From Ascidia mentula (Eukaryota; Chordata; Ascidiacea; Phlebobranchia; Ascidiidae): DNA of 64,000 nucleotides. Each line of letters opens with the position of its first letter. The first letter of the stretch is position 1. The notes under the pieces were generated by a model. That model searched no databases and had not been told where the DNA came from. It saw nothing but the letters and a program-made list of their open reading frames with translations. Position numbers and translations under genes: made by a program. The stretch covers positions 13,885,001 to 13,949,000 of the forward strand of contig OX387197.1 in assembly GCA_947561715.1 (NCBI GenBank), read 5' to 3'. Below, piece by piece: positions 1 through 64,000 of the stretch.

Positions 1-377
1 ATGTTGAAATAGGTGCACTTTTATTTTAGAGATTATTGCAAATGTCTAAAATCTGCACTCCTCCTGGTGATAATTGCAAAACCCGACTTCAACTGAAGAA
101 TATTAAAAGTTTCTCTTGCAGTTAAAGATATAAAGAATCCAGTATTTCGGACGAATTTTTTTGCATCAAATCCAAACAGTCAAACATTGCTAAACTCCGA
201 CTCCATTCACTCGTGGACTTCGGTTTCTGTACAACTCTGACGCTAACGCGAGGCCATCCAAGAATATGTTTGAATTTTTCGACGTTGGGACCAGTTTGAT
301 TGTCCAAGTTTTGACACCAAAAAGCATAAAATTTGACTTTGCAGAAAAAGCAACCTTCGGGTCACAGACCGGCGCCA

Positions 378-596
378 TTTATTGCAACACCATTTCAATA
401 ATGCATGACAAAGCAAATAACACATGTGTATGAAAAAGTCATTCAAAATCGTAGGTAACTAAGTAGCTTTCAGGGAACTTTTGTGATGGGTCTTCTATAC
501 TTTGACGTGAAAGGTCTAAAAACCTTCCAAAAAGGCCCAAAACAATCTTTACATGGTCATCCACTGTCATGAAAAAGGCCTGCCAGTTTGGGTTTC
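378..596 (-). other. Minus-strand terminal-exon-like segment with poly(A) signal
   Basis: Reading the minus strand from about 620, a pyrimidine-rich tract ends in a TTTTTCAG acceptor at 597-598. A frame then runs open from 596 to a TGA at 439-441, giving about 52 residues beginning NPNWQAFFMTVDDH and ending ESYLVTYDFE. An AATAAA signal follows at 378-383 on the minus strand. This is the layout of a last exon with its 3' UTR. The frame needs phase 1 input, and I found no upstream exon in the unit that supplies it, so it may be a captured gene 3' end. The family is not recognised. Equivalent stop-codon ends lie at 5990, 11542, 17084, 22637, 28216, 33782, 39347, 44898, 49520, 55069 and 60634. 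The frame stays open in every copy, with a few amino acid changes such as V to A in unit 6 and Q to L in units 8 and 12. Confidence 0.3.
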
Positions 597-725
597 CTGA
601 AAAACAACAACAAAGCATTGACATTAGTACAACTGGAATAATCAATGCACACAGCAGTCGGATCATTCCATGTTGAATCACCAAAAAATGACCTTCTATA
701 CCCTTACACTTAAAAAGTACAGTGG

Positions 726-1126
726 CACAGTCACACATGCCAAATTTTGTTTTTAAAGGTGATATTGCAAGGAAATTAAATATACCCCCTCCAACTGTTT
801 GATAAGTTTCAGTTATGAGATGGACCTAAAAATTGAACATCTGATAACCCCCGCACCACGCCCGACAAGGTGTATTTCGGGGTCATAAAAAAGATCAATA
901 GGTCATTGCAATAAGGAAACAAAAAGTTAAAAACTAATTACAGATATAGGATCTGTGTTCAATTCCTTTTCAACCAACACCAATGTTATCAAAATTAACC
1001 CAGTAGTTTTCAAAATACAGGGGTTTAAAAATCCCAATTTCGACCAAAAAGGAAAGTTTGAGAGAAAGTTTGATAACTCCCAAACTACTTTTCACATTGG
1101 ACTGAAATTTGGCATGTGTGGCTGTG
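726..1126. repeat. 22-nt inverted repeat enclosing AT-rich spacer
   Basis: The left arm at 726-747 reads CACAGTCACACATGCC followed by AAATTT. The right arm at 1105-1126 is its reverse complement with one mismatch. The arms are 357 nt apart. They could be two oppositely oriented insertions of one dispersed repeat or the ends of a small fold-back element. No target-site duplication is evident. The enclosed DNA shows no convincing gene; the 76-codon plus-strand frame at 955-1185 has no splice or initiation context I trust. Confidence 0.5.
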
Positions 1127-1463
1127 TACTCACCCAAAACAGATTACAATGTCTCATAATATGCGTTATGGCTTTGCAGCTTTAAAAAATACCTAAAACC
1201 GTAAAAATGAAAATGTTTTGCCATGTTTTGTTAAACTTTGCATAGTTTCTCTACCTATAGATGTTTATAAGATTTCCTACAGGATGTTTTGTATCTAGTG
1301 TTCTCATTTATTCTGTATGTTTGCAGTCATCTTCCGCATTTGCAAACATTTTAGTAGGGCTTTTTATTGATTGTATTGTTACGAGAGTGATAGTTAAACA
1401 TTTACTTTTAATATAAATCTCATTGCCAGCAATTTTCGGACAAACATACTATCGGCACTATGT
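1127..1463. other. Non-coding AT-rich spacer
   Basis: No gene is supported here on either strand. On the minus strand there is an AATAAA (plus-strand TTTATT at 1363-1368), about 100 nt past the stop of the weak minus-strand candidate gene at 1464. On the minus strand there is also a strong donor-like GTGAGT near 1131. Confidence 0.5.
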
Positions 1464-2326
1464 TTATCGAAAACATACAGTTTCGAAGCATTCAATGCAT
1501 GGAAGGTAATCATGCAGCAAATGTCCTTTCATAAGATGAGAAAGATCTTTCCTAGAAATTCACCAACAATGCAGCATGATTTTGAAAATTATATGACTTA
1601 TGCTGATGATCAGTTTTTCTCCAGACTGAAATCTCAAATCCGCAGTGTTAGAGCCAATCTGTTTTTATAATTGAGTGCACTTTTTTTAGTAGATCTTACA
1701 CGTCGTATAGATAAATGCAATTACTGCCAAAAACATTCTGTTGTCAAAGATATTACCTTACCGTTGTCTCAGTATTTCATTGTCACTGCGGCACACCATA
1801 AAACCACTTGAACACAAAATATGGCTGCATTTCATTGAGTTAAAACATTTTCAATCTAATTTCCTTTCAAAAGTTTACCATTAAGGCACAGAGTATGACT
1901 TTACGAACTATTCAAATCACAGTTGTGGGACTGTACTTGCGTCCAGCAGTACAGCAGTAGACTACTGCAGACTCCAGGCTCTTATTGGCGTGTGCAATCA
2001 AGCGTAACTTTGTGCGTTTTTTTTAACACACGCTTTAAGAAACTATAACGGGTGCATCACCTTCTGCGTCAATTTGCCTTCTTTTATCAGCAGTTGGGAT
2101 TACTGACTGATTTCATTTTTGAATCAATTAAATCCCCTGGATATTTCTTTTCATTTAATTATACTCTGCCACAGTAAGAACTGTCGAGCTTTGCCATTTT
2201 TTTCCATGTTTCTCTTGCTTACGCGCCACATGTTGGGATACCAAATAGAAAGTGGTCAAACCAAGCAGCAAACTTGATTACGAGATATAAACAAACACTT
2301 TGCCTGTGTGCACGCACAAAAATCAT
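1464..2326 (-). CDS. Candidate two-exon small gene, divergent from the main gene
   Basis: On the minus strand an exon runs from an ATG at 2326 down to 2223 and ends at a GTAAGC donor in phase 2. A second exon starts at 1551 after a TTTCTAG acceptor, joins in the matching phase, and stops with TAA at 1464. Together they give 63 residues, starting MIFVRAHRQS and including FAAWFDHFLFGIPTCGA and HLLHDYLPCIECFE. A minus-strand AATAAA lies at 1363-1368. A very good acceptor (pyrimidine tract ending CCCTCAG at 2336-2337) lies just upstream of the ATG, so the first exon may instead be internal. No family is recognised. Substitutions between copies look mostly amino-acid changing (two in unit 2, one in unit 6), which argues against strong constraint. 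Equivalent spans: 7015-7878, 12567-13429, 18110-18972, 23662-24525, 29232-30094, 34806-35667, 40372-41234, 45924-46786, 50545-51407, 56093-56954, 61657-62519. Confidence 0.25.
1954..1968. repeat. Short palindrome GCAGTAG-N-CTACTGC
   Basis: Two 7-nt arms flank a single centre base, which is A in unit 1 and G in the other units I read. It lies inside the intron of the minus-strand candidate and about 0.5 kb upstream of the main gene. It could be a dimeric protein-binding site, but nothing else supports that. Confidence 0.3.
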
Positions 2327-2339
2327 AAATGCAAACTGA

Positions 2340-2487
2340 GGGAAAGAAGAAACAAAGACAAGTCTATGACGTCACATTGCTCTCATTAATCCCATGGCAG
2401 CTGGCAGTCTAGTAAGCAATTTTTGCTACTTTTTTGTTGTTGATCGCTAAAGAAGTTTGAATTTTACGGAGTATTTTATCACTGGAA
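2340..2487 (+). promoter_or_regulatory. Putative promoter with perfect CRE palindrome
   Basis: TGACGTCA, the full consensus for CREB/ATF-type bZIP factors, lies at 2367-2374, 114 nt upstream of the main gene ATG. A CAGCTG E-box follows at 2398-2403. No TATA box is obvious. The CRE is unchanged in all twelve units, for example 7919-7926 in unit 2. It sits between the plus-strand ATG (2488) and the weak minus-strand ATG (2326), so it could be bidirectional. Promoter function is inferred from position and motif only. Confidence 0.45.
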
Positions 2488-5194
2488 ATGGCTTTATTTT
2501 GCTTCGGTACAGGTTTCTGCCTGTCAGTAAAAAGGTGAGAGATTTGCATACCGATGTTTTAATTGCTGTGCTTGTAATATTATAGGGGACTTTTATTTGT
2601 ATGACATATTGAGTTGATACGCAAATTGTTGGCCCCTTTAATTTCAAGCAGTTTCGTGCTCGAATAAGTATTGTCTTTTGCAGGGCTTGGAAAACCGTGT
2701 CGTTGCCTGTACTTGGAAAAGTAAGTCTCATATACCTAATGACTGTGGATTTTATCCCCGCAAAGGCCTTCAAATTTCTGTGAATACATAATGTTGTGTT
2801 CGTTACAACTTCACAAAAAATCTCAATGTAGCAAGTCATGCTCATTCTTGAGTCGTTCATATTTGAGGTTGCATGCCACCGACAACCCTGCTTATTGGTC
2901 ATTGTGAAACATCAGTTTCTGTTTTATTTTTTTAATTCGAATGGTTTATCTTTAGAAAACCAGGTTTGGAGGTGCGACTATCGCGACTGGTAGTGGTCTT
3001 CCCAAATGTCGTGTTATCGGTAAGCGTCGGGTGCAACATATCGCATGAACATTGTAAAATCACTATGACGTCGTTGTATAGATTTTAAGTTGGAGAACAC
3101 GGAAAGTTTTGGAAATCGGGAAGCCAGATGCAAGCGGAAGACTTCAAATGCACGTGGTAAGCTCGGAACGTAGCAAATATCGGTTAAATCAAATTGACTG
3201 AATTGAAGGCCGCATACCTGTGTTTCTATTAAAATATGTTTCGCCGGCGGGACATGCCCACTTTGTAGTCCTCTGGCGGCACAATATAAAGAGGACGTCA
3301 CAAAGGAAAGTTTTTCATAATTGTTTGTTGCTGTGTGCTCTGCAATGTACCAAATTAGAGGCCCATTAATGAGTCACCAGCCCTAGGAACTGTTTAAACA
3401 GAGGATTTTTGGATTTGATTGCCATGCAGGTGCTTATACCGAGTTTTGTTTTACAGGCCAGGTTGTATCGCAACGATGCGAAAATACACTCCACATCCCG
3501 GCGGTTTGGAAGCAACCTTTACCATTGAAGATCTCGATGGTGGTTTTCTTGCAGACCGGACGTGTATCCCGAAACCCGGCCAAGTTTATTACACCAGAGG
3601 TTTTCGGCGAGACAATTTTTGGGATCTTGTCGTTGATCATTAGGTCGCTGGGCCGATGTGGTGATGTTGAAAAAGCTGATTGTTGGGCACTAAAACCCGG
3701 TGACGGCCCACCAGTCGCTGTTTCTCTTCAAGACAACAACATCATTGACTCGGGGCGACATACAAAATTATCACCAAGCAAACTCGGCCGCTCCCCTATT
3801 ACAACAACCTGTTACCCATCTAGCGTAAAGGCTACCAAGTCTTCAGGGTACAAACAACTCAGTCCACGTGGTTTGATGGAAATCATCAATAGGGTTGGAA
3901 ACGACTCGAATAATGGCGTGGACGAAGATTACGTGCCATGTGGAGGTCCAACAGAAGCGGATTGGCTGGAGTATTACAAGGCAGAAAAAGCTGCGCAACG
4001 TTCTCACTCCATGCAAAATCTTCGTCCAAAAGTAAAGGAATTTCCTGATCGGTTGATGCACAGTCACAAAACAGTCGTTCATTTTATCAGGTACCTCGAT
4101 TGGGGAAACGTAAACAGCATGGCGACGTAACCGGCAAAACACTTGAGAATGGAAAGACTCCAAATATCTCCGTCACGTTCGGTAAGCCATAAGCATGGAG
4201 GATAATTGTTTGTGTTTTTGCGATGGTAATAAAATTGACCCATTAGCCGCCGTGTTGGCAAAGAACAAAATATAACGTCACCGGCGACCTACGGTAAGTT
4301 CGAAATTAGAGATAAGGAATAAAAGTGGAATGTACACTTGCTCAAAAATTTCGCTAACGGGCGCATATCGCTATTTCTATGAAAATCAGTTTCGGTGGTG
4401 GGAAATGCCCAACCGTGTAGACCTCTGTCACAATGGAATGAGTACGTCACAGAGCAAACCAGCAATGCATGGGGGTCAATTTGACGGTTGAATGAGCGCA
4501 TATGCGTGTGCTGTGTCATAGCGAACTTTAGGGTGTTTGGGGTAGTTTTAGTGGGGTTTTGGGCTATTTCAATCAGGTAGTACTTGGTGGTGGGAAACAA
4601 GCGGAAGAGTCGTCAGGTGCATTAGGGCACAGGGCCTTGTAAACAGGATTTCTGCAATTTAATACACATGTAGGTCCTAAAGTTTTAACCACTGTTTGAT
4701 ACTTTACAGGACAAGTTGTTTCGTCTCCAAATCGAAAACTCGGCCGCTCCCCGATTACAACCAGTTACACATATGGCGTGAAGACCACGGCGTCTAAACA
4801 CCTCAGTCCACGCAGTTTGATTGAAATCATCGACAGAGTCGGAAACGAGTCACTCAATGAGGCGGACGAAGATTACGTACCAGGCCAAGGTCCAACCGAA
4901 GAGGATTGGTTGGAATATTACAAGGCAGAAAAAGGTCTGCACTCCTCAAACAACAGAATCGTGGAGTTGCCGGAAAATAAGTCGATGTCAGAAGGTAATG
5001 GAGATGCGCAGAGTCGCACTGAAAGAAGTGTCCGTTTCAAGCTGCCTTCAGGACAAATTGTAAGCCCTTGCAAGTCTAATTCCCTTCTCGGCTATCATGT
5101 CCAGTTTGGCATTAACACGATGGGGAATGTGGTTGGGTCAAAACGCAAGAAGAGTTTTCTTCCAAAACCTTCTGCAAGGAAAAGCTTCTATTAG
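2488..5194 (+). CDS. Six-exon gene, unit 1; 432-aa protein with duplicated module
   Basis: Exons 2488-2534, 2684-2720, 2956-3019, 3457-4031, 4091-4181 and 4710-5194 have GT-AG borders and phases 2, 0, 1, 0 and 1. They total 1299 nt, or 432 codons plus TAG. The ATG is the first in frame, starting MALFCFGTGFCLSVK. Two 45-residue modules (184-228 and 303-347) share 34 residues, including LSPR, DEDYVP and DWLEYYKAEK. Each is preceded by KLGRSPITT and by an LGK...GQVVS segment (exons 2/3 and 5). A third GQIVS lies near the basic C terminus (GSKRKKSF). No signal peptide, membrane span or known domain is evident, and the family is not recognised. LSPR and RSPITT are possible proline-directed phosphosites. 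The 59-nt intron 4 is inferred because it restores frame and module homology; without it exon 4 would end at the TAA at 4128. Alleles G149, P240, S365. Confidence 0.65.
3211..3307 (+). promoter_or_regulatory. Intron 3 element with TATAAA and GACGTCAC, paralogous to intron 5
   Basis: This intron stretch matches 4362-4455 in intron 5 over most of its length. Shared parts include TTTCTAT, AAAAT, GTTTCG, GGGAAATGCCCA (GGGACATGCCCA in unit 1), CCTCTG and CGTCACA. Here it holds TATAAA at 3285-3290 and GACGTCAC at 3294-3301, so it could be an internal promoter driving transcripts that start before exon 4. Equally, it may simply be carried along by the internal duplication of the gene. Splice sites around it are intact. 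Confidence 0.4.
3476..3643 (+). other. Alternative-frame ORF inside exon 4 (55 codons)
   Basis: A second frame overlaps exon 4, from ATG 3476 to TAG 3641-3643. It reads MRKYTPHPGGLEATF and later IEDLDGGFLADRTC. It looks as protein-like as the main frame over this stretch, which has no counterpart in the paralogous exon 6. It is intact in all twelve units. The main frame is preferred because it runs 192 codons and joins the modules in phase. A product starting after the TATAAA at 3285 could use this frame, but there is no direct evidence. Confidence 0.2.
4032..4090 (+). other. Intron 4 (59 nt)
   Basis: Starts AAA|GTAAAG and ends TTTTATCAG|GTACC. Removing it joins ...NLRPK to VPRLGKRKQHG in phase 0 and bypasses the in-frame TAA at 4128-4130. 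The downstream sequence then resembles the LGK...GQVVS segment of exons 2 and 3. It is the shortest intron of the gene. The base at 4027, in the codon before the last codon of exon 4, is C, A or G in different units (P, Q or R at residue 240). Confidence 0.6.
4247..4293 (+). pseudogene. Decayed third copy of the short module exon, in intron 5
   Basis: A 47-nt stretch bounded by CCCATTAG and CG|GTAAGT resembles exon 5: CGTGTTGGCAAAGAACAAAA here against CGATTGGGGAAACGTAAACA there, and ACGTCACCGGCGA against ACGTAACCGGCAA. The first half matches exon 5 in one frame (RRVGK) and the second half in another (NVTGDL), so it carries a frameshift and is shorter. Spliced after exon 5 from its AG it meets TAA at once, so it is probably skipped or acts as a poison exon. 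It occurs in every unit except 9, where it is deleted. Confidence 0.5.
4362..4455 (+). promoter_or_regulatory. Intron 5 element paralogous to intron 3 element
   Basis: Counterpart of 3211-3307. It keeps TTTCTATGAAAAT, GTTTCGGTGGTGGGAAATG, CCTCTG and TACGTCAC but has lost the TATAAA. Both elements lie between an LGK-type short exon and a GQVVS exon. This supports duplication of a block made of short exon, intron and long exon. A regulatory role is speculative. Confidence 0.35.
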
Positions 5195-5316
5195 GAATTC
5201 AAAACGGGAAAATAGAAACCAACGTTTCCTCTTTACCTTTCTAATAGTGCCAAGGCAGTAGCAGCTATATGTCGATTCAATTGTTCAAAAAAAATTTCGC
5301 TCGATTTTGCAATGTG

Positions 5317-5322
5317 AATAAA
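5317..5322 (+). terminator. Poly(A) signal AATAAA of the main gene
   Basis: AATAAA lies 122 nt past the stop codon and is followed by a TG-rich stretch (TTAGTGTGTATTTTG), the usual arrangement of an animal poly(A) site. It is present in all eleven complete units. Confidence 0.6.
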
Positions 5323-5418
5323 TTAGTGTGTATTTTGCAAAGTCGTTTGAATCGATGCACTATAACAGTCAATCTCCGCTGACCTATAAGGGCAATTGCG
5401 ATATCCAAATTCAATCCT

Positions 5419-5474
5419 ACCTCTCTCCGGCTGGGATACACTGTAGAAAGGAGTTGAATCAATTGGAGAGAGGT
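5419..5474. repeat. 10-bp inverted repeat downstream of the poly(A) site
   Basis: ACCTCTCTCC at 5419-5428 and GGAGAGAGGT at 5465-5474 are perfect complements around a 36-nt loop. One arm is changed in unit 9, at about 44334. The rest of the unit end (5475-5551) and the next unit start hold no feature I can support. Confidence 0.4.
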
Positions 5475-5551
5475 GTGTAATAGACATGTATTGGACGACC
5501 CCGCAAAAAAAACAAGGTTTTAGGAGTCACGCGTGAAAGGTGGTTACTTTA

Positions 5552-8500
5552 ATGTTGAAATAGGTGCACTTTTTTTTTGGAGATTATTGCAAATGTCTAA
5601 AATCTGCACTCCTCCTGGTGATAATTGCAAAACTTGACTTCAACTGAAGAATATTAAAAGTTTCTCTTGCAGTTAAAGATATAAAGAATCCAGTATTTCG
5701 GACGAATTTTTTTGCATCAAATCCAAACAGTCAAACATTGCTAAACTCCGACTCCATTCACTCGTGGACTTCGGTTTCTGTACAACTCTGACGCTAACGC
5801 GAGGCCATCCAAGAATATGTTTGAATTTTTCGACGTTGGGACCAGTTTGATTGTCCAAGTTTTGACACCAAAAAGCATAAAATTTGACTTTGCAGAAAAA
5901 GCAACCTTCGGGTCACAGACCGGCGCCATTTATTGCAACACCATTTCAATAATGCATGACAAAGCAAATAACACATGTGTATGAAAAAGTCATTCAAAAT
6001 CGTAGGTAACTAAGTAGCTTTCAGGGAACTTTTGTGATGGGTCTTCTATACTTTGACGTGAAAGGTCTAAAAACCTTCCAAAAAGGCCCAAAACAATCTT
6101 TACATGGTCATCCACTGTCATGAAAAAGGCCTGCCAGTTTGGGTTTCCTGAAAAACAACAACAAAGCATTGACATTAGTACAACTGGAATAATCAATGCA
6201 CACAGCAGTCGGATCATTCCATGTTGAATCACCAAAAAATGACCTTCTATACCCTTACACTTAAAAAGTACAGTGGCACAGTCACACATGCCAAATTTTG
6301 TTTTTAAAGGTGATATTGCAAGGAAATTAAATATACCCCCTCCAACTGTTTGATAAGTTTCAGTTATGAGATGGACCTAAAAATTGAACATCTGATAACC
6401 CCCGCACCACGCCCGACAAGGTGTATTTCGGGGTCATAAAAAAGATCAATAGGTCATTGCAATAAGGAAACAAAAAGTTAAAAACTAATTACAGATATAG
6501 GATCTGTGTTCAATTCCTTTTCAACCAACACCAATGTTATCAAAATTAACCCAGTAGTTTTCAAAATACAGGGGTTTAAAAATCCCAATTTCGACCAAAA
6601 AGGAAAGTTTGAGAGAAAGTTTGATAACTCCCAAACTACTTTTCACATTGGACTGAAATTTGGCATGTGTGGCTGTGTACTCACCCAAAACAGATTACAA
6701 TGTCTCATAATATGCGTTATGGCTTTGCAGCTTTAAAAAATACCTAAAACCGTAAAAATGAAAATGTTTTGCCATGTTTTGTTAAACTTTGCATAGTTTC
6801 TCTACCTATAGATGTTTATAAGATTTCCTACAGGATGTTTTGTATCTAGTGTTCTCATTTATTCTGTATGTTTGCAGTCATCTTCCGCATTTGCAAACAT
6901 TTCAGTAGGGCTTTTTATTGATTGTATTGTTACGAGAGTGATAGTTAAACATTTACTTTTAATATAAATCTCATTGCCAGCAATTTTCGGACAAACATAC
7001 TATCGGCACTATGTTTATCGAAAACATACAGTTTCGAAGCATTCAATGCATGGAAGGTAATCATGCAGCAAATGTCCTTTCATAAGATGAGAAAGATCTT
7101 TCCTAGAAATTCACCAACAATGCAGCATGATTTTGAAAATTATATGACTTATGCTGATGATCAGTTTTTCTCCAGACTGAAATCTCAAATCCGCAGTGTT
7201 AGAGCCAATCTGTTTTTATAATTGAGTGCACTTTTTTTAGTAGATCTTACACGTCGTATAGATAAATGCAATTACTGCCAAAAACATTCTGTTGTCAAAG
7301 ATATTACCTTACCGTTGTCTCAGTATTTCATTGTCACTGCGGCACACCATAAAACCACTTGAACACAAAATATGGCTGCATTTCATTGAGTTAAAACATT
7401 TTCAATCTAATTTCCTTTCAAAAGTTTACCATTAAGGCACAGAGTATGACTTTACGAACTATTCAAATCACAGTTGTGGGACTGTACTTGCGTCCAGCAG
7501 TACAGCAGTAGGCTACTGCAGACTCCAGGCTCTTATTGGCGTGTGCAATCAAGCGTAACTTTGTGCGTTTTTTTTAACACACGCTTTAAGAAACTATAAC
7601 GGGTGCATCACCTTCTGCGTCAATTTGCCTTCTTTTATCAGCAGTTGGGATTACTGACTGATTTCATTTTTGAATCAATTAAATCCCCTGGATATTTCTT
7701 TTCATTTAATTATACTCTGCCACAGTAAGAACTGTCGAGCTTTGCCATTTTTTTTCCATGTTTCTCTTGCTTACGCGCCACATGTTGGGATACCAAATAG
7801 AAAGTGGTCAAACCAAGCAGCAAACTTGATTACGAGATATATACAAACACTTTGCCTGTGTGTACGCACAAAAATCATAAATGCAAACTGAGGGAAAGAA
7901 GAAACAAAGACAAGTCTATGACGTCACATTGCTCTCATTAATCCCATGGCAGCTGGCAGTCTAGTAAGCAATTTTTGCTACTTTTTTGTTGTTGATCGCT
8001 AAAGAAGTTTGAATTTTACGGAGTATTTTATCACTGGAAATGGCTTTATTTTGCTTCGGTACAGGTTTCTGCCTGTCAGTAAAAAGGTGAGAGATTTGCA
8101 TACCGATGTTTTAATTGCTGTGCTTGTAATATTATAGGGGACTTTTATTTGTATGACATATTGAGTTGATACGCAAATTGTTGGCCCCTTTAATTTCAAG
8201 CAGTTTCGTGCTCGAATAAGTATTGTCTTTTGCAGGGCTTGGAAAACCGTGTCGTTGCCTGTACTTGGAAAAGTAAGTCTCATATACCTAATGACTGTGG
8301 ATTTTAACCCCGCAAAGGCCTTCAAATTTCTGTGAATACATAATGTTGTGTTCGTTACAACTTCACAAAAAATCTCAATGTAGCAAGTCATGCTCATTCT
8401 TGAGTCGTTCATATTTGAGGTTGCATGCCACCGACAACCCTGCTTATTGGTCATTGTGAAACATCAGTTTCTGTTTTATTTTTTTAATTCGAATGGTTTA

Positions 8501-11103
8501 TCTTTAGAAAACCAGGTTTGGAGGTGCGACTATCGCGACTGGTAGTGGTCTTCCCAAATGTCGTGTTATCGGTAAGCGTCGGGTGCAACATATCGCATGA
8601 ACATTGTAAAATCACTATGACGTCGTTGTATAGATTTTAAGTTGGAGAACACGGAAAGTTTTGGAAATCGGGAAGCCAGATGCAAGCGGAAGACTTCAAA
8701 TGCACGTGGTAAGCTCGGAACGTAGCAAATATCGGTTAAATCAAATTGACTGAATTGAAGGCCGCATACCTGTGTTTCTATTAAAATACGTTTCGCCGGA
8801 GGGAAATGCCCACTTTGTAGTCCTCTGGCGGCACAATATAAAGAGGACGTCACAAAGGAAAGTTTTTCATAATTGTTTGTTGCTGTGTGCTCTGCAATGT
8901 ACCAAATTAGAGGCCCATTAATGAGTCACCAGCCCTAGGAACTGTTTAAACAGAGGATTTTTGGATTTGATTGCCATGCAGGTGCTTATACCGAGTTTTG
9001 TTTTACAGGCCAGGTTGTATCGCAACGATGCGAAAATACACTCCACATCCCGGCGGTTTGGAAGCAACCTTTACCATTGAAGATCTCGATGGTGGTTTTC
9101 TTGCAGACCGGACGTGTATCCCGAAACCCGGCCAAGTTTATTACACCAGAGGTTTTCGGCGAGACAATTTTTGGGATCTTGTCGTTGATCATTAGGTCGC
9201 TGGGCCGATGTGGTGATGTTGAAAAAGCTGATTGTTGGGCACTAAAACCCGGTGACGGCCCACCAGTCGCTGTTTCTCTTCAAGACAACAACATCATTGA
9301 CTCGGGGCGACATACAAAATTATCACCAAGCAAACTCGGCCGCTCCCCTATTACAACAACCTGTTACCCATCTAGCGTAAAGGCTACCAAGTCTTCAGGG
9401 TACAAACAACTCAGTCCACGTGGTTTGATGGAAATCATCAATAGGGTTGGAAACGACTCGAATAATGGCGTGGACGAAGATTACGTGCCATGTGGAGGTC
9501 CAACAGAAGCGGATTGGCTGGAGTATTACAAGGCAGAAAAAGCTGCGCAACGTTCTCACTCCATGCAAAATCTTCGTCAAAAAGTAAAGGAATTTCCTGA
9601 TCGGTTGATGCACAGTCACAAAACAGTCGTTCATTTTATCAGGTACCTCGATTGGGGAAACGTAAACAGCATGGCGACGTAACCGGCAAAACACTTGAGA
9701 ATGGAAAGACTCCAAATATCTCCGTCACGTTCGGTAAGCCATAAGCATGGAGGATAATTGTTTGTGTTTTTGCGATGGTAATAAAATTGACCCATTAGCC
9801 GCCGTGTTGGCAAAGAACAAAATATAACGTCACCGGCGACCTACGGTAAGTTCGAAATTAGAGATAAGGAATAAAAGTGGAATGTACACTTGCTCAAAAA
9901 TTTCGCTAACGGACGCATATCGCTATTTCTATGAAAATCAGTTTCGGTGGTGGGAAATGCCCAACCGTGTAGACCTCTGTCACAATGGAATGAGTACGTC
10001 ACAGAGCAAACCAGCAATGCATGGGGGTCAATTTGACGGTTGAATGAGCGCATATGCGTGTGCTGTGTCATAGCGAACTTTAGGGTGTTTGGGGTAGTTT
10101 TAGTGGGGTTTTGGGCTATTTCAATCAGGTAGTACTTGGTGGTGGGAAACAAGCGGAAGAGTCGTCAGGTGCATTAGGGCACAGGGCCTTGTAAACAGGA
10201 TTTCTGCAATTTAATACACATGTAGGTCCTAAAGTTTTAACCACTGTTTGATACTTTACAGGACAAGTTGTTTCGTCTCCAAATCGAAAACTCGGCCGCT
10301 CCCCGATTACAACCAGTTACACATATGGCGTGAAGACCACGGCGTCTAAACACCTCAGTCCACGCAGTTTGATTGAAATCATCGACAGAGTCGGAAACGA
10401 GTCACTCAATGAGGCGGACGAAGATTACGTACCAGGCCAAGGTCCAACCGAAGAGGATTGGTTGGAATATTACAAGGCAGAAAAAGGTCTGCACTCCTCA
10501 AACAACAGAATCGTGGAGTTGCCGGAAAATAAGTCGATGTCAGAAGGTAATGGAGATGCGCAGAGTCGCACTGAAAGAAGTGTCCGTTTCAAGCTGCCTT
10601 CAGGACAAATTGTAAGCCCTTGCAAGTCTAATTCCCTTCTCGGCTATCATGTCCAGTTTGGCATTAACACGATGGGGAATGTGGTTGGGTCAAAACGCAA
10701 GAAGAGTTTTCTTCCAAAACCTTCTGCAAGGAAAAGCTTCTATTAGGAATTCAAAACGGGAAAATAGAAACCAACGTTTCCTCTTTACCTTTCTAATAGT
10801 GCCAAGGCAGTAGCAGCTATATGTCGATTCAATTGTTCAAAAAAAATTTCGCTCGATTTTGCAATGTGAATAAATTAGTGTGTATTTTGCAAAGTCGTTT
10901 GAATCGATGCACTATAACAGTCAATCTCCGCTGACCTATAAGGGCAATTGCGATATCCAAATTCAATCCTACCTCTCTCCGGCTGGGATACACTGTAGAA
11001 AGGAGTTGAATCAATTGGAGAGAGGTGTGTAATAGACATGTATTGGACGACCCCGCAAAAAAAACAAGGTTTTAGGAATCACGCGTGAAAGGTGGTTACT
11101 TTA
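5552..11103. repeat. Repeat unit 2 (5552 nt)
   Basis: Same layout as unit 1. It starts with the TTTTTTTTGG variant near 5573 instead of TTATTTTAG, a marker shared with units 4, 9 and 10. One extra T in the run near 7750 shifts the later half by one. Confidence 0.95.
8040..10746 (+). CDS. Six-exon gene, unit 2; intact
   Basis: Exons 8040-8086, 8236-8272, 8508-8571, 9009-9583, 9643-9733 and 10262-10746. The reading frame is complete and encodes 432 residues. The only amino-acid difference seen from unit 1 is Q in place of P at residue 240. The CRE lies at 7919-7926 and the poly(A) signal at 10869. Function unknown, as for unit 1. Confidence 0.63.
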
Positions 11104-14100
11104 ATGTTGAAATAGGTGCACTTTTATTTTAGAGATTATTGCAAATGTCTAAAATCTGCACTCCTCCTGGTGATAATTGCAAAACCCGACTTCAACTGAA
11201 GAATATTAAAAGTTTCTCTTGCAGTTAAAGATATAAAGAATCCAGTATTTCGGACGAATTTTTTTGCATCAAATCCAAACAGTCAAACATTGCTAAACTC
11301 CGACTCCATTCACTCGTGGACTTCGGTTTCTGTACAACTCTGACGCTAACGCGAGGCCATCCAAGAATATGTTTGAATTTTTCGACGTTGGGACCAGTTT
11401 GATTGTCCAAGTTTTGACACCAAAAAGCATAAAATTTGACTTTGCAGAAAAAGCAACCTTCGGGTCACAGACCGGCGCCATTTATTGCAACACCATTTCA
11501 ATAATGCATGACAAAGCAAATAACACATGTGTATGAAAAAGTCATTCAAAATCGTAGGTAACTAAGTAGCTTTCAGGGAACTTTTGTGATGGGTCTTCTA
11601 TACTTTGACGTGAAAGGTCTAAAAACCTTCCAAAAAGGCCCAAAACAATCTTTACATGGTCATCCACTGTCATGAAAAAGGCCTGCCAGTTTGGGTTTCC
11701 TGAAAAACAACAACAAAGCATTGACATTAGTACAACTGGAATAATCAATGCACACAGCAGTCGGATCATTCCATGTTGAATCACCAAAAAATGACCTTCT
11801 ATACCCTTACACTTAAAAAGTACAGTGGCACAGTCACACATGCCAAATTTTGTTTTTAAAGGTGATATTGCAAGGAAATTAAATATACCCCCTCCAACTG
11901 TTTGATAAGTTTCAGTTATGAGATGGACCTAAAAATTGAACATCTGATAACCCCCGCACCACGCCCGACAAGGTGTATTTCGGGGTCATAAAAAAGATCA
12001 ATAGGTCATTGCAATAAGGAAACAAAAAGTTAAAAACTAATTACAGATATAGGATCTGTGTTCAATTCCTTTTCAACCAACACCAATGTTATCAAAATTA
12101 ACCCAGTAGTTTTCAAAATACAGGGGTTTAAAAATCCCAATTTCGACCAAAAAGGAAAGTTTGAGAGAAAGTTTGATAACTCCCAAACTACTTTTCACAT
12201 TGGACTGAAATTTGGCATGTGTGGCTGTGTACTCACCCAAAACAGATTACAATGTCTCATAATATGCGTTATGGCTTTGCAGCTTTAAAAAATACCTAAA
12301 ACCGTAAAAATGAAAATGTTTTGCCATGTTTTGTTAAACTTTGCATAGTTTCTCTACCTATAGATGTTTATAAGATTTCCTACAGGATGTTTTGTATCTA
12401 GTGTTCTCATTTATTCTGTATGTTTGCAGTCATCTTCCGCATTTGCAAACATTTTAGTAGGGCTTTTTATTGATTGTATTGTTACGAGAGTGATAGTTAA
12501 ACATTTACTTTTAATATAAATCTCATTGCCAGCAATTTTCGGACAAACATACTATCGGCACTATGTTTATCGAAAACATACAGTTTCGAAGCATTCAATG
12601 CATGGAAGGTAATCATGCAGCAAATGTCCTTTCATAAGATGAGAAAGATCTTTCCTAGAAATTCACCAACAATGCAGCATGATTTTGAAAATTATATGAC
12701 TTATGCTGATGATCAGTTTTTCTCCAGACTGAAATCTCAAATCCGCAGTGTTAGAGCCAATCTGTTTTTATAATTGAGTGCACTTTTTTTAGTAGATCTT
12801 ACACGTCGTATAGATAAATGCAATTACTGCCAAAAACATTCTGTTGTCAAAGATATTACCTTACCGTTGTCTCAGTATTTCATTGTCACTGCGGCACACC
12901 ATAAAACCACTTGAACACAAAATATGGCTGCATTTCATTGAGTTAAAACATTTTCAATCTAATTTCCTTTCAAAAGTTTACCATTAAGGCACAGAGTATG
13001 ACTTTACGAACTATTCAAATCACAGTTGTGGGACTGTACTTGCGTCCAGCAGTACAGCAGTAGGCTACTGCAGACTCCAGGCTCTTATTGGCATGTGCAA
13101 TCAAGCCTAACTTTGTGCGTTTTTTTTAACACACGCTTTAAGAAACTATAACGGGTGCATCACCTTCTGCGTCAATTTGCCTTCTTTTATCAGCAGTTGG
13201 GATTACTGACTGATTTCATTTTTGAATCAATTAAATCCCCTGGATATTTCATTTCATTTAATTATACTCCGCCACAGTAAGAACTGTCGAGCTTTGCCAT
13301 TTTTTTCCATGTTTCTCTTGCTTACGCGCCACATGTTGGGATACCAAATAGAAAGTGGTCAAACCAAGCAGCAAACTTGATTACGAGATATAAACAAACA
13401 CTTTGCCTGTGTGCACGCACAAAAATCATAAATGCAAACTGAGGGAAAGAAGAAACAAAGACAAGTCTATGACGTCACATTGCTCTCATTAATCCCATGG
13501 CAGCTGGCAGTCTAGCAAGCAATTTTTGCTACTTTTTTGTTGTTGATCGCTAAAGAAGTTTGAATTTTACGGAGTATTTTATCACTGGAAATGGCTTTAT
13601 TTTGCTTCGGTACAGGTTTCTGCCTGTCAGTAAAAAGGTGAGAGATTTGCATACCGATGTTTTAATTGCTGTGCTTGTAATATTATAGGGGACTTTTATT
13701 TGTATGACATATTGAGTTGATACGCAAATTGTTGGCCCCTTTAATTTCAAGCAGTTTCGTGCTCGAATAAGTATTGTCTTTTGCAGGGCTTGGAAAACCG
13801 TGTCGTTGCCTGTACTTGGAAAAGTAAGTCTCATATACCTAATGACTGTGGATTTTAACCCCGCAAAGGCCTTCAAATTTCTGTGAATACATAATGTTGT
13901 GTTCGTTACAACTTCACAAAAAATCTCAATGTAGCAAGTCATGCTCATTCTTGAGTCGTTCATATTTGAGGTTGCATGCCACCGACAACCCTGCTTATTG
14001 GTCATTGTGAAACATCAGTTTCTGTTTTATTTTTTTAATTCGAATGGTTTATCTTTAGAAAACCAGGTTTGGAGGTGCGACTATCGCGACTGGTAGTGGT

Positions 14101-16645
14101 CTTCCCAAATGTCGTGTTATCGGTAAGCGTCGGGTGCAACATATCGCATGAACATTGTAAAATCACTATGACGTCGTTGTATAGATTTTAAGTTGGAGAA
14201 CACGGAAAGTTTTGGAAATCGGGAAGCCAGATGCAAGCGGAAGACTTCAAATGCACGTGGTAAGCTCGGAACGTAGCAAATATCGGTTAAATCAAATTGA
14301 CTGAATTGAAGGCCGCATACCTGTGTTTCTATTAAAATACGTTTCGCCGGAGGGAAATGCCCACTTTGTAGTCCTCTGGCGGCACAATATAAAGAGGACG
14401 TCACAAAGGAAAGTTTTTCATAATTGTTTGTTGCTGTGTGCTCTGCAATGTACCAAATTAGAGGCCCATTAATGAGTCACCAGCCCTAGGAACTGTTTAA
14501 ACAGAGGATTTTTGGATTTGATTGCCATGCAGGTGCTTATACCGAGTTTTGTTTTACAGGCCAGGTTGTATCGCAACGATGCGAAAATACACTCCACATC
14601 CCGGCGGTTTGGAAGCAACCTTTACCATTGAAGATCTCGATGGTGGTTTTCTTGCAGACCGGACGTGTATCCCGAAACCCGGCCAAGTTTATTACACCAG
14701 AGGTTTTCGGCGAGACAATTTTTGGGATCTTGTCGTTGATCATTAGGTCGCTGGGCCGATGTGGTGATGTTGAAAAAGCTGATTGTTGGGCACTAAAACC
14801 CGGTGACGGCCCACCAGTCGCTGTTTCTCTTCAAGACAACAACATCATTGACTCGGGGCGACATACAAAATTATCACCAAGCAAACTCGGCCGCTCCCCT
14901 ATTACAACAACCTGTTACCCATCTAGCGTAAAGGCTACCAAGTCTTCAGGGTACAAACAACTCAGTCCACGTGGTTTGATGGAAATCATCAATAGGGTTG
15001 GAAACGACTCGAATAATGGCGTGGACGAAGATTACGTGCCATGTGGAGGTCCAACAGAAGCGGATTGGCTGGAGTATTACAAGGCAGAAAAAGCTGCGCA
15101 ACGTTCTCACTCCATGCAAAATCTTCGTCCAAAAGTAAAGGAATTTCCTGATCGGTTGATGCACAGTCACAAAACAGTCGTTCATTTTATCAGGTACCTC
15201 GATTGGGGAAACGTAAACAGCATGGCGACGTAACCGGCAAAACACTTGAGAATGGAAAGACTCCAAATATCTCCGTCACGTTCGGTAAGCCATAAGCATG
15301 GAGGATAATTGTTTGTGTTTTTGCGATGGTAATAAAATTGACCCATTAGCCGCCGTGTTGGCAAAGAACAAAATATAACGTCACCGGCGACCTACGGTAA
15401 GTTCGAAATTAGAGATAAGGAATAAAAGTGGAATGTACACTTGCTCAAAAATTTCGCTAACGGACGCATATCGCTATTTCTATGAAAATCAGTTTCGGTG
15501 GTGGGAAATGCCCAACCGTGTAGACCTCTGTCACAATGGAATGAGTACGTCACAGAGCAAACCAGCAATGCATGGGGGTCAATTTGACGGTTGAATGAGC
15601 GCATATGCGTGTGCTGTGTCATAGCGAACTTTAGGGTGTTTGGGGTAGTTTTAGTGGGGTTTTGGGCTATTTCAATCAGGTAGTACTTGGTGGTGGGAAA
15701 CAAGCGGAAGAGTCGTCAGGTGCATTAGGGCACAGGGCCTTGTAAACAGGATTTCTGCAATTTAATACACATGTAGGTCCTAAAGTTTTAACCACTGTTT
15801 GATACTTTACAGGACAAGTTGTTTCGTCTCCAAATCGAAAACTCGGCCGCTCCCCGATTACAACCAGTTACACATATGGCGTGAAGACCACGGCGTCTAA
15901 ACACCTCAGTCCACGCAGTTTGATTGAAATCATCGACAGAGTCGGAAACGAGTCACTCAATGAGGCGGACGAAGATTACGTACCAGGCCAAGGTCCAACC
16001 GAAGAGGATTGGTTGGAATATTACAAGGCAGAAAAAGGTCTGCACTCCTCAAACAACAGAATCGTGGAGTTGCCGGAAAATAAGTCGATGTCAGAAGGTA
16101 ATGGAGATGCGCAGAGTCGCACTGAAAGAAGTGTCCGTTTCAAGCTGCCTTCAGGACAAATTGTAAGCCCTTGCAAGTCTAATTCCCTTCTCGGCTATCA
16201 TGTCCAGTTTGGCATTAACACGATGGGGAATGTGGTTGGGTCAAAACGCAAGAAGAGTTTTCTTCCAAAACCTTCTGCAAGGAAAAGCTTCTATTAGGAA
16301 TTCAAAACGGGAAAATAGAAACTGAACGTTTCCTCTTTACCTTTCTAATAGTGCCAAGCTATATGTCGATTCAATTGTTCAAAAAAAATTTCGCTCGATT
16401 TTGCAATGTGAATAAATTAGTGTGTATTTTGCAAAGTCGTTTGAATCGATGCACTATAACAGTCAATCTCCGCTGACCTATAAGGGCAATTGCGATATCC
16501 AAATTCAATCCTACCTCTCTCCGGCTGGGATACACTGTAGAAAGGAGTTGAATCAATTGGAGAGAGGTGTGTAATCGACATGTATTGGACGACCCCGCAA
16601 AAAAAACAAGGTTTTAGGAGTCAAGCGTGAAAGGTGGTTACTTTA
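11104..16645. repeat. Repeat unit 3 (5542 nt)
   Basis: Same layout. It has lost about ten bases of the GGCAGTAGCA stretch downstream of the gene, near 16358, which accounts for most of its shorter length. It carries private changes near 13107, 13250 and 13270. Confidence 0.95.
13591..16297 (+). CDS. Six-exon gene, unit 3; intact
   Basis: Exons 13591-13637, 13787-13823, 14059-14122, 14560-15134, 15194-15284 and 15813-16297. The frame is complete, and I see no amino-acid difference from the unit 1 protein (G149, P240, S365). Units 1, 3 and 8 therefore appear to encode the same product. Confidence 0.63.
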
Positions 16646-19600
16646 ATGTTGAAATAGGTGCACTTTTTTTTTGGAGATTATTGCAAATGTCTAAAATCTG
16701 CACTCCTCCTGGTGATAATTGCAAAACCCGACTTCAACTGAAGAATATTAAAAGTTTCTCTTGCAGTTAAAGATATAAAGAATCCAGTATTTCGGACGAA
16801 TTTTTTTGCATCAAATCCAAACAGTCAAACATTGCTAAACTCCGACTCCATTCACTCGTGGACTTCGGTTTCTGTACAACTCTGACGCTAACGCGAGGCC
16901 ATCCAAGAATATGTTTGAATTTTTCGACGTTGGGACCAGTTTGATTGTCCAAGTTTTGACACCAAAAAGCATAAAATTTGACTTTGCAGAAAAAGCAACC
17001 TTCGGGTCACAGACCGGCGCCATTTATTGCAACACCATTTCAATAATGCATGACAAAGCAAATAACACATGTGTATGAAAAAGTCATTCAAAATCGTAGG
17101 TAACTAAGTAGCTTTCAGGGAACTTTTGTGATGGGTCTTCTATACTTTGACGTGAAAGGTCTAAAAACCTTCCAAAAAGGCCCAAAACAATCTTTACATG
17201 GTCATCCACTGTCATGAAAAAGGCCTGCCAGTTTGGGTTTCCTGAAAAACAACAACAAAGCATTGACATTAGTACAACTGGAATAATCAATGCACACAGC
17301 AGTCGGATCATTCCATGTTGAATCACCAAAAATGACCTTCTATACCCTTACACTTAAAAAGTACAGTGGCACAGTCACACATGCCAAATTTTGTTTTTAA
17401 AGGTGATATTGCAAGGAAATTAAATATACCCCCTCCAACTGTTTGATAAGTTTCAGTTATGAGATGGACCTAAAAATTGAACATCTGATAACCCCCGCAC
17501 CACGCCCGACAAGGTGTATTTCGGGGTCATAAAAAAGATCAATAGGTCATTGCAATAAGGAAACAAAAAGTTAAAAACTAATTACAGATATAGGATCTGT
17601 GTTCAATTCCTTTTCAACCAACACCAATGTTATCAAAATTAACCCAGTAGTTTTCAAAATACAGGGGTTTAAAAATCCCAATTTCGACCAAAAAGGAAAG
17701 TTTGAGAGAAAGTTTGATAACTCCCAAACTACTTTTCACATTGGACTGAAATTTGGCATGTGTGGCTGTGTACTCACCCAAAACAGATTACAATGTCTCA
17801 TAATATGCGTTATGTCTTTGCAGCTTTAAAAAATACCTAAAACCGTAAAAATGAAAATGTTTTGCCATGTTTTGTTAAACTTTGCATATAGTTTCTCTAC
17901 CTATAGATGTTTATAAGATTTCCTACAGGATGTTTTGTATCTAGTGTTCTCATTTATTCTGTATGTTTGCAGTCATCTTCCGCATTTGCAAACATTTTAG
18001 TAGGGCTTTTTATTGATTGTATTGTTACGAGAGTGATAGTTAAACATTTACTTTTAATATAAATCTCATTGCCAGCAATTTTCGGACAAACATACTATCG
18101 GCACTATGTTTATCGAAAACATACAGTTTCGAAGCATTCAATGCATGGAAGGTAATCATGCAGCAAATGTCCTTTCATAAGATGAGAAAGATCTTTCCTA
18201 GAAATTCACCAACAATGCAGCATGATTTTGAAAATTATATGACTTATGCTGATGATCAGTTTTTCTCCAGACTGAAATCTCAAATCCGCAGTGTTAGAGC
18301 CAATCTGTTTTTATAATTGAGTGCACTTTTTTTAGTAGATCTTACACGTCGTATAGATAAATGCAATTACTGCCAAAAACATTCTGTTGTCAAAGATATT
18401 ACCTTACCGTTGTCTCAGTATTTCCTTGTCACTGCGGCACACCATAAAACCACTTGAACACAAAATATGGCTGCATTTCATTGAGTTAAAACATTTTCAA
18501 TCTAATTTCCTTTCAAAAGTTTACCATTAAGGCACAGAGTATGACTTTACGAACTATTCAAATCACAGTTGTGGGACTGTACTTGCGTCCAGCAGTACAG
18601 CAGTAGGCTACTGCAGACTCCAGGCTCTTATTGGCATGTGCAATCAAGCGTAACTTTGTGCGTTTTTTTTAACACACGCTTTAAGAAACTATAACGGGTG
18701 CATCACCTTCTGCGTCAATTTGCCTTCTTTTATCAGCAGTTGGGATTACTGACTGATTTCATTTTTGAATCAATTAAATCCCCTGGATATTTCTTTTCAT
18801 TTAATTATACTCTGCCACAGTAAGAACTGTCGAGCTTTGCCATTTTTTTCCATGTTTCTCTTGCTTACGCGCCACATGTTGGGATACCAAATAGAAAGTG
18901 GTCAAACCAAGCAGCAAACTTGATTACGAGATATAAACAAACACTTTGCCTGTGTGCACGCACAAAAATCATAAATGCAAACTGAGGGAAAGAAGAAACA
19001 AAGACAAGTCTATGACGTCACATTGCTCTCATTAATCCCATGGCAGCTGGCAGTCTAGCAAGCAATTTTTGCTACTTTTTTGTTGTTGATCGCTAAAGAA
19101 GTTTGAATTTTACGGAGTATTTTATCACTGGAAATGGCTTTATTTTGCTTCGGTACAGGTTTCTGCCTGTCAGTAAAAAGGTGAGAGATTTGCATACCGA
19201 TGTTTTAATTGCTGTGCTTGTAATATTATAGGGGACATTTATTTGTATGACATATTGAGTTGATACGCAAATTGTTGGCCCCTTTAATTTCAAGCAGTTT
19301 CGTGCTCGAATAAGTATTGTCTTTTGCAGGGCTTGGAAAACCGTGTCGTTGCCTGTACTTGGAAAAGTAAGTCTCATATACTTAATGACTGTGGATTTTT
19401 ACCCCGCAAAGGCCTTCAAATTTCTGTGAATACATAATGTTGTGTTCGTTACAACTTCACAAAAAATCTCAATGTAGCAAGTCATGCTCATTCTTGAGTC
19501 GTTCATATTTGAGGTTGCATGCCACCGACAACCCTGCTTATTGGTCATTGTGAAACATCAGTTTCTGTTTTATTTTTTTAATTCGAATGGTTTATCTTTA

Positions 19601-22198
19601 GAAAACCAGGTTTGGAGGTGCGACTATCGCGACTGGTAGTGGTCTTCCCAAATGTCGTGTTATCGGTAAGCGTCGGGTGCAACATATCGCATGAACATTG
19701 TAAAATCACTATGACGTCGTTGTATAGATTTTAAGTTGGAGAACACGGAAAGTTTTGGAAATCGGGAAGCCAGATGCAAGCGGAAGACTTCAAATGCACG
19801 TGGTAAGCTCGGAACGTAGCAAATATCGGTTAAATCAAATTGACTGAATTGAAGGCCGCATACCTGTGTTTCTATTAAAATACGTTTCGCTGGCGGGAAA
19901 TGCCCACTTTGTAGTCCTCTGGCGGCACAATATAAAGAGGACGTCACAAAGGAAAGTTTTTCATAATTGTTTGTTGCTGTGTGCTCTGCAATGTACCAAA
20001 TTAGAGGCCCATTAATGAGTCACCAGCCCTAGGAACTGTTTAAACAGAGGATTTTTGGATTTGATTGCCATGCAGGTGCTTATACCGAGTTTTGTTTTAC
20101 AGGCCAGGTTGTATCGCAACGATGCGAAAATACACTCCACATCCCGGCGGTTTGGAAGCAACCTTTACCATTGAAGATCTCGATGGTGGTTTTCTTGCAG
20201 ACCGGACGTGTATCCCGAAACCCGGCCAAGTTTATTACACCAGAGGTTTTCGGCGAGACAATTTTTGGGATCTTGTCGTTGATCATTAGGTCGCTGGGCC
20301 GATGTGGTGATGTTGAAAAGGCTGATTGTTGGGCACTAAAACCCGGTGACGGCCCACCAGTCGCTGTTTCTCTTCAAGACAACAACATCATTGACTCGGG
20401 GCGACATACAAAATTATCACCAAGCAAACTCGGCCGCTCCCCTATTACAACAACCTGTTACCCATCTAGCGTAAAGGCTACCAAGTCTTCAGGGTACAAA
20501 CAACTCAGTCCACGTGGTTTGATGGAAATCATCAATAGGGTTGGAAACGACTCGAATAATGGCGTGGACGAAGATTACGTGCCATGTGGAGGTCCAACAG
20601 AAGCGGATTGGCTGGAGTATTACAAGGCAGAAAAAGCTGCGCAACGTTCTCACTCCATGCAAAATCTTCGTCGAAAAGTAAAGGAATTTCCTGATCGGTT
20701 GATGCACAGTCACAAAACAGTCGTTCATTTTATCAGGTACCTCGATTGGGGAAACGTAAACAGCATGGCGACGTAACCGGCAAAACACTTGAGAATGGAA
20801 AGACTCCAAATATCTCCGTCACGTTCGGTAAGCCATAAGTATGGAGGATAATTGTTTGTGTTTTTGCGATGGTAATAAAATTGACCCATTAGCTGCCGTG
20901 TTGGCAAAGAACAAAATATAACGTCACCGGCGACCTACGGTAAGTTCGAAATTAGAGATAAGGAATAAAAGTGGAATGTACACTTGCTCAAAAATTTCGC
21001 TAACGGACGCATATCGCTATTTCTATGAAAATCAGTTTCGGTGGTGGGAAATGCCCAACCGTGTAGACCTCTGTCACAATGGAATGAGTACGTCACAGAG
21101 CAAACCAGCAATGCATGGGGGTCAATTTGACGGTTGAATGAGCGCATATGCGTGTGCTGTGTCATAGCGAACTTTAGGGTGTTTGGGGTAGTTTTAGTGG
21201 GGTTTTGGGCTATTTCAATCAGGTAGTACTTGGTGGTGGGAAACAAGCGGAAGAGTCGTCAGGTGCATTAGGGCACAGGGCCTTGTAAACAGGATTTCTG
21301 CAATTTAATACACATGTAGGTCCTAAAGTTTTAACCACTGTTTGATACTTTACAGGACAAGTTGTTTCGTCTCCAAATCGAAAACTCGGCCGCTCCCCGA
21401 TTACAACCAGTTACACATATGGCGTGAAGACCACGGCGTCTAAACACCTCAGTCCACGCAGTTTGATTGAAATCATCGACAGAGTCGGAAACGAGTCACT
21501 CAATGAGGCGGACGAAGATTACGTACCAGGCCAAGGTCCAACCGAAGAGGATTGGTTGGAATATTACAAGGCAGAAAAAGGTCTGCACTCCTCAAACAAC
21601 AGAATCGTGGAGTTGCCGGAAAATAAGTCGATGTTAGAAGGTAATGTAGATGCGCAGAGTCGCACTGAAAGAAGTGTCCGTTTCAAGCTGCCTTCAGGAC
21701 AAATTGTAAGCCCTTGCAAGTCTAATTCCCTTCTCGGCTATCATGTCCAGTTTGGCATTAACACGATGGGGAATGTGGTTGGGTCAAAACGCAAGAAGAG
21801 TTTTCTTCCAAAACCTTCTGCAAGGAAAAGCTTCTATTAGGAATTCAAAACGGGAAAATAGAAACTGAACTTTTCCGCTTTACCTTTCTAATAGTGCCAA
21901 GGCAGTAGCAGCTATATGTCGATTCAATTGTTCAAAAAAAATTTCGCTCGATTTTGCAATGTGAATAAATTAGTGTGTATTTTGCAAAGTCGTTTGAATC
22001 GATGCACTATAACAGTCAATCTCCGCTGACCTATAAGGGCAATTGCGATATCCAAATTCAATCCTACCTCTCTCCGGCTGGGATACACTGTAGAAAGGAG
22101 TTGAATCAATTGGAGAGAGGTGTGTAATCGACATGTATTGGACGACCCCGCAAAAAAAACAAGGTTTTAGGAGTCACGCGTGAAAGGTGGTTACTTTA
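16646..22198. repeat. Repeat unit 4 (5553 nt), sister of unit 9
   Basis: Shares with unit 9 the TA insertion in GCATATAG near 17887, a one-A deletion near 17329, CCTTG near 18423, GGGGACATT near 19235 and a TTTTACC variant near 19397. The offset is 27814 bp. These shared derived marks indicate copies of one parental unit. Confidence 0.93.
19134..21840 (+). CDS. Six-exon gene, unit 4; intact variant
   Basis: Exons 19134-19180, 19330-19366, 19602-19665, 20103-20677, 20737-20827 and 21356-21840. The frame is complete. Differences from unit 1: R240, L365 and V369. One silent change is seen in exon 4 (near 20320). Confidence 0.63.
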
Positions 22199-24686
22199 AT
22201 GTTGAAATAGGTGCACTTTTATTTTAGAGATTATTGCAAATGTCTAAAATCTGCACTCCTCCTGGTGATAATTGCAAAACCCGACTTCAACTGAAGAATA
22301 TTAAAAGTTTCTCTTGCAGTTAAAGATATAAAGAATCCAGTATTTCGGACGAATTTTTTTGCATCAAATCCAAACAGTCAAACATTGCTAAACTCCGACT
22401 CCATTCACTCGTGGACTTCGGTTTCTGTACAACTCTGACGCTAACGCGAGGCCATCCAAGAATATGTTTGAATTTTTCGACGTTGGGACCAGTTTGATTG
22501 TCCAAGTTTTGACACCAAAAAGCATAAAATTTGACTTTGCAGAAAAAGCAACCTTCGGGTCACAGACCGGCGAAATTTATTGCAACACCATTTCAATAAT
22601 GCATGACAAAGCAAATAACACATGTGTATGAAAAAGTCATTCAAAATCGTAGGTAACTAAGTAGCTTTCAGGGAACTTTTGTGATGGGTCTTCTATACTT
22701 TGACGTGAAAGGTCTAAAAACCTTCCAAAAAGGCCCAAAACAATCTTTACATGGTCATCCACTGTCATGAAAAAGGCCTGCCAGTTTGGGTTTCCTGAAA
22801 AACAACAACAAAGCATTGACATTAGTACAACTGGAATAATCAATGCACACAGCAGTCGGATCATTCCATGTTGAATCACCAAAAAATGACCTTCTATACC
22901 CTTACACTTAAAAAGTACAGTGGCACAGTCACACATGCCAAATTTTGTTTTTAAAGGTGATATTGCAAGGAAATTAAATATACCCCCTCCAACTGTTTGA
23001 TAAGTTTCAGTTATGAGATGGACCTAAAAATTGAACATCTGATAACCCCCGCACCACGCCCGACAAGGTGTATTTCGGGGTCATAAAAAAGACCAATAGG
23101 TCATTGCAATAAGGAAACAAAAAGTTAAAAACTAATTACAGATATAGGATCTGTGTTCAATTCCTTTTCAACCAACACCAATGTTATCAAAATTAACCCA
23201 GTAGTTTTCAAAATACAGGGGTTTAAAAATCCCAATTTCGACCAAAAAGGAAAGTTTGAGAGAAAGTTTGATAACTCCCAAACTACTTTTCACATTGGAC
23301 TGAAATTTGGCATGTGTGGCTGTGTACTCACCCAAAACAGATTACAATGTCTCATAATATGCGTTATGGCTTTGCAGCTTTAAAAAATACCTAAAACCGT
23401 AAAAATGAAAATGTTTTGCCATGTTTTGTTAAACTTTGCATAGTTTCTCTACCTATAGATGTTTATAAGATTTCCTACAGGATGTTTTGTATCTAGTGTT
23501 CTCATTTATTCTGTATGTTTGCAGTCATCTTCCGCATTTGCAAACATTTTAGTAGGGCTTTTTATTGATTGTATTGTTACGAGAGTGATAGTTAAACATT
23601 TACTTTTAATATAAATCTCATTGCCAGCAATTTTCGGACAAACATACTATCGGCACTATGTTTATCGAAAACATACAGTTTCGAAGCATTCAATGCATGG
23701 AAGGTAATCATGCAGCAAATGTCCTTTCATAAGATGAGAAAGATCTTTCCTAGAAATTCACCAACAATGCAGCATGATTTTGAAAATTATATGACTTATG
23801 CTGATGATCAGTTTTTCTCCAGACTGAAATCTCAAATCCGCAGTGTTAGAGCCAATCTGTTTTTATAATTGAGTTCACTTTTTTTAGTAGATCTTACACG
23901 TCGTATAGATAAATGCAATTACTGCCAAAAACATTCTGTTGTCAAAGATATTACCTTACCGTTGTCTCAGTATTTCATTGTCACTGCGGCACACCATAAA
24001 ACCACTTGAACACAAAATATGGCTGCATTTCATTGAGTTAAAACATTTTCAATCTAATTTCCTTTCAAAAGTTTACCATTAAGGCACAGAGTATGACTTT
24101 ACGAACTATTCAAATCACAGTTGTGGGACTGTACTTGCGTCCAGCAGTACAGCAGTAGGCTACTGCAGACTCCAGGCTCTTATTGGCATGTGCAATCAAG
24201 CGTAACTTTGTGCGTTTTTTTTTAACACACGCTTTAAGAAACTATAACGGGTGCATCACCTTCTGCGTCAATTTGCCTTCTTTTATCAGCAGTTGGGATT
24301 ACTGACTGATTTCATTTTTGAATCAATTAAATCCCCTGGATATTTCTTTTCATTTAATTATACTCTGCCACAGTAAGAACTGTCGAGCTTTGCCATTTTT
24401 TTCCATGTTTCTCTTGCTTACGCGCCACATGTTGGGATACCAAATAGAAAGTGGTCAAACCAAGCAGCAAACTTGATTACGAGATATAAACAAACACTTT
24501 GCCTGTGTGCACGCACAAAAATCATAAATGCAAACTGAGGGAAAGAAGAAACAAAGACAAGTCTATGACGTCACATTGCTCTCATTAATCCCATGGCAGC
24601 TGGCAGTCTAGTAAGCAATTTTTGCTACTTTTTTGTTGTTGATCGCTAAAGAAGTTTGAATTTTACGGAGTATTTTATCACTGGAA

Positions 24687-27419
24687 ATGGCTTTATTTTG
24701 CTTCGGTACAGGTTTCTGCCTGTCAGTAAAAAGGTGAGAGATTTGCATACCGATGTTTTAATTGCTGTGCTTGTAATATTATAGGGGACTTTTATTTGTA
24801 TGACATATTGAGTTGATACGCAAATTGTTGGCCCCTTTAATTTCAAGCAGTTTCGTGCTCGAATAAGTATTGTCTTTTGCAGGGCTTGGAAAACCGTGTC
24901 GTTGCCTGTACTTGGAAAAGTAAGTCTCATATACTTAATGACTGTGGATTTTAACCCCGCAAAGGCCTTCAAATTTCTGTGAATACATAATGTTGTGTTC
25001 GTTACAACTTCACAAAAAATCTCAATGTAGCAAGTCATGCTCATTCTTGAGTCGTTCATATTTGAGGTTGCATGCCACCGACAACCCTGCTTATTGGTCA
25101 TTGTGAAACATCAGTTTCTGTTTTATTTTTTTAATTCGAATGGTTTATCTTTAGAAAACCAGGTTTGGAGGTGCGACTATCGCGACTGGTAGTGGTCTTC
25201 CCAAATGTCGTGTTATCGGTAAGCGTCGGGTGCAACATATCGCATGAACATTGTAAAATCACTATGACGTCGTTGTATAGATTTTAAATTGGAGAACACG
25301 GAAAGTTTTGGAAATCGGGAAGCCAGATGCAAGCGGAAGACTTCAAATGCACGTGGTAAGCTCGGAACGTAGCAAATATCGGTTAAATCAAATTGACTGA
25401 ATTGAAGGCCGCATACCTGTGTTTCTATTAAAATACGTTTCGCCGGCGGGAAATGCCCACTTTGTAGTCCTCTGGCGGCACAATATAAAGAGGACGTCAC
25501 AAAGGAAAGTTTTTCATAATTGTTTGTTGCTGTGTGCTCTGCAATGTACCTGCAATTACTTTTTCGTCCTGTTGACAAATTAGAGGCCCATTAATGAGTC
25601 ACCAGCCCTCGGAACTGTTTAAACAGAGGATTTTTGGATTTGATTGCCATGCAGGTGCTTATACCGAGTTTTGTTTTACAGGCCAGGTTGTATCGCAACG
25701 ATGCGAAAATACACTCCACATCCCGGCGGTTTGGAAGCAACCTTTACCATTGAAGATCTCGATGGTGGTTTTCTTGCAGACCGGACGTGTATCCCGAAAC
25801 CCGGCCAAGTTTATTACACCAGAGGTTTTCGGCGAGACAATTTTTGGGATCTTGTCGTTGATCATTAGGTCGCTGGGCCGATGTGGTGATGTTGAAAAAG
25901 CTGATTGTTGGGCACTAAAACCCGGTGACGGCCCACCAGTCGCTGTTTCTCTTCAAGACAACAACATCATTGACTCGGGGCGACATACAAAATTATCACC
26001 AAGCAAACTCGGCCGCTCCCCTATTACAACAACCTGTTACCCATCTAGCGTAAAGGCTACCAAGTCTTCAGGGTACAAACAACTCAGTCCACGTGGTTTG
26101 ATGGAAATCATCAATAGGGTTGGAAACGACTCGAATAATGGCGTGGACGAAGATTACGTGCCATGTGGAGGTCCAACAGAAGCGGATTGGCTAGAGTATT
26201 ACAAGGCAGAAAAAGCTGCGCAACGTTCTCACTCCATGCAAAATCTTCGTCAAAAAGTAAAGGAATTTCCTGATCGGTTGATGCACAGTCACAAAACAGT
26301 CGTTCATTTTATCAGGTACCTCGATTGGGGAAACGTAAACAGCATGGCGACGTAACCGGCAAAACACTTGAGAATGAAAACACTCCAAATATCTCCGTCA
26401 CGTTCGGTAAGCCATAAGCATGGAGGATAATTGTTTGTGTTTTTGCGATGGTAATAAAATTGTCCCATTAGCCGCCGTGTTGGCAAAGAACAAAATATAA
26501 CGTCACCGGCGACCTACGGTAAGTTCGAAATTAGAGATAAGGAATAAAAGTGGAATGTACACTTGCTCAAAAATTTCGCTAACGGACGCATATCGCTATT
26601 TCTATGAAAATCAGTTTCGGTGGTGGGAAATGCCCAACCGTGTAGACCTCTGTCACAATGGAATGAGTACGTCACAGAGCAAACCAGCAATGCATGGGGG
26701 TCAATTTGACGGTTGAATGAGCGCATATGCGTGTGCTGTGTCATAGCGAACTTTAGGGTGTTTGGGGTAGTTTTAGTGGGGTTTTGGGCTATTTCAATCA
26801 GGTAGTACTTGGTGGTGGGAAACAAGCGGAAGAGTCGTCAGGTGCATTAGGGCACAGGGCCTTGTAAACAGGATTTCTGCAATTTAATACACATGTAGGT
26901 CCTAAAGTTTTAACCACTGTTTGATACTTTACAGGACAAGTTGTTTCGTCTCCAAATCGAAAACTCGGCCGCTCCCCGATTACAACCAGTTACACATATG
27001 GCGTGAAGACCACGGCGTCTAAACACCTCAGTCCACGCAGTTTGATTGAAATCATCGACAGAGTCGGAAACGAGTCACTCAATGAGGCGGACGAAGATTA
27101 CGTACCAGGCCAAGGTCCAACCGAAGAGGATTGGTTGGAATATTACAAGGCAGAAAAAGGTCTGCACTCCTCAAACAACAGAATCGTGGAGTTGCCGGAA
27201 AATAAGTCGATGTTAGAAGGTAATGGAGATGCGCAGAGTCGCACTGAAAGAAGTGTCCGTTTCAAGCTGCCTTCAGGACAAATTGTAAGCCCTTGCAAGT
27301 CTAATTCCCTTCAAGGCTATCATGTCCAGTTTGGCATTAACACGATGGGGAATGTGGTTGGGTCAAAACGCAAGAAGAGTTTTCTTCCAAAACCTTCTGC
27401 AAGGAAAAGCTTCTATTAG
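24687..27419 (+). CDS. Six-exon gene, unit 5; intact, most divergent protein
   Basis: Exons 24687-24733, 24883-24919, 25155-25218, 25682-26256, 26316-26406 and 26935-27419. The frame is complete. Differences from unit 1: Q240, E262, N263, L365 and Q398. Most changes alter amino acids, as in other copies, so selection on the protein sequence may be weak. Confidence 0.62.
25551..25576. other. 26-nt intron 3 length variant
   Basis: A segment beginning TGCAATTACT and ending CTGTTGAC lies here in unit 5, at 31120-31145 in unit 6, 36685-36710 in unit 7 and 57972-57997 in unit 11. Units 1-4, 8-10 and 12 read straight across. I cannot tell whether the long or short form is ancestral. It marks a copy lineage for tracing exchanges. 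Confidence 0.8.
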
Positions 27420-27777
27420 GAATTCAAAACGGGAAAATAGAAACTGAACGTTTCCGCTTTACCTTTCTAATAGTGCCAAGGCAGTAGCAGCTATATGTCG
27501 ATTCAATTGTTCAAAAAAAATTTCGCTCGATTTTGCAATGTGAATAAATTAGTGTGTATTTTGCAAAGTCGTTTGAATCGATGCACTATAACAGTCAATC
27601 TCCGCTGACCTGTAAGGGCAATTGCGATATCCAAATTCAATCCTACCTCTCTCCGGCTGGGATACACTGTAGAAAGGAGTTGAATCAATTGGAGAGAGGT
27701 GTGTAATAGACATGTATTGGACGACCCCGCAAAAAAAACAAGGTTTTAGGAGTCACGCGTGAAAGGTGGTTACTTTA

Positions 27778-30700
27778 ATGTTGAAATAGGTGCACTTTTA
27801 TTTTAGAGATTATTGTAAATGTCTAAAATCTGCACTCCTCCTGGTGATAATTGCAAAACCCGACTTCAACTGAAGAATATCAAAAGTTTCTCTTGCAGTT
27901 AAAGATATAAAGAATCCAGTATTTCGGACGAATTTTTTTGCATCAAATCCAAACAGTCAAACATTGCTAAACTCCGACTCCATTCACTCGTGGACTTCGG
28001 TTTCTGTACAACTCTGACGCTAACGCGAGGCCATCCAAGAATATGTTTGAATTTTTCGACGTTGGGACCAGTTTGATTGTCCAAGTTTTGACACCAAAAA
28101 GCATAAAATTTGACTTTGCAGAAAAAGCAACCTTCGGGTCACAGACCGGCGCCATTTATTGCAACACCATTTCAATAATGCATGACAAAGCAAATAACAC
28201 AAGTGTATGAAAAAGTCATTCAAAATCGTAGGTAACTAAGTAGCTTTCAGGGAACTTTTGTGATGGGTCTTCTATACTTTGACGTGAAAGGTCTAAAAAC
28301 CTTCCAAAAAGGCCCAAAACAATCTTTGCATGGTCATCCACTGTCATGAAAAAGGCCTGCCAGTTTGGGTTTCCTGAAAAACAACAACAAAGCATTGACA
28401 TTAGTACAACTGGAATAATCAATGCACACAGCAGTCGGATCATTCCATGTTGAATCACCAAAAAATGACCTTCTATACCCTTACACTTAAAAAGTACAGT
28501 GGCACAGTCACACATGCCAAATTTCGTTTTTAAAGGTGATATTGCAAGGAAATTAAATATACCCCCTCCAACTGTTTGATAAGTTTCAGTTATAAGATGG
28601 ACCTAAAAATTGAACATCTGATAACCCCCGCACCACGCCCCGACAAGGTGTATTTCGGGGTCATAAAAAAGATCAATAGGTCATTGCAATAAGGAAACAA
28701 AAAGTTAAAAACTATAATTACAGATATAGGATCTGTGTTCAATTCCTTTTCAACCAACACCAATGTTATCAAAATTAACCCAGTAGTTTTCAAAATACAG
28801 GGGTTTAAAAATCCCAATCTCGACCAAAAAGGAAAGTTTGATAACTCCCAAACTACTTTTCACATTGGACTGAAATTTGGCATGTGTGGCTGTGTACTCA
28901 CCCAAAACAGATTACAATGTCTCATAATATGCGTTATGGCTTTGCAGCTTTAAAAAATACCTAAAACCGTAAAAATGAAAATGTTTTGCCATGTTTTGTT
29001 AAACTTTGCATAGTTTCTCTACCTATAGATGTTTATAAGATTTCCTACAGGATGTTTTGTATCTAGTGTTCTCATTTATTCTGTATGTTTGCAGTCATCT
29101 TCCGCATTTGCAAACATTTCAGTAGGGCTTTTTATTGATTGTATTGTTACGAGAGTGATAGTTAAACATTTACTTTTAATATAAATCTCATTGCCAGCAA
29201 TTTTCGGACAAACATACTATCGGCACTATGTTTATCGAAAACATACAGTTTCGAAGCATTCAATGCATGGAAGGTAATCATGCAGCAAATGTCCATTCAT
29301 AAGATGAGAAAGATCTTTCCTAGAAATTCACCAACAATGCAGCATGATTTTGAAAATTATATGACTTATGCTGATGATCAGTTTTTCTCCAGACTGAAAT
29401 CTCAAATCCGCAGTGTTAGAGCCAATCTGTTTTTATAATTGAGTGCACTTTTTTTAGTAGATCTTACACGTCGTATAGATAAATGCAATTACTGCCAAAA
29501 ACATTCTGTTGTCAAAGATATTACCTTACCGTTGTCTCAGTATTTCATTGTCACTGCGGCACACCATAAAACCACTTGAAAACAAAATATGGCTGCATTT
29601 CATTGAGTTAAAACATTTTCAATCTAATTTCCTTTCAAAAGTTTACCATTAAGGCACAGAGTATGACTTTACGAACTATTCAAATCACAGTTGTGGGACT
29701 GTACTTGCGTCCAGCAGTACAGCAGTAGGCTACTGCAGACTCCAGGCTCTTATTGGCATGTGCAATCAAGCGTAACTTTGTGCGTTTTTTTTAACACACG
29801 CTTTAAGAAACTATAACGGGTGCATCACATTCTGCGTCAATTTGCCTTCTTTTATCAGCAGTTGGGATTACTGACTGATTTCATTTTTGAATCAATTAAA
29901 TCCCCTGGATATTTCTTTTCATTTAATTATACTCTGCCACAGTAAGAACTGTCGAGCTTTGCCATTTTTTTCCATGTTTCTCTTGCTTACGCGCCACATG
30001 TTGGGATACCAAATAGAAAGTGGTCAAACCAAGCAGCAAACTTGATTACGAGATATAAACAAACACTTTGCCTGTGTGCACGCACAAAAATCATAAATGC
30101 AAACTGAGGGAAAGAAGAAACAAAGACAAGTCTATGACGTCACATTGCTCTCATTAATCCCATGGCAGCTGGCAGTCTAGTAAACAATTTTTGCTACTTT
30201 TTTGTTGTTGATCGCTAAAGAAGTTTGAATTTTACGGAGTATTTTATCACTGGAAATGGCTTTATTTTGCTTCGGTACAGGTTTCTGCCTGTCAGTAAAA
30301 AGGTGAGAGATTTGCATACCGATGTTTTAATTGCTCTGCTTGTAATATTATAGGGGACTTTTATTTGTATGACATATTGAGTTAATACGCAAATTGTTGG
30401 CCCCTTTAATTTCAAGCAGTTTCGTGCTCGAATAAGTATTGTCTTTTGCAGGGCTTGGAAAACCGTGTCGTTGCCTGTACTTGGAAAAGTAAGTCTCATA
30501 TACTTAATGACTGTGGATTTTAACCCCGCAAAGGCCTTCAAATTTCTGTGAATACATAATGTTGTGTTCGTTACAACTTCACAAAAAATCTCAATGTAGC
30601 AAGTCATGCTCATTCTTGAGTCGTTCATATTTGAGGTTGCATGCCACCGACAACCCTGCTTATTGGTCATTGTGAAACATCAGTTTCTGTTTTATTTTTT

Positions 30701-33344
30701 TAATTCGAATGGTTTGTCTTTAGAAAACCAGGTTTGGAGGTGCGACTATCGCGACTGGTAGTGGTCTTCCCAAATGTCGTGTTATCGGTAAGCGTCGGGT
30801 GCAACATATCGCATGAACATTGCAAAATCACTATGACGTCGTTGTATAGATTTTAAGTTGGAGAACACGGAAAGTTTTGGAAATCGGGAAGCCAGATGCA
30901 AGCGGAAGACTTCAAATGCACGTGGTAAGCTCGGAACGTAGCAAATATCGGTTAAATCAAATTGACTGAATTGAAGGCCGCATACCTGTGTTTCTATTAA
31001 AGTACGTTTCGCCGGCGGGAAATGCCCACTTTGTAGTCCTCTGGCGGCACAATATAAAGAGGACGTCACAAAGGAAAGTTTTTCATAATTGTTTGTTGCT
31101 GTGTGCTCTGCAATGTACCTGCAATTACTTTTTCCTCCTGTTGACAAATTAGAGGCCCATTAATGAGTCACCAGCCCTAGGAACTGTTTAAACAGAAGAT
31201 ATTTGGATTTGATTGCCATGCAGGTACTTATACCGAGTTTTGTTTTACAGGCCAGGTTGTATCGCAACGATGCGAAAATACACTCCACATCCCGGCGGTT
31301 TGGAAGCAACCTTTACCATTGAAGATCTCGATGGTGGTTTTCTTGCAGACCGGACGTGTATCCCGAAACCCGGCCAAGTTTATTACACCAGAGGTTTTCG
31401 GCGAGACAATTTTTGGGATCTTGTCGTTGATCATTAGGTCGCTGGGCCGATGTGGTGATGTTGAAAAAGCTGATTGTTGGGCACTAAAACCCGGTGACGG
31501 CCCACCAGTCGCTGTTTCTCTTCAAGACAACAACATCATTGACTCGGAGCGACATACAAAATTATCACCAAGCAAACTCGGCCGCTCCCCTATTACAACA
31601 ACCTGTTACCCATCTAGCGTAAAGGCTACCAAGTCTTCAGGGTACAAACAACTCAGTCCACGTGGTTTGATGGAAATCATCAATAGGGTTGGAAACGACT
31701 CGAATAATGGCGTGGACGAAGATTACGTGCCATGTGGAGGTCCAACAGAAGCGGATTGGCTGGAGTATTACAAGGCCAAAAAAGCTGCGCAACGTTCTCA
31801 CTCCATGCAAAATCTTCGTCAAAAAGTAAAGGAATTTCCTGATCGGTTGATGCACAGTCACAAAACAGTCGTTCATTTTATCAGGTACCTCGATTGGGGA
31901 AACGTAAACAGCATGGCGACGTAACCGGCAAAACACTTGAGAATGGAAAGACTTCAAATATCTCCGTCACGTTGGGTAAGCCATAAGCATGGAGGATAAT
32001 TGTTTGTGTTTTTGCGATGGTAATAAAATTGACCCATTAGCCGCCGTGTTGGCAAAGAACAAAATATAACGTCACCGGCGACCTACGGTAAGTTCGAAAT
32101 TAGAGATAAGGAATAAAAGTGGAATGTACACTTGCTCAAAAATTTCGCTAACGGACGCATATCGCTATTTCTATGAAAATCAGTTTCGGTGGTGGGAAAT
32201 GCCCAACCGTGTAGACCTCTGTCACAATGGAATGAGTACGTCACAGAGCAAACCAGCAATGCATGGGGATCAATTTGACGGTTGAATGAGCGCATATGCG
32301 TGTGCTGTGTCATAGCGAACTTTAGGGTGTTTGGGGTAGTTTTAGTGGGGTTTTGGGCTATTTCAATCAGGTAGTACTTGGTGGTGGGAAACAAGCGGAA
32401 GAGTCGTCAGGTGCATTAGGGCACAGGGCCTTGTAAACAGGATTTCTGCAATTTAATACACATGTAGGTCCTAAAGTTTTAACCACTGTTTGATACTTTA
32501 CAGGACAAGTTGTTTCGTCTCCAAATCGAAAACTCGGCCGCTCCCCGATTACAACCAGTTACACATATGGCGTGAAGACCACGGCGTCTAAACACCTCAG
32601 TCCACGCAGTTTGATTGAAATCATCGACAGAGTCGGAAACGAGTCACTCAATGAGGCGGACGAAGATTACGTACCAGGCCAAGGTCCAACCGAAGAGGAT
32701 TAGTTGGAATATTACAAGGCAGAAAAAGGTCTGCACTCCTCAAACAACAGAATCGTGGAGTTGCCGGAAAATAAGTCGATGTTAAAAGGTAATGGAGATG
32801 CGCAGAGTCGCACTGAAAGAAGTGTCCGTTTCAAGCTGCCTTCAGGACAAATTGTAAGCCCTTGCAAGTCTAATTCCCTTCTCGGCTATCATGTCCAGTT
32901 TGGCATTAACACGATGGGGAATGTGGTTGGGTCAAAACGCAAGAAGAGTTTTCTTCCAAAACCTTCTGCAAGGAAAAGCTTCTATTAGGAATTCAAAACA
33001 GGAAAATAGAAGCTGAACGTTTCTGCTTTACCTTTCTAATAGTGCCAAGGCAGTAGCAGCTATATGTCGATTCAATTGTTCAAAAAAAATTTCTCGATTT
33101 TGCAATGTGAATAAATTAGTGTGTATTTTGCAAAGTCGTTTGAATCGATGCACTATAACAGTCAATCTCCGCTGACCTATAAGGGCAATTGCGATATCCA
33201 AATTCAATCCTACCTCTCTCCGGCTGGGATACACTGTAGAAAGGAGTTGAATCAATTGGAGAGAGGTGTGTAATAGACATGTATTGGACGACCCCGCAAA
33301 AAAAACAAGGTTTTAGGAGTCACGCGTGAAAGGTGGTTACTTTA
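27778..33344. repeat. Repeat unit 6 (5567 nt)
   Basis: Has a private 12-nt deletion of the GAGAGAAAGTTT type near 28840, the 26-nt intron 3 segment, and TGTAAATG near 27814, which is shared with units 7, 8, 11 and 12. Its last part, from about 32268 on, belongs to the higher-order repeat. Confidence 0.95.
30256..32988 (+). pseudogene. Gene copy, unit 6; nonsense at codon 338
   Basis: Exons 30256-30302, 30452-30488, 30724-30787, 31251-31825, 31885-31975 and 32504-32988. TGG at codon 338 is TAG (32701-32703), in the DW of the second module, which removes the last 95 residues. Other differences: E149, Q240, K226, S265, L271, L365 and K366. All splice sites are kept. A 337-residue product with one whole module and part of the second is possible. 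Because the stop lies in the last exon, the mRNA might escape nonsense-mediated decay. Confidence 0.6.
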
Positions 33345-36300
33345 ATGTTGAAATAGGTGCACTTTTATTTTAGAGATTATTGTAAATGTCTAAAATCTGC
33401 ACTCCTCCTGGTGATAATTGCAAAACCCGACTTCAACTGAAGAATATTAAAGTTTCTCTTGCAGTTAAAGATATAAAGAATCCAGTATTTCGGACGAATT
33501 TTTTTGCATCTAATCCAAAAAGTCAAACATTGCTAAACTCCGACTCCATTCACTCGTGGACTTCGGTTTCTGTACAACTCTGACGCTAACGCGAGGCCAT
33601 CCAAGAATATGTTTGAATTTTTCGACGTTGGGACCAGTTTGATTGTCCAAGTTTTGACACCAAAAAGCATAAAATTTGACTTTGCAGAAAAAGCAACCTT
33701 CGGGTCACAGACCGGCGCCATTTATTGCAACACCATTTCAATAATGCATGACAAAGCAAATAACACATGTGTATGAAAAAGTCATTCAAAATCGTAGGTA
33801 ACTAAGTAGCTTTCAGGGAACTTTTGTGATGGGTCTTCTATACTTTGACGTGAAAGGTCTAAAAACCTTCCAAAAAGGCCCAAAACAATCTTTACATGGT
33901 CATCCACTGTCATGAAAAAGGCCTGCCAGTTTGGGTTTCCTGAAAAACAACAACAAAGCATTGACATTAGTACAACTGGAATAATCAATGCACACAGCAG
34001 TCGGATCATTCCATGTTGAATCACCAAAAAATGACCTTCTATACCCTTACACTTAAAAAGTACGGTGGCACAGTCACACATGCCAAATTTTGTTTTTAAA
34101 GGTGATATTGCAAGGAAATTAAATATACCCCCTCCAACTGTTTGATAAGTTTCAGTTATGAGATGGACCTAAAAATTGAACATCTGATAACCCCCGCACC
34201 ACGCCCGACAAGGTATATTTCGGGGTCATAAAAAAGATCAATAGGTCATTGCAATAAGGAAACAAAAAGTTAAAAACTAATTACAGATATAGGATCTGTG
34301 TTCAATTCCTTTTCAACCAACACCAATGTTATCAAAATTAACCCAGTAGTTTTCAAAATACAGGGGTTTAAAAATCCCAATTTCGACCAAAAAGGAAAGT
34401 TTGAGAGAAAGTTTGATAACTCCCAACTACTTTTCACATTGGACTGAAATTTGGCATGTGTGGCTGTGTACTCACCCAAAACAGATTACAATGTCTCATA
34501 ATATGCGTTGTGGCTTTGCTGCTTTAAAAAACACCTAAAACCGTAAAAATGAAAATGTTTTGCCATATTTTGTTAAACTTTGCATAGTTTCTCTACCTAT
34601 AGATGTTTATAAGATTTCCTACAGGATGTTTTGTATCTAGTGTTCTCATTTATTCTGTATGTTTGCAGTCATCTTCCGCATTTGCAAACATTTTAGTAGG
34701 GCTTTTTATTGATTGTATTGTTACGAGAGTGATAGTTAAACATTTACTTTTAATATAAATCTCATTGCCAGCAATTTTCGGACAAACATACTATCGGCAC
34801 TATGTTTATCGAAAACATACAGTTTCGAAGCATTCAATGCATGGAAGGTAATCATGCAGCAAATGTCCTTTCATAAGATGAGAAAGATCTTTCCTAGAAA
34901 TTCACCAACAATGCAGCATGATTTTGAAAATTATATGACTTATGCTGATGATCAGTTTTTCTCCAGACTGAAATCTCAAATCCGCAGTGTTAGAGCCAAT
35001 CTGTTTTTATAATTGAGTGCACTTTTTTTAGTAGATCTTACACGTCGTATAGATAAATGCAATTACTGCCAAAAACATTCTGTTGTCAAAGATATTACCT
35101 TACCGTTGTCTCAGTATTTCATTGTCACTGCGGCACACCATAAAACCACTTGAACACAAAATATGGCTGCATTTCATTGAGTTAAAACATTTTCAATCTA
35201 ATTTCCTTTCAAAAGTTTACCATTAAGGCACAGAGTATGACTTTACGAACTATTCAAATCACAGTTGTGGGACTGTACTTGCGTCCAGCAGTACAGCAGT
35301 AGGCTACTGCAGACTCCAGGCTCTTATTGGCATGTGCAATCAAGCGTAACTTTGTGCGTTTTTTTTAACACACGCTTTAAGAAACTATAACGGGTGCATC
35401 ACCTTCTGCGTCAATTTGCCTTCTTTTATCAGCAGTTGGGATTACTGACTGATTTCATTTTTGAATCAATTAAATCCCCTGGATATTTCTTTTCATTTAA
35501 TTATACTCTGCCACAGTAAGAACTGTCGAGCTTTGCCATTTTTTCCATGTTTCTCTTGCTTACGCGCCACATGTTGGGATACCAAATAGAAAGTGGTCAA
35601 ACCAAGCAGCAAACTTGATTACGAGATATAAACAAACACTTTGCCTGTGTGCACGCACAAAAATCATAAATGCTAACTGAGGGAAAGAAGAAACAAAGAC
35701 AAGTCTATGACGTCACATTGCTCTCATTAATCCCATGGCAGCTGGCAGTCTAGTAAGCAATTTTTGCTACTTTTTTGTTGTTGATCGCTAAAGAAGTTTG
35801 AATTTTACGGAGTATTTTATCACTGGAAATGGCTTTATTTTGCTTCGGTACAGGTTTCTGCCTGTCAGTAAAAAGGTGAGAGATTTGCATACCGATGTTT
35901 TAATTGCTGTGCTTGTAATATTATAGGGGACTTTTATTTGTATGACATATTGAGTTAATACGCAAATTGTTGGCCCCTTTAATTTCAAGCAGTTTCGTAA
36001 GTATTGTCTTTTGCAGGGCTTGGAAAACCGTGTCGTTGCCTGTACTTGGAAAAGTAAGTCTCATATACTTAATGACTGTGGATTTTAACCCCGCAAAGGC
36101 CTTCAAATTTCTGTGAATACATAATGTTGTGTTCGTTACAACTTCACAAAAAATCTCAATGTAGCAAGTCATGCTCATTCTTGAGTCGTTCATATTTGAG
36201 GTTGCATGCCACCGACAACCCTGCTTATTGGTCATTGTGAAACATCAGTTTCTGTTTTATTTTTTTAATTCGAATGGTTTGTCTTTAGAAAACCAGGTTT

Positions 36301-38909
36301 GGAGGTGCGACTATCGCGACTGGTAGTGGTCTTCCCAAATGTCGTGTTATCGGTAAGCGTCGGGTGCAACATATCGCATGAACATTGTAAAATCACTATG
36401 ACGTCGTTGTATAGATTTTAAGTTGGAGAACACGGAAAGTTTTGGAAATCGGGAAGCCAGATGCAAGCGGAAGACTTCAAATGCACGTGGTAAGCTCGGA
36501 ACGTAGCAAATATCGGTTAAATCAAATTGACTGAATTGAAGGCCGCATCCCTGTGTTTCTATTAAAATACGTTTCGCCGGAGGGAAATGCCCACTTTGTA
36601 GTCCTCTGGCGGCACAATATAAAGAGGACGTCACAAAGGAAAGTTTTTCATAGTTGTTTGTTGCTGTGTGCTCTGCAATGTTCCTGCAATTACTTTTTCC
36701 TCCTGTTGACAAATTAGAGGCCCATTAATGAGTCACCAGCCCTAGGAACTGTTTAAACAGAGGATATTTGGATTTGATTGCCATGCAGGTACTTATACCG
36801 AGTTTTGTTTTACAGGCCAGGTTGTATCGCAACGATGCGAAAATACACTCCACATCCCGGCGGTTTGGAAGCAACCTTTACCATTGAAGATCTCGATGGT
36901 GGTTTTCTTGCAGACCGGACGTGTATCCCGAAACCCGGCCAAGTTTATTACACCAGAGGTTTTCGGCGAGACAATTTTTGGGATCTTGTCGTTGATCATT
37001 AGGTCGCTGGGCCGATGTGGTGATGTTGAAAAAGCTGATTGTTGGGCACTAAAACCCGGTGACGGCCCACCAGTCGCTGTTTCTCTTCAAGACAACAACA
37101 TCATTGACTCGGAGCGACATACAAAATTATCACCAAGCAAACTCGGCCGCTCCCCTATTACAACAACCTGTTACCCATCTAGCGTAAAGGCTACCAAGTC
37201 TTCAGGGTACAAACAACTCAGTCCACGTGGTTTGATGGAAATCATCAATAGGGTTGGAAACGACTCGAATAATGGCGTGGACGAAGATTACGTGCCATGT
37301 GGAGGTCCAACAGAAGCGGATTGGCTGGAGTATTACAAGGCAGAAAAAGCTGCGCAACGTTCTCACTCCATGCAAAATCTTCGTCAAAAAGTAAAGGAAT
37401 TTCCTGATCGGTTGATGCACAGTCACAAAACAGTCGTTCATTTTATCAGGTACCTCGATTGGGGAAACGTAAACAGCATGGCGACGTAACCGGCAAAACA
37501 CTTGAGAATGGAAAGACTCCAAATATCTCCGTCACGTTCGGTAAGCCATAAGCATGGAGGATAATTGTTTGTGTTTTTGCGATGGTAATAAAATTGACCC
37601 ATTAGCCGCCGTGTTGGCAAAGAACAAAATATAACGTCACCGGCGACCTACGGTAAGTTCGAAATTAGAGATAAGGAATAAAAGTGGAATGTACACTTGC
37701 TCAAAAATTTCGCTAACGGACGCATATCGCTATTTCTATGAAAATCAGTTTCGGTGGTGGGAAATGCCCAACCGTGTAGACCTCTGTCACAATGGAATGA
37801 GTACGTCACAGAGCAAACCAGCAATGCATGGGGGTCAATTTGACGGTTGAATGAGCGCATATGCGTGTGCTGTGTCATAGCGAACTTTAGGGTGTTTGGG
37901 GTAGTTTCAGTGGGGTTTTGGGCTATTTCAATCAGGTAGTACTTGGTGGTGGGAAACAAGCGGAAGAGTCGTCAGGTGCATTAGGTCACAGGGCCTTGTA
38001 AACAGGATTTCTGCAATTTAATACACATGTAGGTCCTAAAGTTTTAACCACTGTTTGATACTTTACAGGACAAGTTGTTTCGTCTCCAAATCGAAAACTC
38101 GGCCGCTCCCCGATTACAACCAGTTACACATATGGCGTGAAGACCATGGCGTCTAAACACCTCAGTCCACGCAGTTTGATTGAAATCATCGACAGAGTCG
38201 GAAACGAGTCACTCAATGAGGCGGACGAAGATTACGTACCAGGCCAAGGTCCAACCGAAGAGGATTAGTTGGAATATTACAAGGCAGAAAAAGGTCTGCA
38301 CTCCTCAAACAACAGAATCGTGGAGTTGCCGGAAAATAAGTCGATGTTAAAAGGTAATGGAGATGCGCAGAGTCGCACTGAAAGAAGTGTCCGTTTCAAG
38401 CTGCCTTCAGGACAAATTGTAAGCCCTTGCAAGTCTAATTCCCTTCTCGGCTATCATGTCCAGTTTGGCATTAACACGATGGGGAATGTGGTTGGGTCAA
38501 AACGCAAGAAGAGTTTTCTTCCAAAACCTTCTGCAAGGAAAAGCTTCTATTAGGAATTCAAAACAGGAAAATAGAAACTGAACGTTTCTGCTTTACCTTT
38601 CTAATAGTGCCAAGGCAGTAGCAGCTATATGTCGATTCAATTGTTCAAAAAAAATTTCTCGATTTTGCAATGTGAATAAATTAGTGTGTATTTTGCAAAG
38701 TCGTTTGAATCGATGCACTATAACAGTCAATCTCCGCTAACCTATAAGGGCAATTGCGATATCCAAATTCAATCCTACCTCTCTCCGGCTGGGATACACT
38801 GTAGAAAGGAGTTGAATCAATTGGAGAGAGGTGTGTAATAGACATGTATTGGACGACCCCGCAAAAAAAACAAGGTTTTAGGAGTCACGCGTGAAAGGTG
38901 GTTACTTTA
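33345..38909. repeat. Repeat unit 7 (5565 nt)
   Basis: Matches unit 11 at every site compared. Marks: one-A deletion near 33449, one-A deletion near 34425, one-T deletion near 35545, 8-nt deletion in intron 1 near 36000, and the 26-nt segment in intron 3. Confidence 0.95.
35829..38553 (+). pseudogene. Gene copy, unit 7; nonsense at codon 338
   Basis: Exons 35829-35875, 36017-36053, 36289-36352, 36816-37390, 37450-37540 and 38069-38553. The same TAG as in unit 6 is at 38266-38268. Other differences from unit 1: E149, Q240, M298, L365 and K366. The 8-nt loss in intron 1 brings a GTAAGTATT donor-like sequence to about 20 nt before the exon 2 acceptor, which might disturb splicing. Confidence 0.6.
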
Positions 38910-41900
38910 ATGTTGAAATAGGTGCACTTTTATTTTAGAGATTATTGTAAATGTCTAAAATCTGCACTCCTCCTGGTGATAATTGCAAAACCCGACTTCA
39001 ACTGAAGAATATTAAAGTTTCTCTTGCAGTTAAAGATATAAAGAATCCAGTATTTCGGACGAATTTTTTTGCATCTAATCCAAACAGTCAAACATTGCTA
39101 AACTCCGACTCCATTCACTCGTGGACTTCGGTTTCTGTACAACTCTGACGCTAACGCGAGGCCATCCAAGAATATGTTTGAATTTTTCGACGTTGGGACC
39201 AGTTTGATTGTACAAGTTTTGACACCAAAAAGCATAAAATTTGACTTTGCAGAAAAAGCAACCTTCGGGTCACAGACCGGCGCCATTTATTGCAACACCA
39301 TTTCAATAATGCATGACAAAGCAAATAACACATGTGTATGATAAAGTCATTCAAAATCGTAGGTAACTAAGTAGCTTTCAGGGAACTTTTGTGATGGGTC
39401 TTCTATACTTTGACGTGAAAGGTCTAAAAACCTTCCAAAAAGGCCCAAAACAATCTTTACATGGTCATCCACTGTCATGAAAAAGGCCAGCCAGTTTGGG
39501 TTTCCTGAAAAACAACAACAAAGCATTGACATTAGTACAACTGGAATAATCAATGCACACAGCAGTCGGATCATTCCATGTTGAATCACCAAAAAATGAC
39601 CTTCTATACCCTTACACTTAAAAAGTACAGTGGCACAGTCACACATGCCAAATTTTGTTTTTAAAGGTGATATTGCAAGGAAATTAAATATACCCCCTCC
39701 AACTGTTTGATAAGTTTCAGTTATGAGATGGACCTAAAAATTGAACATCTGATAACCCCCGCACCACGCCCGACAAGGTGTATTTCGGGGTCATAAAAAA
39801 GATCAATAGGTCATTGCAATAAGGAAACAAAAAGTTAAAAACTAATTACAGATATAGGATCTGTGTTCAATTCCTTTTCAACCAACACCAATGTTATCAA
39901 AATTAACCCAGTAGTTTTCAAAATACAGGGGTTTAAAAATCCCAATTTCGACCAAAAAGGAAAGTTTGAGAGAAAGTTTGATAACTCCCAAACTACTTTT
40001 CACATTGGACTGAAATTTGGCATGTGTGGCTGTGTACTCACCCAAAACAGATTACAATGTCTCATAATATGCGTTATGGCTTTGCAGCTTTAAAAAATAC
40101 CTAAAACCGTAAAAATGAAAATGTTTTGCCATGTTTTGTTAAACTTTGCATAGTTTCTCTACCTATAGATGTTTATAAGATTTCCTACAGGATGTTTTGT
40201 ATCTAGTGTTCTCATTTATTCTGTATGTTTGCAGTCATCTTCCGCATTTGCAAACATTTTAGTAGGGCTTTTTATTGATTGTATTGTTACGAGAGTGATA
40301 GTTAAACATTTACTTTTAATATAAATCTCATTGCCAGCAATTTTCGGACAAACATACTATCGGCACTATGTTTATCGAAAACATACAGTTTCGAAGCATT
40401 CAATGCATGGAAGGTAATCATGCAGCAAATGTCCTTTCATAAGATGAGAAAGATCTTTCCTAGAAATTCACCAACAATGCAGCATGATTTTGAAAATTAT
40501 ATGACTTATGCTGATGATCAGTTTTTCTCCAGACTGAAATCTCAAATCCGCAGTGTTAGAGCCAATCTGTTTTTATAATTAAGTGCACTTTTTTTAGTAG
40601 ATCTTACACGTCGTATAGATAAATGCAATTACTGCCAAAAACATTCTGTTGTCAAAGATATTACCTTACCGTTGTCTCAGTATTTCATTGTCACTGCGGC
40701 ACACCATAAAACCACTTGAACACAAAATATGGCTGCATTTCATTGAGTTAAAACATTTTCAATCTAATTTCCTTTCAAAAGTTTACCATTAAGGCACAGA
40801 GTATGACTTTACGAACTATTCAAATCACAGTTGTGGGACTGTACTTGCGTCCAGCAGTACAGCAGTAGGCTACTGCAGACTCCAGGCTCTTATTGGCGTG
40901 TGCAATCAAGCGTAACTTTGTGCGTTTTTTTTAACACACGCTTTAAGAAACTATAACGGGTGCATCACCTTCTGCGTCAATTTGCCTTCTTTTATCAGCA
41001 GTTGGGATTACTGACTGATTTCATTTTTGAATCAATTAAATCCCCTGGATATTTCTTTTCATTTAATTATACTCTGCCACAGTAAGAACTGTCGAGCTTT
41101 GCCATTTTTTTCCATGTTTCTCTTGCTTACGCGCCACATGTTGGGATACCAAATAGAAAGTGGTCAAACCAAGCAGCAAACTTGATTACGAGATATAAAC
41201 AAACACTTTGCCTGTGTGCACGCACAAAAATCATAAATGCAAACTGAGGGAAAGAAGAAACAAAGACAAGTCTATGACGTCACATTGCTCTCATTAATCC
41301 CATGGCAGCTGGCAGTCTAGTAAGCAATTTTTGCTACTTTTTTGTTGTTGATCGCTAAAGAAGTTTGAATTTTACGGAGTATTTTATCACTGGAAATGGC
41401 TTTATTTTGCTTCGGTACAGGTTTCTGCCTGTCAGTAAAAAGGTGAGAGATTTGCATACCGATGTTTTAATTGCTGTGCTTGTAATATTATAGGGGACTT
41501 TTATTTGTATGACATATTGAGTTGATACGCAAATTGTTGGCCCCTTTAATTTCAAGCAGTTTCGTGCTCGAATAAGTATTGTCTTTTGCAGGGCTTGGAA
41601 AACCGTGTCGTTGCCTGTACTTGGAAAAGTAAGTCTCATATACCTAATGACTGTGGATTTTAACCCCGCAAAGGCCTTCAAATTTCTGTGAATACATAAT
41701 GTTGTGTTCGTTACAACTTCACAAAAAATCTCAATGTAGCAAGTCATGCTCATTCTTGAGTCGTTCATATTTGAGGTTGCATGCCACCGACAACCCTGCT
41801 TATTGGTCATTGTGAAACATCAGTTTCTGTTTTATTTTTTTAATTCGAATGGTTTATCTTTAGAAAACCAGGTTTGGAGGTGCGACTATCGCGACTGGTA

Positions 41901-44459
41901 GTGGTCTTCCCAAATGTCGTGTTATCGGTAAGCGTCGGGTGCAACATATCGCATGAACATTGTAAAATCACTATGACGTCGTTGTATAGATTTTAAGTTG
42001 GAGAACACGGAAAGTTTTGGAAATCGGGAAGCCAGATGCAAGCGGAAGACTTCAAATGCACGTGGTAAGCTCGGAACGTAGCAAATATCGGTTAAATCAA
42101 ATTGACTGAATTGAAGGCCGCATACCTGTGTTTCTATTAAAATACGTTTCGCCGGCGGGAAATGCCCACTTTGTAGTCCTCTGGCGGCACAATATAAAGA
42201 GGACGTCACAAAGGAAAGTTTTTCATAATTGTTTGTTGCTGTGTGCTCTGCAATGTACCAAATTAGAGGCCCATTAATGAGTCACCAGCCCTAGGAACTG
42301 TTTAAACAGAGGATTTTTGGATTTGATTGCCATGCAGGTGCTTATACCGAGTTTTGTTTTACAGGCCAGGTTGTATCGCAACGATGCGAAAATACACTCC
42401 ACATCCCGGCGGTTTGGAAGCAACCTTTACCATTGAAGATCTCGATGGTGGTTTTCTTGCAGACCGGACGTGTATCCCGAAACCCGGCCAAGTTTATTAC
42501 ACCAGAGGTTTTCGGCGAGACAATTTTTGGGATCTTGTCGTTGATCATTAGGTCGCTGGGCCGATGTGGTGATGTTGAAAAAGCTGATTGTTGGGCACTA
42601 AAACCCGGTGACGGCCCACCAGTCGCTGTTTCTCTTCAAGACAACAACATCATTGACTCGGGGCGACATACAAAATTATCACCAAGCAAACTCGGCCGCT
42701 CCCCTATTACAACAACCTGTTACCCATCTAGCGTAAAGGCTACCAAGTCTTCAGGGTACAAACAACTCAGTCCACGTGGTTTGATGGAAATCATCAATAG
42801 GGTTGGAAACGACTCGAATAATGGCGTGGACGAAGATTACGTGCCATGTGGAGGTCCAACAGAAGCGGATTGGCTGGAGTATTACAAGGCAGAAAAAGCT
42901 GCGCAACGTTCTCACTCCATGCAAAATCTTCGTCCAAAAGTAAAGGAATTTCCTGATCGGTTGATGCACAGTCACAAAACAGTCGTTCATTTTATCAGGT
43001 ACCTCGATTGGGGAAACGTAAACAGCATGGCGACGTAACCGGCAAAACACTTGAGAATGGAAAGACTCCAAATATCTCCGTCACGTTCGGTAAGCCATAA
43101 GCATGGAGGATAATTGTTTGTGTTTTTGCGATGGTAATAAAATTGACCCATTAGCCGCCGTGTTGGCAAAGAACAAAATATAACGTCACCGGCGACCTAC
43201 GGTAAGTTCGAAATTAGAGATAAGGAATAAAAGTGGAATGTACACTTGCTCAAAAATTTCGCTAACGGACGCATATCGCTATTTCTATGAAAATCAGTTT
43301 CGGTGGTGGGAAATGCCCAACCGTGTAGACCTCTGTCACAATGGAATGAGTACGTCACAGAGCAAACCAGCAATGCATGGGGGTCAATTTGACGGTTGAA
43401 TGAGCGCATATGCGTGTGCTGTGTCATAGCGAACTTTAGGGTGTTTGGGGTAGTTTTAGTGGGGTTTTGGGCTATTTCAATCAGGTAGTACTTGGTGGTG
43501 GGAAACAAGCGGAAGAGTCGTCAGGTGCATTAGGGCACAGGGCCTTGTAAACAGGATTTCTGCAATTTAATACACATGTAGGTCCTAAAGTTTTAACCAC
43601 TGTTTGATACTTTACAGGACAAGTTGTTTCGTCTCCAAATCGAAAACTCGGCCGCTCCCCGATTACAACCAGTTACACATATGGCGTGAAGACCACGGCG
43701 TCTAAACACCTCAGTCCACGCAGTTTGATTGAAATCATCGACAGAGTCGGAAACGAGTCACTCAATGAGGCGGACGAAGATTACGTACCAGGCCAAGGTC
43801 CAACCGAAGAGGATTGGTTGGAATATTACAAGGCAGAAAAAGGTCTGCACTCCTCAAACAACAGAATCGTGGAGTTGCCGGAAAATAAGTCGATGTCAGA
43901 AGGTAATGGAGATGCGCAGAGTCGCACTGAAAGAAGTGTCCGTTTCAAGCTGCCTTCAGGACAAATTGTAAGCCCTTGCAAGTCTAATTCCCTTCTCGGC
44001 TATCATGTCCAGTTTGGCATTAACACGATGGGGAATGTGGTTGGGTCAAAACGCAAGAAGAGTTTTCTTCCAAAACCTTCTGCAAGGAAAAGCTTCTATT
44101 AGGAATTCAAAACGGGAAAATAGAAACCAACGTTTCCTCTTTACCTTTCTAATAGTGCCAAGGCAGTAGCAGCTATATGTCGATTCAATTGTTCAAAAAA
44201 AATTTCGCTCGATTTTGCAATGTGAATAAATTAGTGTGTATTTTGCAAAGTCGTTTGAATCGATGCACTATAACAGTCAATCTCCGCTGACCTATAAGGG
44301 CAATTGCGATATCCAAATTCAATCCTACCTCTATCCGGCTGGGATACACTGTAGAAAGGAGTTGAATGAATTGGAGAGAGGTGTGTAATCGACATGTATT
44401 GGACGACCCCGCAAAAAAAACAAGGTTTTAGGAGTCACGCGTGAAAGGTGGTTACTTTA
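38910..44459. repeat. Repeat unit 8 (5550 nt), mosaic
   Basis: The start carries unit 7-type marks (TGTAAATG, the one-A deletion near 39015, TCTAATCC near 39075). The second half is unit 1/3-type (GGCGTG near 40896, no 26-nt segment, P240, S365). An exchange point lies between about 39080 and 40900. Confidence 0.92.
41396..44102 (+). CDS. Six-exon gene, unit 8; intact
   Basis: Exons 41396-41442, 41592-41628, 41864-41927, 42365-42939, 42999-43089 and 43618-44102. The frame is complete, and the protein appears identical to that of units 1 and 3. It is flanked by disabled copies in units 7 and 9. Confidence 0.63.
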
Positions 44460-47400
44460 ATGTTGAAATAGGTGCACTTTTTTTTTGGAGATTATTGCAA
44501 ATGTCTAAAATCTGCACTCCTCCTGGTGATAATTGCAAAACCCGACTTCAACTGAAGAATATTAAAAGTTTCTCTTGCAGTTAAAGATATAAAGAATCCA
44601 GTATTTCGGACGAATTTTTTTGCATCAAATCCAAACAGTCAAACATTGCTAAACTCCGACTCCATTCACTCGTGGACTTCGGTTTCTGTACAACTCTGAC
44701 GCTAACGCGAGGCCATCCAAGAATATGTTTGAATTTTTCGACGTTGGGACCAGTTTGATTGTCCAAGTTTTGACACCAAAAAGCATAAAATTTGACTTTG
44801 CAGAAAAAGCAACCTTCGGGTCACAGACCGGCGCCATTTATTGCAACACCATTTCAATAATGCATGACAAAGCAAATAACACATGTGTATGAAAAAGTCA
44901 TTCAAAATCGTAGGTAACTAAGTAGCTTTCAGGGAACTTTTGTGATGGGTCTTCTATACTTTGACGTGAAAGGTCTAAAAACCTTCCAAAAAGGCCCAAA
45001 ACAATCTTTACATGGTCATCCACTGTCATGAAAAAGGCCTGCCAGTTTGGGTTTCCTGAAAAACAACAACAAAGCATTGACATTAGTACAACTGGAATAA
45101 TCAAAGCACACAGCAGTCGGATCATTCCATGTTGAATCACCAAAAATGACCTTCTATACCCTTACACTTAAAAAGTACAGTGGCACAGTCACACATGCCA
45201 AATTTCGTTTTTAAAGGTGATATTGCAAGGAAATTAAATATACCCCCTCCAACTGTTTGATAAGTTTCAGTTATGAGATGGACCTAAAAATTGAACATCT
45301 GATAACCCCCGCACCACGCCCGACAAGGTGTATTTCGGGGTCATAAAAAAGATCAATAGGTCATTGCAATAAGGAAACAAAAAGTTAAAAACTAATTACA
45401 GATATAGGATCTGTGTTCAATTCCTTTTCAACCAACACCAATGTTATCAAAATTAACCCAGTAGTTTTCAAAATACAGGGGTTTAAAAATCCCAATTTCG
45501 ACCAAAAAGGAAAGTTTGAGAGAAAGTTTGATAACTCCCAAACTACTTTTCACATTGGACTGAAATTTGGCATGTGTGGCTGTGTACTCACCCAAAACAG
45601 ATTACAATGTCTCATAATATGCGTTATGGCTTTGCAGCTTTAAAAAATACCTAAAACCGTAAAAATGAAAATGTTTTGCCATGTTTTGTTAAACTTTGCA
45701 TATAGTTTCTCTACCTATAGATGTTTATAAGATTTCCTACAGGATGTTTTGTATCTAGTGTTCTCATTTATTCTGTATGTTTGCAGTCATCTTCCGCATT
45801 TGCAAACATTTTAGTAGGGCTTTTTATTGATTGTATTGTTACGAGAGTGATAGTTAAACATTTACTTTTAATATAAATCTTATTGCCAGCAATTTTCGGA
45901 CAAACATACTATCGGCACTATGTTTATCGAAAACATACAGTTTCGAAGCATTCAATGCATGGAAGGTAATCATGCAGCAAATGTCCTTTCATAAGATGAG
46001 AAAGATCTTTCCTAGAAATTCACCAACAATGCAGCATGATTTTGAAAATTATATGACTTATGCTGATGATCAGTTTTTCTCCAGACTGAAATCTCAAATC
46101 CGCAGTGTTAGAGCCAATCTGTTTTTATAATTGAGTGCACTTTTTTTAGTAGATCTTACACGTCGTATAGATAAATGCAATTACTGCCAAAAACATTCTG
46201 TTGTCAAAGATATTACCTTACCGTTGTCTCAGTATTTCCTTGTCACTGCGGCACACCATAAAACCACTTGAACACAAAATATGGCTGCATTTCATTGAGT
46301 TAAAACATTTTCAATCTAATTTCCTTTCAAAAGTTTACCATTAAGGCACAGAGTATGACTTTACGAACTATTCAAATCACAGTTGTGGGACTGTACTTGC
46401 GTCCAGCAGTACAGCAGTAGGCTACTGCAGACTCCAGGCTCTTATTGGCGTGTGCAATCAAGCGTAACTTTGTGCGTTTTTTTTAACACACGCTTTAAGA
46501 AACTATAACGGGTGCATCACCTTCTGCGTCAATTTGCCTTCTTTTATCAGCAGTTGGGATTACTGACTGATTTCATTTTTGAATCAATTAAATCCCCTGG
46601 ATATTTCTTTTCATTTAATTATACTCTGCCACAGTAAGAACTGTCGAGCTTTGCCATTTTTTTCCATGTTTCTCTTGCTTACGCGCCACATGTTGGGATA
46701 CCAAATAGAAAGTGGTCAAACCAAGCAGCAAACTTGATTACGAGATATAAACAAACACTTTGCCTGTGTGCACGCACAAAAATCATAAATGCAAACTGAG
46801 GGAAAGAAGAAACAAAGACAAGTCTATGACGTCACATTGCTCTCATTAATCCCATGGCAGCTGGCAGTCTAGCAAGCAATTTTTGCTACTTTTTTGTTGT
46901 TGATCGCTAAAGAAGTTTGAATTTTACGGAGTATTTTATCACTGGAAATGGCTTTATTTTGCTTCGGTACAGGTTTCTGCCTGTCAGTAAAAAGGTGAGA
47001 GATTTGCATACCGATGTTTTAATTGCTGTGCTTGTAATATTATAGGGGACATTTATTTGTATGACATATTGAGTTGATACGCAAATTGTTGGCCCCTTTA
47101 ATTTCAAGCAGTTTCGTGCTCGAATAAGTATTGTCTTTTGCAGGGCTTGGAAAACCGTGTCGTTGCCTGTACTTGGAAAAGTAAGTCTCATATACTTAAT
47201 GACTGTGGATTTTTACCCCGCAAAGGCCTTCAAATTTCTGTGAATACATAATGTTGTGTTCGTTACAACTTCACAAAAAATCTCAATGTAGCAAGTCATG
47301 CTCATTCTTGAGTCGTTCATATTTGAGGTTGCATGCCACCGACAACCCTGCTTATTGGTCATTGTGAAACATCAGTTTCTGTTTTATTTTTTTAATTCGA

Positions 47401-49081
47401 ATGGTTTATCTTTAGAAAACCAGGTTTGGAGGTGCGACTATCGCGACTGGTAGTGGTCTTCCCAAATGTCGTGTTATCGGTAAGCGTCGGGTGCAACATA
47501 TCGCATGAACATTGTAAAATCACTATGACGTCGTTGTATAGATTTTAAGTTGGAGAACACGGAAAGTTTTGGAAATCGGGAAGCCAGATGCAAGCGGAAG
47601 ACTTCAAATGCACGTGGTAAGCTCGGAACGTAGCAAATATCGGTTAAATCAAATTGACTGAATTGAAGGCCGCATACCTGTGTTTCTATTAAAATACGTT
47701 TCGCCGGCGGGAAATGCCCACTTTGTAGTCCTCTGGCGGCACAATATAAAGAGGACGTCACAAAGGAAAGTTTTTCATAATTGTTTGTTGCTGTGTGCTC
47801 TGCAATGTACCAAATTAGAGGCCCATTAATGAGTCACCAGCCCTAGGAACTGTTTAAACAGAGGATTTTTGGATTTGATTGCCATGCAGGTGCTTATACC
47901 GAGTTTTGTTTTACAGGCCAGGTTGTATCGCAACGATGCGAAAATACACTCCACATCCCGGCGGTTTGGAAGCAACCTTTACCATTGAAGATCTCGATGG
48001 TGGTTTTCTTGCAGACCGGACGTGTATCCCGAAACCCGGCCAAGTTTATTACACCAGAGGTTTTCGGCGAGACAATTTTTGGGATCTTGTCGTTGATCAT
48101 TAGGTCGCTGGGCCGATGTGGTGATGTTGAAAAAGCTGATTGTTGGGCACTAAAACCCGGTGACGGCCCACCAGTCGCTGTTTCTCTTCAAGACAACAAC
48201 ATCATTGACTCGGGGCGACATACAAAATTATCACCAAGCAAACTCGGCCGCTCCCCTATTACAACAACCTGTTACCCATCTAGCGTAAAGGCTACCAAGT
48301 CTTCAGGGTACAAACAACTCAGTCCACGTGGTTTGATGGAAATCATCAATAGGGTTGGAAACGACTCGAATAATGGCGTGGACGAAGATTACGTGTTTTG
48401 ATTACGTACCAGGCCAAGGTCCAACCGAATAGGATTGGTTGGAATATTACAAGGCAGAAAAAGGTCTGCACTCCTCAAACAACAGAATCGTGGAGTTGCC
48501 GGAAAATAAGTCGATGTTAGAAGGTAATGGAGATGCGCAGAGTCGCACTGAAAGAAGTGTCCGTTTCAAGCTGCCTTCAGGACAAATTGTAAGCCCTTGC
48601 AAGTCTAATTCCCTTCTCGGCTATCATGTCCAGTTTGGCATTAACACGATGGGGAATGTGGTTGGGTCAAAACGCAAGAAGAGTTTTCTTCCAAAACCTT
48701 CTGCAAGGAAAAGCTTCTATTAGGAATTCAAAACGGGAAAATAGAAACTGAACTTTTCCGCTTTACCTTTCTAATAGTGCCAAGGCAGTAGCAGCTATAT
48801 GTCGATTCAATTGTTCAAAAAAAATTTCGCTCGATTTTGCAATGTGAATAAATTAGTGTGTATTTTGCAAAGTCGTTTGAATCGATGCACTATAACAGTC
48901 AATCTCCGCTGACCTATAAGGGCAATTGCGATATCCAAATTCAATCCTACCTCTCTCCGGCTGGGATACACTGTAGAAAGGAGTTGAATCAATTGGAGAG
49001 AGGTGTGTAATAGACATGTATTGGACGACCCCGCAAAAAAAACAAGGTTTTAGGAGTCACGCGTGAAAGGTGGTTACTTTA
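44460..49081. repeat. Repeat unit 9 (4622 nt), internally deleted
   Basis: Sister of unit 4 but 931 nt shorter. The missing DNA runs from exon 4 to exon 6 of the gene, and the length difference agrees exactly with a 935-nt deletion plus a 4-nt insertion. It also shows CTATCC and TGAATG changes at the hairpin of unit 8's end, near 44334 and 44367. Confidence 0.95.
46948..48723 (+). pseudogene. Gene copy, unit 9; exon 4 fused to exon 6 by deletion
   Basis: Exons 1-3 at 46948-46994, 47144-47180 and 47416-47479 are normal, and exon 4 starts at 47917. After GAAGATTACGTG (ending 48395), four T bases (48396-48399) lead straight into GATTACGTACC of exon 6. Introns 4 and 5, exon 5, the decayed exon and the first part of exon 6 are gone. 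The frame stops at once with TGA (48399-48401), after DEDYVF, at about 210 residues. A further TAG lies at 48430 in the exon 6 frame, absent from all other units. Confidence 0.8.
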
Positions 49082-52000
49082 ATGTTGAAATAGGTGCACT
49101 TTTTTTTTGGAGATTATTGCAAATGTCTAAAATCTGCACTCCTCCTGGTGATAATTGCAAAACCCGACTTCAACTGAAGAATATTAAAAGTTTCTCTTGC
49201 AGTTAAAGATATAAAGAATCCAGTATTTCGGACGAATTTTTTTGCATCAAATCCAAACAGTCAAACATTGCTAAACTCCGACTCCATTCACTCGTGGACT
49301 TCGGTTTCTGTACAACTCTGACGCTAACGCGAGGCCATCCAAGAATATGTTTGAATTTTTCGACGTTGGGACCAGTTTGATTGTCCAAGTTTTGACACCA
49401 AAAAGCATAAAATTTGACTTTGCAGAAAAAGCAACCTTCGGGTCACAGACCGGCGCCATTTATTGCAACACCATTTCAATAATGCATGACAAAGCAAATA
49501 ACACATGTGTATGAAAAAGTCATTCAAAATCGTAGGTAACTAAGTAGCTTTCAGGGAACTTTTGTGATGGGTCTTCTATACTTTGACGTGAAAGGTCTAA
49601 AAACCTTCCAAAAAGGCCCAAAACAATCTTTACATGGTCATCCACTGTCATGAAAAAGGCCTGCCAGTTTGGGTTTCCTGAAAAACAACAACAAAGCATT
49701 GACATTAGTACAACTGGAATAATCAATGCACACAGCAGTCGGATCATTCCATGTTGAATCACCAAAAAATGACCTTCTATACCCTTACACTTAAAACGTA
49801 CAGTGGCACAGTCACACATGCCAAATTTTGTTTTTAAAGGTGATATTGCAAGGAAATTAAATATACCCCCTCCAACTGTTTGATAAGTTTCAGTTATGAG
49901 ATGGACCTAAAAATTGAACATCTGATAACCCCCGCACCACGCCCGACAAGGTGTATTTCGGGGTCATAAAAAAGATCAATAGGTCATTGCAATAAGGAAA
50001 CAAAAAGTTAAAAACTAATTACAGATATAGGATCTGTGTTCAATTCCTTTTCAACCAACACCAATGTTATCAAAATTAACCCAGTAGTTTTCAAAATACA
50101 GGGGTTTAAAAATCCCAATTTCGACCAAAAAGGAAAGTTTGAGAGAAAGTTTGATAACTCCCAAACTACTTTTCACATTGGACTGAAATTTGGCATGTGT
50201 GGCTGTGTACTCACCCAAAACAGATTACAATGTCTCATAATATGCGTTATGGCTTTGCAGCTTTAAAAAATACCTAAAACCGTAAAAATGAAAATGTTTT
50301 GCCATGTTTTGTTAAACTTTGCATAGTTTCTCTACCTATAGATGTTTATAAGATTTCCTACAGGATGTTTTGTATCTAGTGTTCTCATTTATTCTGTATG
50401 TTTGCAGTCATCTTCCGCATTTGCAAACATTTTAGTAGGGCTTTTTATTGATTGTATTGTTACGAGAGTGATAGTTAAACATTTACTTTTAATATAAATC
50501 TCATTGCCAGCAATTTTCGGACAAACATACTATCGGCACTATGTTTATCGAAAACATACAGTTTCGAAGCATTCAATGCATGGAAGGTAATCATGCAGCA
50601 AATGTCCTTTCATAAGATGAGAAAGATCTTTCCTAGAAATTCACCAACAATGCAGCATGATTTTGAAAATTATATGACTTATGCTGATGATCAGTTTTTC
50701 TCCAGACTGAAATCTCAAATCCGCAGTGTTAGAGCCAATCTGTTTTTATAATTGAGTGCACTTTTTTTAGTAGATCTTACACGTCGTATAGATAAATGCA
50801 ATTACTGCCAAAAACATTCTGTTGTCAAAGATATTACCTTACCGTTGTCTCAGTATTTCATTGTCACTGCGGCACACCATAAAACCACTTGAACACAAAA
50901 TATGGCTGCATTTCATTGAGTTAAAACATTTTCAATCTAATTTCCTTTCAAAAGTTTACCATTAAGGCACAGAGTATGACTTTACGAACTATTCAAATCA
51001 CAGTTGTGGGACTGTACTTGCGTCCAGCAGTACAGCAGTAGGCTACTGCAGACTCCAGGCTCTTATTGGCGTGTGCAATCAAGCGTAACTTTGTGCGTTT
51101 TTTTTAACACACGCTTTAAGAAACTATAACGGGTGCATCACCTTCTGCGTCAATTTGCCTTCTTTTATCAGCAGTTGGGATTACTGACTGATTTCATTTT
51201 TGAATCAATTAAATCCCCTGGATATTTCTTTTCATTTAATTATACTCTGCCACAGTAAGAACTGTCGAGCTTTGCCATTTTTTTCCATGTTTCTCTTGCT
51301 TACGCGCCACATGTTGGGATACCAAATAGAAAGTGGTCAAACCAAGCAGCAAACTTGATTACGAGATATAAACAAACACTTTGCCTGTGTGCACGCACAA
51401 AAATCATAAATGCAAACTGAGGGAAAGAAGAAACAAAGACAAGTCTATGACGTCACATTGCTCTCATTAATCCCATGGCAGCTGGCAGTCTAGTAAGCAA
51501 TTTTTGCTACTTTTTTGTTGTTGATCGCTAAAGAAGTTTGAATTTTACGGAGTATTTTATCACTGGAAATGGCTTTATTTTGCTTCGGTACAGGTTTCTG
51601 CCTGTCAGTAAAAAGGTGAGAGATTTGCATACCGATGTTTTAATTGCTGTGCTTGTAATATTATAGGGGACTTTTATTTGTATGACATATTGAGTTGATA
51701 CGCAAATTGTTGGCCCCTTTAATTTCAAGCAGTTTCGTGCTCGAATAAGTATTGTCTTTTGCAGGGCTTGGAAAACCGTGTCGTTGCCTGTACTTGGAAA
51801 AGTAAGTCTCATATACCTAATGACTGTGGATTTTAACCCCGCAAAGGCCTTCAAATTTCTGTGAATACATAATGTTGTGTTCGTTACAACTTCACAAAAA
51901 ATCTCAATGTAGCAAGTCATGCTCATTCTTGAGTCGTTCATATTTGAGGTTGCATGCCACCGACAACCCTGCTTATTGGTCATTGTGAAACATCAGTTTC

Positions 52001-54631
52001 TGTTTTATTTTTTTAATTCGAATGGTTTATCTTTAGAAAACCAGGTTTGGAGGTGCGACTATCGCGACTGGTAGTGGTCTTCCCAAATGTCGTGTTATCG
52101 GTAAGCGTCGGGTGCAACATATCGCATGAACATTGTAAAATCACTATGACGTCGTTGTATAGATTTTAAGTTGGAGAACACGGAAAGTTTTGGAAATCGG
52201 GAAGCCAGATGCAAGCGGAAGACTTCAAATGCACGTGGTAAGCTCGGAACGTAGCAAATATCGGTTAAATCAAATTGACTGAATTGAAGGCCGCATACCT
52301 GTGTTTCTATTAAAATACGTTTCGCCGGCGGGAAATGCCCACTTTGTAGTCCTCTGGCGGCACAATATAAAGAGGACGTCACAAAGGAAAGTTTTTCATA
52401 ATTGTTTGTTGCTGTGTGCTCTGCAATGTACCAAATTAGAGGCCCATTAATGAGTCACCAGCCCTAGGAACTGTTTAAACAGAGGATTTTTGGATTTGAT
52501 TGCCATGCAGGTGCTTATACCGAGTTTTGTTTTACAGGCCAGGTTGTATCGCAACGATGCGAAAATACACTCCACATCCCGGCGGTTTGGAAGCAACCTT
52601 TACCATTGAAGATCTCGATGGTGGTTTTCTTGCAGACCGGACGTGTATCCCGAAACCCGGCCAAGTTTATTACACCAGAGGTTTTCGGCGAGACAATTTT
52701 TGGGATCTTGTCGTTGATCATTAGGTCGCTGGGCCGATGTGGTGATGTTGAAAAAGCTGATTGTTGGGCACTAAAACCCGGTGACGGCCCACCAGTCGCT
52801 GTTTCTCTTCAAGACAACAACATCATTGACTCGGGGCGACATACAAAATTATCACCAAGCAAACTCGGCCGCTCCCCTATTACAACAACCTGTTACCCAT
52901 CTAGCGTAAAGGCTACCAAGTCTTCAGGGTACAAACAACTCAGTCCACGTGGTTTGATGGAAATCATCAATAGGGTTGGAAACGACTCGAATAATGGCGT
53001 GGACGAAGATTACGTGCCATGTGGAGGTCCAACAGAAGCGGATTGGCTGGAGTATTACAAGGCAGAAAAAGCTGCGCAACGTTCTCACTCCATGCAAAAT
53101 CTTCGTCAAAAAGTAAAGGAATTTCCTGATCGGTTGATGCACAGTCACAAAACAGTCGTTCATTTTATCAGGTACCTCGATTGGGGAAACGTAAACAGCA
53201 TGGCGACGTAACCGGCAAAACACTTGAGAATGGAAAGACTCCAAATATCTCCGTCACGTTCGGTAAGCCATAAGCATGGAGGATAATTGTTTGTGTTTTT
53301 GCGATGGTAATAAAATTGACCCATTAGCCGCCGTGTTGGCAAAGAACAAAATATAACGTCACCGGCGACCTACGGTAAGTTCGAAATTAGAGATAAGGAA
53401 TAAAAGTGGAATGTACACTTGCTCAAAAATTTCGCTAACGGACGCATATCGCTATTTCTATGAAAATCAGTTTCGGTGGTGGGAAATGCCCAACCGTGTA
53501 GACCTCTGTCACAATGGAATGAGTACGTCACAGAGCAAACCAGCAATGCATGGGGGTCAATTTGACGGTTGAATGAGCGCATATGCGTGTGCTGTGTCAT
53601 AGCGAACTTTAGGGTGTTTGGGGTAGTTTTAGTGGGGTTTTGGGCTATTTCAATCAGGTAGTACTTGGTGGTGGGAAACAAGCGGAAGAGTCGTCAGGTG
53701 CATTAGGGCACAGGGCCTTGTAAACAGGATTTCTGCAATTTAATACACATGTAGGTCCTAAAGTTTTAACCACTGTTTGATACTTTACAGGACAAGTTGT
53801 TTCGTCTCCAAATCGAAAACTCGGCCGCTCCCCGATTACAACCAGTTACACATATGGCGTGAAGACCACGGCGTCTAAACACCTCAGTCCACGCAGTTTG
53901 ATTGAAATCATCGACAGAGTCGGAAACGAGTCACTCAATGAGGCGGACGAAGATTACGTACCAGGCCAAGGTCCAACCGAAGAGGATTAGTTGGAATATT
54001 ACAAGGCAGAAAAAGGTCTGCACTCCTCAAACAACAGAATCGTGGAGTTGCCGGAAAATAAGTCGATGTTAAAAGGTAATGGAGATGCGCAGAGTCGCAC
54101 TGAAAGAAGTGTCCGTTTCAAGCTGCCTTCAGGACAAATTGTAAGCCCTTGCAAGTCTAATTCCCTTCTCGGCTATCATGTCCAGTTTGGCATTAACACG
54201 ATGGGGAATGTGGTTGGGTCAAAACGCAAGAAGAGTTTTCTTCCAAAACCTTCTGCAAGGAAAAGCTTCTATTAGGAATTCAAAACAGGAAAATAGAAGC
54301 TGAACGTTTCTGCTTTACCTTTCTAATAGTGCCAAGGCAGTAGCAGCTATATGTCGATTCAATTGTTCAAAAAAAATTTCTCGATTTTGCAATGTGAATA
54401 AATTAGTGTGTATTTTGCAAAGTCGTTTGAATCGATGCACTATAACAGTCAATCTCCGCTGACCTATAAGGGCAATTGCGATATCCAAATTCAATCCTAC
54501 CTCTCTCCGGCTGGGATACACTGTAGAAAGGAGTTGAATCAATTGGAGAGAGGTGTGTAATAGACATGTATTGGACGACCCCGCAAAAAAAACAAGGTTT
54601 TAGGAGTCACGCGTGAAAGGTGGTTACTTTA
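49082..54631. repeat. Repeat unit 10 (5550 nt), mosaic
   Basis: The first part resembles units 1 and 2 (TTTTTTTTGG start, no 26-nt segment, G149). The last part is unit 6-type (TAG 338, L365, K366). The left edge of the 21287-bp higher-order repeat falls inside this unit. Confidence 0.93.
51569..54275 (+). pseudogene. Gene copy, unit 10; nonsense at codon 338
   Basis: Exons 51569-51615, 51765-51801, 52037-52100, 52538-53112, 53172-53262 and 53791-54275. TAG replaces TGG 338 at 53988-53990. Other differences from unit 1 are Q240, L365 and K366. The upstream part is of a functional type, so the stop was probably brought in by the exchange that created the higher-order repeat. Confidence 0.6.
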
Positions 54632-57600
54632 ATGTTGAAATAGGTGCACTTTTATTTTAGAGATTATTGTAAATGTCTAAAATCTGCACTCCTCCTGGTG
54701 ATAATTGCAAAACCCGACTTCAACTGAAGAATATTAAAGTTTCTCTTGCAGTTAAAGATATAAAGAATCCAGTATTTCGGACGAATTTTTTTGCATCTAA
54801 TCCAAAAAGTCAAACATTGCTAAACTCCGACTCCATTCACTCGTGGACTTCGGTTTCTGTACAACTCTGACGCTAACGCGAGGCCATCCAAGAATATGTT
54901 TGAATTTTTCGACGTTGGGACCAGTTTGATTGTCCAAGTTTTGACACCAAAAAGCATAAAATTTGACTTTGCAGAAAAAGCAACCTTCGGGTCACAGACC
55001 GGCGCCATTTATTGCAACACCATTTCAATAATGCATGACAAAGCAAATAACACATGTGTATGAAAAAGTCATTCAAAATCGTAGGTAACTAAGTAGCTTT
55101 CAGGGAACTTTTGTGATGGGTCTTCTATACTTTGACGTGAAAGGTCTAAAAACCTTCCAAAAAGGCCCAAAACAATCTTTACATGGTCATCCACTGTCAT
55201 GAAAAAGGCCTGCCAGTTTGGGTTTCCTGAAAAACAACAACAAAGCATTGACATTAGTACAACTGGAATAATCAATGCACACAGCAGTCGGATCATTCCA
55301 TGTTGAATCACCAAAAAATGACCTTCTATACCCTTACACTTAAAAAGTACGGTGGCACAGTCACACATGCCAAATTTTGTTTTTAAAGGTGATATTGCAA
55401 GGAAATTAAATATACCCCCTCCAACTGTTTGATAAGTTTCAGTTATGAGATGGACCTAAAAATTGAACATCTGATAACCCCCGCACCACGCCCGACAAGG
55501 TATATTTCGGGGTCATAAAAAAGATCAATAGGTCATTGCAATAAGGAAACAAAAAGTTAAAAACTAATTACAGATATAGGATCTGTGTTCAATTCCTTTT
55601 CAACCAACACCAATGTTATCAAAATTAACCCAGTAGTTTTCAAAATACAGGGGTTTAAAAATCCCAATTTCGACCAAAAAGGAAAGTTTGAGAGAAAGTT
55701 TGATAACTCCCAACTACTTTTCACATTGGACTGAAATTTGGCATGTGTGGCTGTGTACTCACCCAAAACAGATTACAATGTCTCATAATATGCGTTGTGG
55801 CTTTGCTGCTTTAAAAAACACCTAAAACCGTAAAAATGAAAATGTTTTGCCATATTTTGTTAAACTTTGCATAGTTTCTCTACCTATAGATGTTTATAAG
55901 ATTTCCTACAGGATGTTTTGTATCTAGTGTTCTCATTTATTCTGTATGTTTGCAGTCATCTTCCGCATTTGCAAACATTTTAGTAGGGCTTTTTATTGAT
56001 TGTATTGTTACGAGAGTGATAGTTAAACATTTACTTTTAATATAAATCTCATTGCCAGCAATTTTCGGACAAACATACTATCGGCACTATGTTTATCGAA
56101 AACATACAGTTTCGAAGCATTCAATGCATGGAAGGTAATCATGCAGCAAATGTCCTTTCATAAGATGAGAAAGATCTTTCCTAGAAATTCACCAACAATG
56201 CAGCATGATTTTGAAAATTATATGACTTATGCTGATGATCAGTTTTTCTCCAGACTGAAATCTCAAATCCGCAGTGTTAGAGCCAATCTGTTTTTATAAT
56301 TGAGTGCACTTTTTTTAGTAGATCTTACACGTCGTATAGATAAATGCAATTACTGCCAAAAACATTCTGTTGTCAAAGATATTACCTTACCGTTGTCTCA
56401 GTATTTCATTGTCACTGCGGCACACCATAAAACCACTTGAACACAAAATATGGCTGCATTTCATTGAGTTAAAACATTTTCAATCTAATTTCCTTTCAAA
56501 AGTTTACCATTAAGGCACAGAGTATGACTTTACGAACTATTCAAATCACAGTTGTGGGACTGTACTTGCGTCCAGCAGTACAGCAGTAGGCTACTGCAGA
56601 CTCCAGGCTCTTATTGGCATGTGCAATCAAGCGTAACTTTGTGCGTTTTTTTTAACACACGCTTTAAGAAACTATAACGGGTGCATCACCTTCTGCGTCA
56701 ATTTGCCTTCTTTTATCAGCAGTTGGGATTACTGACTGATTTCATTTTTGAATCAATTAAATCCCCTGGATATTTCTTTTCATTTAATTATACTCTGCCA
56801 CAGTAAGAACTGTCGAGCTTTGCCATTTTTTCCATGTTTCTCTTGCTTACGCGCCACATGTTGGGATACCAAATAGAAAGTGGTCAAACCAAGCAGCAAA
56901 CTTGATTACGAGATATAAACAAACACTTTGCCTGTGTGCACGCACAAAAATCATAAATGCTAACTGAGGGAAAGAAGAAACAAAGACAAGTCTATGACGT
57001 CACATTGCTCTCATTAATCCCATGGCAGCTGGCAGTCTAGTAAGCAATTTTTGCTACTTTTTTGTTGTTGATCGCTAAAGAAGTTTGAATTTTACGGAGT
57101 ATTTTATCACTGGAAATGGCTTTATTTTGCTTCGGTACAGGTTTCTGCCTGTCAGTAAAAAGGTGAGAGATTTGCATACCGATGTTTTAATTGCTGTGCT
57201 TGTAATATTATAGGGGACTTTTATTTGTATGACATATTGAGTTAATACGCAAATTGTTGGCCCCTTTAATTTCAAGCAGTTTCGTAAGTATTGTCTTTTG
57301 CAGGGCTTGGAAAACCGTGTCGTTGCCTGTACTTGGAAAAGTAAGTCTCATATACTTAATGACTGTGGATTTTAACCCCGCAAAGGCCTTCAAATTTCTG
57401 TGAATACATAATGTTGTGTTCGTTACAACTTCACAAAAAATCTCAATGTAGCAAGTCATGCTCATTCTTGAGTCGTTCATATTTGAGGTTGCATGCCACC
57501 GACAACCCTGCTTATTGGTCATTGTGAAACATCAGTTTCTGTTTTATTTTTTTAATTCGAATGGTTTGTCTTTAGAAAACCAGGTTTGGAGGTGCGACTA

Positions 57601-60196
57601 TCGCGACTGGTAGTGGTCTTCCCAAATGTCGTGTTATCGGTAAGCGTCGGGTGCAACATATCGCATGAACATTGTAAAATCACTATGACGTCGTTGTATA
57701 GATTTTAAGTTGGAGAACACGGAAAGTTTTGGAAATCGGGAAGCCAGATGCAAGCGGAAGACTTCAAATGCACGTGGTAAGCTCGGAACGTAGCAAATAT
57801 CGGTTAAATCAAATTGACTGAATTGAAGGCCGCATCCCTGTGTTTCTATTAAAATACGTTTCGCCGGAGGGAAATGCCCACTTTGTAGTCCTCTGGCGGC
57901 ACAATATAAAGAGGACGTCACAAAGGAAAGTTTTTCATAGTTGTTTGTTGCTGTGTGCTCTGCAATGTTCCTGCAATTACTTTTTCCTCCTGTTGACAAA
58001 TTAGAGGCCCATTAATGAGTCACCAGCCCTAGGAACTGTTTAAACAGAGGATATTTGGATTTGATTGCCATGCAGGTACTTATACCGAGTTTTGTTTTAC
58101 AGGCCAGGTTGTATCGCAACGATGCGAAAATACACTCCACATCCCGGCGGTTTGGAAGCAACCTTTACCATTGAAGATCTCGATGGTGGTTTTCTTGCAG
58201 ACCGGACGTGTATCCCGAAACCCGGCCAAGTTTATTACACCAGAGGTTTTCGGCGAGACAATTTTTGGGATCTTGTCGTTGATCATTAGGTCGCTGGGCC
58301 GATGTGGTGATGTTGAAAAAGCTGATTGTTGGGCACTAAAACCCGGTGACGGCCCACCAGTCGCTGTTTCTCTTCAAGACAACAACATCATTGACTCGGA
58401 GCGACATACAAAATTATCACCAAGCAAACTCGGCCGCTCCCCTATTACAACAACCTGTTACCCATCTAGCGTAAAGGCTACCAAGTCTTCAGGGTACAAA
58501 CAACTCAGTCCACGTGGTTTGATGGAAATCATCAATAGGGTTGGAAACGACTCGAATAATGGCGTGGACGAAGATTACGTGCCATGTGGAGGTCCAACAG
58601 AAGCGGATTGGCTGGAGTATTACAAGGCAGAAAAAGCTGCGCAACGTTCTCACTCCATGCAAAATCTTCGTCAAAAAGTAAAGGAATTTCCTGATCGGTT
58701 GATGCACAGTCACAAAACAGTCGTTCATTTTATCAGGTACCTCGATTGGGGAAACGTAAACAGCATGGCGACGTAACCGGCAAAACACTTGAGAATGGAA
58801 AGACTCCAAATATCTCCGTCACGTTCGGTAAGCCATAAGCATGGAGGATAATTGTTTGTGTTTTTGCGATGGTAATAAAATTGACCCATTAGCCGCCGTG
58901 TTGGCAAAGAACAAAATATAACGTCACCGGCGACCTACGGTAAGTTCGAAATTAGAGATAAGGAATAAAAGTGGAATGTACACTTGCTCAAAAATTTCGC
59001 TAACGGACGCATATCGCTATTTCTATGAAAATCAGTTTCGGTGGTGGGAAATGCCCAACCGTGTAGACCTCTGTCACAATGGAATGAGTACGTCACAGAG
59101 CAAACCAGCAATGCATGGGGGTCAATTTGACGGTTGAATGAGCGCATATGCGTGTGCTGTGTCATAGCGAACTTTAGGGTGTTTGGGGTAGTTTCAGTGG
59201 GGTTTTGGGCTATTTCAATCAGGTAGTACTTGGTGGTGGGAAACAAGCGGAAGAGTCGTCAGGTGCATTAGGTCACAGGGCCTTGTAAACAGGATTTCTG
59301 CAATTTAATACACATGTAGGTCCTAAAGTTTTAACCACTGTTTGATACTTTACAGGACAAGTTGTTTCGTCTCCAAATCGAAAACTCGGCCGCTCCCCGA
59401 TTACAACCAGTTACACATATGGCGTGAAGACCATGGCGTCTAAACACCTCAGTCCACGCAGTTTGATTGAAATCATCGACAGAGTCGGAAACGAGTCACT
59501 CAATGAGGCGGACGAAGATTACGTACCAGGCCAAGGTCCAACCGAAGAGGATTAGTTGGAATATTACAAGGCAGAAAAAGGTCTGCACTCCTCAAACAAC
59601 AGAATCGTGGAGTTGCCGGAAAATAAGTCGATGTTAAAAGGTAATGGAGATGCGCAGAGTCGCACTGAAAGAAGTGTCCGTTTCAAGCTGCCTTCAGGAC
59701 AAATTGTAAGCCCTTGCAAGTCTAATTCCCTTCTCGGCTATCATGTCCAGTTTGGCATTAACACGATGGGGAATGTGGTTGGGTCAAAACGCAAGAAGAG
59801 TTTTCTTCCAAAACCTTCTGCAAGGAAAAGCTTCTATTAGGAATTCAAAACAGGAAAATAGAAACTGAACGTTTCTGCTTTACCTTTCTAATAGTGCCAA
59901 GGCAGTAGCAGCTATATGTCGATTCAATTGTTCAAAAAAAATTTCTCGATTTTGCAATGTGAATAAATTAGTGTGTATTTTGCAAAGTCGTTTGAATCGA
60001 TGCACTATAACAGTCAATCTCCGCTAACCTATAAGGGCAATTGCGATATCCAAATTCAATCCTACCTCTCTCCGGCTGGGATACACTGTAGAAAGGAGTT
60101 GAATCAATTGGAGAGAGGTGTGTAATAGACATGTATTGGACGACCCCGCAAAAAAAACAAGGTTTTAGGAGTCACGCGTGAAAGGTGGTTACTTTA
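54632..60196. repeat. Repeat unit 11 (5565 nt), near-identical to unit 7
   Basis: Every marker listed for unit 7 recurs at +21287, including the small deletions and single-base changes. I saw no difference in the parts compared. Confidence 0.95.
57116..59840 (+). pseudogene. Gene copy, unit 11; nonsense at codon 338
   Basis: Exons 57116-57162, 57304-57340, 57576-57639, 58103-58677, 58737-58827 and 59356-59840. TAG 338 lies at 59553-59555. The alleles are the same as in unit 7 (E149, Q240, M298, L365, K366), and intron 1 has the same 8-nt loss. Confidence 0.6.
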
Positions 60197-63100
60197 ATGT
60201 TGAAATAGGTGCACTTTTATTTTAGAGATTATTGTAAATGTCTAAAATCTGCACTCCTCCTGGTGATAATTGCAAAACCCGACTTCAACTGAAGAATATT
60301 AAAGTTTCTCTTGCAGTTAAAGATATAAAGAATCCAGTATTTCGGACGAATTTTTTTGCATCTAATCCAAACAGTCAAACATTGCTAAACTCCGACTCCA
60401 TTCACTCGTGGACTTCGGTTTCTGTACAACTCTGACGCTAACGCGAGGCCATCCAAGAATATGTTTGAATTTTTCGACGTTGGGACCAGTTTGATTGTAC
60501 AAGTTTTGACACCAAAAAGCATAAAATTTGACTTTGCAGAAAAAGCAACCTTCGGGTCACAGACCGGCGCCATTTATTGCAACACCATTTCAATAATGCA
60601 TGACAAAGCAAATAACACATGTGTATGATAAAGTCATTCAAAATCGTAGGTAACTAAGTAGCTTTCAGGGAACTTTTGTGATGGGTCTTCTATACTTTGA
60701 CGTGAAAGGTCTAAAAACCTTCCAAAAAGGCCCAAAACAATCTTTACATGGTCATCCACTGTCATGAAAAAGGCCAGCCAGTTTGGGTTTCCTGAAAAAC
60801 AACAACAAAGCATTGACATTAGTACAACTGGAATAATCAATGCACACAGCAGTCGGATCATTCCATGTTGAATCACCAAAAAATGACCTTCTATACCCTT
60901 ACACTTAAAAAGTACAGTGGCACAGTCACACATGCCAAATTTTGTTTTTAAAGGTGATATTGCAAGGAAATTAAATATACCCCCTCCAACTGTTTGATAA
61001 GTTTCAGTTATGAGATGGACCTAAAAATTGAACATCTGATAACCCGCACCACGCCCGACAAGGTGTATTTCGGGGTCATAAAAAAGATCAATAGGTCATT
61101 GCAATAAGGAAACAAAAAGTTAAAAACTAATTACAGATATAGGATCTGTGTTCAATTCCTTTTCAACCAACACCAATGTTATCAAAATTAACCCAGTAGT
61201 TTTCAAAATACAGGGGTTTAAAAATCCCAATTTCGACCAAAAAGGAAAGTTTGAGAGAAAGTTTGATAACTCCCAAACTACTTTTCACATTGGACTGAAA
61301 TTTGGCATGTGTGGCTGTGTACTCACCCAAAACAGATTACAATGTCTCATAATATGCGTTATGGCTTTGCAGCTTTAAAAAATACCTAAAACCGTAAAAA
61401 TGAAAATGTTTTGCCATGTTTTGTTAAACTTTGCATAGTTTCTCTACCTATAGATGTTTATAAGATTTCCTACAGGATGTTTTGTATCTAGTGTTCTCAT
61501 TTATTCTGTATGTTTGCAGTCATCTTCCGCATTTGCAAACATTTTAGTAGGGCTTTTTATTGATTGTATTGTTACGAGAGTGATAGTTAAACATTTACTT
61601 TTAATATAAATCTCATTGCCAGCAATTTTCGGACAAACATACTATCGGCACTATGTTTATCGAAAACATACAGTTTCGAAGCATTCAATGCATGGAAGGT
61701 AATCATGCAGCAAATGTCCTTTCATAAGATGAGAAAGATCTTTCCTAGAAATTCACCAACAATGCAGCATGATTTTGAAAATTATATGACTTATGCTGAT
61801 GATCAGTTTTTCTCCAGACTGAAATCTCAAATCCGCAGTGTTAGAGCCAATCTGTTTTTATAATTGAGTGCACTTTTTTTAGTAGATCTTACACGTCGTA
61901 TAGATAAATGCAATTACTGCCAAAAACATTCTGTTGTCAAAGATATTACCTTACCGTTGTCTCAGTATTTCATTGTCACTGCGGCACACCATAAAACCAC
62001 TTGAACACAAAATATGGCTGCATTTCATTGAGTTAAAACATTTTCAATCTAATTTCCTTTCAAAAGTTTACCATTAAGGCACAGAGTATGACTTTACGAA
62101 CTATTCAAATCACAGTTGTGGGACTGTACTTGCGTCCAGCAGTACAGCAGTAGGCTACTGCAGACTCCAGGCTCTTATTGGCGTGTGCAATCAAGCGTAA
62201 CTTTGTGCGTTTTTTTTAACACACGCTTTAAGAAACTATAACGGGTGCATCACCTTCTGCGTCAATTTGCCTTCTTTTATCAGCAGTTGGGATTACTGAC
62301 TGATTTCATTTTTGAATCAATTAAATCCCCTGGATATTTCTTTTCATTTAATTATACTCTGCCACAGTAAGAACTGTCGAGCTTTGCCATTTTTTTCCAT
62401 GTTTCTCTTGCTTACGCGCCACATGTTGGGATACCAAATAGAAAGTGGTCAAACCAAGCAGCAAACTTGATTACGAGATATAAACAAACACTTTGCCTGT
62501 GTGCACGCACAAAAATCATAAATGCAAACTGAGGGAAAGAAGAAACAAAGACAAGTCTATGACGTCACATTGCTCTCATTAATCCCATGGCAGCTGGCAG
62601 TCTAGTAAGCAATTTTTGCTACTTTTTTGTTGTTGATCGCTAAAGAAGTTTGAATTTTACGGAGTATTTTATCACTGGAAATGGCTTTATTTTGCTTCGG
62701 TACAGGTTTCTGCCTGTCAGTAAAAAGGTGAGAGATTTGCATACCGATGTTTTAATTGCTGTGCTTGTAATATTATAGGGGACTTTTATTTGTATGACAT
62801 ATTGAGTTGATACGCAAATTGTTGGCCCCTTTAATTTCAAGCAGTTTCGTGCTCGAATAAGTATTGTCTTTTGCAGGGCTTGGAAAACCGTGTCGTTGCC
62901 TGTACTTGGAAAAGTAAGTCTCATATACCTAATGACTGTGGATTTTAACCCCGCAAAGGCCTTCAAATTTCTGTGAATACATAATGTTGTGTTCGTTACA
63001 ACTTCACAAAAAATCTCAATGTAGCAAGTCATGCTCATTCTTGAGTCGTTCATATTTGAGGTTGCATGCCACCGACAACCCTGCTTATTGGTCATTGTGA

Positions 63101-64000
63101 AACATCAGTTTCTGTTTTATTTTTTTAATTCGAATGGTTTATCTTTAGAAAACCAGGTTTGGAGGTGCGACTATCGCGACTGGTAGTGGTCTTCCCAAAT
63201 GTCGTGTTATCGGTAAGCGTCGGGTGCAACATATCGCATGAACATTGTAAAATCACTATGACGTCGTTGTATAGATTTTAAGTTGGAGAACACGGAAAGT
63301 TTTGGAAATCGGGAAGCCAGATGCAAGCGGAAGACTTCAAATGCACGTGGTAAGCTCGGAACGTAGCAAATATCGGTTAAATCAAATTGACTGAATTGAA
63401 GGCCGCATACCTGTGTTTCTATTAAAATACGTTTCGCCGGCGGGAAATGCCCACTTTGTAGTCCTCTGGCGGCACAATATAAAGAGGACGTCACAAAGGA
63501 AAGTTTTTCATAATTGTTTGTTGCTGTGTGCTCTGCAATGTACCAAATTAGAGGCCCATTAATGAGTCACCAGCCCTAGGAACTGTTTAAACAGAGGATT
63601 TTTGGATTTGATTGCCATGCAGGTGCTTATACCGAGTTTTGTTTTACAGGCCAGGTTGTATCGCAACGATGCGAAAATACACTCCACATCCCGGCGGTTT
63701 GGAAGCAACCTTTACCATTGAAGATCTCGATGGTGGTTTTCTTGCAGACCGGACGTGTATCCCGAAACCCGGCCAAGTTTATTACACCAGAGGTTTTCGG
63801 CGAGACAATTTTTGGGATCTTGTCGTTGATCATTAGGTCGCTGGGCCGATGTGGTGATGTTGAAAAAGCTGATTGTTGGGCACTAAAACCCGGTGACGGC
63901 CCACCAGTCGCTGTTTCTCTTCAAGACAACAACATCATTGACTCGGGGCGACATACAAAATTATCACCAAGCAAACTCGGCCGCTCCCCTATTACAACAA
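60197..64000. repeat. Repeat unit 12 (first 3804 nt only)
   Basis: Counterpart of unit 8 at +21287, then +21285 after CCCCCGCACC became CCCGCACC near 61045. One further difference lies near 61866. It is cut by the window end, so the array continues. Confidence 0.95.
62681..64000 (+). CDS. Six-exon gene, unit 12; partial at window end
   Basis: Exons 62681-62727, 62877-62913 and 63149-63212 are complete. Exon 4 starts at 63650 and runs off the end. The frame is open as far as seen and carries G149, like unit 8. Whether residue 338 is intact cannot be seen. Confidence 0.6.

Follow-up and report, generated by a model that had tools for sequence, protein, structure and literature searches.

Repeat unit and gene model

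The window, that is, the whole stretch of 64,000 nucleotides of Ascidia mentula chromosome 1 analysed here (13,885,001-13,949,000), consists throughout of a ~5.55-kb unit repeated in tandem: a blastn self-comparison of the 64 kb leaves a non-array remainder of 0. In the mitochondrial contig of the same assembly (19,461 bases), conserved glycines of cox1 are translated as serine by the invertebrate code, in agreement with the ascidian code. Unit 1 (positions 1-5551) aligns end to end with the rest of the window at 98.5-99.7% identity, as a sequence-only reading of this DNA had proposed for the entire window; the exception is unit 9, which matches unit 1 in two pieces of 99.1% and 93.5%. The window comprises 11 complete units, one of them shortened (44460-49081), and a twelfth that is left incomplete where the window stops. 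A mafft alignment of the 12 window units contains 109 substitution columns, a few of which reflect misalignment of unit 9. The units were delimited by blastn self-comparison, together with alignment for units 5, 6, 7, 9, 10 and 11 (W363* denotes a nonsense codon in exon 7):

1..5551, + strand, unit 1, reference copy
5552..11103, + strand, unit 2, 99.7% identity
11104..16645, + strand, unit 3
16646..22198, + strand, unit 4
22199..27777, + strand, unit 5, 26-bp intron insert (also in units 6, 7 and 11)
27778..33344, + strand, unit 6, W363* in exon 7, 26-bp intron insert
33345..38909, + strand, unit 7, W363*, 26-bp intron insert
38910..44459, + strand, unit 8
44460..49081, + strand, unit 9, 4622 bp, 931-bp deletion
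49082..54631, + strand, unit 10, W363*
54632..60196, + strand, unit 11, W363*, 26-bp intron insert
60197..64000, + strand, unit 12, cut by the window end

A period of this size is beyond the limit of 500 in Tandem Repeats Finder, and the program reports nothing in the window. The 5' noncoding part of unit 1 contains a 22-nt inverted repeat (726-747 / 1105-1126, 95% complementary), which may be what is left of a MITE or a small foldback element.

Each unit had been proposed to carry a multi-exon gene with a poly(A) site. For unit 1, splice sites and reading frame support a seven-exon model with GT-AG introns, whose frame stays open over 457 codons and is followed by an AATAAA motif at 5317:

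2488..2534, + strand, exon 1 with ATG start (model; ATG and splice sites conserved in all 18 full copies)
2684..2720, + strand, exon 2 (kept in full copies)
2956..3019, + strand, exon 3 (kept in full copies)
3082..3156, + strand, exon 4, 75 nt, optional
3457..4031, + strand, exon 5, domain copy 1
4091..4181, + strand, exon 6, after a 59-bp intron
4710..5194, + strand, exon 7, domain copy 2, basic C-terminus, stop codon TAG
5317..5322, + strand, AATAAA, candidate poly(A) signal (sequence motif)

The 432-residue product described previously derives from the same model with exon 4 left out, the full model encoding 457 aa. If the fifth intron (59 bp) is left unspliced, the frame ends at 4130. The longest stop-free run spans 247 codons; a single one of 1000 first-order Markov simulations gives a run as long. 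The predicted product is basic (pI 9.7) and has a KRKK stretch near its C-terminal end. A possible eighth exon (4247-4293) was excluded from the model because it breaks the frame. Open frames of 121-154 aa on the minus strand, which recur because the units are alike, were set aside; two of them were tested and gave no Pfam match above the cut-off.

A domain of ~66 residues is present twice in the product, with 50 of 77 aligned residues identical. At the DNA level, sequence comparison identifies two pairs of intragenic repeats, the second being the intronic part of an old internal duplication:

3780..3997, + strand, intragenic repeat copy 1, 77% DNA identity to 4736-4941
4736..4941, + strand, intragenic repeat copy 2
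3208..3309, + strand, intronic part of the internal duplication, 75% identity to 4359-4458
4359..4458, + strand, intronic part of the internal duplication, second copy

Exon 5 also contains a segment of about 100 residues (about 3471-3773) that the duplicated exon 7 lacks and that represents either an insertion in frame or an intron missed by the model.

Searches for a known family gave no significant match for the gene in Pfam, PDB or Rfam. In the Pfam scan the sole family reported at E up to 10 is FUBP_C (E = 0.31, 8 residues), and we take this match, as well as an acetyltransferase match in PDB (E = 2.2), to be due to chance. Rfam (E up to 1) returned 0 matches on both strands of window positions 1-11200, which cover two units. 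Likewise, no other DWLEYYK-like motif was detected with a degenerate-codon pattern designed to skip the array, and no relative of the gene was detected in a scan of viral contigs. The description of the window as a gene-bearing macrosatellite whose gene belongs to an unknown family is supported.

Extent of the array and copy number

On chromosome 1, which is 27,920,005 bp long, the nearly unbroken array spans about 13,745,934 to 14,525,003 (~0.78 Mb), and with a kilobase-size tandem unit that continues over hundreds of kb it constitutes a macrosatellite. Copies were counted in the whole genome with short exon patterns. The exon-2 pattern (up to 3 mismatches) occurs 135 times, 133 forward and 2 reverse, and the 100 matches listed are on chromosome 1. 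The exon-7 pattern with the tryptophan codon occurs 120 times (119 forward, 1 reverse; 100 listed, on chromosome 1), and its variant with the stop codon TAG occurs 15 times (all listed, all on chromosome 1), again a total of 135. A protein search with the 66-residue domain, in which the best 150 of 283 first-look candidates were scored, gives 136 exon-7-type domains (E ≤ 4e-36) and 14 exon-5-type domains (E about 1e-21), all on chromosome 1, with no candidate intermediate between the two types among the best 150 of 283. The earlier estimate of at least twelve copies is far too low, the genome-wide counts being 135-136.

As all 136 exon-7 domains are located on chromosome 1, the unit is seen on no other chromosome, and as far as the genome searches could see the array is found at no second locus. 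Any paralogue that resembles exon 7 more than the exon-5 copies do would be expected among the 150 of 283 candidates scored; more distant paralogues of the domain, including some with a changed motif, may exist.

Turnover and decay of the array

Interior copies are near-identical, with identity falling to about 96-97% in copies at the edges. In unit 9, 931 bp are missing between the two copies of the intragenic domain repeat, with the junction at a shared GATTACGT plus a few extra bases; the frame of this unit is lost, and a stop follows just past the deletion junction. On a larger scale, 22 consecutive spacings, together with the codon states, recur 26 units away at exactly 143,745 bp. The exon-2 variant follows the same pattern: the 18 listed units that carry it fall into two sets of 9, and each member of the first set has its partner in the second, 143,745 bp away. 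A smaller higher-order repeat is observed at 14,304,000-14,360,000 of chromosome 1, where 5 spacings recur at 27.8 kb. Near the right edge, at about 14,509,070, the units switch to the reverse strand and then back.

Both edges contain pieces of transposable elements. Left of 13,745,934 lies sequence with a match to DUF1759, which we take to be typical of BEL/Pao gag, and beyond it broken pieces of the unit extend back to 13,726,580. The BEL/Pao-like sequence (chromosome 1, 13,739,440-13,745,934) is situated between pieces of apparently one unit (unit positions 567 / 558), an arrangement that insertion of the retroelement into a unit would produce. The 10 kb right of 14,525,003 include a piece of a transposase (TNP-like_RNaseH_N). 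Two of the units examined contain DNA transposons. At about 14,373,779-14,384,246 of chromosome 1, a unit is interrupted by a 10.5-kb transposon that has a 9-bp target duplication, encodes Ulp1 peptidase and SWIM domains, and holds long minisatellite stretches with a period near 57 bp besides open frames; presumably it is MULE-like. A 6-kb transposon, which we assume to be CACTA-like, lies in another unit, where about 0.8 kb is also missing close by; it has an open frame of 799 codons and a weak match to Transposase_21 (E = 0.0019, below the cut-off).

The deletion in unit 9, the 143.7-kb internal duplication and the decayed edges point to unequal exchange. Going by this anatomy, unequal exchange and gene conversion would shuffle copy number and sequence, and such a process would keep the interior homogeneous while the edges decay and fill with transposons.

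Coding integrity and selection

Copies were compared over 18 full-length genes, drawn from 32 array matches in the DNA examined (~135 copies in the genome). This set leaves out 14 matches that are partial or lie at the edges, and four sets of edge sequences were analysed separately; selection for full length favours intact copies. We discarded a first count of unique coding changes (37 alignments; 59 replacement, 19 silent and 2 nonsense), since it included partial copies and a misaligned unit 9, the one with the deletion.

Taken as a model, the gene is well preserved: the ATG and all splice sites are kept in 18 of 18 full-length copies, coding indels amount to 0, and the full frame of 457 aa is open in 14 of the 18. 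The proposal of a gene in each unit therefore holds for the model, with the qualification that some copies are damaged. Among the 11 complete units of the window 6 encode 457 aa, 4 have W363*, and 1 is truncated by the deletion. The W363 nonsense codon is common to 15 of 135 copies genome-wide, with tryptophan in the other 120, and a TAG is found within 17 of the 136 exon-7 domains.

Two time scales of selection can be distinguished. The older one is recorded in the domain pair, whose 66 codons give dS = 0.57, dN = 0.15 and omega = 0.26 (95% bootstrap range 0.12-0.51). The low omega indicates that the domain was once constrained, and we infer purifying selection on the encoded protein at the time the pair diverged. 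The more recent one is recorded in the array copies. The 29 coding variants in the 18 copies comprise 22 replacement or nonsense and 7 silent changes, close to a neutral expectation of 72% (P = 0.84). Coding sites are less variable than introns and flanks (29 variants versus 48.5 expected, P = 0.027, 18 copies), and none of the 8 indel events falls in coding sequence, which makes up 47% of the aligned gene region.

No sign of constraint is seen in the edge sequences. In the right-most copy, 19 changes are replacements and 3 are silent, indel columns occur in the last exon, and divergence is alike in coding (22/1345) and intronic (21/1526) sites. The inverted block has 10 replacement changes, 0 silent ones and a 4-base coding deletion. 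The two left edge pieces have 9 replacement plus 1 nonsense versus 4 silent changes, and 2 versus 2, respectively. Neither the 18 copies nor the edges thus reveal selection acting on the protein at present. This is most simply read as redundancy: any one copy can drift almost freely, and homogenisation propagates beneficial and harmful variants alike. A gene that was formerly constrained and now evolves neutrally could, however, also be a dying one.

Interpretation of the array

The explanation we favour, and hold to be probable, is a gene-bearing macrosatellite at a single locus, with ~135 mostly head-to-tail copies that are individually dispensable. According to this explanation the protein was formerly under purifying selection and many current copies would now be redundant, so that substitutions in any one copy would be close to neutral. 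A subset of the open copies probably still makes the predicted protein, which is basic and possibly nuclear. Exons 1-4 are short and, as predicted exons, would weigh somewhat against this explanation.

The strongest competitor, which we regard as possible and distinctly less likely, is dosage-driven amplification, i.e., a high copy number selected for by a need for the product (in oocytes, sperm or tunic cells, for instance) or by germline conflict, as in ampliconic genes. The AATAAA after the stop codon of unit 1, the lack of coding indels in the 18 full copies, and the tryptophan codon kept in 120 of 135 copies at the one nonsense site counted are all compatible with a product that is needed. 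Human CT47 offers a parallel, being described as germline-limited in its expression (PMC3599962). Selection for dosage is difficult to reconcile with a neutral replacement-to-silent ratio and with one stop codon that has spread over 15 copies. Furthermore, conflict of the classical sex-linked kind is inapplicable to an animal whose genome note, as far as accessible, lists no sex chromosomes (PMC11109543).

A mainly structural or selfish nature of the array, such as that of a (peri)centromere of chromosome 1 with the gene as a passenger, appears unlikely. The array centre lies at 50.6% of chromosome 1, transposon pieces occur in both flanks, and the coding part evolves neutrally, all of which would suit such a role. 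The midpoint position hints at a centromere link, a weak lead when taken alone. Against a structural role stand the largely kept coding frame and the distribution of the unit, with all 136 exon-7 domains on chromosome 1 and no other chromosome seen to carry it. Typical centromeric satellites also have a unit length far from 5.55 kb.

An assembly artefact, in whole or in part, is very improbable: identities of up to 99.7% between copies and the 143,745-bp repeat, which matches over 22 consecutive spacings and could be a false duplication, invite the suspicion, but the copies differ by private substitutions, different transposon insertions, an inverted block and deletions, dynamics that unequal exchange fits and assembly stutter would hardly produce, and the genome note describes a HiFi long-read assembly (74x, QV 64.9, contig N50 11.9 Mb; PMC11109543).

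A more far-reaching reading is a long shot. In it, an orphan, formerly constrained tunicate gene would have become a chromosome-specific, mid-chromosome and possibly centromere-associated macrosatellite; its ~135 copies would be transcribed, and the protein would act in the germline or on the chromosome that carries the array, making this a selfish or drive-like array in a hermaphrodite without sex chromosomes. Solitary ascidians are hermaphrodites.

Comparison with known gene arrays

Mammalian TSPY and Drosophila Stellate, which were initially put forward as examples, are high-copy protein genes with an uncertain or germline role. They fit badly here. TSPY is characterized by a NAP-type domain and Y linkage, and the present array has neither, with weak FUBP_C as its only domain match and a location on chromosome 1. 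Stellate encodes a casein kinase 2 beta-like domain, which is absent as well: NAP/TSPY, CK2-beta (Stellate) and histone domains were not found in the Pfam scan at E up to 10. RNA and histone gene arrays likewise consist of head-to-tail, homogenised units, and they differ from the present array, which has no Rfam match and no histone domain. For Ascidia mentula, no sex chromosomes are listed in the genome note, as far as its text is available (PMC11109543). The mouse Laidx gene shares the high copy number of a protein gene with an uncertain or germline role, whereas its amplicon measures 229 kb (PMC7263670), versus the 5.55-kb unit found here.

The better comparison is with human macrosatellites such as RS447/USP17 and CT47. 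One source (PMC3599962) describes RS447 (USP17, 4.7 kb), CT47 (4.8 kb), D4Z4 (DUX4, 3.3 kb) and PRR20/FLJ40296 (6.6 kb), with arrays of a few to about a hundred units, and links contraction of D4Z4 to human disease. As in the Ascidia mentula array, a kilobase-size tandem unit carries a protein gene in each copy. In contrast to the human examples, the array belongs to a tunicate, its predicted protein is an unrelated orphan, and one assembled haplotype contains about 135 copies. Judged by its anatomy, the array is a tunicate member of the gene-bearing macrosatellites with an unrelated predicted protein. Among the open-licence papers searched, no published report of it was found in the comparative or ascidian literature.

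An assembled array of ~135 copies in a compact chordate genome allows the formation of such arrays, their homogenisation and the escape of their genes from selection to be studied directly, and the decayed edges and the old internal domain duplication add to its value for this purpose. If expressed, the array gene would represent a new orphan protein family.
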